Shown: positions 1-64,000 of the stretch, one piece after another
How the letters are laid out: each line of letters starts with the position of its first letter
Position numbering within the stretch: the first letter of the stretch is position 1
Source of the DNA: Oscillospiraceae bacterium
GTDB lineage: Bacteria; Bacillota; Clostridia; Oscillospirales; Oscillospiraceae
Length of the DNA stretch: 64,000 bases
Direction: 5' to 3'
NCBI GenBank assembly: GCA_022801715.1
Contig: JAAWSV010000001.1
Span: forward strand, 1 to 64,000
Notes under the pieces: generated by a model
What the model was told of the DNA's origin: nothing
The model's database searches: none
Seen by the model: only the letters and a program-made list of their open reading frames with translations
Translations under genes and position numbers: made by a program

Positions 1-249
1 TTGCAGAAATTCATCCAGCGGGCCAGACAGGTGACCCGGCTGACGGAGTTGACGCCTGAAATCGTCCACGAGTTCATTGGCAAGATCGTGGTATCCAAGT
101 CGGAGAAAGTAGACGGCAAGCGGCATCAGCAGGTGGACATCTACTACAGCACCATCGGTCTTTGGACAGCGCCGGAGCCGGAAACGCTGGAACAGGAATA
201 TATGGCTTACTATCAGGCCATGCGGAAGCGCAGAAAAAGGACGGCATAG
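1..249 (+). CDS. Large serine recombinase, C-terminal fragment
   Basis: This is the last 82 codons of a gene whose body lies left of the window; the frame is open to the edge, so the TTG at base 1 is not a real start. The stretch TELTPEIVHEFIGKIVV and the basic tail RKRRKRTA resemble the C-terminal region (DUF4368) of TnpX/TndX-type large serine recombinases, which excise and integrate Tn4451- or Tn5397-like elements. The catalytic serine domain is not visible. Such genes usually lie at one end of their element, so an element end may be close to the stop codon. The family call rests on the tail alone. Confidence 0.72.
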   Translation: MQKFIQRARQVTRLTELTPEIVHEFIGKIVVSKSEKVDGKRHQQVDIYYSTIGLWTAPEPETLEQEYMAYYQAMRKRRKRTA

Positions 250-285
250 CGGTCCCACAAAGAGAGATTTCTTTACAAGTTGCCT

Positions 286-318
286 AAGGGTGGCACTTCT
301 TTACGAAGTGCCACCCTT
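286..318 (+). terminator. Hairpin after recombinase gene
   Basis: A perfect 14-bp stem (286-299 with 305-318, loop TTTAC) lies 37 bases after the recombinase stop and is followed by TGGTGTGCATTTTTG. It probably terminates the recombinase transcript. It could also be part of an element end; no second copy is in the window to test that. Confidence 0.7.
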
Positions 319-404
319 TGGTGTGCATTTTTGTTTTGAGTGCGTCAATAGCCAGCCACCATCCAACGGTTTTTTATATGCCGTTGGTCTGGTGGAGAAG
401 CACT

Positions 405-725
405 TTACGCATAGACATCAATATATTTTCCGGTATCTGGTGAATTTTGAAATGGTTTTTTTACATTAGACTCATCATTCCCAGCTTCTTGGGTGCGTTT
501 CTTTTCCTGCTGTCTTAACTGCTGGATTTGTTTCTCAATTTCTTGAATTTGCTTCTCAATCTTTTTCTTTTGTTCCTCGTCTTTGCGCTGAACTGCTTTT
601 TGCCGTTCTACGTTTAGCTTTTGCAGTTGTTGTTCCAGCGACTTTATTTTTGCATCAGTGCCAGCGCTTTGATTTGGCCGGGTATTTGTAGACGGGTGGC
701 CTGAACTGATAGCAGGAATATTCAT
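405..725 (-). CDS. FlxA-like coiled-coil protein
   Basis: This encodes a 106-residue hydrophilic protein. Its centre (about residues 25-75) is a continuous heptad-rich segment dense in K, E and Q, predicted to form a coiled coil, as in the FlxA-like family. No signal peptide or membrane segment is seen. The ATG at 725 is chosen because AGGAGGTG lies at 731-738 with 5-base spacing; a longer frame to 773 has no comparable site and would overlap the kinase gene. It lies downstream of the GHKL kinase gene on the same strand and may belong to that transcript. Its role is unknown. Confidence 0.75.
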   Translation of the reverse strand: MNIPAISSGHPSTNTRPNQSAGTDAKIKSLEQQLQKLNVERQKAVQRKDEEQKKKIEKQIQEIEKQIQQLRQQEKKRTQEAGNDESNVKKPFQNSPDTGKYIDVYA

Positions 726-769
726 AAAATCACCTCCTGATGGGAGTGTAAAGATTTTATTAGCGAAAA

Positions 770-2071
770 TCAATAGGTTTGCTCTGAAATGCTCTCTGGA
801 TGTAATGAAATGTTCAACAGCACATTCAAAGAAAACCGCTGTCCCACTTTTTCTGTCAGTGTCGCGCCATGATATTTTTCCGCCACCGATTTGATATTGG
901 AAAGCCCTGTTCCCGCCGGTGGCAGCGGTTCATCTGAACAGGTGTTTTCAAACGCCAGCATATAAAAATCACCCTGCCGTTCCCCGCGGATACGGATTAA
1001 CTTCGTCCCCTTAGCGGATTGACACGCATTGATCGCGTTATCCAACGCATTTGCAAAAATCACACACAAATCAAAATCATCCATCCCGCAGGGCCTCGGC
1101 AGGAGCAGTGAAACCTCTGCTGTAATTTCTTTTGCCAGTCCCAGCTTTTCACTTAGCAAAATATCTACCACTGGATTGCCTGTTTGATATGGGAAGGACA
1201 GGCGGGTTGAAACCGCTTTCAGCTTGTTCAAGTATGCTCTGCTTTCATCCAGTTCCCCATTATTCAACAGCCCATTAAGTACAGACAAGTGATTCGCAAT
1301 GTCATGACGAAATGCTTTCGTTTGCTCGTAGCGCCTTTGTGCCTCGGCAATATAGTTTTTTTGTGCTTGGGTTGCTTGCTCCAAAGATTGTAACGCCGCC
1401 TGCGTTTGAAAGCTGTGACAGATGTGTTGGTAGGCATACAGTGTGCAAAGTAACGCGGCCAGCCCTAAGATTTGCATGACGAATAACGCACCATGTTTTC
1501 CGGCCTCCCCTAACGAAATGGACGAAGGTAAGACGCTATATGAAGTTTGCAGGATGTACAGTTCGGCAGCAAAGAAAAACAGTCCGGGAAATAGCAACAA
1601 ACCGACATACGGCATTTGACGATCTTCGGTCAGAGATAGAAATTTTAATACCGCACCATAACAACAGGCGCAGATTGCAAAAACGGTCAGTGTTGCTAAA
1701 AGACATAACAGATACAGCAGTGGTTTCCCGACCATACAGGGGAATAGTATTACCTCTACCAAGTTGACAATACCGAAAGAGAGCTGACAAATATAAACTG
1801 CCAAAATGGCAGCGGCCCAAGATACAGATTGCCGGTTCCGCAAAGCCAGACGGCTCACGCAGTATAATACAAGCAACTCCACACCGATGGGCAGCACATC
1901 GTGAAAGTCGAATGTAGTGAAAAACCATTGTATGGTACAGAGCAGAAACATGTAGACAGCGAAGTGCCATATTTTCTGTTGCTTCCCGGTCAAACGGCTG
2001 ACAAAAGCGATGTGCATTACACTTTGCCCGACTATGCAAAGACCGTCAAGGCATAGACTGAAATAGTCCAT
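770..2071 (-). CDS. GHKL sensor histidine kinase, AgrC-like
   Basis: This 433-residue membrane kinase has an N-terminal half of about six hydrophobic helices (residues 1-215), then a coiled linker, the phospho-acceptor motif FRHDIANHL (near 255), and a GHKL ATPase domain with the N box NALDNAINAC and the G box GTGLSNIKS. This layout is typical of AgrC/ComD kinases that sense peptide signals and phosphorylate a LytTR regulator. The partner gene lies one base upstream. No agrB- or agrD-like gene is visible, so the signal is unknown or encoded elsewhere. Base composition is AT-richer than the genes to the right, suggesting acquired DNA. Confidence 0.88.
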   Translation of the reverse strand: MDYFSLCLDGLCIVGQSVMHIAFVSRLTGKQQKIWHFAVYMFLLCTIQWFFTTFDFHDVLPIGVELLVLYCVSRLALRNRQSVSWAAAILAVYICQLSFGIVNLVEVILFPCMVGKPLLYLLCLLATLTVFAICACCYGAVLKFLSLTEDRQMPYVGLLLFPGLFFFAAELYILQTSYSVLPSSISLGEAGKHGALFVMQILGLAALLCTLYAYQHICHSFQTQAALQSLEQATQAQKNYIAEAQRRYEQTKAFRHDIANHLSVLNGLLNNGELDESRAYLNKLKAVSTRLSFPYQTGNPVVDILLSEKLGLAKEITAEVSLLLPRPCGMDDFDLCVIFANALDNAINACQSAKGTKLIRIRGERQGDFYMLAFENTCSDEPLPPAGTGLSNIKSVAEKYHGATLTEKVGQRFSLNVLLNISLHPESISEQTY

Positions 2072-2072
2072 A

Positions 2073-2786
2073 TCAAAAATCCCTTTCTTTCATATAATGC
2101 AAAAGAGCCTGCGTTAAATCTCGCTCACGCAATCTGGAAACAGGGATTTTATCGCCCTGTGACAGTATGACCTGTCCGGCATTACATCCACGAACATAAT
2201 CAATATTGACAAGATAACTTCTGTGGCATCTGAAAAAACGTTCATCAATACGCCGCTCTAAATCATCCAGCTTATCATAATAGTCGGTGATTTTTCCGTT
2301 GCTTTGGTGGATATAGATTTTTCTGCCCTGCACCTCGCAATACACGATTTCGGTTAACAGAATAACGTCACAGGAAGTTCCTCTCTGGACAACAATACTT
2401 TTTGTCTCTCTCTGCTGTATAGATTTGATGATCCTGTCCATTGTTCTCTTGAAATGACCACTATCTAATGGCTTGACTAAATAGTCAAATGCCTCCATTT
2501 CAAAAGCGTCAAATACACACTCTTTCAGAACAGTCACAAAAATCAATAGGCTATGATTTTTCCTTTGGCGGAGCATTTTAGCGGTTTCCATCCCGTTTAG
2601 ATGTTCCATTTGAATATCAAGGAAAATCACATCAAAGTCACAACCGCTCCCTAAAAGGGAACGTCCGTCTGAAAAGCGATTGACACAGTACGATGTAATA
2701 TGCTCCCCGTCCATGTATTCTGAAAGCTGATTCGCAATCTCCTGTACCATAACCGGCTCGTCGTCACAAATGGCGAATTTTATCAT
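2073..2786 (-). CDS. LytTR-family response regulator, AgrA-like
   Basis: A receiver domain (residues 1-120) begins MIKFAICDDEP, has the phospho-acceptor Asp in VIFLDIQMEHLNG, and is followed by a LytTR DNA-binding domain (about 140-237) with the typical RCHRSYLVN segment. It should be phosphorylated by the adjacent GHKL kinase and activate target promoters. The start at 2786 follows a GGTGAT partial ribosome site; ATG 2792 is an alternative, and a longer frame to 2906 would run through the repeats at 2864-2897. It is AT-rich like its neighbours at 405-2071. Confidence 0.88.
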   Translation of the reverse strand: MIKFAICDDEPVMVQEIANQLSEYMDGEHITSYCVNRFSDGRSLLGSGCDFDVIFLDIQMEHLNGMETAKMLRQRKNHSLLIFVTVLKECVFDAFEMEAFDYLVKPLDSGHFKRTMDRIIKSIQQRETKSIVVQRGTSCDVILLTEIVYCEVQGRKIYIHQSNGKITDYYDKLDDLERRIDERFFRCHRSYLVNIDYVRGCNAGQVILSQGDKIPVSRLRERDLTQALLHYMKERDF

Positions 2787-2863
2787 CTTCATCACCACGC
2801 TTCTAAAAGAGAATAACAGATAGGGGACTTTTGGGTCTTTACTTTGGATATCTTTATTTAATT

Positions 2864-2897
2864 GCGTTGGATTTTCCAACGTAGGTAAATCCAACGC
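2864..2897. repeat. Three copies of a 7-mer around the agr-like operon start
   Basis: CGTTGGA at 2865-2871 is followed by its complement TCCAACG at 2875-2881 and again at 2890-2896. The outer pair extends to an 11-base inverted repeat, GCGTTGGATTT (2864-2874) with AAATCCAACGC (2887-2897). It sits between trmO and the LytTR gene, about 80 bases upstream of that gene's start, where an operator or promoter would be expected. There is no U-tract on either strand, so a terminator is less likely. Confidence 0.6.
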
Positions 2898-2908
2898 AGG
2901 CGGCATTC

Positions 2909-3604
2909 CTAAACATTATTGATAGAAACGACGTGCAAAACCTCATCTTCCACTGTGAACTGGACATCGAGGCCGGCGAAGGTTAATCCGTAGACGCGGT
3001 CCGGGTCGTGCTGGTAGGAGGGGCGGGGGTCATTTGAGAGGACACCGGTGAGAGCTTCCCGGCGGTCCTCCGGGACTAAGGCGAGGAGGGCGGGCGGGAA
3101 GTCCACTGTCAGCAGGCGGCGGGGGGCGGCGTCGGTGTAGCCGCCGGCGGCCTCGGGGTGGCTGTCGGAGTAGGGGAGGTAGGGCTTGATGTCGAAGATG
3201 GGGGTGCTGTCCATCAGGTCCGCTCCGGCTACGATCAGGTGGGTGCCCAGGTCCGGGGTGGTCTCCACGGAGAGCAGGCGGACACAGGAGAGGCCTAAGG
3301 CGTTGGGGCGGAAGGGGGAGCGTGAGGCGAAAACTCCCACCCGGCGGTTGCCCCCTAAGCGGGGCGGGCGGACGGTGGGGGACCAGCCCGGCTCTGTGCA
3401 GGCGGAGAAGTGCCAGATCAGCCACAGGTGGGAGAAGTCCTCGATGCCCCGGAGGGCGTCGGGATTGCGGTAGGGCGGGGTGAAGATGACGGCGGCGCGT
3501 AGGCTGTCCACCAGTCCGCTCTGCCGGGGGATGCCAAATTTGGTGGGGAAGTCGCTGCGGATGTGGGCGATGGGGGTGAGGGTGTGGGGGGTGTCGGTGG
3601 GCAT
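2909..3604 (-). CDS. trmO: tRNA m6t6A37 methyltransferase TrmO
   Basis: This 231-residue protein belongs to the TrmO/TsaA (YaeB) family, which transfers a methyl group from SAM to N6 of t6A37 in threonine tRNA. It shows the beta-barrel segments typical of the family: the opening TPIAHIRSDF, GIEDFSHLWLIW, RRVGVFASRSPFRPNALGLS and STPIFDIKPYLPYSDS. The length fits the two-domain form. The ATG at 3604 has AAAGGAGG eight bases upstream. It is the first strongly GC-rich chromosomal gene right of the AT-rich strip, with a downstream junction at about 2900. Confidence 0.93.
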   Translation of the reverse strand: MPTDTPHTLTPIAHIRSDFPTKFGIPRQSGLVDSLRAAVIFTPPYRNPDALRGIEDFSHLWLIWHFSACTEPGWSPTVRPPRLGGNRRVGVFASRSPFRPNALGLSCVRLLSVETTPDLGTHLIVAGADLMDSTPIFDIKPYLPYSDSHPEAAGGYTDAAPRRLLTVDFPPALLALVPEDRREALTGVLSNDPRPSYQHDPDRVYGLTFAGLDVQFTVEDEVLHVVSINNV

Positions 3605-3631
3605 GGGGGGTGCCTCCTTTGTGGTGAGAGA

Positions 3632-3976
3632 TTAGCCCTTGTCAATGACGAAGGGGGAGAGGTAGGTTAGAAGAAGGAGAAGGGTGTGGCGGATGGCTAA
3701 GGTGATGGTGAAAATGATGGCGAGGATGATCCACAGGGGAAGGCGATTATGGAAATCGGCAAATAGGAAGGTTAGTCCGATAAGGGGGAAAACAGTTAGG
3801 GCAAAGTTGGAAAATTCATATCGAGTGGAGTTTCGATAGTTAGTGCCGCAGTTTTGACAGGTTTGCCGGACTGCGGCGGGGGAGAGCATTTTTTTGCGCT
3901 GTCCTATGGTGATCTGCACATGGTCGCAGTGGGGGCATTCCAAATAGGGTGGTTTTCGGTAGTGATGGAGGAGCAT
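3632..3976 (-). CDS. Zinc-ribbon membrane protein, 114 residues
   Basis: This small protein has a pair of CxxC knuckles (CPHC near residue 14 and CQNC near 40), then two hydrophobic segments (about 57-75 and 82-106). It resembles the CXXC-20-CXXC type of zinc-ribbon membrane proteins, although the gap here is 22 residues. The ATG at 3976 has AGAGG at suitable spacing. A longer frame reaching 4750 is rejected because its upstream part is the shadow of rlmD. It lies between trmO and rlmD on the same strand and may be co-transcribed with them. Function unknown. Confidence 0.82.
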   Translation of the reverse strand: MLLHHYRKPPYLECPHCDHVQITIGQRKKMLSPAAVRQTCQNCGTNYRNSTRYEFSNFALTVFPLIGLTFLFADFHNRLPLWIILAIIFTITLAIRHTLLLLLTYLSPFVIDKG

Positions 3977-4011
3977 AACGGGTACCTCTTTGGAGGAAAT
4001 AAATGGTTTCG

Positions 4012-5370
4012 TCAGCAGGGATTGTCTGTGTGGGTCAGCAGGGCTGCGCACTCCACATGCTCCGTTCTTGGGAAAAGGTCCACTGCGGTGGCTTTTTGCA
4101 GGGTGTAGCCAGCTGACTGGAAACGCTGGATGTCCCGCGCCAAGGTGGCGCAGTCGCAGGATACGTAGACCACGCGGTCTGGGGCGATTTGGGCGATGGC
4201 GGTTACCACCTCCTCGCCTAAGCCCTTGCGGGGCGGGTCCACTACAACTACGTGGGCGTGGAGGCGCTCCGCGGCCAGCTTGGCCGCCACGGCGCCGGCA
4301 TCGCCTAAGAAGAAGTCCGCGTTTTCGATGCCGTTGTCCGCCGCATTTCGGCGGGCGTTTTCCACTGCCTCGGGGACGATCTCCGCGCCGATCACTTGGC
4401 GGGCGCGGGGGGCCATGGTCAGCGTGATGGTGCCGGCGCCGCAGTAGAGCTCCAGCACGGTCTCCGCTCCCGTGAGGTCTGCGTAGTCCAGTGCCTTGCG
4501 GTAGAGGCGCTCCGCTTGGGGGCGGTTCACTTGGTAGAAGGCGGCGGGGGAGAGGGCGAAGCGGTGGCCGCAGAGGGTGTCCGTGAGCTCCGACGCGCCC
4601 CAGAGAGTGCGGTACTCCTGGCCTAAGACCACATTGGTATTGGCGGTGTTGGTGTTCAGCACGATCCCGATCAGGTTCGGGCAGCTCTCTTGGAGCAGGG
4701 CGGTCAGTGCTGTCTCCTCCGGCAGGGTTTTGCCGTTGACCACCAAGCACACCAAGGCTTGTCCGGCGGCATTGGTGCGGACATAGACGTGGCGGAGGAG
4801 GCCGGCGCGCTTGGTCTCGTCGTAGCCGGGGACATGGTGTCGCCGCATGTAGCGTCCCACCGCGGCGGCGGCGGCGTTGGCGGTCTCGCTTTGGAGCAGG
4901 CAGTCCGTCACCGGGATCACTTGGTGGCTACGGGCGCGGTAGAACCCGATCTGACCGGCCCCGTCCACGGGGAACTGGCTCTTGTTCCGGTAGCGCAGGA
5001 TCTCATCGCTGCCGATGATCTCCTCCAGCTCCATCTCCACCCCGCCGATCCGCCGCAGGGCGTCCTCCACCTTCTGCCGCTTGAACCGCAGCTCCTCGGC
5101 GTAGGACATGTGCCGCAGCCGGCATCCGCCGCAGGCGGGGAAGTGGGGACAGTCCGGCGTCTGCCGCTCCGGGGAGGGCGTCAGCACCTCCGCCATTTTG
5201 GCGAAGGCGGTGTGCTTGAGCACCTTCAAAATCTGCACCGCGCAGACCTCCCCTCGGAGGGCGCCGTGGACGAACACCACCTGTCCCTCGATCCGGCAGA
5301 CGCCCAGTCCCTCGGAGGAGTAGCCGTTGATGGTGACGGTGTGAATCTGGTTTTTTTGCAGAGTTGGCAT
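4012..5370 (-). CDS. rlmD: 23S rRNA (uracil-C5)-methyltransferase, RlmD/RumA family
   Basis: This 452-residue enzyme methylates a uracil in 23S rRNA (U1939 type) using SAM. It begins with a TRAM RNA-binding domain (1-60), followed by the iron-sulfur cysteines in CPHFPACGGC (near 75-84) and a C-terminal Rossmann methyltransferase domain with ELYCGAGTITL, VVVDPPRKGLG and the catalytic cysteine in VYVSCDCATLARD. RlmD and its paralogue RlmCD are hard to separate by eye, so the exact uridine is uncertain. AAGGGAA lies nine bases before the ATG at 5370. Confidence 0.92.
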   Translation of the reverse strand: MPTLQKNQIHTVTINGYSSEGLGVCRIEGQVVFVHGALRGEVCAVQILKVLKHTAFAKMAEVLTPSPERQTPDCPHFPACGGCRLRHMSYAEELRFKRQKVEDALRRIGGVEMELEEIIGSDEILRYRNKSQFPVDGAGQIGFYRARSHQVIPVTDCLLQSETANAAAAAVGRYMRRHHVPGYDETKRAGLLRHVYVRTNAAGQALVCLVVNGKTLPEETALTALLQESCPNLIGIVLNTNTANTNVVLGQEYRTLWGASELTDTLCGHRFALSPAAFYQVNRPQAERLYRKALDYADLTGAETVLELYCGAGTITLTMAPRARQVIGAEIVPEAVENARRNAADNGIENADFFLGDAGAVAAKLAAERLHAHVVVVDPPRKGLGEEVVTAIAQIAPDRVVYVSCDCATLARDIQRFQSAGYTLQKATAVDLFPRTEHVECAALLTHTDNPC

Positions 5371-5470
5371 AAAAATGTTCCCTTCATCTATTTCCTTGCG
5401 AAATCCCGGCTTGTGTCTATCGGAAATAGTCCGCCGGCAAAGGAGGTATGACCTCCAGGTTCTGCTTGAC

Positions 5471-5865
5471 TCAGGCCATAGCGCAGCTGCATAGAATCCC
5501 GGTCAGCTGGTCATCTATGAAGCCTCTCTCACCGTTCTCCCTTAGAAGTCCCACATAGACTTCCGCGATTTTCAAATCCTCCTCGCTGAATCCATTACCC
5601 AGCCGGAGGTATTTCAGAAAGGCGTCCAACATCTTTTGGAAATCCTCGTCCCAGTTGACGCAGCCATTGCCCAAGAACTCATGCTAAACCCGGCCGGCAA
5701 TCCGAGTCAACTCCCCCTGCGCCGTCCGCACCTTCCCTTGGGGCGGGACAGGTACTCCCAGAGCATTTGAAACGCCTCGTCCTCATCCTCCACATCCGGG
5801 ACATAGATGGGGGAAATGCCGTTATGGACCAAATTTCCCTCCATTTTCCCACCCATCTCAGCCAT
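5471..5865 (-). pseudogene. Decayed gene of unknown family
   Basis: An ATG at 5865 opens a frame (MAEMGGKMEGNLVHNG and on) that runs for 52 codons to a TGA at 5707. In another frame the reading continues as VRTAQGELTRIAGRV, meets a TAG at 5684-5686, then continues as HEFLGNGCVNWDEDF to a stop at 5471. The two parts join sensibly with one frameshift near 5715-5750, and the single in-frame stop interrupts otherwise protein-like sequence. I read this as a once intact gene of about 130 codons. The acidic VPDVEDEDEAFQ segment and the tail are not recognised. The last 67 codons could still be made from the TTG at 5674. Confidence 0.6.
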
Positions 5866-5932
5866 CACAATTCCCTCCCGCCCCGATGATACTCACATTA
5901 TAAAATATTCCCCCGCCCAACGCCACAAAAAA

Positions 5933-6143
5933 TTTGCGGCCCCAGCCGCAAAAAGCCCTCGGCAGAGTTTCGCGCCCACAGGCGCGAAATAATCTAAAAT
6001 CGTTTTTTCCGGGGACCGTGTCCTCGGAAAAAACACTTTGCGCGGAGCGAGCGTCGCAGGACCCCGCCCCCCTCGGGGGCGGGGTCCGAGGCGCAGAGCG
6101 AAGCGAAACCCCTCAAATGAAATGGCTGTGCCATCTCATTTGA
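5933..6143. repeat. Hairpin array A (five stem-loops)
   Basis: Five hairpins lie head to tail: 5933-5952 (8 bp, loop CCCA), 5968-5989 (9 bp, loop CACA), 6003-6033 (13 bp, T-run to A-run, loop CCGTG), 6059-6087 (13 bp, G/C only, loop CTC) and 6113-6143 (13 bp with one mismatch, loop CTGTG). The links AATCTAAAATC and GCGGAGCGAGCGTCGCAG recur in arrays D and E. No coding frame is convincing. The array ends three bases from the stop of the metallo-beta-lactamase gene and may protect or end its transcript. Confidence 0.85.
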
Positions 6144-6145
6144 AT

Positions 6146-7744
6146 TTACTTCTCCCACTTGTCGATCAGCATCTTGATCTGGTCGGCGAAGTTGCCCAAG
6201 TCCCGGTTGGCGCGGCCCTTGCTGCGCTCGATGACGGACTGGAGCAGCTTGCCCATGGCCACCAGACGCTGGTAGGCGCTGGAGATCTTGGTCCCCGTCC
6301 GGTCGGGGGCGGGCTTCCGCTCGGGCAGGTAGCCGATCTGGGTGACCTTCCCGGTGATCAGGTCCACTTCCTCCGTGTACTGGGGGGCGTGGGCGGAGAG
6401 GCCCAGCTTGCAGAGGCTCTCGGCAAAGTAGGGGGCCACCTCCCGGTCGCCGTGGACCACGAAGATGTGCTTTGGCTTTTCAAAGGACTGGGCCCACTCC
6501 AAGAGGTGATCCCGGTCGGCGTGGCTGGACAGGCCCTTGAAGTTTACAATCTCCGCCTGCACGGCGATCTCCTCGCCGAAGAGGTGGACAGAGGGGACAC
6601 CCTCCAGCAGGGAGCGGCCCAAGGTTCCCTCCCCTTGGTAGCCCACGAAAACCACGGTGCACTCCGGCCGCCAAAGGTTGTGCTTTAAGTGGTGGCGAAT
6701 CCGCCCGGCGTCGCACATGCCCGAGGCGGAGAGAAGCACCTTAGGCGTGCGGTCGGTGTTCAGAAGCTTGGACTCGTCCAAGGACTCGGTGATGTGCAGG
6801 CCGGGAAAGGTAAACATCCCCTGATGGGTGTTCACCAGTTCCATGGCCTCGTCGTCCAAGTACCCGGTGAGATCGCCGGAGAAGATGGCGGTGGCCTTGC
6901 TGGCCAAGGGACTGTCGATATAGACGGGGAAGTCGGGGACGGATTTCACCAAGTTCTCCTGCTTCATCCGGCGGATGAAGTACAGTACCTCCTGTGTACG
7001 CCCCACGGCAAAGGCGGGGATCACCACGGTGCCCCCCCGGCGGAGGGTCCGGTCGATGACCTGGGCCAGCTCCGCGGTGTAGCTCCACACCTCGGTGTGG
7101 TTGCGGTCGCCGTAGGTGCTCTCCATCACCACGTAGTCGGCCTTTTTCAGCAGCACCGGCTCCCGGATGATGGGCTGGTTGCCATTGCCGATGTCGCCGG
7201 AGAAGACGATGGTCCGGTGCTCTCCGTTCTCCTCCGCCTCGACGGTAATGGAGGCGGAGCCAAGGAGGTGGCCCGCGTCGGTGAAGGTGGCGGTGACGCC
7301 GTCCCACAGCTTGATGGTCTGATCATATTCACAGGTGTCAATGAGATCTATCACCTGCATGGCGTCGGCCATGGTGTAGATGGGCTGGACCGGGCCCCGG
7401 CCGGCGCGCTGGTTTTTCTTGCTCTGGTACTCGGCGTCCGCCTCTTGGATATGGGCGCTGTCGGAGAGCATGATCTCCAGCAGCTGGGCGGTGAGCCGGG
7501 TGGTGAGAATCCGGCCCTTGAACCCCTGACGCACCAGCATGGGGATGCGGCCGGAGTGGTCGATATGGGCGTGGGTGACCAGGACGCAGTCAATGGTGTT
7601 GGCGGCAAAGGGGAGGTCGCTGTTGTCCAGCTCATCCCGGCCCTGCTGCAAGCCGCAGTCAACCAAAAGCCGTTTGCCGTTTACCTCCAAGCAGTGACAG
7701 CTGCCGGTGACGCACTGGTCCGCTCCGAAGAAGCTCAGTTTCAT
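6146..7744 (-). CDS. Beta-CASP metallo-beta-lactamase, RNase-like
   Basis: This 532-residue protein has the metallo-beta-lactamase motif HAHIDHSG (near residue 58), the downstream FSGDIGN metal ligand segment, a beta-CASP insert, and a C-terminal RMMBL region with SSHADRDHLLEW and VVHGDRE. Proteins of this layout bind two zinc ions and cleave RNA or remove nucleotides; the precise substrate is unknown. The ATG at 7744 is preferred over 7849 because AGGAGGT lies at 7752-7758 and the protein then starts directly with the fold (MKLSFFGADQCVTGSCH). It is probably a single-gene transcript from the promoter at 7821-7849, ending against hairpin array A. Confidence 0.9.
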   Translation of the reverse strand: MKLSFFGADQCVTGSCHCLEVNGKRLLVDCGLQQGRDELDNSDLPFAANTIDCVLVTHAHIDHSGRIPMLVRQGFKGRILTTRLTAQLLEIMLSDSAHIQEADAEYQSKKNQRAGRGPVQPIYTMADAMQVIDLIDTCEYDQTIKLWDGVTATFTDAGHLLGSASITVEAEENGEHRTIVFSGDIGNGNQPIIREPVLLKKADYVVMESTYGDRNHTEVWSYTAELAQVIDRTLRRGGTVVIPAFAVGRTQEVLYFIRRMKQENLVKSVPDFPVYIDSPLASKATAIFSGDLTGYLDDEAMELVNTHQGMFTFPGLHITESLDESKLLNTDRTPKVLLSASGMCDAGRIRHHLKHNLWRPECTVVFVGYQGEGTLGRSLLEGVPSVHLFGEEIAVQAEIVNFKGLSSHADRDHLLEWAQSFEKPKHIFVVHGDREVAPYFAESLCKLGLSAHAPQYTEEVDLITGKVTQIGYLPERKPAPDRTGTKISSAYQRLVAMGKLLQSVIERSKGRANRDLGNFADQIKMLIDKWEK

Positions 7745-7820
7745 CTGCTTTACCTCCTGTTGATGGTAGGACCCCGGTACCCCCAATGGAGAGGGGGAGA
7801 GTTGTCTGATGTTGCCTCCT

Positions 7821-7849
7821 ATTGTACCACGGTGTTGGGTGTTTTGCAA
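7821..7849 (-). promoter_or_regulatory. Promoter of the beta-CASP gene
   Basis: On the minus strand TTGCAA (7844-7849) and TACAAT (7821-7826) are separated by 17 bases, a good sigma-A promoter. It lies about 75 bases upstream of the start codon. Confidence 0.75.
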
Positions 7850-7970
7850 TCATTTTCCTGTCGAGAAGGAGAGAAATTTGGGGAAAATGCCGAGTTGGCC
7901 GCGACGCTGTGCGCTTCTAACGCGGAAGGAGGGCGGTCTACAGTACCACAAAATTCCCCCTTGGCAGACA

Positions 7971-7999
7971 TTGCGGAATTCCTCGGATTGTGCTATCAT
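7971..7999 (+). promoter_or_regulatory. Promoter of the 126-residue zinc-ribbon gene
   Basis: TTGCGG (7971-7976), 17 bases, TATCAT (7994-7999). It precedes the start at 8045 by about 40 bases. Confidence 0.7.
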
Positions 8000-8044
8000 A
8001 TTCTAAAGAAAGAGAAGATGACCATTTTTTGGGGGGGAATTACT

Positions 8045-8425
8045 ATGACAAAGATCGTATGTGAGGAGTGCAAAAAGACCTATGATTATGAGCGGGACGA
8101 CTTCTGTCCGCGGTGCGGCGCGTATAATCAGCCGCGCAGGACCTCCGGGGCCACGGTGCGCGTGGATGGGATGAACGAGAGCGGTCACGCCGGCTCCTTT
8201 GCCCACCGGGAGGTCCACACGGAGAAGGCAGTGCGCCGGGCGGTGGGGCTGGATCAGTCCGGAACGGCGAAAAGGCCGTCCCAGAGTCCGACGGTGAATC
8301 GGCAGCAGGCCCCGGCGGCTCAGTCCAAGGGGCAGCAGGGGAAAAAGAGCAATGCCTCCGTGCTGACGGCGGTGATTTGGATCATTATTATTCTACAGTT
8401 TTTGAGGCTGTTCTTTGACTTTTGA
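8045..8425 (+). CDS. Zinc-ribbon protein with C-terminal membrane anchor
   Basis: This encodes 126 residues. The N-terminus carries two CxxC knuckles (CEEC and CPRC, residues 6-24). A hydrophilic Q/S/K-rich linker follows, and one C-terminal hydrophobic helix (VLTAVIWIIIILQFLRLFF) suggests a tail-anchored protein facing the cytoplasm. The start at 8045 follows a G-rich tract (GGGGGGAA) serving as ribosome site. It has its own promoter and terminator, so it is monocistronic. Function unknown. Confidence 0.82.
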   Translation: MTKIVCEECKKTYDYERDDFCPRCGAYNQPRRTSGATVRVDGMNESGHAGSFAHREVHTEKAVRRAVGLDQSGTAKRPSQSPTVNRQQAPAAQSKGQQGKKSNASVLTAVIWIIIILQFLRLFFDF

Positions 8426-8436
8426 CAGGCACAGAG

Positions 8437-8466
8437 AGGGGACCGGACAAAAGTCCGGTCCCCTTT
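8437..8466. terminator. Terminator between convergent genes
   Basis: An 11-bp stem (8438-8448 with 8453-8463, loop AAAA) is followed by TTT on the plus strand. It lies between the zinc-ribbon gene and the oppositely oriented permease gene and could serve both. Confidence 0.8.
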
Positions 8467-8485
8467 GACTTGGGCTTTTTTCGTG

Positions 8486-10645
8486 TCAGATTGTTCGTGG
8501 TACCCCGAGGGCGCGGCCCCGCCGCTGGGGCTGGATGCGCAGGCTTCGCAGTACGGTCCTCAGTGTGGCGCGGTACACCGCGTAGAGGATGGCGCTGCCC
8601 ATGGCCACTACCGCTAAGTTGGCGCTGTAGCCCGCCAGCTCGCTGGGAGTGAAGCCCGGGGGATTGCCGTTGAAGTACAGGATGAAGGCGTACAGCGCGC
8701 AGATGGCCAGAGTGCCCACGAGAGCGGGAACCGCAAAGACCCGGCCCACTTGGCGGCGGACAGACTGGTACAGGTACCGGGGGGAGGCCCCTAAGCGGCG
8801 GAGGTCGTCGTAAACCTGACGGCTGTTCAGGGCGATGGTGACGCAGCGGGTGTAGGCGATGACCAGCACGGCGGCGAAGCACACGATGGCCACAAAGGCG
8901 AAGAGCATCAGAAAGACCGCCACGGTTTTGGTGAAATCGTTCTGGTCCAGTACGCGGAAGTGGGGCATGTACTGCCAGTAGAGGCGGAAGGCGGAGCTCT
9001 CCCGCTGGGCGTAGTCCATGTTCCCCAGCCCGTTGGCCTCACAGTAGTCCGGGTCGGCGTAGTAGTAGCCCTTCTCCGCGATGTGCCGCTCCCGGATCAC
9101 CGGGTCCCAGCCGTCAACCACCGCCACTGACCGGCTGGAGCGGTCCACGATGGCGTTGAACAGGGCCTTGGCAAAGGGGTAGGTCTCCGACACATTCTCC
9201 ACGTCGAAAAAGATCTGGCGCTCCCGCCACTCTGCCGGGAGGCCCGCCGTCAGGGCGGCGTAGTCGGTGTCGCTGAGGATATATCGCCCCGCCAGCAGGC
9301 TGTTTTGCAGGAGACCCTCCGGTTCCACGGCCAGCACCGCGCCGGTGAAGGGGTTGGTGACACGGGAGATGCTGGTATAGCCGCCCTCTTGGCTTGCCGC
9401 GGGGAGGACCTTGCCGGGGGCCACGGACACCGCTTCGCCGGTGAGGGCGCGGCAGGCGCTCTCGGAGAGGAAGAGGTCGGTATACAGCTCCTCCATATAC
9501 ACCGCCTCAAAGGTGATGCCGAAGGAGGTCTCGGTCTCAAGCTCGGTGGTGCCGTCTACGGTGAGGCGAGCCAGATCGGCGGTACGGAAGGAGGTGACGG
9601 TTACCCCCATCTCCTCCGCCAAGGCCCGGACCTCCGGCTCCTCCGGGATATCTTGGTCGGCGCGGTAGTGGTAGGCGTAGTCCACCGGCTGGAGTTTGGT
9701 GGAGAGGGCATTCTGGGCGCTGATGGTGGGGATATAGAAGAGGCCGAAATAGCCGCCGGCGATGAGGACGGTAATGACCAGCATGTTCCGCACGGTCTGG
9801 CGGCCTTGGAACTTCATCATGCTGTTGGCGATGATATTTTGGTAGCGGTTCCTTTTCCGGCTCCAGCCGTTGACCACCGTGTGCAGCAGTACCATGTAGA
9901 GGCCGGGGAACAGGGGCAGGTAGAACAGGGAGAATACCGCCTCCGGTGGGAAGTAGTGGAGCACATCGAGAAAGAAGCCGGGGGCCATGTAGCCCAGCAC
10001 CATGCCTGAGCCCATCAGCAGAATGCCTGCAGGGCCATACCAGCGCTTTACCTCCCGGATGGGCTCGGAGCGCCGGGCCTCGCTGATGATCTCCATGATG
10101 TTGGTCCGCCGCAGGGCGCGCCAAGCCATCCACAGCAGCATGGCGGTGACAAAGGCGGAGAATACCAGAGCGAACAGGGCTGTTTGGGGACTGAGGATAA
10201 GGGCCATCTCCTCGGTGTCCACTACCAGCAGCCGGAACCCTTGCCAGATGCCGCAGGCCAAGGGGACGCCCAAGGCCATCCCGGCCAGACAGGAGAGGAC
10301 CGACAGTGCCCCCATTTCCCCCAGCAGCTTCCGCCCCACCTGCCGCTTGGAGGCCCCCAGGGCCAGCAGTACGCCCAGTTCCCGGCCCTTGTATCGGAGG
10401 AACAGGCCGGCGGCGTAGGCGGTGAACACCCCGCAGCCCACTACAGAGAGTATGAAGATCATCATCACCTGCTTGCGGCTGTCGCCGCCCTCGGGGAGGA
10501 CGGAGAGCACCGTGGGGGAGCGCATGATGGAAACGAAGGCGGTGATGAGGAGCACGGAGACGAAGCAGCACAGGGACAGGAGCAAATACTGCTTTCGGTT
10601 CTGCCGGCGCAGGGCGGCGGTGAGATCATTATAGGTCCGTATCAT
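8486..10645 (-). CDS. FtsX-type ABC permease, BceB-like
   Basis: The 719-residue membrane protein has two FtsX-like permease blocks with about ten transmembrane helices. One pair near the N-terminus is followed by three helices, and a hydrophilic domain of roughly 200 residues (about 310-530) precedes the last helices. This is the architecture of BceB-type transporters, whose large extracellular domain recognises antimicrobial peptides or their lipid targets. Its ATPase gene is directly upstream and the reading frames overlap by 17 bases, implying coupled translation. A BceRS-like sensor pair lies 13 kb away (23724-25382) and may regulate it; that link is inferred. Confidence 0.88.
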   Translation of the reverse strand: MIRTYNDLTAALRRQNRKQYLLLSLCCFVSVLLITAFVSIMRSPTVLSVLPEGGDSRKQVMMIFILSVVGCGVFTAYAAGLFLRYKGRELGVLLALGASKRQVGRKLLGEMGALSVLSCLAGMALGVPLACGIWQGFRLLVVDTEEMALILSPQTALFALVFSAFVTAMLLWMAWRALRRTNIMEIISEARRSEPIREVKRWYGPAGILLMGSGMVLGYMAPGFFLDVLHYFPPEAVFSLFYLPLFPGLYMVLLHTVVNGWSRKRNRYQNIIANSMMKFQGRQTVRNMLVITVLIAGGYFGLFYIPTISAQNALSTKLQPVDYAYHYRADQDIPEEPEVRALAEEMGVTVTSFRTADLARLTVDGTTELETETSFGITFEAVYMEELYTDLFLSESACRALTGEAVSVAPGKVLPAASQEGGYTSISRVTNPFTGAVLAVEPEGLLQNSLLAGRYILSDTDYAALTAGLPAEWRERQIFFDVENVSETYPFAKALFNAIVDRSSRSVAVVDGWDPVIRERHIAEKGYYYADPDYCEANGLGNMDYAQRESSAFRLYWQYMPHFRVLDQNDFTKTVAVFLMLFAFVAIVCFAAVLVIAYTRCVTIALNSRQVYDDLRRLGASPRYLYQSVRRQVGRVFAVPALVGTLAICALYAFILYFNGNPPGFTPSELAGYSANLAVVAMGSAILYAVYRATLRTVLRSLRIQPQRRGRALGVPRTI

Positions 10646-11390
10646 CGCTGTCCTCCCCGCACATGGCTTTCACGGCAGCCAGCAGCCGGTCATGGAAGGC
10701 GCTGCGCTGGCCTGCATTTACAAGGGTGTCGTACACAGTGCCGTCCTTCAGGAGCACCACCCGGTCGCAGAAGGAGGCGGCGAAGGAGTCGTGGGTCACC
10801 ATGAAAATGGTGGCGCCTAAATTTTTCCGGGCCCGCTGGAAGCTGCCGATTACCGCCCGGCTGGACTTGCTGTCCAGGTTGCCGGTGGGCTCGTCGGCCA
10901 GAATCAGCAGGGGATGGTTGATGAGGGCCCGGGCCACAGCGGTGCGCTGCCGCTCGCCGCCGGAGATGTCTGAGGGGTACTTGCCTTTGATGTGGTCGAT
11001 GCCGAAGGTGCGGCACAGATCGTCGGCGTAGGTCTCCGCCATATCGTCCACGCCGCCGGAGAGGATCCGGGGCAGGAGGATGTTGTCCCGGACGGTGAGG
11101 CCGTCCAGCAGCATGAAGTCCTGAAAGACGAAGCCAAGCTTCTGGTTTCGCACCTTGGCTAAGGCGTCCTCGTCCAAGCCGGCCAAGTGCTCCCCGCCCA
11201 GGGTGATGTCCCCGCTGTCCATGGGGATGTAGCAGGAGATGCAGTTGAGCAGAGTGGTTTTGCCGGAGCCGGAGGGCCCCATGACGGCCACAAACTCCCC
11301 CTCGGCCAGCTGGAAGGAGACCCCCTTGAGGACCTCTACAGGGGTATTGGCGATCAGGTAGGATTTATGGAGGTTTTCGACGTAGAGCAT
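10629..11390 (-). CDS. ABC transporter ATP-binding protein, BceA-like
   Basis: This 253-residue ATPase has Walker A GPSGSGKTT, Q-loop FQDFMLLDGLTV, signature SGGERQR, Walker B LLILADEPTGNLDS and the H-loop MVTHD, in the MacB/BceA subfamily. It powers the permease encoded by the overlapping gene. The start at 11390 (MLYVENLHKSY) lies nine bases after AGAAAGG; ATG 11399 is also possible but is only three bases from that site. The likely role is export or target release of peptide antibiotics. Confidence 0.92.
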   Translation of the reverse strand: MLYVENLHKSYLIANTPVEVLKGVSFQLAEGEFVAVMGPSGSGKTTLLNCISCYIPMDSGDITLGGEHLAGLDEDALAKVRNQKLGFVFQDFMLLDGLTVRDNILLPRILSGGVDDMAETYADDLCRTFGIDHIKGKYPSDISGGERQRTAVARALINHPLLILADEPTGNLDSKSSRAVIGSFQRARKNLGATIFMVTHDSFAASFCDRVVLLKDGTVYDTLVNAGQRSAFHDRLLAAVKAMCGEDSDDTDL

Positions 11391-11450
11391 AATTTTCATC
11401 CTTTCTGTTGAATGAGGAATGATAGAAAAGAAGTCTCCTATGGGAAAAAT

Positions 11451-11475
11451 TCCTAATTTCTCATTCCTAATTGAC
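11451..11475. repeat. Short dispersed repeat, TCATTCCTAATT type
   Basis: TCCTAATTTC followed by TCATTCCTAATTGAC lies between the ABC ATPase gene and the TraX gene. Related words recur at 23685-23705 (ACTCCTCATTCCTAATTGAC), 26097-26117 and, inverted, at 11411-11420 and 40439-40456. They look like copies of one short intergenic repeat. Confidence 0.55.
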
Positions 11476-12261
11476 TCACACTTGTAGAATCAAACGGATG
11501 ATGCCGATGATCAGCAGGTGTGCGGGATAGAAGAGGTAGAAGAAATATTTGGGGATCTTTAGGCCGCTGTGGGTGCGGGGGAAGATGAGAAGGGCGGCGA
11601 AGAGGGAGAAGAAGATCCAGTTAATACAAAGAAAGCCCAAGTTGAGACACCGTGGGTCTGTGGGGCTGCCGTTCCAGAGGGCGGGGAGGTATTGCAGGAT
11701 GAAGAGTATTGCGCCCAGCTTGGGGCGATTTCGGCAGAGGTAGAAGATGAGCATGAGTATAACGCCGTCGACACTGTAGTCGAAGCCGAACATGGAGAGG
11801 ATCAGGAAGCTGAGGAGGAAGAGCCACCACTTTCGGCTCTTTACGCCGGTCATGGCCAGGAGGCTGAAGAACAGGGTGAAGTAGATGTTCATGTTCATCC
11901 ACTCCGCCTGATAGTCGTAGGGGTGGGTGGCTAAGATGTAGAAGGGCTGGCTGATGAGGGCGAAGATGGCTAAACGGGTGAGGTACTTTTTGGTGTTTCG
12001 GGTGTAGAGCAGGCCCACTGTCATGCAGTAGCAGAAGAGGGGGAAGGCCAGACGGCCGATCCAGCGGAATGGGCCCACCTCCGGGAAGAAGGCGCCGCCG
12101 ATATGGTCCACCAGCATGGAGAGGATGGCCACCAGCTTCAGGAGGTCGGTGTCCAAGTTGGTTTGGAGCCGGGGGACGTCGGCGGGGAAGGTGGGGGGCG
12201 TGGTCAGAGCGGTGCGGATGCGCTGGCCCATAGGGGCTTGGTTGGTGTTGTTTGCGGGCAT
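11476..12261 (-). CDS. TraX family membrane protein
   Basis: This 261-residue polytopic protein of the TraX family has about seven hydrophobic helices and the family opening LKLVAILSMLVDHIGGAFFP and FRWIGRLAFPLFCYCM. TraX of F plasmid N-acetylates pilin, but most chromosomal Firmicute members have no known substrate and may modify surface molecules. AAAAGGAG precedes the ATG at 12261. No conjugation genes are nearby, so a transfer role is not supported. Confidence 0.87.
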   Translation of the reverse strand: MPANNTNQAPMGQRIRTALTTPPTFPADVPRLQTNLDTDLLKLVAILSMLVDHIGGAFFPEVGPFRWIGRLAFPLFCYCMTVGLLYTRNTKKYLTRLAIFALISQPFYILATHPYDYQAEWMNMNIYFTLFFSLLAMTGVKSRKWWLFLLSFLILSMFGFDYSVDGVILMLIFYLCRNRPKLGAILFILQYLPALWNGSPTDPRCLNLGFLCINWIFFSLFAALLIFPRTHSGLKIPKYFFYLFYPAHLLIIGIIRLILQV

Positions 12262-12368
12262 GGGATTCCACTCCTTTTTGAGCTGTCGTTGGTTTTCTTG
12301 CTGTGGCCTTACACTACCACGGAGCGATGAAAGATGGGGGCGGCTCTGTCATTTTTGGCGGGGGCGCC

Positions 12369-12431
12369 GTCAAGTTTTGTGCCGGAGGCTGCCGGACTGT
12401 CAAGTTTGGCGGTTCTGCTGTCAAGTTTGGC
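12369..12431 (+). promoter_or_regulatory. Candidate LytTR operator: three GTCAAGTTT repeats
   Basis: GTCAAGTTT occurs at 12369, 12399 and 12420. The last two are identical over GTCAAGTTTGGC and are 21 bases apart, two helical turns, which is the spacing LytTR dimers use. The block ends about 10 bases before the -35 region of the operon promoter, the position for an activator. The operon's first gene encodes a LytTR regulator, so autoregulation is a natural reading. Confidence 0.65.
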
Positions 12432-12442
12432 AGGGGCGGGAC

Positions 12443-12471
12443 TTTTGTCTTGTGGGGTTTTGTGGTATGAT
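12443..12471 (+). promoter_or_regulatory. Promoter of the LytTR/GHKL operon
   Basis: TATGAT (12466-12471) is a good -10. At 17 bases upstream the -35 is only TTTTGT (12443-12448), a weak match consistent with activator dependence. Confidence 0.55.
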
Positions 12472-12547
12472 AGGCGCGTGATTCCTGTCACATCCCCATG
12501 AGGGATGTATCCGATAACACCACAAGAGGTACAGAGGAGGAGAGTCT

Positions 12548-13261
12548 ATGCTGCGTATCGGCATCTGCGACGACACCGCCGGGGCCAGAGACAGCCTGCG
12601 GCTGCTTTGTCTGAAGCACTTTCGCTTGGAGGAGCCCGACTTCTTTGAGTTCTCCGGCGGGGAGGGGGCTGTCCGGTGGCTACACAGCCATCCGGGGACC
12701 ATCGACCTGCTGTTTTTGGATATTGAGATGGCCGGCATGGACGGGATGACCGCCGCCAAGCAGATTCGGGGGTTCGATCAGGAGGTGATGCTCTGCTTCG
12801 TCACCGGCTATGCCGACTATGTCTACGACGGCTATGAGGTGGGGGCTATGGGCTATTTGGTGAAGCCAGTGGAGCCGGCCCGGCTCTCGGCGCTGCTGGG
12901 ACGGGTGGAGGAGCGTCTGGAGCAGCGTCAGCCCAAGACCTACACCGTTCAGAGCGGCGGGGCCCTCCACCGGCTGCCCCTGCGGGAGATCCTCTATGCC
13001 GCCAGTGACCGGCGGCAGGTGACGATTGTCACCCGGCAGGGACAGTACACATTCTATGGTAAGCTGGACGCCGTAGCGGAGGAGCTGGGGGCCGGGTTTG
13101 TCCGGGTCCACCAGCGGTATTTGGTGAACGCCGCCGCTGTCACCAGCTTGGAGGGGGAGCGTGTGGCGGTGGGGGGCGAGCGCCTGCCCATCAGCCGGGG
13201 ACTGCGCCGGGAGGCCACCATGGCTCTGGCCCGGGCTATGGTGGGGGAGGAGGAGCTATGA
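12548..13261 (+). CDS. LytTR-family response regulator
   Basis: This 237-residue regulator begins MLRIGICDDTAGARD, has the phospho-acceptor Asp in LLFLDIEMAGMDG, and carries a C-terminal LytTR domain (about 135-237) with FVRVHQRYLVN. GAGGAGAG precedes the ATG. The downstream kinase gene overlaps it by four bases (ATGA), so the two are translated together. It is a second, GC-rich AgrA-like pair, independent of the one at 770-2786. No signal peptide gene is adjacent. Confidence 0.9.
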   Translation: MLRIGICDDTAGARDSLRLLCLKHFRLEEPDFFEFSGGEGAVRWLHSHPGTIDLLFLDIEMAGMDGMTAAKQIRGFDQEVMLCFVTGYADYVYDGYEVGAMGYLVKPVEPARLSALLGRVEERLEQRQPKTYTVQSGGALHRLPLREILYAASDRRQVTIVTRQGQYTFYGKLDAVAEELGAGFVRVHQRYLVNAAAVTSLEGERVAVGGERLPISRGLRREATMALARAMVGEEEL

Positions 13262-14601
13262 GCCTTGAGCGGGCGCTCTATGTGGGGCTGCGGCTGGTCG
13301 CCTTTTTGGGCAGCTACGCCATGCCGCTTTGCTATATGGCGATGATCGGGAAGTTTTTGGAGCCCCGGCGGGGGTGGGTGTTCTTCCTCCTCCGCTATGC
13401 CGCCGGGTGGCTGATGTTCAACAATGTGATTTTTATTGGGGATGCCTACAATATTCTCATGGCCCTGCCGGCGGTGTTCCTGCTGCTCCGTTTGGGCTGC
13501 CGGTGCCGGGGGACGGCTTGGCTGGCGGTGTCCGCGCTGTTTTATACGGTGAGTGCCAGCCTCTCCGCCCTGTGTGACTCGGGGCTGGGCATCTTGGCCC
13601 GTGTGCTGGAGTGGTGGGTGTTTTCCATGTGGGAGACGTTCCGTGAGCTCTTTGACTACAACTACCACCTGCGGATGGTGGTGCTGCTTCCAGCTTGGTT
13701 CCTTTTGAAGAGGCTGCTGCCGGGGGAGCGGTATCCGCTGCCGGACCGGCTGTGGCGTCTGGTGGGGCTTTTGGCCGCGCTGCCCTTTGTGGGGACCTTG
13801 TCTGTGGTGACACTGGTGTCCCCCTTCTATGAGCCTACGCCCCAGAGCGCCGCCGGCGGGATGCTGCCGATTCTGGTGATGCTGCCGCTGTTTTTTCTCT
13901 CGGCGTTGGCGCTGCTCTACACAGTCTCCGTGCTGGCGGGCTATGAGCGGCTGCGGGCGGCGGCGGAGCTGGGGCGGCTCAACGAGACCTATTACCGTCA
14001 GATGGACCAACAGCAGCAACAGGTCCGCCGCCTGCGCCACGACATGGCCAACCACCTCACCGTGCTGGCTGCTTTCTTGAAATCCGGGGAGGGGGAGGAG
14101 GCGGTCAGCTATTTGGGGAAGCTGAAGGAGGACCCAGGGGTTCTGGCTCCACGGCGCTGGTGCGGTGAGCCGGTGATTGATGCGGTGCTGGGGGCCAAGG
14201 CGGCGGCGATGGAGGGGCTTTCTATCTGCTTTCAGGCAGATATCCATCTGCGGGAGACGATTCCTCTGGAGGGGCCGGAGCTCTGCGCCCTGCTGGGAAA
14301 TCTGTTGGACAACGCGATGGAGGCCTGCGCCAAAGTGGAGACCGGCCTGCGGCAAGTTCGCCTGCGCCTTCGAGCGGATCGGGGGCTGTTTATCCTGCGG
14401 CTGTCTAACCCCTGCAAGGGGGAGGTGAGGCGTCAGGGGGAGCATTTGGTTACCAGCAAGGCCGACACGGCTCGTCACGGCATCGGTACGGAGAGTGTTC
14501 GCGCTATCGTGGAGGAGCACGGTGGCAGCGTAGAGTTTACTGAAAAGGATGGGACTTTTGAATGTATGCTGTACCTCCCGCTGGTGGGGGAAAAGATTTG
14601 A
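13258..14601 (+). CDS. GHKL sensor histidine kinase
   Basis: The 447-residue kinase has six or so membrane helices (1-225), the acceptor motif RLRHDMANHLTVL (near 260), N box LLDNAMEAC and a G-box region RHGIGTESVRAI. It should phosphorylate the regulator encoded immediately upstream. The four-base overlap and shared terminator at 14681-14714 define a two-gene operon. The sensed signal cannot be told from sequence. Confidence 0.9.
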   Translation: MSLERALYVGLRLVAFLGSYAMPLCYMAMIGKFLEPRRGWVFFLLRYAAGWLMFNNVIFIGDAYNILMALPAVFLLLRLGCRCRGTAWLAVSALFYTVSASLSALCDSGLGILARVLEWWVFSMWETFRELFDYNYHLRMVVLLPAWFLLKRLLPGERYPLPDRLWRLVGLLAALPFVGTLSVVTLVSPFYEPTPQSAAGGMLPILVMLPLFFLSALALLYTVSVLAGYERLRAAAELGRLNETYYRQMDQQQQQVRRLRHDMANHLTVLAAFLKSGEGEEAVSYLGKLKEDPGVLAPRRWCGEPVIDAVLGAKAAAMEGLSICFQADIHLRETIPLEGPELCALLGNLLDNAMEACAKVETGLRQVRLRLRADRGLFILRLSNPCKGEVRRQGEHLVTSKADTARHGIGTESVRAIVEEHGGSVEFTEKDGTFECMLYLPLVGEKI

Positions 14602-14680
14602 GGCTTTCCTGATCAGGGAGGCAGTTTCCTTTTGTGCTGACCTCCCTATTGCCAGCCTGTTTGCTGGCCTTTTGAAAAAA

Positions 14681-14714
14681 ACAGGGGGTATACCCATGTG
14701 GGTATGCCCCCTGT
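14681..14714 (+). terminator. Terminator of the LytTR/GHKL operon
   Basis: A 15-bp stem (14681-14695 with 14700-14714, loop ATGT, one G-T pair) is preceded by an A-run and followed by TCGTTTTG. A second, G/C-only hairpin at 14743-14762 could serve the opposite-strand small gene. Confidence 0.82.
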
Positions 14715-14806
14715 TCGTTTTGTGGGCGCGGCGCGACGCCTGCGGCGGGGACCTCCCCGCCGGAAAGCCCCGTGAAGCGGCCTCTTGGCGGACGCTGTGT
14801 GAAGGT

Positions 14807-14971
14807 TTATAGATCGTCCGCGTCCTGCACCGGAACCTCATAGGGATCGGTGGGACAGCCGGTGTAGCTCCCTTGGGGATCGGTGCGGCTGGCCTGCAGG
14901 TCCTTGTAGTCGATTTTTGCGGCGTCCTTCGTGGGCTGGGGCACCTTGGGCTTCTGCTTGTCGCAGTCCAT
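14807..14971 (-). CDS. 54-residue protein, function unknown
   Basis: An ATG at 14971 is preceded by GGGAGGGAG at good spacing and opens 54 codons: an N-terminus MDCDKQKPKVPQPTKD, then SYTGCPTDPYEVPVQDADDL at the end. It is hydrophilic, proline-rich and acidic at the C-terminus, with two cysteines. The clear ribosome site, its placement in an otherwise empty gap, and sensible composition favour a real gene. I do not recognise the family. Confidence 0.62.
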   Translation of the reverse strand: MDCDKQKPKVPQPTKDAAKIDYKDLQASRTDPQGSYTGCPTDPYEVPVQDADDL

Positions 14972-15157
14972 GTGATCTCTCCCTCCCGGTGTGATGGTGG
15001 GTAGTATGCCCGGATGGAGAAGATGTATGCCTATAGAGGGGTGCTTTCGCTCACCGGGCCGGAGCAGCTGGGTGCTCCAAGTGCCGGCTTTGCCTGCTGG
15101 CGGTGGGGATTGATGGGAAGTGTCCCGGTTTTTGGACTATAACAGACCTCGTCTCTC

Positions 15158-15186
15158 TTGCCTGACAGAGAGAAGTGTGGTAGGAT
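15158..15186 (+). promoter_or_regulatory. Candidate promoter of the SWIM-MoxR-VWA operon
   Basis: TTGCCT (15158-15163), 17 bases, TAGGAT (15181-15186); about 75 bases before the first gene. It is moderate in both boxes. TATAAC at 15138 without a good -35 is an alternative. Confidence 0.5.
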
Positions 15187-15260
15187 AAAACAACCAGGTT
15201 CCACACGGTATCCCCAAGATATTCTGCCATCTGCTGATGGTATATGACAGGAGGCGTCCC

Positions 15261-16703
15261 ATGGAATTGACAGAGCAAACCATCCTGCGGCTCTCCCCCA
15301 ACGCCGCGGCGGCGGAGAATGGGCGGAAGCTGTCGAAAAAGGGCAGCTTTTCCCAGCTGCACCGGACGGCGGACGATTCCCTCTACTGGGCGGACTGCGC
15401 CGGCAGCGGCAAGAACCCCTACCATACCTCCATAGACTTTTCTGACCGAGAGCAGCCGGTGTGCCGGTGCTCCTGTCCCAGCCGCCAGTTCCCATGCAAG
15501 CACTGCTTAGGGCTGATGTTTGAGATTTTGGCCGGCAGAGATTTCGCCTTGGCGGAGGTTCCCGCCGACATCGCTGAGAAGCGGGCCAAGCAGGCGGCCC
15601 GGGCCGAAAAGAAGGAGCAGGCGGCGACCGCCCCGGCCAAGCCCAAGAAGCCCAACGCCGCCGCCCAGACCAAGCGGATCAATGCCCAGCTCAAGGGGCT
15701 GGATCTGGCCGGACAGATGGTGGACGACCTTCTCGCCGCCGGGGTGGGCACCTTGGCCGGGGCCAACGCCCAGACCTATGAGAAGCTGGCCAAGGACTTG
15801 GGCAGCTACTACCTCACCGGCCCTCAGGCGGCCTTTGCCCGGATGGCCCTCGCCGCCCGCGCCATCCAGCGCAAGCAGATGGACGCGGAGCAGGGCTACG
15901 CCGAGGTGCTGCGGATTCTGATCGCGCTCCACAGCACCATCGAAAAGTCCAGAGCCTTCCTGCAGCAGAAGCTGGAGGCGGGGCAGTTCTCCGCCGAGGA
16001 CACGGTGCTCTTCGAGGCCTTGGGCGGCGTGTGGCGGCTGGAGGATCTCCACACCATCGGGGCCTACCGGGAGAATGTCCGGCTGGTGCAGCTCTCCTTC
16101 GATGTGTCCTTGGACGAGGCCAAGCGGGAGTACGTGGAGCGGGGCTGGTGGCTGGATTTAGACACCGGGCGCATCGACCAGACGCTGAATCTGCGGCCGC
16201 TGAAGGCTGTCAAGTACGTGAAGGCCGACGACAGCCGCTTTGAGCTGATGGAGGTCCCCACTCTCTACACCTATCCCGGTGAGAGCAACTGCCGTATCCG
16301 CTGGGACGGCTGCACCAGCCGCCCCATCACCGCGGAGGAGCAGACGGCCCTCCCCACGCTGGCCCAGCGGGATATCTCCACGGCGGTGAAGCTGGCCAAG
16401 GGACAGATGAAGAATACCCTCCTGCCCAAGTTCTACGCTGCCTTGGTTGGTGTGGGACGCATCGGTCGGGTAGGGGAGACCCTGCTGCTGGAGGACGGCG
16501 CCGGAGGGCGCATTGTGCTGCGGGACCGGAAGGAGGACGGGGCGGACCATGCCTGTACGGAGAGGCTCGCCATGCTGCCGGAGGGAATTCCGGCGGGTAG
16601 TGCCCTCTTCGGCCTGATCTTCTATGACAACGCCGACCGGTCGATCTGTCTGCATCCCTACAGTCTTGTGACCCAGGCGAGTACCATTCGCCTGTTGTAT
16701 TAA
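15261..16703 (+). CDS. SWIM zinc-finger protein
   Basis: This 480-residue protein has a SWIM zinc motif at residues 68-81 (CRC, eight residues, CKH), which binds DNA or protein partners. A charged A/K/P-rich linker follows (about 100-140), then a largely helical region with no recognised enzymatic motif. The ATG at 15261 has AGGAGG seven bases upstream; an upstream ATG at 15237 does not. It is the first gene of a tight operon with HEAT-like, MoxR, DUF5682, small and VWA genes. SWIM proteins head similar clusters in other bacteria, which supports a shared role rather than a specific one. Confidence 0.87.
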   Translation: MELTEQTILRLSPNAAAAENGRKLSKKGSFSQLHRTADDSLYWADCAGSGKNPYHTSIDFSDREQPVCRCSCPSRQFPCKHCLGLMFEILAGRDFALAEVPADIAEKRAKQAARAEKKEQAATAPAKPKKPNAAAQTKRINAQLKGLDLAGQMVDDLLAAGVGTLAGANAQTYEKLAKDLGSYYLTGPQAAFARMALAARAIQRKQMDAEQGYAEVLRILIALHSTIEKSRAFLQQKLEAGQFSAEDTVLFEALGGVWRLEDLHTIGAYRENVRLVQLSFDVSLDEAKREYVERGWWLDLDTGRIDQTLNLRPLKAVKYVKADDSRFELMEVPTLYTYPGESNCRIRWDGCTSRPITAEEQTALPTLAQRDISTAVKLAKGQMKNTLLPKFYAALVGVGRIGRVGETLLLEDGAGGRIVLRDRKEDGADHACTERLAMLPEGIPAGSALFGLIFYDNADRSICLHPYSLVTQASTIRLLY

Positions 16704-16718
16704 AGGAGGCGCGCTGCG

Positions 16719-18653
16719 ATGGATATGAAGCCCTTGTACGATGTGAAGGAGCGTTTGGAGCACGCTGCCATTGCCGGAACAGGACTTTTGGGGGAGGACT
16801 TCCGTCTGCGCCGCTCCGCTGAGGCCATGGCCCCCCTGGCGGCGGCCAGCCCGGTGTTCGCCAAGATTTCCGCCGGGCTGGAGGGCCTGCTGGCCGCTCC
16901 AGCGGAGGAGCGGGGCCGGCGGCTGCTCAGCCTGTTGGCCTTGGTGGACGCGGTGGCCTACACCCAAGGGACCACCGGTCTTGCCGGGGAGCTGACACCT
17001 CTGGAGAGCGGCGGCGGAACCTACTGCCAGATCTCCTACGGACAGATACAGCCCCTTCTCACCGCCCTCACCACCACCGGCGGCGGGCGGATGGAGGTGG
17101 TCAGCAGCGCTTATGAGAACCATCCGGAGTTCTTCCGGGACTACCGGGTACTGCCGGCGGTGATTGCCGGTTTAGGGGACAGCTATGGCGAGATGGCGGA
17201 GCAGAACGCCAAGATTTTGAAGGAGATCGGCTCCGATGCCCTGCCGCTCCTGAAGCGGGGCTTCGACGGCGCCGGGAAAAGGGACATGGCCCGCCGGGCG
17301 GAGGTCATCGCCGCCATTGAGGGGGCGGAGGCCACCCCTTGGCTCCTCTCCGTTTTGCCGGAGAGCAAGAAGGACGTCCGCGCCGCGGTGATCGAGGGTC
17401 TGGGGGCCAATGCGGAGAATACCGCTCTGCTCTTGGATCTGACCAAGAGTGAGCGGGGCAAGTGCCGGGAGGCCGCCCTCAGCGCCTTGGCCCTTCAGGA
17501 CGGAGAGGCGGTGAAGGCCTTCTGGACGGAGGAGCTGCCCAAGCGGGGGGAGAGCGTCAGCTTTTTGGCCAAGTCCCAGACCTCTTGGGCCTCCGATCTG
17601 GTGGCCGAGGGATTTAAGGCCTGCTTGGAACGCCTTTTGGCCGGTGACCGGGTTATTACCGCGGAGCAGAACGAGGAACTGCGCCGCTGGAGTGATGCGG
17701 CGGTGGGGAAGGACTCCCCAGCCATGCTGGACTTCTGGCGCTGGGCAAGCCGCTCTCAGGATATTGCCAAGCTGAAGCTCAAGGCGGGGATGCGGCACAT
17801 GGCGATAGAGGACGTTTTGCACTACTGTCTGACCCGCGGGCTCTGCTGCCGGGGGACTCCCTCCCTCTGCAACCTCTGCATCGAGCTGTGGGAGAGCAGC
17901 GGAAGGGGCGCCGCCCACCTGACACATGCCCTCTTTGCCGCCATCCTTACTTGGCCGGCGGAGGAGGTCTATGACCAGTTCTCCGGCTACATCCGCACCA
18001 AGAAGCCGCTGGCGGGCGCGGAGGAGGCCCGGCGGGCCCACAAGGCGGCCCTGAAGGCCCTGTGGATTCTCCGCTGGAACCCGGAGGCGGGGGGCTATTG
18101 CTCCTACTACGATGACCGCAGCAACCACGTTTTGGATGTCACCATTGACCGGCGGTGGTTCTCCCGGCTGATCGAGGCCGTCTGGAAGGTTCCCGGGGAC
18201 GGCCGGGAGCAGCAGTACATGCCTTACAACGGCGGGGAAACGGTGGGGGAGTTCGACATGACCCTGATCAATCTGGCCAACCCCGCCGACCAGACGGTCT
18301 GTGCCCTGATCGTTCCCTATCTCCGGGAGCGGATGGTGGAGACCGGGAAGTGGAGCGGCTTCAGCTTCGCCATTCTCCAGTTCCACGGCAGTCCCGTGGG
18401 CGCACTGGGGCGGAGCATGAAGAACAACCGGAAGGGCGGCTACCTCTACCATCTGTGGCGTATGCTCCAGGAGGCGTCCAAGGTGCTGCCGAAGGAGGAG
18501 CTGATCGCCCTCCTTCAGGAGGCGGACGAGGCCGGCGGCCTCCGGGCGGAGGACATACCCCTGTCAAAAGCGGCATTTCCCTACACCATCGCCATCTTGG
18601 AGGAGGGCAGGCCCTTCCCTGACTGGAGCGAGTGGTGGAGTCTGCGGCCTTAA
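16719..18653 (+). CDS. HEAT-like helical protein in SWIM-MoxR-VWA operon
   Basis: The 644-residue soluble protein is dominated by amphipathic helices. Residues about 150-290 show HEAT-like units (for example AVIEGLGANAENTALLLDLT and GKCREAALSALALQDG). It has no signal peptide, membrane helix or catalytic motif that I recognise. AAAGGAGG lies ahead of the ATG, 15 bases after the SWIM gene stop. In related gene clusters a DUF5691 gene often holds this place; whether this protein belongs to that family needs a profile search. It probably acts as a scaffold or target-binding subunit for the ATPase. Confidence 0.8.
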   Translation: MDMKPLYDVKERLEHAAIAGTGLLGEDFRLRRSAEAMAPLAAASPVFAKISAGLEGLLAAPAEERGRRLLSLLALVDAVAYTQGTTGLAGELTPLESGGGTYCQISYGQIQPLLTALTTTGGGRMEVVSSAYENHPEFFRDYRVLPAVIAGLGDSYGEMAEQNAKILKEIGSDALPLLKRGFDGAGKRDMARRAEVIAAIEGAEATPWLLSVLPESKKDVRAAVIEGLGANAENTALLLDLTKSERGKCREAALSALALQDGEAVKAFWTEELPKRGESVSFLAKSQTSWASDLVAEGFKACLERLLAGDRVITAEQNEELRRWSDAAVGKDSPAMLDFWRWASRSQDIAKLKLKAGMRHMAIEDVLHYCLTRGLCCRGTPSLCNLCIELWESSGRGAAHLTHALFAAILTWPAEEVYDQFSGYIRTKKPLAGAEEARRAHKAALKALWILRWNPEAGGYCSYYDDRSNHVLDVTIDRRWFSRLIEAVWKVPGDGREQQYMPYNGGETVGEFDMTLINLANPADQTVCALIVPYLRERMVETGKWSGFSFAILQFHGSPVGALGRSMKNNRKGGYLYHLWRMLQEASKVLPKEELIALLQEADEAGGLRAEDIPLSKAAFPYTIAILEEGRPFPDWSEWWSLRP

Positions 18654-18677
18654 CTTAGAGAAGGAGTGTGAAAAGTC

Positions 18678-19775
18678 ATGTCCGATCATAAGAACGTACA
18701 GCGCCTCCCGGCGGAGGAACTCTATCAGCGGGAGCTGGAGGCCCTGATCTCCGCGGAGCGGGACCCCATCCCCACCGGGTGGCGGATGTCCCCCAAGTCC
18801 GTGCTCACCTACCTCACCGGCAATACCAGTGTGAAGGGGGTGGAGATCACCCCCAAGTATATGGGCAGCCGTCGTCTGGTGGAGATCGCCATTGCCACCT
18901 TGGTCACAGACCGGGCGTTGCTGCTGATCGGTGAGCCGGGGACCGCCAAGAGCTGGCTCTCGGAGCATCTGGCCGCCGCGGTGAACGGTGACTCCACCAA
19001 GGTGGTCCAAGGCACCGCCGGCACCACCGAGGAGCAGATCCGCTACTCTTGGAACTATGCCATGCTCATTGCCCGTGGGCCCAGTATGGAGGCCATGGTG
19101 AAGACCCCGGTGTATCGGGCCATGGAGACCGGCTCCATCGCCCGTGTAGAGGAGATCTCCCGCTGTGCCAGCGAGGTGCAGGACGCCTTGATCTCCATTC
19201 TCTCCGAGAAGCGGCTCAGTGTGCCGGAGCTGGGGCTGGAGGTGCCCGCGGCCAAGGGGTTCTCTGTCATTGCCACCGCCAACACACGGGACAAGGGCGT
19301 CAACGACATGTCCGCCGCGCTGAAGCGCCGGTTCAACATCGTGGTGCTTCCCACCCCGGCGGATATGGCCACAGAGATGGACATTGTCCGTACCCGCGTG
19401 GCCCAGCTTTCCAGCGGGCTGGACCTGAACGCGAAGAAGCCGGATACCGACGCGGTGGAGAAGGTGGTCACCATCTTCCGTGAGTTGCGGAAGGGGGCCA
19501 CGCTGGACGGCAAGCAGAAGCTGAAAACTACCTCCGGCGTGCTCTCCACCGCCGAGGCCATCTCCCTGCTCACCAACGCCATGGCCCTGGCCGGCAGCTT
19601 CGGCGGCGGGACCATCACCGATGAGGACTTGGCCGCCGCCCTCCAAGGGGCGGTGGTGAAGGACGAGGAGCAGGACAAGGTCTGCTGGAAGGAGTACCTT
19701 GAGAACGTGATGAAGAAGCGGGGCAGCGCGTGGCTGGGCCTGTACCGGGCCTGCCGGGAGCTGGGGCAGGGATGA
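18678..19775 (+). CDS. MoxR-type AAA+ ATPase
   Basis: This 365-residue AAA+ protein has Walker A GEPGTAKS (residues 85-92), a Walker B/sensor block around RVEEISRCASEVQDALISIL, sensor 1 in VIATANTRDKG and the arginine-finger region SAALKRRF. MoxR ATPases work with VWA proteins as chaperones that remodel or activate partner complexes. A VWA gene lies 2.6 kb downstream in the same operon. The stop codon overlaps the ATG of the DUF5682 gene (ATGA at 19772), implying coupled translation. Confidence 0.92.
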   Translation: MSDHKNVQRLPAEELYQRELEALISAERDPIPTGWRMSPKSVLTYLTGNTSVKGVEITPKYMGSRRLVEIAIATLVTDRALLLIGEPGTAKSWLSEHLAAAVNGDSTKVVQGTAGTTEEQIRYSWNYAMLIARGPSMEAMVKTPVYRAMETGSIARVEEISRCASEVQDALISILSEKRLSVPELGLEVPAAKGFSVIATANTRDKGVNDMSAALKRRFNIVVLPTPADMATEMDIVRTRVAQLSSGLDLNAKKPDTDAVEKVVTIFRELRKGATLDGKQKLKTTSGVLSTAEAISLLTNAMALAGSFGGGTITDEDLAAALQGAVVKDEEQDKVCWKEYLENVMKKRGSAWLGLYRACRELGQG

Positions 19776-22105
19776 GCGGGCCGGTAATCTTCGGCGTGCG
19801 CCACCTGTCCCCGGCGGCGTCGCGGCACCTGCGGCGGGTACTGGAGGAGGTGCGCCCCCAGCTGGTGCTGGTGGAGGGGCCCAGTGATCTGAACGACCAG
19901 ATGAAGTGGCTCTGCCACCCGGATACGGCCTTTCCCGTGGCCATTTTGGCGTATACCCGCACCGCGCCGGTGCGGACACTGCTCTACCCCTTCGCCCGGT
20001 ACTCCCCGGAGATGGAGGCGGTGCTCTGGTGCCATGCGCATGACACCCCCTGCCGCTTCATGGATCTGCCCTCCTCCGTTTTCTTGGGCTTGGAGGAGGA
20101 GCGGGCGCGCCGGTGGGCTGAGGAGCTGGCGCGCCAAGAGGAGCAGGGGGAAGAGGAGGAACCCTCCGCCGAGGACGAGGAGGAGACAGAGGACGGGGAG
20201 GGCGACGCCGGCGAGTCCGTCTACCGCCGTTTGGAGCTGGCCACAGGAGAGGACCACGACACCTTCTGGGAACGGACCTTTGAACAGATCGAGGACACGG
20301 CGGACTATGCGAGCGCCTGCCATACCTTCGGCCGGGAGCTGCGGGAGCTGAGTCAGGACAGCCCCCGCCGCTGGTCGGAGACCTTGGTTCGGGAGGCCTA
20401 TATGAAGCGGGAGATCCAAGCGGCTATCGACAGCGGCGTGCCGCCGGAGAGGATTGTCTGTGTCTGCGGGGCCTTCCATGTGGCGGGGCTGGAGGAGAAC
20501 GGGCCCATGACCGACGAGGAGTTCTCCCGCCTTCCCAAGGCGGACAGCACCGCCACGCTGATGCCCTACTCCTACTACCGTCTCTCCTCCCGCTCCGGCT
20601 ATGGCGCGGGGAACAAGGCCCCGGCCTACTTTGAGCTGCTGTGGGACTGTTTTCAATCGGAGGAGGGGCTGGAGAGCCTCACCTATCGCTATCTGGTACG
20701 TTTAGCCGCCGCCCACCGGCGGGCGGGGAACATCGTCTCCTCCGCCGAGGTCATCGAGGCGGCCCGGTTGGCTGACACCCTCCGCACCATGCGGGGCGGG
20801 CGCTTCCCCTGCCTCGCCGACCTGCGGGACGCGGCGGTGACCGCCATGGGTCATGGCAGCTTTGCCGAGCTCTCTGTGGCGGCGGCGGATACCGAGATTG
20901 GGAAGCGTGTGGGCTTTCTGCCCGAGGGGGTCAGCCGCACCAGCGTGCAGGAGGACTTCTACCGGCAGTTAAAGGACCTGCGGCTGGAGAAGTACCGCAC
21001 CTTGGAGGTCCAGCGGCTGGACTTGGACCTGCGGGAGCGGCTGAATGTGAAGTCCAAGGAGGCGGCTCTCATCGACCTGCGACGCTCCTTCTTCCTCCAC
21101 CGCCTGCGGGTGCTGAACATCCACTTTGCCGCTCTGCTGCCCTCCCGGCAGGAGGGGGCCAACTGGGGGGAGTACTGGGAGCTCCGCTGGACACCGGAGG
21201 CGGAGATCGAGGTGGTGGAGAGCTCCCTTTTGGGGGACACCATCGAGGGCGCCGCCGCCTTCGCCCTGCGGGAGCGGGCGGACAACAGCGCCAGCGTGGC
21301 GGAGGCTGCGGCTATCTTCCGGGATGCCTTCCTCTGCGGGATGCCCGCGGCGGCGGCCCACGCCCTGACGGCTTTGCAGGGGCTGTCGGTGGACGCGGCG
21401 GCGCTGACGGAGGTGGCCGCGGCGGCGGAGCAGCTGAGTATCACCGTGCGCTACGGGGACCTGCGCCAGTTTGACAGCGCCCCGGTGCTGCCCCTGCTGC
21501 GCCAGCTCTATCTCCGCTCCTGCCTCACCATGGAGGAGGCCTGTCAGTGCGACGCCAAGGCCGCTCCGGAGGTTACGACCGCCATGGAGAAGCTGAACCT
21601 CCTCCAGCTCAGCCACGACTTTTTGGAGGAGGAGCGGTGGCTTGGCCTGATGGAGACCATCTCCGACCGGGATGATCTGAATACCCGTTGTTCCGGCTTC
21701 GCCATGGCCATCCTCTTAGAGCGGGGGAAGGCCGATGAGGAGCTGCTGGCGCGGGAGGTGTCCCGCCGTCTGTCCCCCGGCGTGCCGGCGGACTTAGGGG
21801 CGGGGTGGTTTGAGGGACTGGCGGCTAAGAACCGCTACGCCCTTATCGCCCGGCTCTCTCTGTGGCGGCATTTGGGGGACTATATCGCGGCGCTGGACGA
21901 CATGGATTTTCGCCGGGCGCTGGTGTTCCTCCGCCGGGCCTTCGCCGATTTCGCACCCTTGGAGAAGCAGGAGATCGCGGAGAACTTGGGCGAGGTCTGG
22001 GGCGTGGATCCCCGGCAAGCGGCGGAGGCGCTGACGGCGGCGCTTACCGAGGGGGAGCAGAAGGTCCTCGACGAACTGAACGACTTCGACTTCGACGACA
22101 TATAG
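19772..22105 (+). CDS. DUF5682 family protein
   Basis: The 777-residue protein begins MSGPVIFGVRHLSPAASRHL and continues LVLVEGPSDLND, the start typical of DUF5682, a family of unknown function found beside MoxR and VWA genes. An acidic low-complexity stretch lies at about 130-155, and VCVCGAFHVAGLEE near 230 resembles the end of a TraB/Tiki-like fold, which would suggest a hydrolase-like core. The remainder is helical. No signal peptide or membrane segment is seen. It overlaps the MoxR gene by four bases. Confidence 0.85.
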   Translation: MSGPVIFGVRHLSPAASRHLRRVLEEVRPQLVLVEGPSDLNDQMKWLCHPDTAFPVAILAYTRTAPVRTLLYPFARYSPEMEAVLWCHAHDTPCRFMDLPSSVFLGLEEERARRWAEELARQEEQGEEEEPSAEDEEETEDGEGDAGESVYRRLELATGEDHDTFWERTFEQIEDTADYASACHTFGRELRELSQDSPRRWSETLVREAYMKREIQAAIDSGVPPERIVCVCGAFHVAGLEENGPMTDEEFSRLPKADSTATLMPYSYYRLSSRSGYGAGNKAPAYFELLWDCFQSEEGLESLTYRYLVRLAAAHRRAGNIVSSAEVIEAARLADTLRTMRGGRFPCLADLRDAAVTAMGHGSFAELSVAAADTEIGKRVGFLPEGVSRTSVQEDFYRQLKDLRLEKYRTLEVQRLDLDLRERLNVKSKEAALIDLRRSFFLHRLRVLNIHFAALLPSRQEGANWGEYWELRWTPEAEIEVVESSLLGDTIEGAAAFALRERADNSASVAEAAAIFRDAFLCGMPAAAAHALTALQGLSVDAAALTEVAAAAEQLSITVRYGDLRQFDSAPVLPLLRQLYLRSCLTMEEACQCDAKAAPEVTTAMEKLNLLQLSHDFLEEERWLGLMETISDRDDLNTRCSGFAMAILLERGKADEELLAREVSRRLSPGVPADLGAGWFEGLAAKNRYALIARLSLWRHLGDYIAALDDMDFRRALVFLRRAFADFAPLEKQEIAENLGEVWGVDPRQAAEALTAALTEGEQKVLDELNDFDFDDI

Positions 22106-22113
22106 GAGGCTTT

Positions 22114-22398
22114 ATGGCGGGCTTTTGCATGGAAAACACCTGTCTTGTCACAGAATACTTGGAGCAGAAGGGCCTCTGTCCCACGGCGGCGGCGGACGAG
22201 GAGGGGATCACCCTGTCCTTGGACGGCCAAAACCGCCTGCTCCTCTCCGGCAGTCCGCTGGACCTGATCGCTCTGGCGGACCTGCTGGTGTCCCTTGCCC
22301 TCTCCGGGGAGAACCAAGGCCAGCACTGGCACGTGGACGAGCTGACGCTTCTTGACAAGTCCTCCCCCATCCCGGAGCTGATCCTGCTGCGAAAGTGA
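22114..22398 (+). CDS. 94-residue operon protein, immunity-like appearance
   Basis: A small protein encoded between DUF5682 and VWA, with TAGGAGG just before the ATG. The middle reads LSLDGQNRLLLSGSPLDL, followed by a helix LIALADLLVSLAL, then HWHVDELTLLDKSSPIPELI. This strand-helix-strand layout with the HxHxD motif recalls small immunity-type proteins such as Imm32, but I assign no family. It has two N-terminal cysteines and no membrane segment. It is not part of the usual description of SWIM/MoxR/VWA clusters, so it may be an accessory or regulatory subunit. Confidence 0.72.
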   Translation: MAGFCMENTCLVTEYLEQKGLCPTAAADEEGITLSLDGQNRLLLSGSPLDLIALADLLVSLALSGENQGQHWHVDELTLLDKSSPIPELILLRK

Positions 22399-22408
22399 GG
22401 CGATACCT

Positions 22409-23575
22409 ATGGTACAGACTGAACAGCTCAGCCGCTGGCGGCTGATTTTAGGTGCGGAGACAGAGAACACCTTCGGCAGTATGGGAGGCGCGCCCCTCTC
22501 GGCGGAGGAGCTTCTGATGGACAGTGCCCTCTCCGCCATCTACGGACAGGGGGAGGGCTTTGGCGGCGGACAGGGGGGCGGCAACGGGCCCTCGGCCCCG
22601 GTGCTCTCCAAGTGGCTGGGGGACCTGCGCAGCCTCTTTGACCCGGAGATGGTTGCTGTGGTGCAAAATGATGCCATCGAGCGCAAGGGGCTAAAGCAGC
22701 TTCTGCTGGAGCCGGAGCTGCTGGAGAACTTGGAGCCGGATTTGGACTTGGCCTCCACGCTTCTGGCGCTGAAGGACCAGATCCCCAAGAAGTCCAAGGA
22801 GGCCGCCCGGCAGTTTATCCGCAAGATCGTGGCGGAGATCAACAAAATGCTGGAGAATGACGTGCGCCGGGCGGTGACAGCGGCGCTGAACCGCCGGGCC
22901 CACTCCCCTCTGCCCTCCGCCGCGGCCTTGGACTTCCCCTGCACTATCCGGCGGAACCTGCGCAACTACAACCCGGAGCTGGGGACCATCATCCCGGAGC
23001 GGGTGTGGTTCTTCGACCGGTCCAGCCGGGTAAACCGGTGGCACGTAATCCTCGACATCGACCAGAGCGGGTCCATGGGCCAGTCCATCCTCTACTCCTC
23101 GGTGATGGCCTGCATCCTGGCCAGTATGTCCGCCGTGCGCACCAGCGTGGTGGCCTTTGACACGGAGATCATGGACCTGACGGACCTCTGCGCCGACCCG
23201 GTGGACCTGCTCTTCGGCTTCCAGATGGGCGGCGGCACGGATATCGCCAAGTCCATTGCCTACTGCCAGAATTTGGTTGACAGCCCCAAAAAGACCCTGT
23301 TCTTCCTGATCTCCGATCTGGAGGAGGGGGGCAACCGGGCGGCGCTGCTGCGTCGAATTGAGGAGCTGAAGGCGGCCGGAGTGACGGTGGTGGTGCTCTT
23401 AGCCATCGCCGACGGCGGCCGTCCCTTCTACGATGCCAAGACCGCCCAGCACATCGCCGCCATGGACATCCCCTGTTTCGCCTGTGCGCCGGAGAAGCTG
23501 CCGGTGCTGCTGGAGCGGACCCTGAAGGGGCAGGGGCTGGAGGATTTGGTGAAGGAGAGCAAGGGGAAGAATTAG
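22409..23575 (+). CDS. VWA-domain protein, MoxR partner
   Basis: This 388-residue protein has an N-terminal helical region with a glycine-rich patch (48-60) and a C-terminal von Willebrand A domain (about 205-375). The metal-ion site is intact: DQSGS at 218-222, followed by GGGTDIAKS and the conserved ISDLEEGG. VWA proteins of this kind are cytoplasmic adaptors for MoxR ATPases. It is the last gene of the operon; no clear terminator follows before the BceR-like gene. Confidence 0.9.
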   Translation: MVQTEQLSRWRLILGAETENTFGSMGGAPLSAEELLMDSALSAIYGQGEGFGGGQGGGNGPSAPVLSKWLGDLRSLFDPEMVAVVQNDAIERKGLKQLLLEPELLENLEPDLDLASTLLALKDQIPKKSKEAARQFIRKIVAEINKMLENDVRRAVTAALNRRAHSPLPSAAALDFPCTIRRNLRNYNPELGTIIPERVWFFDRSSRVNRWHVILDIDQSGSMGQSILYSSVMACILASMSAVRTSVVAFDTEIMDLTDLCADPVDLLFGFQMGGGTDIAKSIAYCQNLVDSPKKTLFFLISDLEEGGNRAALLRRIEELKAAGVTVVVLLAIADGGRPFYDAKTAQHIAAMDIPCFACAPEKLPVLLERTLKGQGLEDLVKESKGKN

Positions 23576-23684
23576 AAATTTTTGGTGTCGCCTTTGGTGA
23601 TGGATTTGATTTTTTTTGTAGGGAGTGGGGATGGTGAGGGCACGCGGCGGCTGAATTGAAACTGTCCGGCGATGCTGGATGCCA

Positions 23685-23705
23685 CAACTCCTCATTCCTA
23701 ATTGA
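23685..23705. repeat. Short dispersed repeat, CTCATTCCTAATT type
   Basis: ACTCCTCATTCCTAATTGAC lies between the VWA and BceR-like genes and matches 11461-11474 closely, including the GAC end. A third, weaker copy is at 26097-26117. Confidence 0.5.
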
Positions 23706-23723
23706 CGAAGCGGAGCGGTTGCT

Positions 23724-24389
23724 ATGAAGATTTTCTTAGTGGAGGATGACGCGGTGATTGCGGCCGCTATTGAGAGGCACCTCGCTGGCTGGGGGTATGA
23801 GGTCCGCTGTGCTGGGGACTTTCAGCATGTGATGGAGGCTTTTGACGCATTTCAGCCGCATTTGGTGCTGTTGGATATCTCACTGCCCTTTTTTAATGGC
23901 TACCACTGGTGCGGGGAGATTCGCAAGGTCTCTAAGGCGCCGATTCTGTTTCTCTCCTCCGCCGCGGACAATATGAACATCGTTATGGCTGTCAGCATGG
24001 GGGGCGATGACTTTGTCCCCAAGCCCTTTGACTTGGAGGTGCTGACGGCCAAGATTCAGGCCCTTCTTCGCCGCTCCTATGATTTTGCCGCCGCTCCCGC
24101 TCTAAGTCGGGGTGGGGTTACGCTGGATCTCAGCGCGGCGGTGGTGAAGTGCAGCGGGGAGAAGCTGGACCTGTCCCGCAATGAGTTTCGCATTTTGCAG
24201 GTGCTTATGGAGAACGCCGGCAGGGCCGTTTCCCGGGAGACACTGATGCTCCGGCTGTGGGAGACGGACAGTTTTGTGGATGAGAACACGCTGTCGGTAA
24301 ACATCAACCGCCTGCGCCGGAAGCTCTCCGGTATCGGGCTGGCGGACTTTGTCAAGACGAAAAAGGGCTTCGGTTATTTGGTGGAGTAA
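23724..24389 (+). CDS. OmpR-family response regulator, BceR-like
   Basis: The 221-residue regulator begins MKIFLVEDDAVIAAAI, has the phospho-acceptor Asp in LVLLDISLPFFNG, and a winged-helix DNA-binding domain (about 125-221) ending TKKGFGYLVE. The LPFFNGYHWCGEIR segment is characteristic of BceR-type regulators, which turn on peptide-detoxifying ABC transporters. The kinase gene follows six bases later. A BceAB-like transporter is at 8486-11390 in the opposite orientation. Confidence 0.9.
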   Translation: MKIFLVEDDAVIAAAIERHLAGWGYEVRCAGDFQHVMEAFDAFQPHLVLLDISLPFFNGYHWCGEIRKVSKAPILFLSSAADNMNIVMAVSMGGDDFVPKPFDLEVLTAKIQALLRRSYDFAAAPALSRGGVTLDLSAAVVKCSGEKLDLSRNEFRILQVLMENAGRAVSRETLMLRLWETDSFVDENTLSVNINRLRRKLSGIGLADFVKTKKGFGYLVE

Positions 24390-24395
24390 AATGAG

Positions 24396-25382
24396 ATGAG
24401 ACTGCTGTTTGCCTATGGAAAGGAGCGATTTTTTGTCCTCCTGCTGCTGATCGCTTGGTGGCTGCTCTACGCCGTGGTGTTTGCCCTCTACCGCCTGAAC
24501 TTGGAGGCTGTGCTCTACGCCGCCGTTCTTGGGGCGGTGGGTACCTTGACTGTGGCGGCGGTGGATTTCGGGCTGTGGCTGCGCCGCCTGCGGACGCTGC
24601 GGGAGCTTCAGAACCGGGTGACACTGGGGCTGGACGGCCTGCCGGAGCCCTATGGGGCCACAGAGGGGGCGTACCAAGAGCTGCTGCGCAGCCTCTATGC
24701 CGACCGCCTGACCCAGCTCGGAGCCGCCGGCGCCCGGGAGAAGGACATGGTGGACTATTATACCCTCTGGGCCCACCAGATCAAGACACCCATTGCCGCC
24801 ATCCATCTGCTCCTCCAGCATGACGACTCGGAGCAGGGGCGGGAGGTGGCGGCGGAGCTGTTCAAGGTGGAGCAGTATGTGGAGATGGTGCTCCAGTACC
24901 TGCGCTTAGGCGGCAGCAGCACGGACTACCTCATTGCCGAGGTTCCTTTGGAGCCCTTGGTGCGGCAGGCGGTGCGCAAGTACGCACCTCTGTTTATCCG
25001 CAGCCGTGTGACCTTGGACCTCCGGCCCATCCATGGCAGTGTCCTCAGTGACGAGAAGTGGCTGGGCTTCGTGGTGGAGCAGCTGCTCTCCAATGCGGTG
25101 AAGTACACACGGGGCGGCACGGTGCGTATCCTTCAGAAGGGGAGCGACCTTTTGATTCAGGATACCGGTATCGGTATCGCAGCGGAGGACCTGCCCCGCA
25201 TTTTTGAGAAGGGTTACACCGGCTGCAACGGCCGGACAGACAGGAAGTCTACCGGTATCGGTCTGTACCTGTGCAAAAACGTCTGTGACCGCTTGGGCCA
25301 TGGGATTGCCGTCTCCTCCGAGATAGGCCGGGGTACAGAGGTCCGCCTCACTCTCCAGCGCGCCCTGCTGGAGGTGGAGTAA
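24396..25382 (+). CDS. Intramembrane-sensing histidine kinase, BceS-like
   Basis: The 328-residue kinase has two N-terminal membrane helices (about 13-35 and 38-60) with hardly any extracellular loop, the hallmark of intramembrane-sensing kinases. The acceptor segment is LWAHQIKTPIAAIHLLL, and the ATPase domain has EQLLSNAVKYT, DTGIGI and TGIGLYLCKNV. Such kinases receive their signal from a BceAB transporter. Terminator 25400-25435 closes the operon. Confidence 0.9.
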   Translation: MRLLFAYGKERFFVLLLLIAWWLLYAVVFALYRLNLEAVLYAAVLGAVGTLTVAAVDFGLWLRRLRTLRELQNRVTLGLDGLPEPYGATEGAYQELLRSLYADRLTQLGAAGAREKDMVDYYTLWAHQIKTPIAAIHLLLQHDDSEQGREVAAELFKVEQYVEMVLQYLRLGGSSTDYLIAEVPLEPLVRQAVRKYAPLFIRSRVTLDLRPIHGSVLSDEKWLGFVVEQLLSNAVKYTRGGTVRILQKGSDLLIQDTGIGIAAEDLPRIFEKGYTGCNGRTDRKSTGIGLYLCKNVCDRLGHGIAVSSEIGRGTEVRLTLQRALLEVE

Positions 25383-25399
25383 GGCGGTGTCTATGGAGC

Positions 25400-25435
25400 G
25401 ACAAAAAAGGAACCTGTAAGGGTTCCTTTTTTGTC
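25400..25435 (+). terminator. Terminator of the BceRS-like operon
   Basis: A perfect 15-bp stem (25400-25414 with 25421-25435, loop TGTAAG) contains a T-run in its descending arm. Confidence 0.88.
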
Positions 25436-25470
25436 GGTCAGAGCAATAAAATGAAAAATAAAATTTATGG

Positions 25471-25499
25471 TTGACTTTAATAAAATTAAAGACTATAAT
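25471..25499 (+). promoter_or_regulatory. Strong promoter of the DUF2089 gene
   Basis: TTGACT (25471-25476), 17 bases, consensus TATAAT (25494-25499), in AT-rich DNA 25 bases before the start codon. It is one of the best sigma-A matches in the window. Confidence 0.88.
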
Positions 25500-25524
25500 A
25501 AACCTAACAAAAGGGGGTGACGCC

Positions 25525-25833
25525 ATGTCCATTGAGGTAGTGCCGGAGTGGATGTCGGGTTTAGAGGACGAGGACGTGAACTTCATCAAGAAATTCCTGC
25601 TCTCCTCCGGCTCCTTGAAGGAGATCGCGGGACAATACGGCGTGACCTACCCAACGGTGCGTCTGCGTTTAGACCGGCTGATCCAGAAGATCCGGCTTAA
25701 CGAGGACGCGGCGGCGGATCCCTACATCGCCCTCATCAAGCGCATGGCCCTGAATGAGACCATCGACTTCGACACAGCCAAGCTGCTGATCGGGGAGTAC
25801 CGAAAGACGAGGCAGAAGGGAGAACAAAAATGA
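25525..25833 (+). CDS. DUF2089 family protein
   Basis: This 102-residue soluble protein of the DUF2089 family has PEWMSGLEDEDVNFIKKFLL and a helix-turn-helix-like segment (SLKEIAGQYGVTYPTVRLRLDRLI, about 32-55). The fold suggests a DNA-binding protein. GGGGGTGA precedes the ATG at 25525. The frame upstream includes the promoter and is not coding. Its stop overlaps a possible ATG of the next frame, and a 59-residue membrane protein follows, often a sign of a small autoregulated unit. Confidence 0.87.
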   Translation: MSIEVVPEWMSGLEDEDVNFIKKFLLSSGSLKEIAGQYGVTYPTVRLRLDRLIQKIRLNEDAAADPYIALIKRMALNETIDFDTAKLLIGEYRKTRQKGEQK

Positions 25834-25862
25834 CAGCACGAACAATTGAAGGAGGAGCTAAA

Positions 25863-26042
25863 ATGCTTTTTGCATCCAGAGTAATAACATTGGGGCTGAT
25901 CATCGGCCTGCCCTTGGCGATTTTAGCCACAGTGGGACTGGTATATCTGATCCGCCATCTGGCCCAAGAGAGCAGGAGGGAGTCTGAACAGCCAAAGCCG
26001 AAGAAGAAGGAAATGGACAAAATGAAGATCGAGGACCTGTAA
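25863..26042 (+). CDS. 59-residue single-pass membrane protein
   Basis: A hydrophobic helix (about residues 8-30) is followed by a highly charged cytoplasmic tail rich in K and E. The ATG at 25863 is chosen because AAGGAGGAG lies seven bases upstream. A start at 25830, overlapping the DUF2089 stop as ATGA, would add 11 residues and cannot be excluded. It resembles small membrane partners found beside DUF2089 genes, possibly an anti-regulator; this is an inference. Confidence 0.75.
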   Translation: MLFASRVITLGLIIGLPLAILATVGLVYLIRHLAQESRRESEQPKPKKKEMDKMKIEDL

Positions 26043-26044
26043 AA

Positions 26045-26073
26045 AAGGGCCGCTCCCACCGGGAGCGGCCCTT
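26045..26073. terminator. Bidirectional terminator
   Basis: A 13-bp stem (26045-26057 with 26061-26073, loop ACC) is flanked by an A-run on the left, which becomes a U-run for the minus-strand fakA-like transcript. It sits between convergent genes. Confidence 0.85.
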
Positions 26074-26125
26074 AAAATTTGCACAGGAGCCAAATAAATT
26101 CCTAACTCCTCATTCACCGTTGGTA

Positions 26126-27796
26126 CTACTCAATCGAAATAATATAGTAGTACACCGGCTGTCCGCCTGACAGCAGGGACAGCTCCGCGTCGGGGCAGAC
26201 ACCGGCGAAGAGGGCCTCCGTCCTCTCGGCCTCCTCCTCGCTGACATCCTCGCCATAAAACACGGTGATAAACTCCGCGTCGCGGCTCCTCGTCTCATCC
26301 GCCAGACGCTGGAGCAGAATGGCAATGTCCTTATCGGTGCCAAAGAGCTTGCCATTGATCAGGGCCAAATAGTCCCCCTCGTTGATCTGGAAGCCGTCAA
26401 AATCGCTGTTCCGGGCGGCGTAGGTGATCTGGGCGGTGGTGACGCCCTGCGCGGACTCGGTCATGGCGGCGAGGATCTCGTCGGCCTCCGCCTCCAGATT
26501 TACATTCATCATGGCGGTGATGCCCTGCGGGATGGTAGCGGTGGGGACCACCACCACCTTCTTCTCTGTCAGACCCACACACTGCTGGGCGGCCATGATG
26601 ATGTTCTTGTTGTTGGGCAGTACGAACACCGTCTCGGCGGGTGTGCGCTGGATCTCCTTGAGGATGCTCTCAGTGGAGGGGTTCATGGTCTGCCCGCCGA
26701 AAATGACCCCGTCCACGCCCAAGTCCCGGAACACCGCGGCAATCCCCTCGCCGGCACAGACGGCCAAGAAGCCGTAGGGCTTCTCCGGCTCCGCCGGGGC
26801 GGCGTCGGCGGCCTCCAAGTCCTCCTCGACTTTGTCCAAATCGTCCACGCTCTGTACATGCTTGCCGGCGGCTAAGTCGTCGTGCTGGGTGCGCATGTTC
26901 TCGATCTTGGCCAGCTCCAAGGTGCCGTACTTCTGGGCCTCCTTCAGCGCGTCGCCGGGGATGTTGGTGTGGACATGGACCTTGAAGGCCTCGTCGTCCT
27001 CGCCGATCACCAAGCTGTCACCAATGCTGTTCAGGTACTCCCGCAGGGGATTGAGGGACTTCTCCACCGTCTTGCGCACAATAAACACCGTGTCAAAGGC
27101 GAAGGTGATCTCCTCCGTGGAGAACACGTCGAAATCCGCCTTCTCCTGCTGGGGCTCCTCCTCGGTGAGCTCAGGCAGGGGCTCTCCCCGCAGGGCGGCC
27201 AGCATCCCCTCTAAAATCACCAAATACCCCTTGGCGCCCGCGTCCACCACGTTGGCCTTCTTCAGCACTGGGTTCATCTCCGTGGTCTGAGGCAGCACCT
27301 CATAGCCGGTCTGGATGGCCTCGTTCAAGACGAACTCCACATCCCGGTTCTCCTCGGCCACCTCGGCGGCGCGCTTGGCGGCCAGACGGGCCACGGTGAG
27401 CACCGTACCCTCGGCGGGCTTCATCACCGCGCCGTAGGCGGCGGCTACGCCCTCCTGCATGGCGGCAGCCAAGTCCCAGCCGTCTGCCTCCTGCTGGCCC
27501 TTGAGCTCCTTGGAGACGCCCCGGAAGAGGAGGGAGAGGATGACCCCGCTGTTCCCCCGGGCGCCCCGGAGGAGGGCGGACGCGCAGACACTGGCGGCCT
27601 GCCCCACGCTCTCCGGCTCGATTTTGCGCAGCTCCGCAGCGGCAGTGGCGATGGTCATGGACATGTTGGTACCGGTGTCCCCGTCGGGGACAGGGAAGAC
27701 GTTCAGATCGTTGATCTTCTGCTTTTGCAGGGAGATGGCGGCGGCGCCATGGAGGATCATCTGCTTAAATGCGGCGGCGTCAATGGTTGCTCTCAT
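26126..27796 (-). CDS. Fatty acid kinase FakA-like (YloV) protein
   Basis: This 556-residue protein has an N-terminal DhaL (Dak2) kinase domain with the nucleotide site NVFPVPDGDTGTNMSMT (about 32-48), LRGARGNSGVILS and a central linker. The C-terminal DegV-like part includes FVLPNNKNIIMAAQ. FakA phosphorylates fatty acids bound by a FakB/DegV partner. The Asp23 gene lies 14 bases upstream on the same strand, the conserved yloU-yloV pair. Both run from the promoter at 28226-28254. Confidence 0.9.
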   Translation of the reverse strand: MRATIDAAAFKQMILHGAAAISLQKQKINDLNVFPVPDGDTGTNMSMTIATAAAELRKIEPESVGQAASVCASALLRGARGNSGVILSLLFRGVSKELKGQQEADGWDLAAAMQEGVAAAYGAVMKPAEGTVLTVARLAAKRAAEVAEENRDVEFVLNEAIQTGYEVLPQTTEMNPVLKKANVVDAGAKGYLVILEGMLAALRGEPLPELTEEEPQQEKADFDVFSTEEITFAFDTVFIVRKTVEKSLNPLREYLNSIGDSLVIGEDDEAFKVHVHTNIPGDALKEAQKYGTLELAKIENMRTQHDDLAAGKHVQSVDDLDKVEEDLEAADAAPAEPEKPYGFLAVCAGEGIAAVFRDLGVDGVIFGGQTMNPSTESILKEIQRTPAETVFVLPNNKNIIMAAQQCVGLTEKKVVVVPTATIPQGITAMMNVNLEAEADEILAAMTESAQGVTTAQITYAARNSDFDGFQINEGDYLALINGKLFGTDKDIAILLQRLADETRSRDAEFITVFYGEDVSEEEAERTEALFAGVCPDAELSLLSGGQPVYYYIISIE

Positions 27797-27810
27797 AGCC
27801 CGTTGCCCTC

Positions 27811-28161
27811 CTACAGTACGATAGAATCCACGCAGACGTCCACACTCTTGACCTCTGCGCCGGTGTATTTGTTGACCTTATAGCGCACCTCGCTCATGAT
27901 GGAGCGGCAGGCGGCGGTGATGTTCACCCCGTGCTCCACGATGATGTGCAGCCGGATGGACAGTGTCCCATCCTCGTTGTAGGTGACTTGGACGCCCTTG
28001 CTCATGGCCTCCTTGCGCAGCAGGTGGACCAAGCCGTCGGTCATGGAGCGGAAGGCCATGCCCTTGACGCCGAAGCAGTTGGTGGCGGCATTGCCGGTGA
28101 TGTTGGCCACGACGCCGCTGCTGATGGTGATGGCGCCCTTCCCGGTATCCAGTTTGATCAT
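27811..28161 (-). CDS. Asp23/Gls24 family envelope stress protein (YloU-like)
   Basis: This 116-residue protein has the Asp23 core: GAITISSGVVANITGNAA, a variable middle and VNITAACRSIMSEVRYKVNKYTG. Such proteins associate with the membrane through partners and relate to envelope stress. GAAAGGA lies about ten bases before the ATG at 28161. It pairs with the fakA-like gene downstream. Confidence 0.92.
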   Translation of the reverse strand: MIKLDTGKGAITISSGVVANITGNAATNCFGVKGMAFRSMTDGLVHLLRKEAMSKGVQVTYNEDGTLSIRLHIIVEHGVNITAACRSIMSEVRYKVNKYTGAEVKSVDVCVDSIVL

Positions 28162-28225
28162 AAAAAAACATCCTTTCCTCGGAATGAAGAAATAGCCGAT
28201 CCGTTTTTGGCGGTAGATGGTCCTT

Positions 28226-28254
28226 ATTATACATGATCTTGGCCCAGATAACAA
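28226..28254 (-). promoter_or_regulatory. Promoter of asp23-fakA operon
   Basis: Minus strand TTGTTA (28249-28254), 17 bases, consensus TATAAT (28226-28231); about 65 bases before the asp23 start. Confidence 0.82.
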
Positions 28255-28327
28255 GGGCAAAAACGGGTTTTACACCAGTTTTTTCCGTGTCCGGCGACAA
28301 GTTTTGCCGCTGTTTGGAACAAAAGTA

Positions 28328-28356
28328 TTGAAAAACTGCGGCTGATATCATACAAT
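28328..28356 (+). promoter_or_regulatory. Promoter of the rsmD-coaD operon
   Basis: TTGAAA (28328-28333), 17 bases, TACAAT (28351-28356); 40 bases before the rsmD start and divergent from the asp23 promoter. Confidence 0.82.
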
Positions 28357-28395
28357 AACAGCCAAAGAGATTTTACCTGTTTAAGGAGGAACCCT

Positions 28396-28953
28396 ATGCG
28401 TGTCATTACAGGGACGGCCCGGGGGCGCCGGCTGAAAGAGCTGGAGGGAAGGGAGACCCGCCCCACCACCGACCGTGTGAAGGAGGGACTGTTCAGCATT
28501 ATCCAGTTCGACATCGAGGGGCGCCGGGTCCTGGACCTCTTCGCCGGCACCGGACAGCTGGGCATCGAGGCGCTGAGCCGCGGAGCAGCCTCCGCCGTAT
28601 TTGTGGACATGCGCCGGGAGGCGGCGCGCTTAGTGGAGGAAAACCTGCGCCTGACGGGCTTAAAAGAGAACGCCAAGGTGGTCTGCGGTGATGCGCTGGC
28701 CTACCTGAGTACCCTGCGGGAGAAGGTGGATCTTGTGTTCTTGGACCCGCCTTACGGCTCCGGGCTGATCAAAAAATCCCTCCAGCAGATTGAGACGTTT
28801 GACATTCTCCGGGAGAATGGTATAATCATATGTGAGAGCGATACCGCTGAGCCCTTGGAGGAGATGTCCCCGCCCTATCGCTTCCACCGGACCTACCGCT
28901 ATGGCCGGGTCCGTCTGACGGTGTACCACCGGAGGGAGGGCGCAGAGGTATGA
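28396..28953 (+). CDS. rsmD: 16S rRNA (guanine966-N2)-methyltransferase RsmD
   Basis: This 185-residue SAM-dependent methyltransferase opens MRVITGTARGRRLKELEG, has the SAM-binding loop VLDLFAGTGQLGIEALSRGA and the catalytic DPPYGSG. It modifies G966 of 16S rRNA. AAGGAGG precedes the ATG, and the gene overlaps coaD by four bases, as in many Firmicutes. Confidence 0.95.
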   Translation: MRVITGTARGRRLKELEGRETRPTTDRVKEGLFSIIQFDIEGRRVLDLFAGTGQLGIEALSRGAASAVFVDMRREAARLVEENLRLTGLKENAKVVCGDALAYLSTLREKVDLVFLDPPYGSGLIKKSLQQIETFDILRENGIIICESDTAEPLEEMSPPYRFHRTYRYGRVRLTVYHRREGAEV

Positions 28954-29441
28954 GGCGGGCCATCTGTCCGGGGAGCTTTGACCCCATCACCTTAGGGCAC
29001 TTGGATATTATCCGCCGGGCGTCGGTCCTTTTTGACGCGGTGACGGTGTGTGTGATGGTCAACAGCGGCAAGGGCGGGGGGATGTTCTCCGCCGAGGAGC
29101 GGCTGGAATTTGTGTGTTTGGCCGTGGAGGGACTTGAAAATGTGGACTGTGTCCGCTGGGACGGTCTCTTGGCGGATTTAGTGGTGCAGCAGGGGGCTTC
29201 GGCGCTGGTTAAAGGCGTCCGGGGGGCCGGGGACTTCGATTGGGAGTACCAGATGGCCTGTATTAACCGGGGGCTTGGCGGAGCGGTGGAGACGGTGCTG
29301 CTGCCGGCGGCGCCGGAGTACGTGTACTTTAGCTCCACCATGGCACGGGAGATGATCCGCTACGGGCAGGACCTTCGGAAATACCTGCCGGCGGCGGTGG
29401 CGGACAGATTGAGGAAAGGGAACGAGGACCATGGCGAGTGA
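28950..29441 (+). CDS. coaD: Phosphopantetheine adenylyltransferase CoaD
   Basis: This 163-residue enzyme joins 4'-phosphopantetheine and ATP to make dephospho-CoA. The nucleotidyltransferase motif GSFDPITLGHLDII is at the N-terminus and the second motif YVYFSSTMAREM near 130; KGVRGAGDFDWEYQMA is also typical. Its end overlaps the next gene by 11 bases. Confidence 0.95.
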   Translation: MRRAICPGSFDPITLGHLDIIRRASVLFDAVTVCVMVNSGKGGGMFSAEERLEFVCLAVEGLENVDCVRWDGLLADLVVQQGASALVKGVRGAGDFDWEYQMACINRGLGGAVETVLLPAAPEYVYFSSTMAREMIRYGQDLRKYLPAAVADRLRKGNEDHGE

Positions 29442-29931
29442 TGTGCTGCATCTGATTGATATGCTCTATGAGATGATTGACGAGGCCAAGGGCGCCACAT
29501 TCAGCAGTGATAAGTGTGTGATTTCCCGCAACGAGGTGTTGGACATGCTGGGGGAGATCCGGGCCCAGCTTCCCTCGGAGCTGCAGAAGGCCCAGCAGTT
29601 AATCCGGGCCCGGGATGACTATGTGGAGGCGGCCAAGCGGGAGGCGGACGGCATCCGCCGCAAGGCGGAGCTGGAGGCCCGGACCATCGTGTCGGAGAGC
29701 AAGATCACCCAAGAGGCCCGGGAGCGGGGCCACGAGATTGTCCGCCAAGCCCAAGAGCGGGCTCGGACTATGCTCCAAGTGACCAACGAGTATACGGAGG
29801 ATGCCCTCCGCCGCACGGAGGAGGCCATTGAGATGGCCTTGGCGGAGATGAAAGAGGCCAGAAGCCGCTACCGTGCCGCCAGCAGCGAGCGGCTGCAGGA
29901 GGCCAGACGGAGGATGGAGTCAACAGAATAG
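29431..29931 (+). CDS. Coiled-coil protein downstream of coaD
   Basis: The 166-residue hydrophilic protein is almost entirely predicted helix, with long charged heptads (about 55-160) like ATP synthase b subunits or DivIVA. In Clostridia a protein of this kind often follows coaD and is labelled ATPase without direct evidence. There is no nucleotide-binding motif. It overlaps coaD and is the last gene before the terminator at 29937. Confidence 0.82.
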   Translation: MASDVLHLIDMLYEMIDEAKGATFSSDKCVISRNEVLDMLGEIRAQLPSELQKAQQLIRARDDYVEAAKREADGIRRKAELEARTIVSESKITQEARERGHEIVRQAQERARTMLQVTNEYTEDALRRTEEAIEMALAEMKEARSRYRAASSERLQEARRRMESTE

Positions 29932-29936
29932 GGGAG

Positions 29937-29968
29937 GGGAGCGGACTTTGTCCGCTCCCTTCTTTTTT
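29937..29968 (+). terminator. Terminator of the rsmD-coaD operon
   Basis: A perfect 10-bp stem (29937-29946 with 29950-29959, loop TTT) is followed by TTCTTTTTT. Confidence 0.9.
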
Positions 29969-30197
29969 ATGCGGCGGTGAAGGCTTTCATGATCTGCACC
30001 ATGGCTTGGAGCAGGCTGCAGCGGCTCTCGTTGGACTGTGCGGGGTGCGCTCCGTGCGTTTTTTTGCGCTGTCCCGCGTAGAGACGGTGTGCCGTCCTCC
30101 GGCAATGGGTAATTTCTTTGCATTCAATGGGAGCGTCCCCTGAAAACGGGACAATTCGACTGCTGTAGCCCAAAATTTGTATGTCAAATTTGTGCAT
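29967..30197 (-). CDS. Doubtful 76-residue reading frame
   Basis: From the ATG at 30197 the frame reads MHKFDIQILGYSSRIVPFSG and ends SLLQAMVQIMKAFTAA. The composition is protein-like and it fills an otherwise empty gap, but no ribosome site or promoter is convincing, and the frame starts in AT-rich leader-like DNA. It may be a remnant. No family is recognised. Confidence 0.3.
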   Translation of the reverse strand: MHKFDIQILGYSSRIVPFSGDAPIECKEITHCRRTAHRLYAGQRKKTHGAHPAQSNESRCSLLQAMVQIMKAFTAA

Positions 30198-30403
30198 AAC
30201 GCTGATTTTATATTTTGGGTGGAATACAACAATATGTAATCGGTACAAAATATGGTGTAATTTCACAATTGGTACACAAGATATAGTGTGCACGGGGAGG
30301 TAAACCTGCCACAATATAGTAGAACGCGTGTTTTATATTATAAAAATCAAAAATTTTTCTGTTTTATTGACAGTATTCGAGAAAAATAGTACAAAATTTT
30401 CCC
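30198..30403. other. AT-rich gap upstream of the mraZ promoter
   Basis: No gene is convincing here. It holds two related words, GGTACAAAATATGGTGTAA (30242-30260) and GGTACACAAGATATAGTGTG (30271-30290), 29 bases apart, of unknown meaning. The rest is low-complexity AT-rich sequence. Confidence 0.5.
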
Positions 30404-30432
30404 TTGCAATTTATCGGGTAAGCAGGTATACT
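30404..30432 (+). promoter_or_regulatory. Promoter of the mraZ division cluster
   Basis: TTGCAA (30404-30409), 17 bases, TATACT (30427-30432). It is the only strong promoter seen ahead of the first eight division and wall genes. Confidence 0.87.
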
Positions 30433-30440
30433 AAAGTGCA

Positions 30441-30467
30441 GTGGTGGAAAGTGGGGGAAAGTAGTGG
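30441..30467 (+). promoter_or_regulatory. MraZ operator repeats
   Basis: GTGGTGGAAA, GTGGGGGAAA and GTAGTGGATT follow one another with an exact 10-base period, starting about ten bases after the -10 box. MraZ is known to bind tandem GTGG/TGGG-type repeats at its own promoter, so this is a repressor site overlapping the transcription start. Confidence 0.78.
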
Positions 30468-30511
30468 ATTGACCCACAATGACCCACAGAGAGGAAGGCG
30501 GGTGGGGAAAT

Positions 30512-30928
30512 TTGATCGGCCAGTATCAGCACAGCATCGACGCCAAGGGCCGTCTGTTTATCCCTGCCAAATTTCGTGAGGAGCTGGGGGAGACGTTCTA
30601 CGTTACCATCGGCTTGGACGGATGCCTCAGCGTTTACTCCGACGTAAAGTGGGCGACGCTGACAGAGAAGTATGAGGCCCTGCCCCTCTCCAAGGCCCGG
30701 TCCATGAGGGCGCTGTTTGCCAACGCCGCCAAGTGTGAGCCTGACGCCCAAGGGCGCATTTTGGTGCCGGCGAAGCTGCGCCAGTATGCCGCGCTGGAGA
30801 AGGACGTGGTGATCACCGGGGCCTCCAAGTGCGTGGAGCTGTGGAACCCGGAGCGGTGGCAGGCGATCGAGAGCGTGGGCTTGGACCCGGAGAACTTGGC
30901 CGCGGCCATGGAGGAACTGGAATTTTGA
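30512..30928 (+). CDS. mraZ: Transcriptional regulator MraZ
   Basis: This protein has two AbrB-like halves, each with the MraZ signature: HSIDAKGRLFIPAKFRE near the start and CEPDAQGRILVPAKLRQ in the middle. I start it at TTG 30512 (IGQYQHSIDAKGR), because MraZ proteins begin at this point and GGTGGGG lies just upstream; ATG 30479 would add 11 unrelated residues. The 138-residue length is normal. It represses its own promoter through the repeats at 30441-30467 and leads the division cluster. Confidence 0.93.
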   Translation: MIGQYQHSIDAKGRLFIPAKFREELGETFYVTIGLDGCLSVYSDVKWATLTEKYEALPLSKARSMRALFANAAKCEPDAQGRILVPAKLRQYAALEKDVVITGASKCVELWNPERWQAIESVGLDPENLAAAMEELEF

Positions 30929-30981
30929 TGTTACACCGATGTGCCCCGTGTTTTTTTGTGGCGGCATGAGGAAATACTTGT

Positions 30982-31947
30982 ATGGCGAGACAAGATACCA
31001 TGGAGAAGGATTACGGACACCGGCCTGTGCTCCTGCATGAGTGCATGGAGGCATTGGCCATCCGGCCGGAGGGCGTCTATGTGGACGGTACCTTGGGCCG
31101 GGGGGGACACTCCTTGGCGATTGCGCAGCGTCTCACCACCGGGCGTCTCATCGCCTTGGACCGGGACGAGACGGCCTTGGCTGCCGCGGAGGAGCGGCTG
31201 GCGGCCTACCGGGACCGCCTGACGCTGGTCCACAGCAACTTCAGCCGCGTGCGCGAGGTGCTGGAGGCGCTGGACGTGGGCAAGGTGGATGGGATGCTCT
31301 TCGACTTGGGCGTCTCCTCCCCCCAGCTGGACGAGGCGGTCCGGGGATTCAGCTATCAGCAGGACGCCCCCTTGGATATGCGGATGGACACCTCCGCGGG
31401 TCTCACGGCCCGGGAGGTGGTGAATACCTACAGTGAGGAGGAGCTGCGGCGAATCCTATTTGACTACGGCGAGGAGAGATACGCCCCCAAGATTGCCCGG
31501 GCTATTGTGCGCCGCCGGGAGGAGAGGCGTGTGGAGACTACACTGGAGCTGGTGGAGATTATCCGCTCTGCCATGCCGCCGAGGGCCCTGCGGGAGAAGC
31601 AGCACCCGGCCAAGCGGAGCTTTCAGGCCATCCGCATCGCCGTCAACGACGAGTTGGGGGAGCTGACGCCTATGCTTCGAGGGGCGGTGGACAGCCTTCG
31701 TCCCGGCGGGCGGCTGGCGGTGATCACCTTCCACAGTCTGGAGGACAGGATTGTCAAGCGGGAGCTGCGGGAGATGGCTGTGGGCTGTACCTGCCCGCCG
31801 GAGTTTCCGGTGTGCGTGTGCGGCAAGAAGCCCAAGGTGCGCCTGCTGGGACGCAAGCCCGTTGTCTCCTCGCCGGAGGAGCTGGAGGAGAACCACAGGG
31901 CCCGCAGCGCAAAGCTGCGCACGGCGGAACGTACAGAGGCGCCGTGA
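30982..31947 (+). CDS. rsmH: 16S rRNA (cytosine1402-N4)-methyltransferase RsmH
   Basis: This 321-residue methyltransferase has HRPVLLHECMEAL, the SAM loop VDGTLGRGGHS, LFDLGVSSPQLDE and FRAI-type FQAIRIAVNDEL, all classical MraW/RsmH segments. It methylates C1402 in 16S rRNA and follows mraZ as usual. GAGGAAA precedes the ATG at 30982; ATG 31000 (MEKDYGHRP) is possible. Confidence 0.95.
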   Translation: MARQDTMEKDYGHRPVLLHECMEALAIRPEGVYVDGTLGRGGHSLAIAQRLTTGRLIALDRDETALAAAEERLAAYRDRLTLVHSNFSRVREVLEALDVGKVDGMLFDLGVSSPQLDEAVRGFSYQQDAPLDMRMDTSAGLTAREVVNTYSEEELRRILFDYGEERYAPKIARAIVRRREERRVETTLELVEIIRSAMPPRALREKQHPAKRSFQAIRIAVNDELGELTPMLRGAVDSLRPGGRLAVITFHSLEDRIVKRELREMAVGCTCPPEFPVCVCGKKPKVRLLGRKPVVSSPEELEENHRARSAKLRTAERTEAP

Positions 31948-32024
31948 GACAGGGCGGCAGCTCTCTGACGAAGGAGCGTCACAGAGGAAGGCTGAGTTGA
32001 CAGGGAAGGAGAGTCGGTCAAAGC

Positions 32025-32597
32025 ATGGCAGCGACAAAGGCGAAAAAACGATATCGCACACCTGGTGTGGTGAATGGCTCTTTGGCCTACGACTTCAACA
32101 CGCTGGAGCGTCAGCTGGATCGTACCGGCCGCATGACGCCGGACCTGTATACCGCACCCATGGAGGAGCACGCGGCGGACGTAATCGCCCGTGCCCACGA
32201 AAAGACCAAGGCCCAGATCCGGCAGGCGGACGCCTTGGCCCCGGCGATGGTGGCGGCCTTTGCCCTTGTGGCGGTTATGATGGTGCTGATGGTCATGTGC
32301 TATGTGGAGCTGTCGGTGATCTCAAACAGTGTGGTGGACAAGCGTGCCCAAGTGACCGCCTTGCAGACGGAGCAGGTGCTCTTGACCACCAAGCATGAGC
32401 AGGCGTTTGATTTGGCTACGGTAAAGGAGGCGGCGCTGGCGGCGGGTATGAGCCTGCCCAGCGAATCCCAGATATATAATATCGACCTCTCCATTCCAGA
32501 CAACGCCGTGGTCTACCAAAGCGAGACGCGGGGTGTTACCGGTGCGCTGGACACAGTGAAGGAGTGGGTCGGCAAAGCGGTGGAATATTTCCGCTGA
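32025..32597 (+). CDS. FtsL-like division protein
   Basis: The 190-residue protein has a cytoplasmic N-terminal segment of about 80 residues, one transmembrane helix (about 82-105, AFALVAVMMVLMVMCYVELS) and an extracellular coiled region (106-150) with regular heptads, the plan of FtsL/DivIC-like proteins. Its place between rsmH and the PBP gene is that of ftsL. Sequence similarity in this family is too weak to confirm by eye. It should join DivIB and the transpeptidase at the septum. Confidence 0.75.
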   Translation: MAATKAKKRYRTPGVVNGSLAYDFNTLERQLDRTGRMTPDLYTAPMEEHAADVIARAHEKTKAQIRQADALAPAMVAAFALVAVMMVLMVMCYVELSVISNSVVDKRAQVTALQTEQVLLTTKHEQAFDLATVKEAALAAGMSLPSESQIYNIDLSIPDNAVVYQSETRGVTGALDTVKEWVGKAVEYFR

Positions 32598-32630
32598 GAG
32601 CTGCTTATAGTGATCTGTGTAGTGGTGTGG

Positions 32631-32661
32631 GGAGTAAGAGGAACAACAAGCCTCTTACTCC
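32631..32661 (+). other. Intra-operon hairpin before the PBP gene
   Basis: A perfect 11-bp stem (32631-32641 with 32651-32661, loop AACAACAAG) stands between ftsL-like and spoVD/pbp. No U-run follows, so it may shape mRNA processing or expression levels rather than end transcription. Confidence 0.6.
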
Positions 32662-32766
32662 TCAGCTTGTCAAAACCGGACTTTTTGGTTTGCGGTACTG
32701 AATCGGAGCAGACCAAAATAGAAATAGAACGAAATCGCAAACCCATACCCCCAAGGAGGATTGACC

Positions 32767-35196
32767 GTGTCTAAACTGCAAAAGCTCAAGCGAAAGGCGG
32801 CCAACGCCCGGCAGGCCAGCCAGACGATCCAGCGGAGGACGCTGGTATTTGCCGCCTTTTTCGGCGTGGCGGCCTTTGTTCTGCTCTTTATCCAGCTCTA
32901 CCGCCTCCAGATCACCGACCATGAGGCGCTCCAGGAGCGGGCGGCGAAGCAGCAGACCCTCAGCACCACCATCACCGCCTCCCGGGGCACCATCTATGAC
33001 CGCACCGGGGAAACCTTGGCGGTGTCCGCGGCGGCGGAGACCATCTTTATCTCACCCCGGGACATCGCCGAGCGGTCCAAACAGGAGAATGAGAAGGAGG
33101 GCGACAGAGCCACCTATCTCAAGGGACGCTATGAGGACTATGTAGCCGAGGGCTTGGCCAGAATTCTGGGCCTCGAAAAGGACTGGATTCTGACGCGGAT
33201 GGAGAAGACCAATTCCCAGTATGAGTGGCTGGTGAAAAAGGCGGACCAGGAGACCGCCGACGAGGTCCGCCGCTTCATCAACGGCGAGATCGACGAGAAG
33301 GGGAACATCATCGTCCCCAAGGATGCCCAAGGCCGGCCCTTGGCGGCGGAGGACTGGCAGAAGAACCGGATCACCCTGCGGGGCATCTACCTCTCCGCCG
33401 ACTCCAAGCGGTTCTATCCCTACTCCACCTTGGCCTCCCACGTGATCGGCTTCGTCAACGGCGAAAACCAGGGGGCCTACGGCACCGAGGCGCTGTATGA
33501 GGAGGAGCTGCAGGGGGCCGCGGGCCTCACCGTCACCGCCAAGGACGTGAACGGCAAGACCCTTCTCTACCAGTACGAGCAGTACTACGACGCCCAGAAC
33601 GGCGACGATGTGGTGCTGACCATCGACGCCAACATCCAGTACTACTTGGAGAAGGGGATGGAGGAGATGGTGGCCAAGTACAAGGCGAAAAACGGGGCCA
33701 CAGGCATCGTCATGGACGTGAATACCGGGGCGCTTCTGGGGCTTGCGTCCCTCCCCAACTACGATCTGAACAACTACAGCGATCTCTATGACGCAGCCCT
33801 CCAGCAGCAGTGGGAGGAGGCTAAGACCAACCCGGATGAGGAGGCCCGCTCGGCGAAGCTGAAGGCCCTGCGCCACTTGCAGTGGCGCAACAAGTGCCTC
33901 AACGACACCTATGAGCCCGGCTCCACCTACAAGATTCTCACCTTGTCCATGGCCTTGGAGGAGGGCGTGGTGAACAAGAACTCCTCCTTCCACTGCTCCG
34001 GCAGTGTCCGGGTGAAGGGGGTCACCAAGCCCATCAACTGCTCCAACCACGCCGGCCACGGCACCCAGGACCTGGCCACCGCCACGGCCAATTCCTGCAA
34101 CCCGGCCTTTATCAGCATGGGCTACAAGATCGGGTCCGACACCTACTACAACTATTTGGAGGACTTCGGCCTCTTTGAGCCCACCGGTGTGGACCTCCCC
34201 GGGGAGGCCAAGGGCATCTTTACCGACCGCAAAACCTTCAACAGCGCGGAGGTCTACGTGGCCTGCTACTCCTTCGGCCAGACCTTCACCGTGACGCCCC
34301 TCCAGCTCATCACCGCCCAGGCGGCCTGTATCAACGGCGGCTATCTCCATACCCCCTATGTGGTGGAACAGGTGAAGGACCAAAACGGCAACATCATCTC
34401 CCAGCACGATTCCACCCCCGTCAGGCAGGTGATCAGCGAGGAGACCTCCGCCACCGTGCGGGAGATCCTCGAGAACGTGGTGGCCAACGGTACTGGCCGA
34501 AACGGACAGGTGGCGGGCTACCGCATCGGCGGCAAGACCGGCACCGCCGACAAGACGGGCACAGTAACTGCCGAGAATCCCAAGGGCGACGTGGTAGTGT
34601 CCTTCCTCTGCTTCGCCCCGGCGGATGACCCGCAGGTCATTATGCTGCTGACGCTGGATACACCCAGCCGGGACACCGGCACCTACGTCTCCGGCGGCCA
34701 GATGGTGGCCCCTACCGCTAGCGCCATCATGTCGGAGATCCTGCCCTACTTGGGCGTTGAGCCCCAGTACACCACCGATGAGCTTCTGGGCAGTGACGCC
34801 ACTGTGCCCAACGTGGTGGGCCTCACCAAGGAGGGTGCCGCAGAGCGGCTGAAGGAGTACGGCTTTGTCAACTACCGCACCGTGGGAGACGGGGAGACCG
34901 TCACCGACCAGACGCCGGTGGGCGGAGCGATTGTGCCCTCCAACGCGGAGATCATCCTCTACATGGGGGAGCAGAAGTCCACAGACCTGCGGACAGTGCC
35001 CAATGTGGTGGGACTCTCCGCCTCCGAGGCCAACAAAAGGCTCACCGAGGCGGGCCTCATTATGAAGGTGTCCGGAGCCAGCAACCGCAACAGCAGCACC
35101 GTCCAGGCCATCAGTCAAGACCGGCCCGAGGGGGCCCAGGTGGTGGCCGGGACCGTGGTGGAGGTTCGCTTCGGCGACACCTCCGTCCGGGATTAG
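32767..35196 (+). CDS. Class B penicillin-binding protein with PASTA domains (SpoVD/PBP2 type)
   Basis: This 809-residue protein has one N-terminal membrane helix (about 27-48), a dimerisation domain, a transpeptidase domain with the active serine in STYKILT, SCN near 440 and KTGT near 590, and two C-terminal PASTA repeats (about 675-740 and 745-809). It cross-links septal or spore-cortex peptidoglycan. The GTG at 32767 has AGGAGG seven bases upstream; the earlier TTG at 32761 is too close to it. SpoVD and the vegetative PBP2b are hard to separate; the cell has spo0A and spoIVB, so either is possible. Confidence 0.9.
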   Translation: MSKLQKLKRKAANARQASQTIQRRTLVFAAFFGVAAFVLLFIQLYRLQITDHEALQERAAKQQTLSTTITASRGTIYDRTGETLAVSAAAETIFISPRDIAERSKQENEKEGDRATYLKGRYEDYVAEGLARILGLEKDWILTRMEKTNSQYEWLVKKADQETADEVRRFINGEIDEKGNIIVPKDAQGRPLAAEDWQKNRITLRGIYLSADSKRFYPYSTLASHVIGFVNGENQGAYGTEALYEEELQGAAGLTVTAKDVNGKTLLYQYEQYYDAQNGDDVVLTIDANIQYYLEKGMEEMVAKYKAKNGATGIVMDVNTGALLGLASLPNYDLNNYSDLYDAALQQQWEEAKTNPDEEARSAKLKALRHLQWRNKCLNDTYEPGSTYKILTLSMALEEGVVNKNSSFHCSGSVRVKGVTKPINCSNHAGHGTQDLATATANSCNPAFISMGYKIGSDTYYNYLEDFGLFEPTGVDLPGEAKGIFTDRKTFNSAEVYVACYSFGQTFTVTPLQLITAQAACINGGYLHTPYVVEQVKDQNGNIISQHDSTPVRQVISEETSATVREILENVVANGTGRNGQVAGYRIGGKTGTADKTGTVTAENPKGDVVVSFLCFAPADDPQVIMLLTLDTPSRDTGTYVSGGQMVAPTASAIMSEILPYLGVEPQYTTDELLGSDATVPNVVGLTKEGAAERLKEYGFVNYRTVGDGETVTDQTPVGGAIVPSNAEIILYMGEQKSTDLRTVPNVVGLSASEANKRLTEAGLIMKVSGASNRNSSTVQAISQDRPEGAQVVAGTVVEVRFGDTSVRD

Positions 35197-35243
35197 CCCA
35201 CTGTGAGCATCACAGGATTTTTGAACGAAAGAGGGAGCAGACT

Positions 35244-36698
35244 ATGAAACTATCCCAGCTTCTCGGCGAGGTGGAGGTCCTTACCGCCGCCGCAGATTTG
35301 GAGAGGGAGATTACCGGCGTCAGCTACGACTCCCGTCAGACCCAAGAGGGGGACTTGTTCGCGGCCATCTCCGGCTTCGCCGCCGACGGCCACAAGTTTA
35401 TCCCCATGGCGGCGGAGCGGGGGGCGGTCTGCGTCCTCTGTGAGCGCCCGCCGGCGATAGATATCCCCTATATCTTGGTTCCGGACAGCCGTCTGGCCTT
35501 GGCCCAGGTCAGCGCCGCCTTCTTCGGCCACCCAGCGGCGGAGCTGACCATGGTGGGCGTCACCGGGACCAACGGCAAGACCACCACTACCTACCTCCTC
35601 AAGGATATTTTGGAGAAGGCCGCCGGGGCCAAGGTGGGGCTCATCGGCACCAACCAGAATATGATCGGGGATCAGGCCATCCACACCGAGCGGACCACGC
35701 CGGAGTCCTATGAGCTGCAAAAGCTCTTCCGGCAGATGGCTGACGCCGGATGTACCCACGTGGTGATGGAGGTCTCCTCCCACGCGCTGTTCCTCAAGCG
35801 GGTGGCGGGGGTCCGTTTCGCTGTGGGCATCTTTACCAACCTGACGCAGGACCACTTGGATTTCCACGGCACCATGGAGGCCTACTGTGACGCCAAGGCG
35901 CAGCTCTTCCAAGTTTCGGACGCCGGAGTCTACAACGCCGACGACCCTTGGACTCCCCGGCTCATGAAGAAGGCGACGTGTCAGAAAACGGCCGTCTCCG
36001 CCCAAGGCGAGGCGGACCTCTGGGCGGAGAATATCCGCTTGGGGGCGGCGGGCATTGCCTTTGACGCGGTGAAATCAGATTCCCGCACAAAAATAGAGGT
36101 TGCCATACCCGGTGGATTTATGGTATATAATACCCTTGGCGTGCTGGCCGCGGCGGAGGCCTTGGGGATCTCCTTGGAGCAAAGCGCCGCCGTCCTCCGC
36201 CGGAGCGCCCACGTGAAGGGCCGCTTGGAGGTGGTGCCTACTGACGGGGATTACACGATTCTGATCGACTACGCCCACACCCCCGACGCCTTGGAGAATG
36301 TGCTCCGGGCGGTGAAGGGCTTTGCCAAGGGGCGCACCGTGGCCCTCTTTGGCTGCGGCGGAGACCGGGACCGGACCAAGCGCCCCAAGATGGGGAGGAT
36401 CGCCGCCGACAACGCGGATTTCGTCATCGTTACCTCCGACAATCCCCGCACCGAGGACCCGGAGGCCATCATCGCCGATATCCTCCCCGGTGTGACTGAG
36501 GGGAGCGCCCCCTATGTCACTGTAACGGGCCGTGTGGAGGCCATCCATTACGCCATCGACCACGCGGAGAGCGGGGATGTGATCGTCCTCTGCGGCAAGG
36601 GCCACGAGGACTATCAGGAGATCGACCATGTGAAGTACCACTTGGATGAGCGCGAGGTGGTGGCGGCGTATCTGACGGAGAGGGCGCGCCGCGGGTAG
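35244..36698 (+). CDS. murE: UDP-MurNAc-tripeptide synthetase MurE
   Basis: This 484-residue ligase adds the third amino acid of the stem peptide. It has the ATP site GVTGTNGKTTTTYL (105-118), central domain MEVSSHALFLKRV, and DNPRTEDP near 395, the loop found in meso-diaminopimelate-adding enzymes. This suggests a DAP-type wall. AAAGAGGGAG precedes the ATG. The expected murF neighbour does not follow. Confidence 0.95.
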   Translation: MKLSQLLGEVEVLTAAADLEREITGVSYDSRQTQEGDLFAAISGFAADGHKFIPMAAERGAVCVLCERPPAIDIPYILVPDSRLALAQVSAAFFGHPAAELTMVGVTGTNGKTTTTYLLKDILEKAAGAKVGLIGTNQNMIGDQAIHTERTTPESYELQKLFRQMADAGCTHVVMEVSSHALFLKRVAGVRFAVGIFTNLTQDHLDFHGTMEAYCDAKAQLFQVSDAGVYNADDPWTPRLMKKATCQKTAVSAQGEADLWAENIRLGAAGIAFDAVKSDSRTKIEVAIPGGFMVYNTLGVLAAAEALGISLEQSAAVLRRSAHVKGRLEVVPTDGDYTILIDYAHTPDALENVLRAVKGFAKGRTVALFGCGGDRDRTKRPKMGRIAADNADFVIVTSDNPRTEDPEAIIADILPGVTEGSAPYVTVTGRVEAIHYAIDHAESGDVIVLCGKGHEDYQEIDHVKYHLDEREVVAAYLTERARRG

Positions 36699-36730
36699 AA
36701 AACGAAAGAGCCGTAAGGGAGAAAAGGATT

Positions 36731-37723
36731 ATGTCAATGATTGCAGCCTGTCTCATCAGCTTTGCTGTCACCGCGCTGGTGGGGGGCAGAGCCATCCTGC
36801 CCGCCCTGCGCCGCCTGAAGGCGGGGCAGAGCATCCGGGAGGACGGCCCCAAGTGGCACGCCGGCAAGTCCGGCACCCCCACCATGGGGGGACTGATGTT
36901 CATCTTAGGCATCGCTGTGGCGGTGCTCATTGCTGGATGGGGGGAGATGAGCCGTGGGGTATATACCCACCTGTACGTCTTTGCCTTCGCTATAGTCTTC
37001 GGGGCCATCGGCTTTTTCGATGACTACCAGAAGGTCCACAAGCACCAGAATTTAGGCCTGACGGCCCTTCAGAAGTTCCTCCTGCAGGTGGCGGCGGCGC
37101 TGGCCTTCTTGGCACTGATGCGCCTTGAGGGGATGCTGACGCCGGAGCTCTATGTGCCCTTTCTCAATGTCTACTGGCATCTGAGTTGGCCGGTGTACTT
37201 GGTGCTGGCGGCCTTTATCATCGTGGGTACGGTAAACGCGGTGAATATCACCGACGGCTTGGACGGCCTTGCCACCACGGTGACGGTGCCGGTGGCGCTG
37301 TTCTTCGTCTCTGTAGCCACTTGGTGGGGGCTTACGCAGCTGGGAATCTTCGCCGGCGCGCTGCTGGGGGGGCTCTTGGGCTTTCTCATCTACAACGCCC
37401 ACCCGGCCAAGGTTTTCATGGGGGACACCGGCTCGCTGTTCTTGGGCGGGGCGGTGGCGGGCTTGGCCTTCGCCTTCGATATGCCCTTGGTGCTGGCGTT
37501 TGTGGGGATTATCTACATCATTGAGACTATGTCCGACATCATTCAGGTGACCTATTTCAAGCTGACACACGGCAAGCGCATTTTCAAGATGGCCCCGCTG
37601 CACCACCACTTTGAGCTGTGCGGCTGGAGTGAGATCAAAATTGTGGTAGTCTTTACCTGCATCTCGCTGGTGTTCTGCGCGCTGGCGTATTTTGGGGTGG
37701 TAAATCGCTTTGCGTTCGCTTAA
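36731..37723 (+). CDS. mraY: Phospho-MurNAc-pentapeptide translocase MraY
   Basis: The 330-residue membrane enzyme with ten helices makes lipid I on undecaprenyl phosphate. It shows GTPTMGG (GKSGTPTMGGLMF), DDYQKVHKHQNLGL, NVNITDGLDGLAT and HHHFEL. AAGGATT precedes the ATG. It is followed by hairpin array B rather than murD. Confidence 0.96.
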   Translation: MSMIAACLISFAVTALVGGRAILPALRRLKAGQSIREDGPKWHAGKSGTPTMGGLMFILGIAVAVLIAGWGEMSRGVYTHLYVFAFAIVFGAIGFFDDYQKVHKHQNLGLTALQKFLLQVAAALAFLALMRLEGMLTPELYVPFLNVYWHLSWPVYLVLAAFIIVGTVNAVNITDGLDGLATTVTVPVALFFVSVATWWGLTQLGIFAGALLGGLLGFLIYNAHPAKVFMGDTGSLFLGGAVAGLAFAFDMPLVLAFVGIIYIIETMSDIIQVTYFKLTHGKRIFKMAPLHHHFELCGWSEIKIVVVFTCISLVFCALAYFGVVNRFAFA

Positions 37724-37980
37724 AATCTATGGATTTTCGCGTGAAATCTGCGGATTTCACGCAAGGGAGGAAATGAGGTTGTCGTTTGAAATCTGCGGAT
37801 TTCAAACAAGGATTTGATTGACGGGGGACTTTTTTCTGGAAGTGCCGGGGGCAATTCCAGAAAAAAGGTACAAACCGAGCGCGGTTTGCAGGGTGTTTTT
37901 CCGAAAACGCGGTTTCCGGAAAACGAATTTAGTCCTTTTGCGCGAAGCGCAAACTCCTTGCGGAGGGCACTCCTGCGGAG
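37722..37980. repeat. Hairpin array B (seven or eight stem-loops) between mraY and ftsW
   Basis: Stem-loops: 37722-37737; 37739-37762 (10 bp, loop TGCG); 37784-37807 (10 bp, loop TGCG); 37829-37867 (13 bp, T-run to A-run); 37871-37888 (7 bp, loop AGCG); 37895-37924 (bulged T-run to A-run); 37937-37953 (7 bp, loop GAA); and a short pair 37954-37980. Two loops read TGCG on a GAAATC/GATTTC stem, the reverse complement of the CGCA loop in arrays D and E. It occupies the place of murD, and the first hairpin overlaps the mraY stop codon. Confidence 0.87.
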
Positions 37981-38020
37981 GCTGGGTGCGGGGGGATTTT
38001 GGAAGAGAGGGGGGATATCC

Positions 38021-39214
38021 ATGACGCGGGAGGAGAAGCGGCAGAGGCAGCGGTGGAAGCGGCACAAGGCCCGGGAGATGAAGGAGATCGCCAAGGGGCC
38101 CATTGACCTGCCCTTTTTGGTGCTGGTGCTGATGCTGACAGTGATTGGGCTTATTATGCTCTTCTCCGCCAGCTTTCCCTCGGCGCTGAAGGAGCACAAC
38201 GACCCCTTTTTCTACGCCCGCAGCCAAGCTGCCTTCGCCGCCGCGGGAATTGCCGCCATGGCGGCGATGAGCAAGTTTAACTACCAGCGTCTGCGGGGAT
38301 TCTCCACGGTGGCGCTGCTGGGGTCCATGGTGCTGCTGTTCTTGGTGCTGACGCCCTTCGGCGTCACCAGAAACCACGCTACCCGGTGGCTGAAGATGTT
38401 CTTGGTGGCTGGTCCCCAGTACCAGCCCTCGGAACTGGCAAAGCTGGGTGTTATCATCTACTTTGCCAACACCATCTCCCTGCGCAAGGATAAAATGCGC
38501 ACCTTCCAGTACGGCATCCTGCCCTATATGGCCATCTTGATGGTCTATGCGGTGCTGATGCTTCTGGAGCCCCATATGTCCGGGTGTATCCTGATCTTGG
38601 GCATCGGGGCTGTGATGATGGTGGTGGGCGGCATGCATTGGGGCTGGGTCACCGCCGGAGTGAGCGCGGCGGCGGGCGGGCTCTATGCGCTGCTGTTCAC
38701 CGATTTGATGGAGAAGATCGGATACAACTCTGACCGGATCAAAACTTGGCGGGACCCTTGGTGGGACATCGGCGACAAGAGTTACCAGATGGCCCAGAGC
38801 CTTATCTCCATCGGTTCCGGCGGCCTCTTGGGTGTGGGCTTGGGCAAGAGCCGGCAGAAGTTCCTGTTTTTGCCGGAGGAGCACAATGACTTCATCTTTG
38901 CCGTGGTCTGCGAGGAGCTGGGCTATATCGGCGCGGGGATCATCATGGTTCTCTTCGCCCTGCTGGTGATCCGGGGCTACTGGATTGCCATCAAGGCCCG
39001 CGACCGGTTCGGCGCCCTGCTGGCTGTGGGTGTCACCACCCAGATTGCCCTTCAGACCTTTCTGAATATTGCCGTGGTGACGGGCCTGATCCCGGCTACC
39101 GGCATCTCTCTGCCCTTCTTCAGTTACGGCGGCACTGCCCTTTTGATTCAGCTGTTTGAGGTTGGCATCGTATTAAGCGTATCGCGGCAAATACCTGCTC
39201 CAAAAGCCGGATAG
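38021..39214 (+). CDS. ftsW: Peptidoglycan polymerase FtsW (SEDS family)
   Basis: This 397-residue SEDS protein has about ten helices. Key segments: NHATRWLKMF, QPSELAKLGVIIY, a large external loop with YQMAQSLISIGSGGLLGVGLG, LPEEHNDFIFAVVCEELG and the end TGISLPFFSYGGTALL. It polymerises lipid II at the septum with a class B PBP. The ATG at 38021 is taken because the frame upstream lies inside array B and is not coding; AGAGGGGGG precedes the start. Confidence 0.95.
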   Translation: MTREEKRQRQRWKRHKAREMKEIAKGPIDLPFLVLVLMLTVIGLIMLFSASFPSALKEHNDPFFYARSQAAFAAAGIAAMAAMSKFNYQRLRGFSTVALLGSMVLLFLVLTPFGVTRNHATRWLKMFLVAGPQYQPSELAKLGVIIYFANTISLRKDKMRTFQYGILPYMAILMVYAVLMLLEPHMSGCILILGIGAVMMVVGGMHWGWVTAGVSAAAGGLYALLFTDLMEKIGYNSDRIKTWRDPWWDIGDKSYQMAQSLISIGSGGLLGVGLGKSRQKFLFLPEEHNDFIFAVVCEELGYIGAGIIMVLFALLVIRGYWIAIKARDRFGALLAVGVTTQIALQTFLNIAVVTGLIPATGISLPFFSYGGTALLIQLFEVGIVLSVSRQIPAPKAG

Positions 39215-39323
39215 CCATAGCAGTAAGACAGAATGATCCTGTTATACGAACAGAGGATATATAAACCCCTATTGTACAGGGAAACATAGAGACAACCTAC
39301 ACGAACAAAGGTGGTGGTTCCCC

Positions 39324-40448
39324 ATGCGTGTCATCTTCACCTGCGGAGGCACCGCAGGACATGTGAATCCGGCCTTGGCCTTGGCCGGGCTGATCCGGGA
39401 GCGCCAGCCGGGGACGGAGGTGCTCTTTGTGGGAGCCAACCGGGGGATCGAGCGCCGGCTCATTGAGCAGGCGGGCTGTCCTTTTGAGGCGGTGGAGATC
39501 TCCAGCTTTCACCGCTCGCTGAAGCCCAAGGAGCTGCGGCACAATCTGACCTCCCTTGTAAACTACTTCCGGGCCCCGGGGGAGGCGAAAAAGATACTCC
39601 GCCGGTTTGGGCCGGACTTGGTGGTGGGTACAGGGGGCTACGCCAGCTATCCCATGGTCCGGGCCGCCGCCGCTGAGGGGGTTCCTACGGCGGTCCATGA
39701 GTCCAACGCCATTCCCGGCCTCACCACCAAGCTGCTGGAGCCCCACGCCGACGTGATCATGGTGGGGTTCGAGGCCTGCCGGCAGAACTATCGCCGCCCG
39801 GATAAGGTGCAGGTCACCGGCACGCCAGTGCGGGAGGAGTTCTTCGCTTTGACCAGAGAGCAGGCCAAGGCCCGCTTGGGGATGGATGACGGCAAGCCCT
39901 TGGTGATCTCCTTCTGGGGGAGCTTGGGGGCCAGCGAGATGAACCGGCGGATGGCAGAATTCATCGCCTTGGAGACCAAACGCAGCCGCTTCCACCACGT
40001 CCACGCCGCCGGGGCCTACGGCCACCCCCTGATCGCCGAGGAGCTGCGCCGCCGGGGCATCGACATGAGCCGGGAGCTGATGGTGGAGGTACGGGAGTAT
40101 ATCTACGACATGGCGGTGCTCATGCGGGCGGCGGACTTGGTGATCTGCCGGGCCGGGGCCTCCACCATCAGCGAGCTGACGGCCTTGGGGACCGCGGCCA
40201 TCATTGTGCCCTCCCCCAATGTGACAAACCACCACCAGGAGCGGAATGCCCAGGTGCTTGCCGACCACGGCGCGGCACTGATGCTGATGGAGGAGGAGGC
40301 GTCGGCGGAGCGGATGCTCCAAGAGGCCGAGGCGATCCTCGCCGATGATGCCCGCCGGCGGGGAATGGAGGAGAACATGACCGCCCTGGGCTTCCGGGAC
40401 GCCAACGAACGGATCTATCAGACGGTGGTTGGACTTGTGAGGAATTAG
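39324..40448 (+). CDS. murG: UDP-GlcNAc transferase MurG
   Basis: This 374-residue glycosyltransferase makes lipid II. It has GGTAGHVNPALALA near the start, GTGGYASYPMVRAA, the linker VTGTPVREEFF and the C-terminal CRAGASTISELTALG with HHQERNAQ, all typical of MurG. AAAGGTGG precedes the ATG. Confidence 0.96.
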   Translation: MRVIFTCGGTAGHVNPALALAGLIRERQPGTEVLFVGANRGIERRLIEQAGCPFEAVEISSFHRSLKPKELRHNLTSLVNYFRAPGEAKKILRRFGPDLVVGTGGYASYPMVRAAAAEGVPTAVHESNAIPGLTTKLLEPHADVIMVGFEACRQNYRRPDKVQVTGTPVREEFFALTREQAKARLGMDDGKPLVISFWGSLGASEMNRRMAEFIALETKRSRFHHVHAAGAYGHPLIAEELRRRGIDMSRELMVEVREYIYDMAVLMRAADLVICRAGASTISELTALGTAAIIVPSPNVTNHHQERNAQVLADHGAALMLMEEEASAERMLQEAEAILADDARRRGMEENMTALGFRDANERIYQTVVGLVRN

Positions 40449-40544
40449 GAATTAGCCGTTTGGAACGGAAGGGGGCATAGCAAAATAGGGGACCTCTGCA
40501 TAGGATGGAGTAGTTTTTAGGAAATTCTACTGCGGAGGGAACCT

Positions 40545-41798
40545 ATGGGCGAGTTTATTATCGAAGGCGGCAGACCCCTGCGGGGGAGCTTGCAGGTGCA
40601 GGGAGCCAAGAACAGTGTGCTCCCGATCTTGGCCGCCACCATCTTACATAGCGGCGTGTCCGTGCTCCACCACTGCCCCCGGCTGCGGGATGTGGACGCC
40701 TCCATTCGGATTCTGCGGCAGCTGGGATGCCGCGCGGACTGGGAGGGGGACGACTTGGTTGTGGATGCCTCCACAATGGTGTGCAGCCAGATCCCGGACC
40801 ATTTAATGCGGGAGATGCGCTCCTCTGTGATCTTTTTGGGGGCCATCCTCAGCCGCTGCGGGGAGGCGGAGCTGTCCCTGCCTGGCGGCTGTGAGCTGGG
40901 CCCCCGGCCCATCGACCTGCACCTTGCCGCCCTGCGGCAGCTGGGGGCGGAGATCGACGAGGGGGGCGGCCGGCTCCACTGCCGCGCCGGCGATATGTGT
41001 GGGCGGGAGATTACCCTGAGCATCCCCAGCGTGGGAGCCACGGAAAATGCCCTGCTAACCGCCTGTGGCTGCGAGGGGGTCACCACCATCTTCAACGCCG
41101 CCCGGGAGCCGGAGATTGACGATTTGCAGCGATTCCTGCGGGCTATGGGCCATCAGGTCCAAGGGGCGGGGACATCGGTTGTCACCGTGGCGGGCCGAAG
41201 CCCCACACACGACTTGGAGCATACTGTGATGCCCGACCGGATCGTGGCGGCTACGTACCTTGCGGCTGTGGCGGCGGCGGGGGGTGAGGTGGAGCTTAAA
41301 GGGGTGGATTACCGCCACCTCTCCACGGTGATTGCCGCCCTCCATGAGGCGGGCTGCCGCATCCACAGCACTGGCAGCGCGGTGCTTCTGCGCAGTACCG
41401 GGGAGCTGAAGGGTGTCCGTCCCATCCGCACCGCCCCCTACCCGGGCTTTCCCACCGACGCCCAAGCGGTGCTTATGGCGTCACTTTTGAAGAGCAAAGG
41501 AACCACAGTATTTGTGGAGAACATCTTTGAGAACCGCTACCGCCATGTGGATGAGCTGTGCCGCATGGGCGCGGACATCCGCGTGGAGGGCCGGGTGGCG
41601 GTGGTCTGCGGCGTGGAGCGCCTTCGGGGTGCGGCAGTGGAGGCCACAGATCTCCGCGGCGGCGCGGCCATGGTGGTGGCGGCGCTCTCCGCCGAGGGCA
41701 GGAGCCGTATCGGTTCTATCCACCATGTCCAGCGGGGCTACGAGAACATCGTCGGGGATTTATCCGCGCTGGGTGCTTGTATATCGCTTGAAGCCTGA
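40545..41798 (+). CDS. murA: UDP-GlcNAc 1-carboxyvinyltransferase MurA
   Basis: This 417-residue EPSP-synthase-like enzyme begins peptidoglycan precursor synthesis. It has the N-terminal VQGAKNSVLPILAATIL, the loop with the catalytic cysteine in LPGGCELGPRPIDLHL, and PGFPTDAQAVLMA. The presence of the cysteine implies normal fosfomycin sensitivity at this site. The ATG at 40545 has GGAGGGAA close upstream. Array C follows. Confidence 0.95.
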   Translation: MGEFIIEGGRPLRGSLQVQGAKNSVLPILAATILHSGVSVLHHCPRLRDVDASIRILRQLGCRADWEGDDLVVDASTMVCSQIPDHLMREMRSSVIFLGAILSRCGEAELSLPGGCELGPRPIDLHLAALRQLGAEIDEGGGRLHCRAGDMCGREITLSIPSVGATENALLTACGCEGVTTIFNAAREPEIDDLQRFLRAMGHQVQGAGTSVVTVAGRSPTHDLEHTVMPDRIVAATYLAAVAAAGGEVELKGVDYRHLSTVIAALHEAGCRIHSTGSAVLLRSTGELKGVRPIRTAPYPGFPTDAQAVLMASLLKSKGTTVFVENIFENRYRHVDELCRMGADIRVEGRVAVVCGVERLRGAAVEATDLRGGAAMVVAALSAEGRSRIGSIHHVQRGYENIVGDLSALGACISLEA

Positions 41799-41828
41799 GA
41801 ATTTCCAACGAGAATTTGATTTGCGGGG

Positions 41829-41930
41829 CTTTTTTCGGGAAGTGGCCGATTCCCGAAAAAAGGATCGGGCCAAGCATGGCCCGCAGAGCGCAGCAAAATC
41901 CCCTCAAGAAAATGCTGGCATTTTTTTGAG
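41829..41930. repeat. Hairpin array C (three stem-loops) between murA and ftsQ
   Basis: 41829-41862 (13 bp, C-T6 to A6-G, like 37829-37867 in array B), 41866-41883 (7 bp, loop AGCA) and 41903-41930 (12 bp with one G-T pair, loop CTGG, resembling the last hairpin of array E). It begins 30 bases after the murA stop. Confidence 0.85.
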
Positions 41931-41947
41931 CCACCGGAGGTGATACC

Positions 41948-42709
41948 ATGGCGCGTCGGCGCAGAAATAAACGTTACCGGCGGGGACGGCTGACTGTGCT
42001 GCTGCGCTTTTTCTCCTTCCTTGTCATCTGTGCCGCCATCGCCGCGGCGCTGATCCTCTTTTTTAAGGTGGAGACCATCGAGGTCGCCGGAAATCTCCGT
42101 TACACGGAGGAACAGGTCTTGGAGGTGGCGGGGATCGAGCGTGGGGAGAATATGTTCCTCATCAACAAGTACGCCATCGCCGACCGGATCACCCAGCAGC
42201 TGCCCTATGTCCAGTCGGTAAGGCCTTGGAGGCATTGGCCCAACACCATTGTGCTCCAGCTGGAGGAGGGGGAGCCTATCGCCGTGGTGGCCGAGGCGGA
42301 GAATGCTTGGCTGATCAGTGATGAGGGAAAGCTTCTGGAGCGAATTGATATAGATGGGGGAGAGGGCTATCCCCGAATTACCGGATGCAAGCTGTTGCTG
42401 CCCACCGAAGGCTCCTACCTCTCCCTGCCCGCTGACGGACACATCACCGACGCCCAGCTTCTGACACTGCTGAAGGAGCTGAAGGAGCGGGACATGCTTG
42501 CAAACACCAGCCGTATTGACTGTACCAGTGCCCAGATGCTGGTCCTGCGCTATGCCGGACGCTTTGACGTCCAGCTGCCCTATGACGCGGACTACGGGAA
42601 AAAGCTCTACGCCTTGGAGGAAATCATCAAGCGTCTCCAGGACAACGAGACGGGGACGGTGATCCTCACCCTGCCCGACCGCAGCTTTTTCAAGCCGGAC
42701 CTGTACTGA
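41948..42709 (+). CDS. Cell division protein FtsQ/DivIB
   Basis: The 253-residue protein has a basic N-terminus, one membrane helix (about 15-40) and an extracellular POTRA-like domain beginning VETIEVAGNLRYTEEQV, with PYVQSVRPWRHWPNTIVLQLEE. This is the FtsQ/DivIB plan. CCGGAGGT precedes the ATG. It should bind the FtsL-like protein and the division PBP. Confidence 0.88.
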   Translation: MARRRRNKRYRRGRLTVLLRFFSFLVICAAIAAALILFFKVETIEVAGNLRYTEEQVLEVAGIERGENMFLINKYAIADRITQQLPYVQSVRPWRHWPNTIVLQLEEGEPIAVVAEAENAWLISDEGKLLERIDIDGGEGYPRITGCKLLLPTEGSYLSLPADGHITDAQLLTLLKELKERDMLANTSRIDCTSAQMLVLRYAGRFDVQLPYDADYGKKLYALEEIIKRLQDNETGTVILTLPDRSFFKPDLY

Positions 42710-42814
42710 TATAGATTGATTACCATAAGTTTTCAAATGGACGCAAATTGGCAGGTATGCAATTGGCACAGTCCCTTTCCAACAAAAAAATCTGAAAAAA
42801 CAGGAGTTTTGCTA

Positions 42815-42843
42815 TTGACCTGAGGGGGAAAGAGGTCTACAAT
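42815..42843 (+). promoter_or_regulatory. ftsZ promoter
   Basis: TTGACC (42815-42820), 17 bases, TACAAT (42838-42843). The start of transcription would be about 42850, giving a leader of roughly 180 bases. No ftsA gene lies between. Confidence 0.87.
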
Positions 42844-43029
42844 AAAAACACTTGTATGCACTTTATATTGGGCGTCCTGCGTCCGATGATATACAAAGGA
42901 TGGTACCATCAAGATAAAGAGGACAGCACAGCCTTTTAGGGAGGAAATGCCCGAGAAGAAGCGCGTCGCCCTTGTCGTTTGATGGTATGTAACGGATACT
43001 AAGGATAGTGGACGGTAGGAGGAACTGTC

Positions 43030-44241
43030 ATGGGATTTGAACTGGTAACCGCGCCGGATACCGTGGTAAAGATCAAGGTGATCGGTGTCGGCGGCGGCGG
43101 CAATAATGTGGTCAACCGCATGGTGCGCGACGGGATGAAGGGCGTGGACTTTGTGGTGGTCAACACGGATAAACAGGCGCTGGACATGGCCACCGCATCT
43201 TATAAGATTCAGATCGGTGAGAAGCTGACCCACGGTCAGGGCGCCGGGTCCAACCCGGAGGTGGGCCGCAAGTCCGCTGAGGAGAGCCGCAACCAGCTGG
43301 CCAAGGCCTTGGAGGACACGGATATGGTGTTTATCACCGCCGGCATGGGCGGCGGCACCGGTACCGGCGCGGCCCCTATCGTGGCGGAAATCGCCAAGGA
43401 GCAGGGGATCCTCACTGTGGGCGTGGTGACCAAGCCCTTTGGCTTTGAGGGGCGCCGCCGGATGCAGCAGGCGGAGCAGGGAATCGAGGAGCTGCGTACA
43501 AAGGTGGACTCTCTGGTGATTATCCCCAATGAGCGGCTCAAGTACGCCTCGGACCAGAAGATTACTTTTGCCAATGCCTTTGAGATTGCTGATGATGTGC
43601 TGCGCCAAGCGGTGCAGTCCATTTCCGATCTGATCCGCCGTCCGGGCCTCATCAACTTGGACTTCGCCGACGTGAGCACTGTCATGCGGGACGCGGGCTT
43701 GGCCCACATGGGTGTGGGCCGGGCCGCCGGCAAGGGCAAGGCCGAGGAGGCTGCCCGTCTGGCCATCTCCAGCCCCCTGCTGGAGACCAGCATCGAGGGG
43801 GCTCGGGGCATCTTGGTCAACATTACCGCCTCTTTGGATATCGGCTTGGAGGAGGTGGAGCAGGCGGCCAACCTGATCAAGGACTATGTACATCCCGACG
43901 CGGCCACCATCTTTGGCGCAATCTTGGAGGAGTCCATGGACGACGAACTCCAAGTCACCGTTATTGCCACAGGCTTTGAGGAGAAGCAGGAGGAGCCGGC
44001 CCAGCAGCCTGTGGCCCCTGTTCAGCAGCGGATGCAGACCCAGCCGGCACAGGCTCCGGCGGCGGCCCCTGCGGCCTCCAAATCTGCGGAGATCCGCAGC
44101 GAGTTTGAGCGGCTCTTCGGAGAGCCCCTCTTCACCGGCGGCGGCTCTCGCGGCAGCGAGCCCAAGGGCGAGGAGCCGGCCAGGGCGGAGAAGGAAGATG
44201 ACCCCTTTGCGGATATCATTAAGATTTTTGACAACAAGTGA
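43030..44241 (+). CDS. ftsZ: Cell division GTPase FtsZ
   Basis: This 403-residue tubulin homologue forms the Z ring. The GTP-binding signature [12 protein letters not shown] is at residues 105-116; [24 protein letters not shown] and the T7-loop region NLDFADV are intact. A Q/P-rich linker (about 325-350) leads to a variable tail. GTAGGAGG precedes the ATG. It is transcribed from its own promoter. Confidence 0.97.
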
Positions 44242-44261
44242 GCTTGATTTTTTAAGGATAG

Positions 44262-44290
44262 TGGAGGTGCGAAAGCACCTCCATACCTTT
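44262..44290 (+). terminator. ftsZ terminator
   Basis: TGGAGGTGC (44262-44270), loop GAAA, GCACCTCCA (44275-44283), then TACCTTTTTATA. Confidence 0.82.
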
Positions 44291-44449
44291 TTATACGCCG
44301 TGCTGGCGCGGAATAGGACGGGGGCTTCGCCTCCCGGCACCAACAAAGCTCGGCATGCCGCAAAAATTCGCTGCTGTGTAGAAAAGATCGCCATGCGCTT
44401 TGGTGATGGTTCTGGGGGACAGTATGTAAAGACGGTACCGTTTGTATAC

Positions 44450-44497
44450 AAAAAGAGACTGTTCTGCATCCTTTTGGATGTAGAACAGTCTCTTTTT
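44450..44497. terminator. Long bidirectional terminator
   Basis: A 22-bp stem (44450-44471 with 44476-44497, one G-T pair, loop TTTT) with an A-run on the left and T-run on the right. It separates ftsZ from the convergent HD gene, 34 bases from the latter's stop. The rest of 44291-44530 holds nothing I can identify. Confidence 0.9.
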
Positions 44498-44530
44498 TGC
44501 AGATACTATTTTGTAAAAACTGTTGTTCAA

Positions 44531-45148
44531 TTACACCTGTCTGTGGGTGGTCTCGCATAGGAGGGGAGCGGCAAGGAGCTGGCCCTTTGCAGCGTTTTTT
44601 GCCGCTGCGATGGCGAAGCCTGTCTCCAGACGTCGCTCATAGCGCTCGTAGAGGGCCATTACCGGGCGGCGGAAGGTCTCCATCAGGCTGCAATACTTGT
44701 CAAACCAGACCACCACATAGGCCTCCTTGTACTTGGGGGGCGTTAGGGTCAGAGGCCACATGTGGCGCAGGATGATGTTTCGCTCCATCTCGCACAGGGA
44801 GAAGGCCTTCTCTGCGTTTTGCAGGGCTGTCAAAGGGTGCTGGAAACCGTGAAGCCGCTCACCCTTCTGGCGGCGGTGAAAGTGCCAATCGTAGAGGAAC
44901 AGGTCGTGCAGCAGACCGGCCCGGGCGGCACAGCGGGCGTTGAGCCCGTGATCCCGGCAGAAGAGATAGCTCAGGTAGGATACGTTGACACAGTGCTCCA
45001 TACAGGTGGTGTCCCCGTGCTGAATATAGCCCTTCATCCGGGACACCACAGGGGTCTCCAGAATGTCTTGGGTCAGGGACAGATAGGCGGGATCGTCGGG
45101 TACGGCGATGGTGTTGACGCTGACGCGGCTACGACGGATCACAGACAT
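44531..45148 (-). CDS. HD-domain protein, probable phosphohydrolase
   Basis: This 205-residue protein has HD-type metal motifs: EHCVNVSYLSYLF, ARAGLLHDLFLYDW (the HD pair) and a later HPLTALQNA and RHMWPL that may add ligands. Such proteins hydrolyse nucleotides or phosphate esters; the substrate is unknown. The start at 45148 follows GAGAGGAG closely; the gene overlaps the upstream membrane-protein gene by 20 bases. Confidence 0.87.
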   Translation of the reverse strand: MSVIRRSRVSVNTIAVPDDPAYLSLTQDILETPVVSRMKGYIQHGDTTCMEHCVNVSYLSYLFCRDHGLNARCAARAGLLHDLFLYDWHFHRRQKGERLHGFQHPLTALQNAEKAFSLCEMERNIILRHMWPLTLTPPKYKEAYVVVWFDKYCSLMETFRRPVMALYERYERRLETGFAIAAAKNAAKGQLLAAPLLCETTHRQV

Positions 45149-45710
45149 GCTCCTCTCTGTTGTCGTGGGCCTTATGCAGTGCGGTGCGGGCCGAGCAGAT
45201 AAAGTCCACAAGATAGGCTAAAAACAAAATAATTGCCAAGGTGGAGGCCGAACGGTGGTCCAAGCGGGTGACTACACCAAAGATCAGCGGGTGAATCACG
45301 GCGAAGATCAGTACAGCGATTAGTCCCCAGCCGATGGTGCTCTCCAAGCAGAGAATACCTTGGTAGTTGAAGCGCTTGTTGGAGTAGTCCCACCAGAGCT
45401 GACCAAAGAGCCGGAGCATCAGCCGACCGGTGAGGTATTCAAAAGCCGTGGCCAGCAGGGCGCCGGACACGTAGATCAGCAGATAACTGTTGGTCATGGG
45501 CCGCAGCAGAGCGTAGCCCGCCATAGCGCCGAAACCGTAAATAATGCAGAGGGGCAGATGCACGAACCCCCGATTCTCCCACACGCCCTTCTCACGCCGG
45601 ATCACAATGCACTCCATTACCCAGCCGCAGAAGCTGTAGAGAAAAAAGGCATTGACCGCGTCGGCGTATGTATAGGCCCCGTCGTACAGGATGTGGTCGA
45701 TACCGAACAT
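45129..45710 (-). CDS. CmpB-type (ABC transporter type IV) membrane protein
   Basis: The 193-residue protein has about five transmembrane helices and the family start FFLYSFCGWVMECIV and RGFVHLPLCIIYGFGA, WDYSNKRFNYQGILCLE. The family is named a putative ABC transporter (CmpB) but lacks ATPase motifs; its function is unknown. GGGAGGTTTTC precedes the ATG at 45710. It forms a two-gene unit with the HD gene. Confidence 0.88.
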   Translation of the reverse strand: MFGIDHILYDGAYTYADAVNAFFLYSFCGWVMECIVIRREKGVWENRGFVHLPLCIIYGFGAMAGYALLRPMTNSYLLIYVSGALLATAFEYLTGRLMLRLFGQLWWDYSNKRFNYQGILCLESTIGWGLIAVLIFAVIHPLIFGVVTRLDHRSASTLAIILFLAYLVDFICSARTALHKAHDNREEHVCDPS

Positions 45711-45796
45711 GAAAACCTCCCTTTCTTTTAGACTCCCCCAAAGAGGAGGAAACCATCCGTTACCCGGCTGATTTCCCCCACTTGGCTGATAGTTGC

Positions 45797-45825
45797 ATTA
45801 TACCCCATTTTATTTCCCGGCGCAA
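45797..45825 (-). promoter_or_regulatory. Promoter of the CmpB-HD operon
   Basis: Minus strand TTGCGC (45820-45825), 17 bases, consensus TATAAT (45797-45802). It is about 90 bases upstream of the first start codon. Confidence 0.8.
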
Positions 45826-46214
45826 GCCCTTTTCCCGTGATAAACCTGTGAGAACGGCCTAAGAATCCCTTAAGATTTCTTTAAGGCGGAAATTTTTAGA
45901 AAATTTCACCATTTGACTGGAAAAAACAGAGATTTGCTTGGAAAAACCGGGGACTGAGGGCAGGAACTCCTTTGGCAGTCCCTCGCCGCCGCCGTAAGCA
46001 GGGGTTTTACCGGCTTCTTCCATCCATTCTCCCCTGATTTTAGAAGGGGACACAACGCTTTTTTTCTCGAAAAAGGGAGAGAGTAGGACCTGTACCCGCA
46101 GCCGAAGGGCGTCGGCGGCGGGTGCAGAATGCGGCAGAGCTGCCGGGGCGCGCCGGCGGCAAAGGCGTGAGGCAGGAAAAACGCAAAAGAGCGAGGAAAG
46201 GGGCGATTGAATGG
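45826..46214. other. Gap between cmpB-type promoter and spoIVB
   Basis: About 390 bases without a convincing gene. It holds small stem-loops, for example CCTTAA/TTAAGG (45868-45886) and GGGACTG/CAGTCCC (45950-45982), weaker than those of the arrays. The spoIVB promoter should be here and would be read by a sporulation sigma factor; I could not place it. Confidence 0.5.
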
Positions 46215-47306
46215 ATGAAATCACAGGAGCATTTGGACAAGACGCACCGCTTTCACCACCAAGTCCTCAGTGTGCTCATGGCGCTGACACTTTTCGGCAG
46301 CGTTAGTGTCTGGGCCGCGCCGGAGACCCAGCCGGCAATTCGGGTGGAGGCCCTGCCGGAGCGGCTGATCCCTGTGGGACACACGGTGGGGATCAAGCTG
46401 TTCTCCCAAGGGATTTTGGTGGTGGGACTCAGTGAGGTGGAGGGTGCCGCCGGCCGGTGCGCGCCGGCCAGAGAGTGCGGACTCCGTGTGGGCGATCTGA
46501 TTGTCTCAGCCGGTGGGGAGGAGCTGGAGAGCACAGAGCAGTTCCAGTCGGTGGTGGCGCGGAGCAATGGCAATCCGGTGGCCCTGTCTGTCCGCCGGGA
46601 GGGCCGCGCACTGGAGCTTCAGGCGGAGCCGGCCCAAGGGGGCGACGGCGTGGCCCGCTTGGGCGCTTGGGTCCGGGACAGTTTAGCGGGTATCGGCACA
46701 ATGACCTTCTATGACCCGGAGACGGGGGCCTTTGGCGCTTTAGGTCACGGGATCAACGACACAGACACCAATCTATTGATGCCCTTGGACGTGGGCGCTG
46801 TGATGTATGCCCGGGTCAAGGCGGTGAAGCCGGGCGAGGCGGGGAGCCCCGGTGAGCTGCGAGGGGACTTCGACCTGCAGCAGGACTTGGGTGCCCTCTA
46901 CGCCAACACCGCCCGTGGGGTCTTTGGCACCATGGAGGAGACATCCATGGTGAAAAGTCAAGAGGCTCTGCCTGTGGCAAAGCCCGAGGAGATCAGAAGG
47001 GGGCCGGCGGAGATCTTAGCCAATGTCAGCGGCGACACGGTGGAGCGGTATAAGGTGGAGATAGAGAGAATCTGTGCCCCCAACAGTCCCAGCCAGAATA
47101 TGGTCGTCCACATTACAGACCCGCGTCTGCTCTCGGCCACCGGCGGCATTGTTCAGGGTATGAGCGGCAGCCCCATTGTACAGGGCGGCAAGCTGATTGG
47201 CGCGGTAACGCATGTGATGGTGGGGGATCCTACTCGGGGCTACGGTATTTTTATTACCAATATGCTTCAGGATGGGTATAGTATAACGTCTAAGAAAGCG
47301 TCTTAA
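46215..47306 (+). CDS. spoIVB: SpoIVB peptidase
   Basis: This 363-residue serine protease (S55) is secreted into the space between mother cell and forespore and triggers pro-sigma-K processing. It has an N-terminal signal or anchor helix (about 17-36), a PDZ domain (CGLRVGDLIVSAGGEEL, about 95-150) and a protease domain with GALGHGINDTDT and the catalytic serine in GMSGSPIVQGGKLIGAVTHV. ATG 46215 is used; AAAGGGG is upstream. spo0A follows, the conserved spoIVB-spo0A pair. Confidence 0.93.
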   Translation: MKSQEHLDKTHRFHHQVLSVLMALTLFGSVSVWAAPETQPAIRVEALPERLIPVGHTVGIKLFSQGILVVGLSEVEGAAGRCAPARECGLRVGDLIVSAGGEELESTEQFQSVVARSNGNPVALSVRREGRALELQAEPAQGGDGVARLGAWVRDSLAGIGTMTFYDPETGAFGALGHGINDTDTNLLMPLDVGAVMYARVKAVKPGEAGSPGELRGDFDLQQDLGALYANTARGVFGTMEETSMVKSQEALPVAKPEEIRRGPAEILANVSGDTVERYKVEIERICAPNSPSQNMVVHITDPRLLSATGGIVQGMSGSPIVQGGKLIGAVTHVMVGDPTRGYGIFITNMLQDGYSITSKKAS

Positions 47307-47404
47307 TTCGACAGAATTCGACAATAATTTTTAAAAAGTATGCTTTGAGAAAAATTAGTCGAAATTTTATCGAAAATTTTACGGATTTGTGACGCAATTC
47401 GACT
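47307..47404 (+). promoter_or_regulatory. Cluster of 0A boxes before spo0A
   Basis: The 0A box (TGTCGAA, here as its complement TTCGACA) occurs exactly at 47307-47313 and 47317-47323, one turn apart. Single-mismatch forms are at 47357-47363 (AGTCGAA), 47370-47376 (ATCGAA type) and 47398-47404 (TTCGACT). Spo0A binds such sites, so spo0A is likely autoregulated. The first box overlaps the spoIVB stop region. Confidence 0.78.
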
Positions 47405-47456
47405 TGAAAATTCTGTCCAATTGTGTTATTTTATCAGTAAGGTCATATAAAGAGTT

Positions 47457-47462
47457 TATAAT
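47457..47462 (+). promoter_or_regulatory. Candidate spo0A -10 box
   Basis: TATAAT lies 67 bases before the spo0A start. No good -35 stands 16-18 bases upstream, which fits an activated promoter. TTGTGT (47421-47426) with CATATA 17 bases on is a weaker alternative. Confidence 0.45.
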
Positions 47463-47528
47463 TAGTCTAAACTTGTATGGCCAATAAAGAGAGGCCAAAT
47501 CTGTGAAATTATGAGAGGGCTTTGAAAC

Positions 47529-48281
47529 ATGGAGAAGAGGAGAACTGTAGTATTGGCGGATGCCAATGAGGAGTACCGGGCACTGCTGGCGGAGGCCATA
47601 GAGAAGACCGGGGAGTTCCATGTGGTTGGGATTGCCGCGGACGGGGTGGAGACCCTGCGGTCCGTGGAACAGGAAAAGCCGGATTTTTTGCTGATTGACC
47701 TGATCCTGCCCCACATGGATGGTCTGAGCGTGTTGTCCAAGCTGAAAAAACAGGAGGAGGGCGGACCGACCGTCATTGCCCTGTCCTCCTTCTGCAGCCA
47801 GCAGACTGTGGCCGCAGCAGGGGCGCTGGGAGCGGCGGCTTTTATGGTCAAGCCCTGCACGGACGAGGCCATCCTGGAGAATATGCGCCTGCTCCAAGGA
47901 AGCAGAGAGGAGGAACTCCACACCCCTGGCTTGGAGAATCTGGTGACCTCCATCATCCACGAGGTGGGCGTCCCGGCCCATATCAAGGGCTATCAGTACG
48001 TTCGGGAGGCCATCATGATCTCGGTGGAGGACATGGATGTGATCAACTCCGTGACCAAGGTCCTGTATCCCGAGGTAGCCAAGCGGTTCGGCACCACGCC
48101 CTCCCGGGTGGAGCGCGCCATCCGCCATGCCATCGAGGTGGCGTGGGATCGGGGTGATTTAGAGACGCTGCAAAAATTCTTTGGTTATACGGTATCCAAC
48201 GCAAAGGGGAAACCCACCAACAGCGAATTTATTGCCATGATCAGCGACAGGATTCGCCTTCAACTGAAGGCAAAGCGTTAA
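47529..48281 (+). CDS. spo0A: Sporulation master regulator Spo0A
   Basis: This 250-residue response regulator has a receiver domain with the phospho-acceptor Asp57 in [15 protein letters not shown] and a C-terminal DNA-binding domain (about 130-250) with the recognition region [21 protein letters not shown]. Phosphorylated Spo0A binds 0A boxes and starts sporulation. GAGAGGG precedes the ATG. Five boxes or near-boxes lie just upstream. Confidence 0.97.
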
Positions 48282-48289
48282 AAAAAGAA

Positions 48290-48332
48290 GAGGGCGCAGT
48301 ATCCTAAATCGGGATACTGCGCCCTCTCTCTG
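48290..48332 (+). terminator. spo0A terminator
   Basis: A perfect 15-bp stem (48290-48304 with 48312-48326, loop TAAATCG) after an A-run. On the plus strand it is followed by TCTCTGT. Confidence 0.85.
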
Positions 48333-48386
48333 TACAGACCTCCGCAAAAACGCCGTCTATCGTAAGACAGACGGCGCTCCAGATCC

Positions 48387-49079
48387 TCACAGAAATGTAC
48401 AAAACAAAATTGGCAGAAACATGGCGGGCAGGTAGTTCATCAGCGGCAGATGCTTGATATCCAGAAGATCCAAGGACAGCCCAAAGAGAAGCAGAGAGCC
48501 CACTGTGTTCATCTCCGCAATCACCGCGTCCCCCAGATAGGGTTTAGCCACCGAGGCCAGCAGGGCGATGCCTCCTTGGTAGAACAGAACGGGTACCGAG
48601 GAGAAAAGCACCCCCATCCCCAGGGAGGAGGCGAAGATCAGCGCCGCGATGGTGTCCATGGTGGCCTTAGCATAGAGGATGCTGTGCTGCTGCAAAAGCC
48701 CCGACTCCAAGGAGCCGGTGATGGTCATGGTGCCCACACAGAAGAGCAGGGTGGCGGAGAGGAAGCCTTGGGCAAAGCTGCCGCCGCTCTTGGAGAGCTT
48801 TCGCTCCAAGACCTCACCCAGCCGCTTGAGTTTGCCGTCTAAGTCCAGCCACTCCCCAATGATAGCCCCCAGAACCATGGAGAGAATGGTCACCAGCGTC
48901 TTGCTGCCGTCTAAGAGGTGGCTGAAGGCGATATAAACGGTGCACAGGCCGATGCCCTTCATCACCAGCGCACTGTACCGCTCTGGAATGCCCCGGTGCA
49001 TCAGCTTGTGGAGGGCCAGCCCCACGCCGCCGCCTGCCAGTACGCCGGCGGCATTGACAAGTGTTCCTGTCAAAATCAT
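48387..49079 (-). CDS. DUF554 membrane protein
   Basis: This 230-residue protein has about seven hydrophobic helices and the family start MILTGTLVNAAGVLAGGGVG, with GAIIGEWLDLD and SPVLFYQGG-like FYQGGIALLA. DUF554 (YdfK-like) proteins are putative transporters of unknown substrate. It overlaps tcdA by four bases (ATGA) and is the second gene of that operon. Confidence 0.9.
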   Translation of the reverse strand: MILTGTLVNAAGVLAGGGVGLALHKLMHRGIPERYSALVMKGIGLCTVYIAFSHLLDGSKTLVTILSMVLGAIIGEWLDLDGKLKRLGEVLERKLSKSGGSFAQGFLSATLLFCVGTMTITGSLESGLLQQHSILYAKATMDTIAALIFASSLGMGVLFSSVPVLFYQGGIALLASVAKPYLGDAVIAEMNTVGSLLLFGLSLDLLDIKHLPLMNYLPAMFLPILFCTFL

Positions 49080-49807
49080 ATCGATTCCTCCTTAGGAAGT
49101 GAATGGGAGATCAGATCTGTCACAATGGCGCTCCCCATCAGAAGCCCCGCCACTGAGGGGACCCAAGGCACGCTGGCGGGTACACTGCGCCGTCCCGGCG
49201 GCGGGGCCTCCAAGGCCAGTGTAGAGGCGGGTTCCTCGCTGCTGTAGACCACCTTCAGGTGCTCCACCCCCCGCCGGCGCAGCTCCCGGCGCATCACGCG
49301 GGCCAAGGGACAGCCCTTGGTCTGGGACAGGTCGGTGATCTCCAGACGGGAGGGGTCCAGCTTGTTGCCCGTACCTAAGGCGGAGAGGATGGGGATCTGC
49401 CGCTCCCGGGCGGTGAGAATCAGGTCAATCTTACAGGATACCAGATCAATACAGTCCGCCGCGTAGTCATAGCTGGCCCAGAACGCCTCCCGGTGTTCCG
49501 CGTCGTAGTGCCCGGTGACGGGGTGGACCTGACAGTCCGGGTTGATGTCCTGGACGCGCTCTGCCAGAACCTCCGCCTTACTGCGGCCCAAGGTGGAGCA
49601 GAGTGCCCCCAGCTGGCGGTTCAGGTTGCTCTCACCGTAGGTATCCCGGTCCACCAAGGTCAATTCTCCCACCCCGGCCCGGGCCAGACACTCCACAACG
49701 TAGCTGCCTACGCCCCCCAAGCCGAACACACACACATGGGCGGCGGCCAGCCGCTCCATAGCCGCGGGGCCAAGAATCATCTCATTTCGCAAAAAACGCT
49801 CACTCAT
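49076..49807 (-). CDS. tcdA: tRNA threonylcarbamoyladenosine dehydratase TcdA
   Basis: This 243-residue E1-like enzyme cyclises t6A to ct6A in tRNA using ATP. It has VFGLGGVGSYVVECLARAGVG, the DRDTYGESNLNRQ adenylation segment, DCIDLVSCKIDLI, and ARVMRRELRRRGV. Together with trmO at 2909 the window carries two t6A-modifying enzymes. The ATG at 49807 begins MSERFLRNEMILG, as usual. Confidence 0.93.
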   Translation of the reverse strand: MSERFLRNEMILGPAAMERLAAAHVCVFGLGGVGSYVVECLARAGVGELTLVDRDTYGESNLNRQLGALCSTLGRSKAEVLAERVQDINPDCQVHPVTGHYDAEHREAFWASYDYAADCIDLVSCKIDLILTARERQIPILSALGTGNKLDPSRLEITDLSQTKGCPLARVMRRELRRRGVEHLKVVYSSEEPASTLALEAPPPGRRSVPASVPWVPSVAGLLMGSAIVTDLISHSLPKEESI

Positions 49808-49914
49808 AACGGCCTCCAGAGCCTCCCCGTGCCCGGATGGATAGGGGAGAGGTTAATCGGACGGAGAGGGCGGCAGAACGGGGCCGCTCACCGTCCATGC
49901 TGACAACACAGAAA

Positions 49915-49942
49915 GAGCCGGTCCCTAAGCCGGGACCGGCTC
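49915..49942 (-). terminator. Terminator of the PrsA-like gene
   Basis: An 11-bp stem (49915-49925 with 49932-49942) followed on the minus strand by TTTCTGTG; 38 bases after the stop. Confidence 0.78.
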
Positions 49943-49979
49943 AAGCGGTTAAAGTTTCGATACGGGGATGAGAGGACTC

Positions 49980-51551
49980 TTACTGGCCCACATAGCCCAT
50001 GCCCTTGTCGTTAAGAGCAGCTTCGCCTACGTTCTCTATCAGGGCATCATACCACGCGGTATAGTCCTCGGTGCGCAGGCTGGCCTCGGCATTCATATAC
50101 CACTGGGGCTGGTTGTCCGCCACGTAGTACATCAGGTGGTAACCGTAGTCGGTCTTGACGATGTCGTTGTCCCCCGGCTTCCGGGCGCTGTCGAAGATCC
50201 AGTCGTTGAAGGTCTCCACCATCCGGCCCTGATAGACGCCGGTGTAGATGCCGCCCTGCTGGGCGTTGCTGTCCTGGGAGTTGTCCCGGGCCAGCTGGGC
50301 GAAGCCCTCCTCGGTGCCGTCCCAAGAGGCCAGAAGCTCCTCCGCCTTGGCCTTGACCAGCTTGTCGATCTCCTCGTCAGAGGTCCCCTCCGGGATAGTA
50401 TCGGTGAGGTTGTCCTTGGTGATCAGCACGTGGCGCACATCCACGGTCTTGGTCTCGTCCAAATAGCGGCGGTCAAAGACCACCACATACCAAGTGCTGG
50501 TGGAGTCGCTGTCCATCATGGTGGCGTCGCCGGCCTTGCGGCCCTCCTCGAAGCACCAGTTGATATAGGCCAAGGTGCCGTTGGCGCCCTTGTCCACCTT
50601 GGTGTAGGTGACGTTGTCGTACTTCTTGGCCTCGCTCTCCAGATCCGCGCCGGCGTTGTAAGCGTCCAAGATGGCCTTCGCGGTCTCCTCGGCGGCGCTC
50701 ATGGCGGCGGCTTTCTCCTCGTCGGTGGCCTCGATGGCGTTGCCGTCGGCGTCCTTCTGCTCCTCGGGAGCGCCGTCCACGCTGACTAAGCGGTAGGCCA
50801 CGCTGTCATAGCTGGAGGGTACCGTATTGTAGACCTCTCTCACCTGCTCCTCGGTGTAGGTGAGAGATTCGTTGTGATAGGAGGCAAAGGCGGTGGCCAG
50901 TGTGTAGTCCTTCAGGTTGGACTCAAAGGTGCTCTTGGGCATGTGGCCCTTGGCCAGATAGCCGCCGTACATGCTGTCCAAATAATTGCCGTAGGAGGTG
51001 CCGTTGGCGGTGGCCGCGTCCTTCACCCCTTGGATGCTCTCCTCCAGTGCGGCGGTGTCCTCGGCGGAGAGGGTGAAGCCCTCCTCCTTGGCGGCGGCGG
51101 TGGCGGCGGTGACAAAGCGCAGAGTCTCTACCGCCTGCTCCTTAAAGTACTCGTCCCAAGTCTGGGCGTCCTCCTCGGTGGAGTTGAAGGCCTTCTGCTC
51201 CGACAGAGGGAGGCCGGGGTTCAGACCCACGTAGCTCAGGCCGCTGCTGCCCAGCTGACTGACCACATTGGTGTAGAAGCTGTTCAGGGACTCATAGTAG
51301 TAGAAGGCCACATCCTCGGCGTTGTAGGAGACGCCGTCGATAGTGACCGCGTTGGTCTTGCGCTCAATGATGCCGCTGTTGTAGACCAGCAGGGCCACCG
51401 TGACCGCCACAAACAACACGCCGATGACGGAGTAGAGGATGGTGCTCTTTCGCTCCGCCGCCTTCCTCTGGGCGTCCTGGACTGCCTTCTTGTCAACGCC
51501 GCCGGAGGCGAGAAATTCCTGACGCTTTTTGCGCTCTCTGGATGCACTCAT
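49980..51551 (-). CDS. Membrane-anchored peptidyl-prolyl isomerase (PrsA/SurA-like)
   Basis: The 523-residue protein has a basic cytoplasmic start, one membrane helix (about 38-60), a SurA N-like chaperone region (VTIDGVSYNAEDVAFYY), and near the C-terminus a parvulin domain: VRHVLITKDN, ELLASWDGTEEGFAQLARDNSQD and GGIYTGVYQGRMVETF. It should assist folding of secreted proteins. The anchor is a helix rather than a lipoprotein cysteine. The ATG at 51551 is preferred to TTG 51572; AAAGGAATAAG lies upstream. Confidence 0.87.
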   Translation of the reverse strand: MSASRERKKRQEFLASGGVDKKAVQDAQRKAAERKSTILYSVIGVLFVAVTVALLVYNSGIIERKTNAVTIDGVSYNAEDVAFYYYESLNSFYTNVVSQLGSSGLSYVGLNPGLPLSEQKAFNSTEEDAQTWDEYFKEQAVETLRFVTAATAAAKEEGFTLSAEDTAALEESIQGVKDAATANGTSYGNYLDSMYGGYLAKGHMPKSTFESNLKDYTLATAFASYHNESLTYTEEQVREVYNTVPSSYDSVAYRLVSVDGAPEEQKDADGNAIEATDEEKAAAMSAAEETAKAILDAYNAGADLESEAKKYDNVTYTKVDKGANGTLAYINWCFEEGRKAGDATMMDSDSTSTWYVVVFDRRYLDETKTVDVRHVLITKDNLTDTIPEGTSDEEIDKLVKAKAEELLASWDGTEEGFAQLARDNSQDSNAQQGGIYTGVYQGRMVETFNDWIFDSARKPGDNDIVKTDYGYHLMYYVADNQPQWYMNAEASLRTEDYTAWYDALIENVGEAALNDKGMGYVGQ

Positions 51552-51646
51552 GATATTTCTTATTCCTTTCAAAGTGAACTATGGACGCAGAGCATTTTAC
51601 CCGCTCCGCGGCGGGAAATGGGCGCGTCTCTCCAAAACACCATAAC

Positions 51647-51675
51647 AGTATAGCGTATTATGTGAGAAACTGCAA
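51647..51675 (-). promoter_or_regulatory. Promoter of the PrsA-like gene
   Basis: Minus strand TTGCAG (51670-51675), 17 bases, TATACT (51647-51652). Confidence 0.8.
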
Positions 51676-51771
51676 GAAAAAACTTGTTGAAAAAGTGTAA
51701 ATTTGTGTAGGAGGTAGTCGCCGCGCCGTTTACAGCTTTTTGATGAACCGCCGTTCAACCGGTTCAGCCCC

Positions 51772-51806
51772 AAAAAACGGAGCCGCCCTGTAAAGGACGG
51801 CTCCGT
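51772..51806 (-). terminator. Terminator of the class A PBP gene
   Basis: A 13-bp stem (51777-51789 with 51794-51806, one mismatch, loop GTAA) followed on the minus strand by TTTTTGGGG. It starts four bases after the stop. Confidence 0.82.
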
Positions 51807-51809
51807 CTC

Positions 51810-54620
51810 TCAATTCAGCAGCGTATCCAGCCACCCCGGCAGTCCGTTGCCCCCCTCGTCGGAGGGATCTGTGCCCTCATCGGGATTCTCCGGATCTGTT
51901 GGCTCACCGGGATCTGTGGGAGCCTCCGGGTCCACAGGGTCCGGGATAGTGGGCGGCGGGGCATCGGGGTCGTACTCTGGGCTGTTGGGATCGTAGGTGG
52001 GATCGTACCACGGGCTGTTGGGGTCCGTGGGGTCGTAGGGGAAGTTGGGGTCGTTGGGATCAACGAGCGGCGTGGTGTGGACATCACAGGGACCTAAGGC
52101 GATGGCACTCTGAAGCATCTTGTCATTGTCCTCCGCCAAGATGGGCGTACCGTTGACAGTCACCTCGCCGGTGACGGGATCGGTGGTGGTGGTGCCGTCG
52201 GGGATAACCAGATTCTCCCGATCAAAGTTGACATAGGTGCGGCTCTCCCGGCAGTCCTCAGGGCACATCTCGCTGGCCAGCTTTCCGCTTACAGTACAGA
52301 TCTCAATACTCTGGTGAATCTCACAGGTGGCGGTGGGACCGGTGTTGCTGACCATCTTTACCGACTCCACAGGACAGCCTGCGCCGGCTCTGAGGCCGCT
52401 CTGGGTGCAGATGCTCATATTGCCGATTCCCCCGGCGGGCGTGTTGAAGTCCTTGTTCTCCAGTCCCTCGTGGACGCGGCTCATCACCTTCTGCCACATC
52501 TGGGCCGCCGGGTTGCCATTCCAGCTGACGGTGGTATTGTAGCCGTAGCCCACCCAAACTGCGGCGCAGTAGTAGGGGGTGTAGCCCACGAAGTACCGGT
52601 CGAAGAGGTCGGAGGTGGTACCGGTTTTGCCGGCCACAGTCATGTTGTTGATCCGGGCCTCTGTACCGGTACCGGCGTTTACCACCTGCTTGAGGAGTAC
52701 GTTCATCTGATAGGCCGTGGTCTCCTTCATCGCCACCCAAGAGAGGTCCGGGTTGTCCGTGTTGTCCAAGATCACTTGGCCGTCGGCGTCCTCGACTTTG
52801 GTATAGGTGATGGGCACGTTGTACTTGCCGTCATTGGCGAAGGCGGAGAAGGCCGCAGCCATCTCCCGCGTATTGACGCCGTAGGTGAGTCCGCCCATAG
52901 CCAAGGGGGCCTCCCCCAAGTCCGAGGGCACCAAGGTGGTAAAGCCCAAATTGGTGGTCAAAAACTCATAGGAGGCGGCGTAGCCCAGCTCGTTGAGCAC
53001 CCGGATAGCCACGGTGTTGCAGGAGTAGCGCACCGCCGTGCTGATGGTGACCAGCCCCCGGTAGCGTGTGGGGGAGTTCTTGGGATAGCCGCCGGTCTGC
53101 CGGTCATTGAGCTTCAGCGGGTAGTCGTCATAGACGTTGGCCATGGTGATGGTGCCGTGCTCGATGGCCGGGGCATAGACCGACAGGGGCTTGAAGGCGG
53201 AGCCGCAGGGCCGCCGTGTCATGGCGTAGCTCTGGAGCCGGTTGCCCTCCTTCTCCCCGATAAGGCCCGAGGTGGCCACTACATGGCCGGTATAGGGGTC
53301 TATAATGGTGATGCCCGACTGGAGCCTGTCTCCCTTGGCGTTCTGCTTATCTAGGTTTGTCTCATCGGTATAGACGCTGTCCACAATCTCCTGAATGTCC
53401 GGATCTACGGTGGCGTAGATCTTGTAGCCGGCGTTGTAGATCATCTGCACGGCGGTGTCCTCGGAGTAGTGGTACTTCTCCATCAGATCCTGCTTCACGT
53501 CGTTAAAGACCTGCTCCACAAACCAAGACCAGTACTTGCTGCCCTTGGACCCGGCGGGCATATCGGGCTCATCGCCCTCCTCGCCGCCCTCCTCCCCCTC
53601 CTCGGGGGTGGGACCGTACTTGGCCTCGTACTCCGGCGTGCCGTAAAAGACCAGCTCCTCGGCGATGGCCTGATCATACTCGGCTTGGGAGATCTTCCCC
53701 TGATCAAGCATTTCATACAGGATATTTTCCTGCCGCCACTTGTTGTGCTGCACGGTGGTCCAATCCACATAGATAGGATCGCCGTTTTCATCCACTTCCT
53801 TGGTGTCATGGGCGACAACATTGTTGAATAGGGGGTTATAGATCGACGGGTTGTTGGTAATGGCGATAATGCTGGCAATCTGAGCTAAGGACAGCTCAGA
53901 GATATCCTTGTTGAAGTAGGTCTTGGCCGCCGCGCCGATGCCATAGGCCTTGCTGCCGAAATAGACCTTGTTCAGGTAGTTCTCCATGATGTCCTCTTTG
54001 GAGTAGTTCTGCTCCAGAGCGAGGGCGCGGAAAATCTCTGTCACCTTCCGCTTCACCGTGGCCTGATCGTACTCGGTGACGTTTTTGATCACCTGCTGGG
54101 TGATGGTGGAGCCGCCGAAGGTGTTGCGCATGCCGAAGAACATGTTGACCACTGCGCCGGCGGTGCGCCGCCAGTCTACGCCGTGGTGGGTCTTGAACCG
54201 CTTGTCCTCAATAGCGATGGTGGCGTCGATGGCGTACTTGGGGATGTCCTGATAGTCCAGCCAGATTCGGTTCTCCTTGCCGTAGAGGTACTGGAGTTCC
54301 AGCCACTGCCCGGTCTCCTTGTCCTGATAGTAGACAATGGAGGTCTGATTCATGGTGAAGGCATCTAAATTCACGGCCAGCTCCGGAGCCAAAGTGGTCT
54401 CCACATACTTAAAGAAGATCCAAGCGAAGATGCCCACGGTCAGCACGCCAATCAGACACAGCGTGCCCACCACCTTGAAGAACATACCGATTCCGCGGAG
54501 AATGCTCCGCTTCTTCTTTTTCTTAGTGCTCCGTTTCCGCTGAGGTGCGGTGCCCTCCTCCACTCTGCGCCCGGTGCTGCTGTGGTCGGCGCTGCGGGGG
54601 GACTTGCTGCTGTTTTCCAT
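51810..54620 (-). CDS. Class A penicillin-binding protein (PBP1A type)
   Basis: This 936-residue bifunctional enzyme polymerises and cross-links peptidoglycan. It has a basic cytoplasmic segment (KKKKKR), one membrane helix (about 48-72), a GT51 glycosyltransferase domain (IEDKRFKTHHGVDWRR, GGSTITQQVIKN), and a transpeptidase domain with the serine in CGSAFKPLS, SCNTVA and GKTGTTSD. The last 90 residues are an acidic, proline-rich tail with DPN/DPT repeats. ATG 54620 is chosen because AAAGGAGGTG precedes it. A long upstream extension in frame is not coding. Confidence 0.93.
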   Translation of the reverse strand: MENSSKSPRSADHSSTGRRVEEGTAPQRKRSTKKKKKRSILRGIGMFFKVVGTLCLIGVLTVGIFAWIFFKYVETTLAPELAVNLDAFTMNQTSIVYYQDKETGQWLELQYLYGKENRIWLDYQDIPKYAIDATIAIEDKRFKTHHGVDWRRTAGAVVNMFFGMRNTFGGSTITQQVIKNVTEYDQATVKRKVTEIFRALALEQNYSKEDIMENYLNKVYFGSKAYGIGAAAKTYFNKDISELSLAQIASIIAITNNPSIYNPLFNNVVAHDTKEVDENGDPIYVDWTTVQHNKWRQENILYEMLDQGKISQAEYDQAIAEELVFYGTPEYEAKYGPTPEEGEEGGEEGDEPDMPAGSKGSKYWSWFVEQVFNDVKQDLMEKYHYSEDTAVQMIYNAGYKIYATVDPDIQEIVDSVYTDETNLDKQNAKGDRLQSGITIIDPYTGHVVATSGLIGEKEGNRLQSYAMTRRPCGSAFKPLSVYAPAIEHGTITMANVYDDYPLKLNDRQTGGYPKNSPTRYRGLVTISTAVRYSCNTVAIRVLNELGYAASYEFLTTNLGFTTLVPSDLGEAPLAMGGLTYGVNTREMAAAFSAFANDGKYNVPITYTKVEDADGQVILDNTDNPDLSWVAMKETTAYQMNVLLKQVVNAGTGTEARINNMTVAGKTGTTSDLFDRYFVGYTPYYCAAVWVGYGYNTTVSWNGNPAAQMWQKVMSRVHEGLENKDFNTPAGGIGNMSICTQSGLRAGAGCPVESVKMVSNTGPTATCEIHQSIEICTVSGKLASEMCPEDCRESRTYVNFDRENLVIPDGTTTTDPVTGEVTVNGTPILAEDNDKMLQSAIALGPCDVHTTPLVDPNDPNFPYDPTDPNSPWYDPTYDPNSPEYDPDAPPPTIPDPVDPEAPTDPGEPTDPENPDEGTDPSDEGGNGLPGWLDTLLN

Positions 54621-54830
54621 GACGGAACACCTCCTTTTTCTTGAAATGGATTCCCGTCCAAAACACAGACCCTCCAAAGCATCATAGGAGGGGTGGAACT
54701 GATTACATCGCGTATGAGGCATGATATACGGGAGACATGCCCCAATGGGGTCATAGACCGAACATTCTGCCCGCCTCACAGAGGCTGGAAGAGAGGCTGA
54801 AACGCAAAAGCATTATAGCCATTGAGGGCT

Positions 54831-54859
54831 ATTATACCACGTTTACCCCCTCTTGAAAA
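54831..54859 (-). promoter_or_regulatory. Candidate promoter of the class A PBP gene
   Basis: Minus strand TTTTCA (54854-54859), 17 bases, consensus TATAAT (54831-54836). A second TATAAT complement at 54812-54817 is an alternative. The leader would be about 200 bases. Confidence 0.5.
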
Positions 54860-54920
54860 GGGGTATTTTCCCCGGCGGAAAAAATCTGGGGCTGGGGCCT
54901 TTGATCTTGCATTTCCCCTC

Positions 54921-54949
54921 TTGCATTTTTTCAAAAATCGCGCTACAAT
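54921..54949 (+). promoter_or_regulatory. DUF1292 gene promoter
   Basis: TTGCAT (54921-54926), 17 bases, TACAAT (54944-54949). Confidence 0.8.
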
Positions 54950-54976
54950 AGGGACAGCAGAAGAAAGGAGCGGACT

Positions 54977-55261
54977 ATGAGCGAGGAGTACGGTCCCGAT
55001 TTCATCACCATCACAGACGAGGACGGCAACGACATCGAGCTGGAGTTCGTGGCCTCTCTGGAGCACCGGGGGCAGACCTACACAGCCTTCTTTCCCGCGG
55101 TGGAGGAGGGCGCCGACGAGGACGGCGAGGAGTACGGTCTGATTATCCTCAAGACGATCACCGAGAACGGCGAAGAACTCCTCTCCACCTTGGACAGCGA
55201 CGCGGAGGCGGAGGAGGTCTACGACCTCTTCATGGAGCAGCTCTTCGAGGACGAGGAGTAG
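54977..55261 (+). CDS. DUF1292 family protein (YrzB-like)
   Basis: This 94-residue acidic protein has the family opening FITITDEDGNDIELEF and a C-terminal helix EAEEVYDLFMEQLFEDEE. The family is common in Firmicutes, usually near yrrL/ruvX genes, but its function is unknown. AAAGGAG precedes the ATG. Array D begins 69 bases after the stop. Confidence 0.9.
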   Translation: MSEEYGPDFITITDEDGNDIELEFVASLEHRGQTYTAFFPAVEEGADEDGEEYGLIILKTITENGEELLSTLDSDAEAEEVYDLFMEQLFEDEE

Positions 55262-55329
55262 CGGAAAAAATTCCCCCGCCTCATTCGACAATATTCCCGC
55301 CCCAAAGCTCCCATACTATCCCCATCGAA

Positions 55330-55548
55330 TTTGCGGCCCGGCCGCAAAGAGCCCCTCAAAAGTTTGCGGCGCGCACGCCGCAAAACATCTAAAATCATTT
55401 TTTCCGGAAACTGCGTTTTCGGAAAAAATACCTCTCAGCCGACAAGCGTGCGAGCGTCAGCGAGTGCGACGCAGGCGGCTGCAGACCTCTTCGTTTGAAA
55501 TCCGCAGATTTCAAACGAGCGCGTAAGCGCATATTGCCCTGCGGGGTT
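55330..55548. repeat. Hairpin array D (about six stem-loops)
   Basis: 55330-55348 (8 bp, loop CCG), 55363-55384 (9 bp, loop CGCA), 55398-55428 (14 bp with one G-T, T6 to A6, loop TGC), an open pair CAGCCG/CGGCTG (55436-55481), 55492-55517 (11 bp, loop CGCA on a GAAATC/GATTTC stem) and 55519-55530 (loop GTAA). The first three modules match array A in order and in their links (AGCCCCTC, ATCTAAAATC). The CGTTTGAAATC stem is nearly the same as 37784-37807 in array B, with loop CGCA in place of TGCG. Confidence 0.88.
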
Positions 55549-55743
55549 CGTGATGCGTCTTTTTTTAACCCACATTTCGTTATACGGGATGCCGCCCTCA
55601 GCCTGTGGTTTGCAGGCCTCCCGACTGCCACTTTTGCGGTTGGAAGTTGGAAGCAGTAAAGCTGGCTGGAGGCAACCCACCTGCTCACTATGTGCAGGTT
55701 ATAACGAGGCGCGCACGGCCCAGGCGGGGCTTGTTATTTCACC
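55549..55743. other. Gap between array D and the following terminator
   Basis: No gene is convincing. The stretch begins with CTTTTTTT and includes ordinary mixed-composition sequence. Nothing else is seen. Confidence 0.4.
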
Positions 55744-55785
55744 AAAAAGGAGAGACCGGTCCCTTGTGACCGGCCTCTCCTTTTT
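55744..55785. terminator. Terminator-like hairpin
   Basis: An 18-position stem with one mismatch (55744-55761 with 55768-55785) carrying A5 on the left and T5 on the right, so it can work on both strands. It separates the DUF1292 region from the hemerythrin gene. Confidence 0.8.
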
Positions 55786-55876
55786 GCCGCTTAAAAGCCT
55801 TTCCACGCCCACACGCTGTGGCGGAAAGGAATGGAAAGATGGCGGTGCTTTCACAGGTAAAAAATTAACAGGGGGA

Positions 55877-55905
55877 TTGAAAGTGAATACCATATGTTGT
55901 ATAAT
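55877..55905 (+). promoter_or_regulatory. Promoter of the hemerythrin fusion gene
   Basis: TTGAAA (55877-55882), 17 bases, consensus TATAAT (55900-55905); about 100 bases before the start codon. Confidence 0.82.
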
Positions 55906-56006
55906 GGTGGAGTAGCTGTTCCTCTGCCCTCTATATCATGCGCTCTGGGGGCGGGGTCATCAATATTGCCGCGGAGGTGTGCGGCCGCGGCGAAGGAGGA
56001 TGTACT

Positions 56007-57371
56007 ATGGCGACTGAATTTGTATGGCAGGACGAGTTCAAAATCGGCGTGGAGAGTATTGACCATGAGCATCAGCGGCTGTTCAAGATCATCAACAAGC
56101 TCTTCGCCTTCCGGGAGGAGGAGAAGGACAGCCAGTGGACGTGTCAGGAGGGCATCAAGTACTTTAAGGACCATGCAATGAAGCACTTTGCCGATGAGGA
56201 GGCGTACATGCTCTCCATTGACTACGAGGGCTTGGCAGAGCACCGACGCATTCACCGGGGCTTTCGGGAGAACACCCTCCCCGCCTTGGAGCAGGAGCTG
56301 GAGCAGACGAATTACGCCCCTGACGCGGTGGACCACTTCCTCGGCGTCTGTACGGGCTGGCTGATCGGCCACACCCTCACCGAGGATCAGGCCATCACCG
56401 GCAAACGGGAGAGGAAGTGGGAGAACCTGCTGCCCGGCGAGGAGCTGAAGGCTTTGGAGAAGGTGATCGTGCAGCTGGTATTCGACCTCTTCCACTTGGA
56501 GTCTCAGATGATCAGCGAGGCCTACGGCGGTGAGAAGTTCGGCAAGGGGGTCTACTACCGCTTGGTCTACGGTACAAAGAAGGACCAGCGGCGGCAGGAG
56601 ATCATCTTGGTCTTTGAGGAGAAGCTGCTGATCAACACCGTGGGAAAGATCTTGGGCATTCAGACTGGAAAGCTGGATACCATGCTGGTCCACGCCGCAC
56701 GCTACACCGCTCGCCAGTTTGTCTCCCGTGTTCTGGAGCACTTCCCGGCGGAGAAGGGGAGCGAGCTGCAGGAGGAGAACCTGCTGACCTATGAGCAGTT
56801 CAAGAAGATCTTCGAGCGGGAGGAGTTCCAAGCCAGCCTCCTGTTCAACACCAGCGGCGCCGGATACTTCGCCTACTGTGTCATCGCTCCCCACCTGCTG
56901 GAGGACGGCGTGGGTACCCCCATTGAGGCGGAGAATGCTATGGACGAGGTTGAGAAGTACCTGTCCCAGCGCCGGGAGCAGACAGAGCAGGAGTCGGCCA
57001 AGCCCAAGATCTTGGTAGTGGACGACTCACTGACTATCCGGGAGGGGATGAAACGCCTTCTGGGGGAGGACTACCAAGTGGCTGTGGCAGATTCCGGCGT
57101 GGCGGCGATACGGACCATCACGCTGAACCAGCCGGACTTGGTGCTCTTGGACTACGAGATGCCTGTGTGCGATGGCCGGCAGACGCTGGAGATGCTCCGC
57201 TCAGAGGAGGCATTTAAGGATATTCCGGTGATCTTCCTTACCGGCCGCCGGGACACGGAGAGCATGATCAAGGTGATGCCCCTGAAGCCGGCGGGCTACC
57301 TGATCAAGCACTCCAAGCCGGATGAGATCAAGCAGGAGATTGATAACTTCTTCGCCAAGGGGGCGAAGTAG
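56007..57371 (+). CDS. Bacteriohemerythrin fused to a response-regulator receiver
   Basis: This 454-residue protein has three parts. Residues 1-135 are a bacteriohemerythrin domain with ligands of a di-iron, oxygen-binding site: DHEHQ (20-24), HFADEE (60-65), H79 and H83, and H122/D127. Residues about 145-320 are a middle alpha/beta domain with LVYGTKKDQRRQEIILVF and NTSGAGYFAYCV, perhaps CheX-like. Residues about 331-454 are a receiver with ILVVDDSLTIREG and the acceptor Asp in LVLLDYEMPVCDG. AGGAGG lies eight bases before the ATG. It probably couples oxygen, NO or iron sensing to signalling. It is monocistronic. Confidence 0.85.
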   Translation: MATEFVWQDEFKIGVESIDHEHQRLFKIINKLFAFREEEKDSQWTCQEGIKYFKDHAMKHFADEEAYMLSIDYEGLAEHRRIHRGFRENTLPALEQELEQTNYAPDAVDHFLGVCTGWLIGHTLTEDQAITGKRERKWENLLPGEELKALEKVIVQLVFDLFHLESQMISEAYGGEKFGKGVYYRLVYGTKKDQRRQEIILVFEEKLLINTVGKILGIQTGKLDTMLVHAARYTARQFVSRVLEHFPAEKGSELQEENLLTYEQFKKIFEREEFQASLLFNTSGAGYFAYCVIAPHLLEDGVGTPIEAENAMDEVEKYLSQRREQTEQESAKPKILVVDDSLTIREGMKRLLGEDYQVAVADSGVAAIRTITLNQPDLVLLDYEMPVCDGRQTLEMLRSEEAFKDIPVIFLTGRRDTESMIKVMPLKPAGYLIKHSKPDEIKQEIDNFFAKGAK

Positions 57372-57391
57372 GGAAGTAAGGCGGCATACAT

Positions 57392-57434
57392 AGAGCAGGG
57401 GTGACACATTTCAAGTGCCGCCTCTGCTCTTTCC
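57392..57434 (+). terminator. Terminator of the hemerythrin fusion gene
   Basis: AGAGCAG (57392-57398) pairs with CTGCTCT (57424-57430), with further imperfect pairing inside, then TTCC. Confidence 0.6.
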
Positions 57435-57470
57435 ATTTCTGACGCCCTCTCTGCACACCCCACCAAAATT

Positions 57471-57503
57471 TGTGGGCCCAGCGATACAAACGCCGGGCCC
57501 ACA
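57471..57503. terminator. Hairpin after the DUF6672 gene
   Basis: TGTGGGCCC (57471-57479) and GGGCCCACA (57495-57503) pair, with an inner GCG/CGC, 12 bp in all. On the minus strand AATTTTGG follows. It probably ends the transporter operon. Confidence 0.65.
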
Positions 57504-57532
57504 AGAGCATATTTTGGTTTTTAACCGGCCAA

Positions 57533-58030
57533 TCAAACGCCGAAGTCCTCGCCTGTGTCGCCGGGCAAGTCCTCGCCCAGCCCCATGTCCTCGCCGATGT
57601 CGAGGTCCTCCTCCGGCTCCTCCGGTTCGGGGGCGGGGATGAACTCCGACAGCCAAGCCTCCTCCGGGAGGCCAGCCAGATAGGCGGGCAGGTTGATGAT
57701 GATGCCGTCCATGTTGTAGGGCAGCGTCAGTTCGATCTCCTCGATCCGGGGCTCCTCGCCCTTTTTCTCGGTGATCTCCAAGGTCATCTTGAAGTTCTGG
57801 CCAATCCAAGTTGCCATGCCGCGCTCCCGCTTGCCCAGCTTGGCGACCTCCTCGTCCTTGACGGTGACAACCACCCGCTCAAAGGCCTTGTACTCATTGC
57901 CTTGGTAGTTCTCAACGGTCTTGTTGTCAAAATAGATGGTGTGTCCCCGGCCGATGACCATCATGGTGGCGGCGATGGCGATCACCACAGCCAAGGCAGT
58001 CAGGCGGATCACAAGTCCTTTCTTGTTCAC
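57533..58030 (-). CDS. DUF6672 family protein
   Basis: This 165-residue protein has one N-terminal membrane helix (about 8-27) and an external domain (GHTIYFDNKTVENYQG onward), ending in a very acidic E/D-rich tail. It is the last gene of the DUF3798 transporter locus and overlaps the permease gene by four bases. DUF6672 is a family named from such loci; its role is unknown, perhaps an accessory envelope subunit of the importer. Confidence 0.82.
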   Translation of the reverse strand: MNKKGLVIRLTALAVVIAIAATMMVIGRGHTIYFDNKTVENYQGNEYKAFERVVVTVKDEEVAKLGKRERGMATWIGQNFKMTLEITEKKGEEPRIEEIELTLPYNMDGIIINLPAYLAGLPEEAWLSEFIPAPEPEEPEEDLDIGEDMGLGEDLPGDTGEDFGV

Positions 58031-59202
58031 GACGCGGCGCCCCCTTCCTTCTGGGCCAGCGCCAGCAGCTCGCCGCCCTGGCTCCGGGCCCTGCGCTTCT
58101 TGATCTCATACATGATCAGGGCCATGGTGATGACGCCATAGGAGACAAACACGCGGAAATATTCTCCGATCATGGCGTCGCCGGTGATAGCGACACCCGC
58201 CTTGGGCGCCACGATGAACATGGTGTGGAACAGTATGACGCCCAAAAAGACGTTTCCGATGGAAGCCTTTTCCACACTGGCGCCGCCGACCAGCAGCGCG
58301 GCGATGCAGAACATACCGATCTGGGAGTGGGCGGTGTAGGTGGGGAAGTTGCCGATGTTCTGGAGATAGATAATCTGACCGAAGCCGGCAAATACCGTGG
58401 AGATGATGATGGAGATAATCCGGGTTCGGTCCACATTGATGCCGGCGGCCTGCGCCACATCCATGTCCTGACCCACGGCCCGCATGTCCTGACCCAGCTT
58501 CGTCCGGCGGAACCAGACGATGAACAGGCACAGCGCGGCGATGATGATGAAGTTCAAAACCGGAATCTTCACACCGTTGTAGAGGATGGCCAGCTCATTG
58601 TCCAAGCACTGGCGCATGTTGGTCAGATTCACGGTGGTCCGGATGCCAAAGCCTCTGGGCAGGCGGATGGAGGCGTGTTTGATGGGGATGATAGAGGCCA
58701 TAAAGTAGAGCACCACCAGCTGGTAGAGACCGCCGACGAAGTAGTTCATCATATAGCCCAGGATCATCTCGCGGCCCTTGGCCATATTCATGAGTTTGCC
58801 GCACATGAGACCCAGCAGGGTGGACAGGGGCACGGACAGGATCATAGCCAGCACCACGCCGGGAATGCCCCAGATCTGCCAGTCGGTGACAAAGATCAGC
58901 GCGATCTGGCCCGCCATGGCCCCCAAAGTCATGCCGAAATTCAAGCCCATACCGGACATGATGGGGATCAGCAGACTGAGGATCAAAAAGATGTTCCGCC
59001 CCATACGGGTGATGATCTCGTTGAGCAGATAGCTGGTAGAGAAGCCGGAGAGGGGAATGCAGACAGCGCAGATGATAATGAACATGATGGGCACAGCGTA
59101 GTTGCGCACAAGTTCCAAAATCCTCCGGCCAATAGGGGTAGCGTAGTTGTGCATAGATTCCAAATTCCTCTGGCCAAGAGGAGTATTTTTATTACTGCTC
59201 AT
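58027..59202 (-). CDS. ABC importer permease 2
   Basis: The 391-residue protein has about nine helices in the branched-chain/monosaccharide permease class (BPD_transp_2): MGLNFGMTLGAMAGQIAL, AAGINVDRTRIISIIIST and QIGMFCIAALLVGGASVEKA. It is similar to the neighbouring permease, with which it should form a heterodimer. The start at 59202 overlaps the preceding gene by four bases (ATGA). Confidence 0.9.
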   Translation of the reverse strand: MSSNKNTPLGQRNLESMHNYATPIGRRILELVRNYAVPIMFIIICAVCIPLSGFSTSYLLNEIITRMGRNIFLILSLLIPIMSGMGLNFGMTLGAMAGQIALIFVTDWQIWGIPGVVLAMILSVPLSTLLGLMCGKLMNMAKGREMILGYMMNYFVGGLYQLVVLYFMASIIPIKHASIRLPRGFGIRTTVNLTNMRQCLDNELAILYNGVKIPVLNFIIIAALCLFIVWFRRTKLGQDMRAVGQDMDVAQAAGINVDRTRIISIIISTVFAGFGQIIYLQNIGNFPTYTAHSQIGMFCIAALLVGGASVEKASIGNVFLGVILFHTMFIVAPKAGVAITGDAMIGEYFRVFVSYGVITMALIMYEIKKRRARSQGGELLALAQKEGGAAS

Positions 59203-60275
59203 TTCAATCCCTCCGTTTTTCTCGTCAGGGCGTAGACCACCATGCCGTTGGAGACGATGATACGGATGACCTCGCTCACGTCCGTGTGGATCAGAGCGGT
59301 GATCACGGTGGGCGTCATGGTCACAAGACCTTGGAAGAGGAGCGTACCGATGATGACGTTGGAGATGGAGGCCTTATTCACCGACGCGCCGCCGATGAGA
59401 ACAGCCGCCACCGCCGGCATAGTCATATTCTGGGGGGCCGTGTAGAGCTGCACAAAGCCGAAGCCCTGCTGATAGACGATGATGCCGATGGCGCCCAGCC
59501 AAGTGGAGAGAATCACGGACAGCAGCCGGATCCGGTCCACGTTGATGCCGGAGGCCTTGGCGAAGGTGGGATTGGAGCCCACAGCGGTCATGGCGGTGCC
59601 GGTCTTGGTGTGGAGGAACGCCCACATCAGGAAGGCCAGCAGGGCAAAGAACAGCAGGGACCCGGTGGGAATCACCAAATTGATCCCCCAAGGATTCAGG
59701 TCGATCTCAAAGAGCTTGGAGAGGACATTGGCGTAGAAGCTGTCCAGAGCGAACATGTTTCTAAGGCCCACACCGGTGTATGCCATAACGATAGAGGGGT
59801 TCTTATAGGGGATCATCAGCCACATGATGCACATGAAGGACACAGAGGAGAACCCCACGTAGGTGGCCACCATCATCTCGCCGCCCTTGATCCTGTTCAG
59901 CAGCGCGCCATAGCCGCCGCCAAAGAGAATGGCAAAGGGGGTGGACACCACAATGGCCATCACAAAGCTCATAGGCCCGGTAAAGCCCAGCTCGATGGCC
60001 AGCGTACCGCCCAAGAGCCCCGATAGAACGCCCAGAGGGATGCCGAAGTTCAGTCCGCAGCCGGAGTGGATCATGGGTACCATGGCCAGCACCAGTACAG
60101 CGTTCCAGCTGAAGCGGTTGATGACGTTGGTGATCTGGGTGGCCAGATCGGACCCGGTGATGGGGGCCATAATGAAGAGGAAAATCAAAAATCCGGTAAT
60201 AATCAGTCTCGGCAGGCCGTAGGTATTGACGAGCTGACCGAAGCGGGTTTGCTGCAGTTGTTCTGATTTGCTCAT
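59199..60275 (-). CDS. ABC importer permease 1
   Basis: The 358-residue membrane protein is of the same permease class: GCGLNFGIPLGVLSGLLGG, GGGYGALLNRIKGGEMMVAT, ASGINVDRIRLLSVILST and MPAVAAVLIGGASVNKA. ATG 60275 is preceded by AGGAGGG with seven-base spacing; a longer frame to 60296 is not needed. It pairs with the permease of the next gene. Confidence 0.92.
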   Translation of the reverse strand: MSKSEQLQQTRFGQLVNTYGLPRLIITGFLIFLFIMAPITGSDLATQITNVINRFSWNAVLVLAMVPMIHSGCGLNFGIPLGVLSGLLGGTLAIELGFTGPMSFVMAIVVSTPFAILFGGGYGALLNRIKGGEMMVATYVGFSSVSFMCIMWLMIPYKNPSIVMAYTGVGLRNMFALDSFYANVLSKLFEIDLNPWGINLVIPTGSLLFFALLAFLMWAFLHTKTGTAMTAVGSNPTFAKASGINVDRIRLLSVILSTWLGAIGIIVYQQGFGFVQLYTAPQNMTMPAVAAVLIGGASVNKASISNVIIGTLLFQGLVTMTPTVITALIHTDVSEVIRIIVSNGMVVYALTRKTEGLK

Positions 60276-60288
60276 ATCAATACCCTCC

Positions 60289-61893
60289 TTACACAACTTT
60301 ACTGATCATCAGCGTGCCGAACTCCTCCGAGGACGCCGCCGCGGGCAGAATGCCCGAGACCTGTCCGCCGGAGATAATGGCGATCCGGTCACAGGTCTGC
60401 CGCAGCTCCTCCAGCTCAGAGGAGATCATCACCACCGTGACGCCGCTCTCCCGGTTGAACTGCTTCAGCGCATCCAGCACCAAGGCCTTGGCGCCCACGT
60501 CGATTCCCCGGGTGGGTTCGGACACAAAGAGGAACTTGGGTTCCAAGGCGAAGGCCTTAGCCAGACATACCTTCTGCTGGTTGCCGCCGGAGAGCTCCTT
60601 AGCCTTCTGCTTGGAGCTGGTACACTTGATCTGAAGCTGGTCAATATACTTCTGGGTCACGGTGTGGATGGCTTTCTCGTCCCGCCATTTGACAAGGCCC
60701 CCGAGGAGGAGCTTCAAAAACTTGTTCTGAATCTGCATCGCGGGGAAGGCCACGTTCCACTCCAGCGTTTCATCCAACAACAGACCCACCTCCCGCCGGT
60801 CCTCCGACACAAAGGCCAAGGAGGAGTCCAAGCACTTGCGGGGGTTGTTCAGGGGAATCTCCTGCCCGTCAAAGACCACGGTGCCGCCGGCCTCGTAGAG
60901 ACCCATGATGCCGTTGGGGATTCCCAGCTTCCCTTGGCCGGCCAAGCCGCCGATGCCCAAAATCTCACCCTGGCGCACATCCAAGGAGACATTGCGCACC
61001 GTCTCACCGGGCATGTCCACCCACAGATTCTTGATGGACATAACGGTCTTGGCATCGGCCTTTTCGTCCTTGATCTCGGCGCGGGAGGCGGCACTCTGCA
61101 CGTCGCGGCCCACCATCCAGCGTGTGATATCGTCCACACTGGTCTCTTTGGTGGGGACGTCCCGGACCACGTGGCCGTCCCGCATGACCACCACCTTGTC
61201 ACACACCGAGAGAATCTCGTGAAGGCGGTGGGTGATGAAGATTACGGAGATCTTTTGGGCGGCCATGGCCCGGATGGAATCCAGCAGAGCCTCCGCCTCC
61301 TTCTCCGTGAGAACGGCGGTGGGCTCGTCCAAAATCAGCAGCTTGAGCTGATCCTTGCTCAACTCACGGGCAATCTCTGTAAACTGCTTGTGGCCCACGG
61401 GCATACTGCTGATGACCATTTTCGCGTCGATCTCCACGCCCATCTTCTGGATGGCCGTGGCGGCCCGCCGGTCCATCTCCTTGTAGTCCAAGGTGTTGAG
61501 CCGCTCGCCGAAGACTTGGGAGATCACATTCTTTTTCTGGGGCTCCCGATTGAGGAGGATATTCTCTGTGGCGGTGAAGCCGGGAATCAGGGAGAACTCT
61601 TGGTGGACCATGCCGATGCCGGCCTTCAGCGCGTCGAAGGGGGTGTTGAACACCGCCTTCTCCCCGTTGATGATGATGTCGCCCTCATAGCCGCCGGTCT
61701 CCCGGATAACGTCCATACCGAAGAGGATTTTCATCAGTGTGGACTTACCCGCGCCGTTCTCACCGCAGAGACCTAAAACCTGGCCGGCCTCCAAGGTGAA
61801 ATTGATGTCGGTGAGGACCTGATTGCCGAAGAAGTCCTTCTTGATGCTTCGCATCTCCAGCAGAGGAGCATTTGAGCTGCCTATCGAAATCAC
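60289..61893 (-). CDS. Double ATP-binding protein of sugar/nucleoside-type importer
   Basis: The 534-residue protein has two ABC ATPase domains, like RbsA/MglA or the nucleoside importers. The first has GENGAGKSTLMKILFG and LLILDEPTAVL; the second has LSGGNQQKVCLAKAFA near 415 and SEPTRGIDVGAKA. The start is uncertain: GTG 61893 lies only two bases after AAAGG, and ATG 61854 (MRSIKKDFFGN) is an alternative. It drives the two permeases. Substrate specificity cannot be read from it. Confidence 0.9.
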   Translation of the reverse strand: MISIGSSNAPLLEMRSIKKDFFGNQVLTDINFTLEAGQVLGLCGENGAGKSTLMKILFGMDVIRETGGYEGDIIINGEKAVFNTPFDALKAGIGMVHQEFSLIPGFTATENILLNREPQKKNVISQVFGERLNTLDYKEMDRRAATAIQKMGVEIDAKMVISSMPVGHKQFTEIARELSKDQLKLLILDEPTAVLTEKEAEALLDSIRAMAAQKISVIFITHRLHEILSVCDKVVVMRDGHVVRDVPTKETSVDDITRWMVGRDVQSAASRAEIKDEKADAKTVMSIKNLWVDMPGETVRNVSLDVRQGEILGIGGLAGQGKLGIPNGIMGLYEAGGTVVFDGQEIPLNNPRKCLDSSLAFVSEDRREVGLLLDETLEWNVAFPAMQIQNKFLKLLLGGLVKWRDEKAIHTVTQKYIDQLQIKCTSSKQKAKELSGGNQQKVCLAKAFALEPKFLFVSEPTRGIDVGAKALVLDALKQFNRESGVTVVMISSELEELRQTCDRIAIISGGQVSGILPAAASSEEFGTLMISKVV

Positions 61894-61909
61894 ACCCTTT
61901 ATCTAAAAT

Positions 61910-62046
61910 CCTGTATTCACAACCGCAAACGCCGCCTAACGGGATATTCTCCCACCGCTCCTTGCAGGGGAGGGACCGAACAGATCGACAGGAGCGGCCT
62001 GAGGAGAATTCCTCATCCATCTGCCATTTCCAGTTGTGAATACAGG
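61910..62046 (-). ncRNA. Candidate structured RNA ahead of the transporter ATPase gene
   Basis: A 14-bp perfect stem joins 61910-61923 (CCTGTATTCACAAC) with 62033-62046. Inside it are CCGCTCC/GGAGCGG (61955-61961 with 61991-61997), GAGGA/TCCTC (62001-62005 with 62010-62014, loop GAAT) and GGGA/TCCC (61941-61953). Read on the minus strand, it lies between the lipoprotein gene's terminator and the ATPase start, as a riboswitch or processing element would. It matches no class I know. No coding frame runs through it. Confidence 0.6.
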
Positions 62047-62050
62047 TTCT

Positions 62051-62091
62051 AAGGAAGCAGGGGGGAGGATGAACCTCCCCCCTGCTTCCTT
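62051..62091 (-). terminator. Intercistronic hairpin after the DUF3798 gene
   Basis: A perfect 18-bp stem (62051-62068 with 62074-62091, loop ATGAA). No U-run follows, so it may limit or stabilise rather than fully stop the transcript, keeping the lipoprotein mRNA more abundant than the transporter mRNA. Confidence 0.72.
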
Positions 62092-62123
62092 CATTGATTT
62101 CCTGTAAAATGCAGTGGCTTCAC

Positions 62124-63389
62124 TTACTTCACGGTGTAGTACTTCTCGGGTACTTCAACGTCAGTGGCGCCCATGAACTTGCCGGGATTGCCCATGATAT
62201 AGGTATCCTGGTAGATCAGGAACACGTTGTCCTCCTTGACGCCGGTGTCAGCATTGGTGTAACCGGAGCCGTTCCAAGCAGCCTTGGGGGAGTACTCCTG
62301 CAGGGCGGCGGCCACGTCGTCCATGTTGTTGATCTCGCTGTTGCCCTCGATCACGTTGATGGCGTGCTGGGCCAGACCAGCGGACAGGCAGTAGCCGTAG
62401 GAGTAAGCCCAAGTGCCGAAGCGACCGTCGCCGCCGGCGTCCACAACAGCCTGCTCCACCTTGGCCAGAATGGCGTCAAAGTCGCCGGCCTCGGCAGTCA
62501 GGTCCAGATCACCTAAAGCATTGGGATAGCCCATCAGAGGAGAGGGCAGGTCGGCCTCGATGAAGTAGCCGCCCAGCTCCAGCAGGCGCTGCAGCAGGGG
62601 AGCGGTGTGGGCGTCGTTGGTGCAGAAGTAGGCAGAGTTCTGGCCGTACTTCTGGATCCACTCGGGAGCCTTCTCCAGCACGTAGGCCTGGGCGCCGGTG
62701 ACGCCCACGTCGGTGGTGGGATCGGGAGCGGTCTCCTCCACGAAGGTCATGCCAAACTCCTTGCAGGCCTCCTTCATGACGGCCACACGGCGGCTCATGG
62801 TCTCATAGGACATGTGCCGGGGGAAGGAGATGTGGACGAAGGTGTCGCAGCCCAGCTCGTGGGCGGTGCGGATCATCAGATAGCCGCGGGAGACGAAGTC
62901 GTTGTTGCAGACCAAGTCGGCGGAGGCGCCCACCACGGGCAGGTCCTCGTGAGCCTCACCGGCGATGCACAGGATGTCGGGGCGGCGCTCCTTGATCTGG
63001 GTAAAGGCCTCGGCGGTGCCGGGGACGGACTGGTTGACGATGATGGCCTTCATCAGAGGATCGTCGGACATGTTGACGATGGTCTGAATGGTGGTCTCCA
63101 GCTCCTCGGTGAAGTTGTCAGGGTAGGTGGCCAGCTTCACCTTCTCAGCGCCGTACTTGGTCTGAATGGCCTCGGCGCCGCGGAGATCATCCTCGGACTG
63201 GGACACGGTACCGGTGATGATGCCAATGTGCCAATCGTCAGTGGTGGTGTTGTCGTCAGTGGTGTTGTTGTCATCGGTCTGGTTGGTGTTCTGATTGCCG
63301 CCGTTGTTGGACGGCTGGTTGTCGTTGCCGCAACTCACCAGTGCAAAGAGCATGGTCAGCGCCAGCAACATGCTGAGAATTCTTTTCAT
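62124..63389 (-). CDS. DUF3798 family substrate-binding lipoprotein
   Basis: This 421-residue exported protein has a lipoprotein signal ending LFALVSCGND (lipobox Cys20), a low-complexity N/T/D linker (about 25-52) and a periplasmic-binding-protein-like fold starting WHIGIITGTVSQSEDDLRGA. This resembles the type I ligand-binding proteins of nucleoside and sugar importers, but DUF3798 ligands are not known. AGGAGG lies five bases before the ATG at 63389. It is the first gene of the ABC locus and lies behind a leader with alternative hairpins. Confidence 0.93.
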   Translation of the reverse strand: MKRILSMLLALTMLFALVSCGNDNQPSNNGGNQNTNQTDDNNTTDDNTTTDDWHIGIITGTVSQSEDDLRGAEAIQTKYGAEKVKLATYPDNFTEELETTIQTIVNMSDDPLMKAIIVNQSVPGTAEAFTQIKERRPDILCIAGEAHEDLPVVGASADLVCNNDFVSRGYLMIRTAHELGCDTFVHISFPRHMSYETMSRRVAVMKEACKEFGMTFVEETAPDPTTDVGVTGAQAYVLEKAPEWIQKYGQNSAYFCTNDAHTAPLLQRLLELGGYFIEADLPSPLMGYPNALGDLDLTAEAGDFDAILAKVEQAVVDAGGDGRFGTWAYSYGYCLSAGLAQHAINVIEGNSEINNMDDVAAALQEYSPKAAWNGSGYTNADTGVKEDNVFLIYQDTYIMGNPGKFMGATDVEVPEKYYTVK

Positions 63390-63427
63390 GCAAACCTCCT
63401 ATATTTCCTTGTGGGACTATTATGCAA

Positions 63428-63477
63428 ACCTTTTTCTGTTTCCAGTACTGGAAACAGAAAAAGGTGTACACCTTTTT
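63428..63477 (-). promoter_or_regulatory. Overlapping palindromes in the DUF3798 leader
   Basis: A 38-base perfect palindrome (63428-63465, half-site CTTTTTCTGTTTCCAGT) shares its right end with a 20-base palindrome (63458-63477, centre GGTGTACACC). The two can fold into hairpins only one at a time, because both use the AAAAAGG at 63458-63464. The promoter is upstream at 63513-63540, so both would be transcribed. It may be a DNA operator, an RNA switch, or both. Confidence 0.78.
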
Positions 63478-63512
63478 CATGGAATACTGCTTACACATAT
63501 CCACAACTTATT

Positions 63513-63540
63513 ACTATAGCAAATATCTGAGCTTTGTCAA
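63513..63540 (-). promoter_or_regulatory. Promoter of the DUF3798 transporter operon
   Basis: Minus strand TTGACA (63535-63540), 16 bases, TATAGT (63513-63518). Transcription would start near 63506, giving a leader of about 117 bases that includes both palindromes. Confidence 0.83.
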
Positions 63541-63669
63541 CCATATTTCTGCAATTTACCGCGCTAACAGGAAAGAAACTTCTGTTTCGCGGACAAATAC
63601 CAAAAAATATGACCGCACACCAAAGACACACGTTGCTCTTCACGCCGTGCCGCAGTGCCATCAACAGAG

Positions 63670-63864
63670 TTTGTGGCCCGCAGGCCGCAAATAAACTGGA
63701 GCTATTTTTCCGGAGATTGCATCCTCGGAAAAATACCTCTCGCAAAGCGAGCGTCAAACCCATGAGCCTCCCCGCAGGGAGGCTCATGGGCGAGACGCAG
63801 CCCCTAATCGATGGAAACCCGCAGATTTCCATCGAGCGTCTTGAAAATGCTCACATTTTTTAAG
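63670..63864. repeat. Hairpin array E (six stem-loops)
   Basis: 63670-63691 (9 bp, loop CGCA), 63705-63733 (T5 to A5, loop TGC), 63739-63751 (5 bp, loop AAA), 63759-63790 (14 bp perfect, loop CGCA), 63799-63824 (11 bp with one mismatch, loop CGCA) and 63840-63864 (loop CTCA). The order and the TACCTCTC link after the second hairpin match array D. The last hairpin covers the stop codon of the glycosidase gene and resembles the last hairpin of array C. Confidence 0.88.
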
Positions 63865-64000
63865 TTACAACAAATCCTGCCGGCAGTTTCCAAGAGGAAT
63901 TGGCCTGATAGAAGGTGACGCTGTCCATCAGGTACTCGCCGTCATAATACATGCAGGAGGAGCTTCCGCCGTCCAAATTGGCGGCATTCACCGCTCCGAA
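63860..64000 (-). CDS. Phosphodiester glycosidase family protein, C-terminal fragment
   Basis: The 46 codons visible contain NLDGGSSSCMYYDGEYL and end LPAGFVVT. This matches the end of the NAGPA-like phosphodiester glycosidase domain, in which the NLDGGSS motif is conserved. The gene continues beyond the right edge and its stop lies at 63860. The substrate is unknown; such proteins are often secreted. Confidence 0.72.
   Translation of the reverse strand, partial: FGAVNAANLDGGSSSCMYYDGEYLMDSVTFYQANSSWKLPAGFVVT

Follow-up and report, generated by a model that had tools for sequence, protein, structure and literature searches.

The DNA analysed here, referred to as the window, is a 64,000-nt stretch of a 2.77 Mb Oscillospiraceae draft genome (G000; 113 contigs, 93% complete). 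A preliminary description of the window reported five arrays of adjacent hairpins, at 5933-6143, 37722-37980, 41829-41930, 55330-55548 and 63670-63864, and all five are present (Table 1). The first core lies 3' of, and antisense to, a minus-strand beta-CASP gene (6146-7744; called gene, Pfam). The second and third arrays occupy the mraY-ftsW and murA-ftsQ gaps, the fourth sits between a DUF1292 gene and 6S RNA, where it is sense to the flanking genes (the minority orientation), and to the left of the fifth lies a minus-strand gene, to which its core is antisense. The proposal that the arrays form one family holds for four of them, which share a core composed of hairpin H2, with TTT..AAA on the outside and a variable inner part, hairpin H3 (T-run/A-run) and, between the two, a linker that ends in AAATCA or a related sequence, but not for 41829-41930, in which this core is absent. 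The modules do recur in order, as described, with the 37722 array running in reverse. Exchangeable H4 modules, sorted by eye into types A, B, C and D, stand to the right of the core and are followed by a terminal hairpin H5, often GAAATCCGCAGATTTC, close to a stop codon. The orthologous mraY-ftsW array of genome G001 has one H5-type hairpin, compared with two in the window.

Table 1. Components of the hairpin arrays in the window (R1, covariance model described in the text)
Feature	Position	Strand	Basis and remarks
Array 1, H1, optional left module TTTGCGGC..GCCGCAAA	5933-5952	+	Sequence; module also left of some other copies in this genome
Array 1, core: H2 5968-5989, linker, H3 6002-6034	5960-6042	+	R1 E 3.6e-19, training copy
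Array 1, H4 type B (GCGGAGCGAGCG .. GCGCAGAGCGAAGC), inner hairpin 6059-6087	6043-6107	+	Sequence, fold
Array 1, H5, terminal hairpin, 2 bases from stop codon of gene at 6146	6113-6143	+	
Array 2, two H5-type hairpins (37739-37762, 37784-37807), mraY-ftsW gap	37722-37807	-	
Array 2, H4 type C	37829-37867	-	Sequence, hairpins
Array 2, core: H3 37895-37924, H2 37937-37953	37886-37962	-	R1 E 2.0e-9, training copy
Related hairpin cluster without core, murA-ftsQ gap	41829-41930	.	Also in G001
Array 4, H1 and core (core 55355-55437: H2 55363-55384, H3 55397-55429)	55330-55437	+	R1 E 1.2e-18, training copy
Array 4, H4 type A (AGCCGACAAGCGTGCGAGC..GGCGGCTGC) and H5 55491-55518	55438-55518	+	
Array 5, core: H2 63670-63691, H3 about 63703-63736	63662-63743	+	R1 E 2.6e-14, training copy
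Array 5, H4 type B (inner hairpin 63759-63790), H5 63808-63835, one more hairpin	63744-63861	+	

Compared with shuffled sequences, RNA folding gives z-scores of -9.5 (5925-6150), -5.2 (37722-37980), -5.9 (55325-55530) and -9.0 (63665-63870), and a weak -2.3 for 41800-41935, where 6 of 200 shuffles fold equally well. Only 6S RNA was matched in the window by the covariance models of Rfam, so the arrays match no family known there, and eight other loci returned three miRNA matches far under the gathering scores and nothing else. No fixed repeat/spacer pattern was found on reading the five arrays by eye, which fits the earlier statement that they are not CRISPR.

To count the copies, as the preliminary description had proposed, a covariance model (R1) was built from 12 copies, including the four window cores, and used to search the genome and its relatives. 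The arrays belong to a dispersed family. At least 64 copies occur in the own genome at E 2.4e-6 or better, the 12 training copies included; this is a lower bound, as 150 of 1313 candidates were scored, among which no match fell at 41829-41930. When at most 76 candidates per genome were scored, at least 72 matches were obtained in each of G000 and G001, 5-16 in each of nine others of the same genus, and 0-26 in other genera of the family. Among named genomes, Oscillibacter sp. ER4 has 45 matches, Ca. Pelethomonas 23 and O. valericigenes An890 15, and no match was found in O. ruminantium GH1 or Oscillibacter sp. PC13. Ten of the 12 genomes reached through named loci match, 1 to 45 times each. 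Model R2, applied to at most 18 candidates per genome, gives matches in 27 of the 245 genomes searched from the order; among those listed, 15 of 20 members of the own family and all four f7 genomes (G042, G066, G084, G128) are positive, G216 (f13) has at least 18 matches, and seven further genomes have 1-4 each. Homologues are thus present in related genera and in two or more further families of this order. The closest relative (L130) matches the window DNA at 93-94%, and homologues of one window protein are found in Oscillospiraceae, Oscillibacter, Dysosmobacter and similar. Among the papers listed in literature searches, which reached few subscription titles, none describes this element or such repeats in Oscillospiraceae.

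The copies also follow gene ends and strand, a point that had been suggested for checking. Genes were called with a codon-usage script; 60 of the 64 own copies have called genes on both sides, and no called gene of this genome overlaps a copy. In core orientation, 48 of these 60 are antisense to the flanking genes, 7 are sense, 5 lie between convergent genes and none between divergent genes. Of the 360 gaps at least 150 bp long in the sampled own genome, 100 are divergent, a rate at which 0 of 60 has a probability of about 3 in 10^9. The same bias is seen at 35 loci of 11 other genomes (of the 33 whose two flanks are known, 20 are antisense and 1 is sense, with 11 convergent and 1 divergent) and in 20 copies of Oscillibacter sp. 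ER4 (14, 1, 5 and 0, respectively), which gives 82 antisense to 9 sense when all sets are pooled. Orientation shows no link with replication in a rough test based on local skew, covering the 21 codirectional copies for which GC3 skew was clear: the antisense copies, 16 in number, divide into 7 at leading- and 9 at lagging-strand genes, and the 5 sense copies into 3 and 2.

An orientation that tracks transcription and not replication, together with the absence of copies between divergent genes, favours a host 3'-UTR RNA element, whose hairpins would help to stabilise mRNA ends, process them, or protect the junctions within operons, with stems drifting under selection for pairing. This explanation is nevertheless unlikely, as copy number ranges from 0 to more than 60 within one family. 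It is still harder to see in the arrays nothing more than terminators, single or clustered. In several ER4 copies H5 does form an A-run/GC/T-run hairpin near a stop codon, but in H2 and H3 the T residues are on the 5' arm and the A residues on the 3' arm, opposite to the layout of a terminator, and arrays lie inside the mraY-ftsW and murA-ftsQ gaps of a cell-wall/division operon.

Gap lengths were compared at orthologous sites. For murA-ftsQ, G000 and G001 have 152-156 bp; in every one of the nine other genus members, the gap is estimated at 25-86 bp. The mraY-ftsW gap is 300 bp long in G000 and 217 bp in G001, compared with 34-47 bp in G005, G006, G008 and G009. In G002, G003 and G010 it is filled by 96-128 bp of different sequence, and G004 and G007 have an element there of 115-116 bp that shares the layout and has another H3. 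Between the beta-CASP gene and trmA, the gap without an array is about 33-35 bp (L131, L132). Such short gaps in place of arrays in conserved operons are a further argument against a host 3'-UTR element.

In relatives, the whole element can be delimited. It is about 200-270 bp long and has imperfect inverted repeats (TGTCRAAAAAG). Beyond the core, near-identical copies of G217, G247, G264 and G158, and also copies in G007 and G004, run out to fixed ends: one end has a CAGTCTGTCRAAAAAG- or CTGCGTGTCGAAAAAG-like sequence, the opposite end the inverse of a sequence of this type; copies of these six genomes carry the terminal inverted repeats. In 19 copies with both ends recognised, 193-258 bp lie between the end motifs, which is too short for the element to contain a transposase gene. 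Outside both ends, many copies have one and the same hairpin, which differs from locus to locus. The exact left-end pattern is present in G007, G217 and G247 and was found in neither G000 nor G060.

A whole-flank comparison of 135 rows (own, ER4 and other genomes; score of at least 16; L301/L353 entered twice) yielded 17 matches, 15 of which were kept: 5 in G217 (5/5), 4 in G007 (4/5), 3 in G247, and 1 each in G158, G004 and G010. Dropped were L352, a remnant of a neighbouring element, and the 19-base match at own_L089, which lies in coding sequence. In controls with swapped flanks, direct matches numbered 0 of 290 and inverted matches 1 of 290. At L343 the hairpin copies enclose a larger composite, and at L388-L391 flanking copies are visible by eye, at L391 only in part. 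Among 15 further loci, five pass (L398, L401, L403 and L404, which are new, and L397, which is the L302 locus), eight have no copy or a partial one, and L396 and L406 were not properly located. A purely descriptive, uncontrolled survey using the best-scoring end pair per locus found the strict pattern at both ends of 19 of 56 loci; 14 of the 19 score 15 or more (11 direct, 3 inverted), with the score at L389 belonging to a second, neighbouring element. The 37 loci without a strict end include L349, which has a 39-base copy. The flank test detected no duplicated hairpin in own-genome copies or in any of 20 ER4 copies, and duplication is absent or partial in many copies of G264, G158, G060, G247, G004 and G010.

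The arrangement along the gene is stop codon, hairpin, element, hairpin and U-run, as at L241 of G007, where a 20-bp hairpin, CAGGCCCCCAAGGGGGCCTA, stands on each side of the element. The corresponding empty site, on contig C138 of G004, reads GAACAGGCCCCCCAGGGGGGCCTATTTTTT and has a single hairpin, CAGGCCCCCCAGGGGGGCCTA. On the left, the two sites have only about 20 bp past the hairpin in common because the adjacent gene lies on a separate contig in G004. At the equivalent position G006 likewise has a short gap, carrying a different hairpin. L230 yielded no empty site, its neighbours being rearranged. In relatives the element lies at intrinsic-terminator hairpins, and many copies are flanked by two copies of the local hairpin, mostly direct and in some cases loop-inverted. 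Its mobile, terminator-duplicating nature there is close to demonstrated, and the inverted repeats and target duplication point to a transposon, against a host 3'-UTR element.

A likely partner is found in Oscillibacter sp. ER4 (G280), where a 489-aa open frame matches IS1182 (NF033551) at 393.6 bits, above the cut-off. The ends of this IS1182 element, CAGTCTGTCAAAAAAG / CAGTCTGTCGAGGAAC, are similar to those of the array element, and around it a terminator hairpin is duplicated in direct orientation over 29 bp. An IS1182 element of G060 has such ends and a hairpin copy as well (direct score 29, inverted 32). Of 33 genomes, 15 have some NF033551 match, and three, namely G280, G021 and G060, have full-length genes over the cut-off. 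The end motif occurs at four of eight IS1182 loci examined (L407, L409, L422 and one end of L408); it was found at none of L410 (own), L411, L412 and L419, and L412 (G247) has unrelated inverted repeats. One end and no duplication were found for the IS1182 of G021, and ends without duplication at L422 (G060). A degraded IS1182 in G007 (NF033551 68 bits, E 7.2e-19, below the whole-protein cut-off; DDE_Tnp_1_6 E 2.1e-13) carries CAGTCTGTCGAAAAA at one end, one exact left-end match in G007 belongs to this degraded element, and the hairpins that abut its two ends differ from each other. No NF033551 match was obtained in 18 of the 33 genomes. These include G004, G010 and G264 despite their flanked copies, and also all four of the copy-rich f7 genomes.

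Short palindromic repeats on the 3' side of genes, grouped in mosaic clusters, also characterise REP/BIME/REPIN elements, which are intergenic and lie mostly between unidirectional or convergent genes, according to PMC3733652, and two Y1_Tnp matches occur in G001. REP hairpins have, by the same source, a GTAG or CGTC tag at one end. Movement of such elements by a RAYT (Y1) transposase is, however, disfavoured to the point of being scarcely credible here. Y1_Tnp (PF01797) is matched neither in G000, at 93% completeness, nor in G042, although both have many copies; G000 has no RAYT match, and duplicated target hairpins, IS1182-like ends and a DDE-type partner are found instead.

Taken as a reading of sequence, the arrays probably derive from a non-autonomous (MITE-like) element that an IS1182-family DDE transposase mobilises in trans; most of the copies would be old and reshuffled. 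The earlier suggestion of the spread of a hairpin element is well supported by copy number, gaps, inverted repeats, the duplicated target and the IS1182 partner. For the window's own copies, mobility is deduced from the shared core, the gaps at orthologous sites and the copy number. The element would connect both feet of an extruded hairpin, with subsequent repair copying that hairpin to either side. Target polarity (hairpin, then U-tract), combined with selection against promoter regions, may account for the fixed orientation. Own-genome copies may have lost clear ends and duplications, or may have been inserted in a hairpin-replacing mode. The flanked copies of G004, G010 and G264, in genomes with no IS1182 match, and the half of the IS1182 loci without ends weaken the attribution to IS1182. 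The own sites within the mur/fts operon are also unlikely to have been terminators, which sits poorly with a MITE of this kind. The proposed element would account for puzzling intergenic hairpin arrays of common gut bacteria, and could spread via gene ends with a stop signal staying on both sides.

The closest known systems are IS1272 (IS1182 family) and TnSha1. According to PMC5678879 and PMC4923244, IS1272 seeks stem-loops, several of them confirmed terminators, with no sequence consensus, and deletes all or part of the target hairpin without duplication; TnSha1 was found in both orientations at one target. The element described here resembles them in the IS1182-family transposase, inverted-repeat ends and hairpin targets. 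It differs in that the whole hairpin is duplicated, not removed, in relatives, in its near-fixed gene orientation and in carrying no transposase. Whole-hairpin duplication appears as a proposed route only (pathway b in PMC5678879), and the relatives provide natural evidence for duplication of an entire target stem-loop, an outcome of transposition previously only drawn as a possibility. MITEPye1 of Paracoccus yeei is likewise non-autonomous, foldable and mostly intergenic, with IS1182-like inverted repeats and direct repeats; however, it has 1-3 copies per chromosome, and the accessible text of PMC11578231 contains neither the word "terminator" nor a description of a covarying core. Pneumococcal BOX is also modular, folded, intergenic and thought to have been mobile and now dormant, but it has other modules, and the portion of PMC3049150 available describes no terminator target duplication.

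The statement that stems differ by paired changes holds between copies, as judged from pairing, double changes and arm swaps. In 72 rows aligned to the model, which favours pairing, 95.6% of cells pair and 21 of 24 pairs have changed on both sides; double-changed cells number 331, whereas 500 shuffles average 84 +/- 8.5, and a shift of the partner by 1-3 columns lowers pairing to 42-65%. When arms are swapped between copies, Watson-Crick pairing falls from 95% to 47% in H2 and from 91% to 57% in H3, and 0 of 1000 shuffles are as good in either case. A closing helix joining H2 and H3 as a three-way junction, suspected by eye, showed no covariation in the swap tests.

Orthologous sites present a different picture. 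Between G000 and G001, 24 such sites contain 13 double (7 Watson-Crick) and 36 single changes in 199 H2 pairs, and 14 double (4 Watson-Crick) and 31 single changes in 281 H3 pairs, counts that include misaligned and swapped sites and set aside 2 H2 and 5 H3 with gaps. At several sites one H4 type is swapped for another. Consequently, the structural selection suggested in the preliminary description is supported in part: covariation across copies and species agrees with it, but at orthologous sites single changes outnumber double ones and modules are exchanged. Stepwise compensation is not borne out at these sites; whole-hairpin exchange is observed and, given the dominance of one-sided changes, may be the source of much of the pairing pattern. 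The same evidence divides over the host 3'-UTR element, which is favoured by the strong covariation between copies and by some arrays that are almost constant between G000 and G001 although their flanking genes differ by 2-5%, and opposed by the excess of single changes. If the MITE-like element is moved as proposed, arrays would grow and stems diverge through further insertions into the hairpins, through their duplication or whole replacement, and through their exchange between copies. The element also allows direct tests of DNA-shape target choice and of what covariation means in mobile repeats.

A MITE interior requires no particular structure, yet the H2-H3 structure and a G.U pair are kept across genera, an observation that counts against the IS1182-moved MITE. 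Somewhat doubtfully, the H2-H3-H4 core, with its conserved linker and G.U pair and its changeable stems, could be a working structured nucleic-acid module selected across genera, as DNA of a transposition complex, as RNA that restores or insulates a terminator, or as a landing pad for insertion, with the terminator repaired by duplication. The conserved H3 wobble pair, in 72 copies from several genera, is G-U in 52, A-U in 13, G-C in 4, C-G in 2 and other in 1. Wobbles give mixed indications of a strand preference: read in core orientation, those in H3 are G.T in 66 cases and A.C in 4, and in H4/H5 the respective counts are 25 and 42 in own copies and 26 and 5 elsewhere.

A second small element of approximately 70-75 bp, TGCCACCCCGCCAACACAG..TTAACGCTGCGG, was found within H2 or H3, the two hairpins of the array core, in one genome. 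The window's own genome has it at three loci (L098, L099 and L103), and the closest relative (G001) has it at the positions corresponding to L086 and L089. For L103, L086 and L089, it is missing from the counterpart genome of this pair. It is a nested hairpin that is apparently mobile. Some arrays are nearly identical between the same two genomes, with 2-3 differences per 265-302 bp at the L064, L075 and L102 sites; the genes flanking these arrays differ by approximately 2-5%.

Loci L116-L124 form a subfamily of their own, type D, whose ends resemble TCCAAAGGGGG/CCCCCTTTGG; some of its copies carry additional long hairpins. Similar copies also occur in G004 and G006.

The orientation of the hairpin copies flanking an element was also considered. 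For some elements the inverted fit of the pair is better than the direct fit: L348 (G217), L228 (G004), L409 (G060) and L391 (G247), the last being a partial copy judged by eye. In these pairs, the loop is the reverse complement of its counterpart.

Downstream of the beta-CASP gene, the same gap is filled at L134 and L141 by different hairpin pairs of the ATTCTTTTTCTT..AAGAAAAAGAAT type, which were found in Ca. Pelethomonas and another MAG. The window's own genome also carries pieces of an IS1182-family gene, and a search of their locus (L410) for the element's end motif returned no match. Array 4 lies immediately before a 6S RNA.

Coordinates of the IS1182-family remnant and the 6S RNA
Feature	Location	Strand	Family	Score
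IS1182-family gene pieces	G000:C107:1284-2272		IS1182	
6S RNA	window 55533-55734	+	RF00013	78.6 bits

Follow-up and report, generated by a model that had tools for sequence, protein, structure and literature searches.

A YehLMPQ-type MoxR-VWA gene cluster from an Oscillospiraceae genome, with a HEAT-repeat protein and a putative TIKI/Ere-like hydrolase

Results

Genes at the locus

The stretch of DNA analysed here, called the window throughout, comprises 64,000 nucleotides of an Oscillospiraceae genome (contig JAAWSV010000001.1) and holds between positions 15261 and 23575 six open reading frames, all on the + strand, that encode in this order a SWIM zinc-finger protein, a HEAT-repeat protein, a MoxR ATPase, a DUF5682 protein, a small protein and a VWA protein (Table 1). 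A six-gene SWIM/HEAT/MoxR/DUF5682/VWA cluster had been proposed in a sequence-only reading of this DNA, and all six frames were confirmed with Pfam matches that agree with it. The MoxR and DUF5682 genes share an ATGA overlap, and no consensus promoter of the sigma-70 type was found for the operon. Measured against the nearest relative (genome G554), dN/dS ranges from 0.028 to 0.171 across the five core genes, with the HEAT gene at 0.17, and is 0.21 for the small gene; the ORFs of the operon are functional genes rather than chance ORFs.

Upstream lies an FtsX permease/ABC pair, with TraX and a LytTR/GHKL pair between it and the operon, and a regulator/kinase pair follows downstream. These BceAB/BceRS-like neighbours, pointed out in the same reading, are real, and because the sister genome G553 keeps them while the operon is missing from the same site we consider their link with the operon incidental. 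At the operon's position G553 has a short lipoprotein-like gene (L127, 5900-6850), and in genome G086 the LytTR/GHKL genes, which stand ahead of the operon in the window, are immediately followed by a different MoxR-VWA_CoxE pair (L129, 6069-8467).

Table 1. Features of the operon and its flanks, in coordinates of the window.
Feature	Position	Strand	Remarks
FtsX permease/ABC pair	8486..11399		BceAB/BceRS-like, upstream
Terminator-like hairpin, strong	14680..14715	+	16-pair stem, 9 G-C pairs; 3' of GHKL kinase gene; upstream boundary of operon region
SWIM zinc-finger protein, 480 aa	15261..16703	+	Pfam SWIM 23.6 bits; CxC..CxH intact; positional counterpart of YehQ
HEAT-repeat protein, 644 aa	16719..18653	+	Pfam HEAT_2 27.9 bits, barely above cut-off
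MoxR AAA+ ATPase, YehL type, 365 aa	18678..19775	+	Pfam AAA_5 E 3e-39
DUF5682 protein (YehM homologue), 777 aa	19772..22105	+	Pfam DUF5682 E 4e-148
Small Imm32-family protein, 94 aa	22114..22398	+	Pfam Imm32 E 8e-8
VWA_CoxE protein (YehP homologue), 388 aa	22409..23575	+	Pfam VWA_CoxE E 3e-43
Regulator/kinase pair	23724..25382		BceAB/BceRS-like, downstream

Relatives of the cluster

Scanning genomes for DUF5682 by means of an alignment turned up 80 loci. Every complete related locus keeps the order SWIM-HEAT-MoxR-DUF5682-VWA, its genes usually spaced a few tens of bases apart. Trees built from either MoxR or DUF5682 show an identical split into three clades, which carry as their large helical partner HEAT (72 loci, the window among them), DUF4132 (9 loci, in E. 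coli and relatives) or DUF5691 (3 loci, in Rhizobium/Deinococcus). Moreover, within the HEAT type (type A) MoxR, DUF5682 and VWA have strongly correlated distance matrices (r 0.92-0.93, Mantel p 0.001). The cluster is passed on as a whole, with a large helical partner that differs clade by clade, and the conserved unit consists of five genes, SWIM, HEAT, MoxR, DUF5682 and VWA, with the small gene outside this core; beyond the five no conserved neighbour was found in the sampled loci. In one locus the gene next to VWA, 18 bp away, is clpS, followed by clpA (L034, 13473-16096), and a ClpA homologue also adjoins the operon in L040 and L062, which together with L034 form one related Lachnospiraceae group; this adjacency hints at a role in protein handling.

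The earlier reading overlooked the relation to yehL-yehM-yehP-yehQ of E. coli K-12, where a YehL-type MoxR, a DUF5682 protein, a VWA protein and a SWIM protein stand in one cluster with yehI (DUF4132) nearby. Three of the components are homologous to those of the window along their whole length, namely MoxR (40% identity to YehL, E 1e-84), VWA (34% to YehP, E 5e-72) and DUF5682 (26%), while a RavA control reached 26 bits against the window MoxR. The SWIM protein gave no BLAST alignment with YehQ, and a profile match (probability 63, E 7e-5) and the presence of the zinc finger make the pair possible homologues. The two clusters differ in that the E. coli SWIM gene comes last, so that the gene order is not that of the window, and in the large partner, which is a DUF4132 protein in E. 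coli and a HEAT protein in the window. The gene order of the window recurs in the SWIM-DUF5691-AAA-DUF5682-VWA clusters on plasmids of Rhizobium, Deinococcus and Methylosinus (the VWA gene being unlisted in the incomplete Methylosinus annotation), and their SWIM protein is homologous to ours (hhalign E 9e-28); however, they carry DUF5691 at the HEAT position and form a separate clade. The HEAT protein itself could be recognized neither as a remote DUF5691 (profile probability 1.8, no detectable homology) nor as a remote DUF4132 (weak profile similarity, probability 35).

A second kind of cluster, in which MoxR-DUF5682-VWA is joined by DUF4132 and a protein of SWIM type, occurs in the window's genus and in Paenibacillus. 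Such E. coli-like clusters were seen among relatives of the window in genomes G552, G550, G143 and G071 (L131, L132, L134 and L135), the last of which has both types. For yehLMPQ we found no known function; just two papers name the genes, each gene once per paper, and DUF5682 is mentioned in none of 5.39 million open papers. The operon is a real, conserved and as yet uncharacterised YehLMPQ-type machine in its HEAT form, and its composition is well supported.

The MoxR-VWA motor

The sites of both motor proteins are nearly universal among relatives. In MoxR the Walker A lysine is kept in 90 of 93 copies and the Walker B EE in all 93, with the sensor asparagine and arginines conserved in nearly all, and the MIDAS D/S/S of the VWA protein is kept in 91 of 92 copies and intact in that of the window. 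The intact Walker motifs and metal site claimed from sequence are thereby borne out, and the proposal of an NTP-driven multi-protein system is supported. Sequence search found no solved relatives of the VWA protein. Previous work on NorQ-NorD has shown that a finger of the VWA protein enters the MoxR pore and that force is exerted on a linker (PMC13036017), and for this reason we take ATP-driven remodelling as the default reading of a MoxR-VWA pair. The likeness to NorQ-NorD lies in the MoxR ring and the MIDAS-bearing VWA cofactor; however, the MoxR subfamily is another one (best NorQ match E 4e-4), and the window system lacks a nitric oxide reductase client and has three further conserved partners.

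DUF5682 and the TIKI/TraB/Ere superfamily

The DUF5682 protein consists of an N-terminal alpha/beta domain resembling TraB, TIKI and Ere proteins (residues 1 to about 275) and a C-terminal helical region. Four of its residues, H11, E35, R207 and H236, are the same in all 96 sequences compared and in the profile alignment are colinear with the His, Glu, Arg and His of TraB. The profile match to PrgY/TraB (probability 77, E 2e-5) is suggestive rather than conclusive, and one relative encodes a genuine TraB protein (Pfam E 5e-29) that matches the DUF5682 model as well, at E 3e-4. Sequence search returned no solved relatives. Predicted structures had pLDDT values of 90 and 89, the latter for the N-terminal domain, which we searched alone because helical-repeat proteins swamped the fold search with the full-length protein. 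Among 350,542 PDB chains Foldseek ranked EreC highest, followed by two TraB-family proteins, with ChaN also listed; the EreC and TraB matches had E values of 0.03-0.2 and TM-scores of 0.32-0.34 (best E 0.03, TM-score 0.32), there was no match at E 0.001, and no single score is significant.

The order and spacing of the four residues are also close to those of TraB and EreC. The active residues of EreC are H50, E78, H289 and R261 (PMC7979712), and the His-Glu spacing is 24 residues in DUF5682 vs 28 in EreC, that of Arg-His 29 vs 28. TIKI-family endopeptidases have a common 2His/2Glu site (PMC6254334). The second Glu ahead of the first His (E47 in EreC) is absent from DUF5682, which has GxRH there with an invariant R10, and PrgY/TraB sequences likewise have no such Glu. 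DUF5682 shares with the TIKI/TraB/erythromycin-esterase superfamily the H-E-R-H order as well as a profile similarity and a tentative fold similarity over its N-terminal 275 residues, but differs in its long helical C-terminal region and in having no acidic residue before the first His. These comparisons of profiles and predicted models support but do not prove a TIKI-like fold, and suggest that DUF5682 is likely, though this is not proven, a putative TIKI/Ere-like hydrolase; the possible TraB-like core of the sequence-only reading has gained support from the profile match, the invariant residues and the top-ranking PDB folds.

The HEAT and SWIM proteins

Mean pairwise identity among the 57 complete loci of the HEAT type falls from 76% for MoxR through 63% for VWA, 54% for DUF5682 and 45% for SWIM to 27% for HEAT, which is the fastest-evolving component. 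In 11 loci the full-length HEAT gene is present in 2-4 tandem copies that are 37-59% identical. A constant motor and enzyme alongside a diverging and duplicating HEAT subunit fits a role of the latter in recognition or as an adaptor, although its variability could also stem from relaxed constraint, given its dN/dS of 0.17. The CxC..CxH motif of the SWIM protein is kept in 64 of 65 relatives.

The DUF5682/VWA junction

The Imm32 gene between DUF5682 and VWA occurs only in the window and in its close relative G554, and 119 further genomes of the family were searched without a match; apparent matches in other loci proved to be shadow ORFs within the DUF5682 gene. The small protein of the earlier reading is accordingly present as an ORF, but it is a lineage-specific insert into a core that lacks it. 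DUF5682 and VWA are adjacent in most loci. At five loci the junction holds unrelated inserts: HSDR_N_2 (L049, 4327-5532), RtcB (L056, 12322-14758), ankyrin (L075, 3499-6839), PBP/GyrI/GNAT (L044, 12285-13707) and TPR (L141, 1630-3339). No common theme was found among them, and the junction looks like a cargo slot.

Discussion

The best-supported mechanism for this cluster, which we regard as plausible while judging its chances to be slightly short of even, is a MoxR-VWA motor joined to a TIKI/Ere-like hydrolase (DUF5682) and a helical HEAT adaptor. MoxR would form an ATP-driven ring with VWA as its cofactor, as in NorQ-NorD, and this motor would remodel a protein substrate chosen by the HEAT subunit, with SWIM helping. 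DUF5682 would be the hydrolase of TIKI/TraB/Ere fold, whose H11-E35-H236 site with R207 may act on the remodelled substrate, and substrates could be remodelled either for the hydrolase or together with it. The gene content, the fixed order, the co-inheritance, the conserved active sites and the clade-wise replacement and duplication of the HEAT subunit are what we observe at these loci; we infer that DUF5682 is active as a hydrolase, that HEAT selects the substrate and in what order the steps proceed.

DUF5682 might instead be the client, matured or loaded (for example with metal) by MoxR-VWA much as NorQ-NorD serves nitric oxide reductase. The mature protein would then act on a small-molecule or protein substrate of its own, with HEAT and SWIM as assembly scaffolds. 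VWA_CoxE is a family of enzyme-maturation cofactor proteins, the ATGA overlap ties the MoxR gene to that of DUF5682, and MoxR proteins, whose genes mostly neighbour one for a VWA cofactor, have specific complexes as their targets (PMC3893208). This reading leaves unexplained that, amid an otherwise fixed cluster, the large helical partner is divergent, is duplicated and is replaced, and we rate it a serious but rather unlikely alternative. The earlier suggestion of a complex-assembly role agrees with the MoxR-VWA literature insofar as complexes are remodelled. Respiratory complexes are the targets of RavA-ViaA and of other MoxR pairs (PMC3893208, PMC10585395). The cluster might also be a chaperone that matures a complex whose genes lie elsewhere, with DUF5682 a non-catalytic member of its fold. 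The want of a conserved neighbour past the five genes in the sampled loci is in keeping with this, but invariance of H-E-R-H in every sequence would be unusual for a pseudoenzyme, and we hold the idea to be improbable.

A role in phage defence or biological conflict is more doubtful still, and the defence or regulated toxicity put forward from the sequence is not supported. Several observations do point that way: the operon is patchy, being found in 4 of the 11 genomes of the window's genus and over the cut-off in 8 of 398 across the phylum, it is absent at the same site in G553, one subunit (HEAT) is variable and duplicating, and HSDR_N_2, RtcB or Imm32 inserts occur occasionally. Patchiness alone, however, is insufficient to call the operon a defence system, and yehM is near-universal in E. 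coli (5303 of 5426 genomes, 98%). The sequence-only reading had named core-genome distribution free of defence association, or loss of the ATPase or metal sites, as evidence against its view; the cluster is core in E. coli, yet patchy in the window's genus, and its active sites are almost never lost. That reading had also proposed a survey of neighbourhoods for defence islands and effector variation. Here PADLOC families at E 1e-10 numbered 9 among 145 proteins encoded up to 5 kb away from the operons of relatives vs 35 in 144 control proteins taken mostly from related genomes, a small control whose counts suggest that it included a defence island, and the flanks are not enriched; the VWA protein carries no variable effector (median length 396, range 378-482 in 57 loci), and in its window copy only VWA families exceed their cut-offs. 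No relative of the operon was confirmed in viral contigs. The sole phage-labelled match, MT835988.1 (L179, labelled Bacteriophage sp.), was rejected as phage carriage, the contig being bacterial chromosome with ordinary genes and a portion of the operon.

The MoxR-vWA ternary conflict systems (PMC7159879) share with the window the MoxR and vWA core, a strict gene order and congruent trees. They differ in their third component and effectors, since Pfam finds no VMAP, iSTAND, FtsH or beta-propeller component in the six proteins and the window has no variable effector fused to vWA; the window MoxR lies barely over the bpMoxR cut-off (29.3 vs 27), and SWIM, DUF5682 and YehL are unnamed in the text of that study. 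Least probable by far is that the operon is a toxin-immunity module, with the small protein protecting against another operon product: the Imm32 match of the small protein exceeds the Pfam cut-off, but this protein is confined to two close relatives and the junction elsewhere is empty or holds unrelated inserts.

Returning to the motor-hydrolase mechanism, we tentatively suggest, while thinking it on balance rather doubtful, that these clusters represent a novel class of machine that processes proteins at the expense of ATP, in which a MoxR-VWA motor feeds a TIKI/TraB-fold hydrolase via a swappable, duplicating helical-repeat adaptor, and which would occur in E. coli K-12 as well as across several phyla of bacteria. 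To our knowledge a coupling of MoxR-VWA remodelling to hydrolysis has not been described before, and such a coupling is what the mechanism would mean if true. The putative TIKI/Ere-like active site and the exchangeable adaptor moreover yield concrete, testable predictions for yehLMPQ in E. coli.
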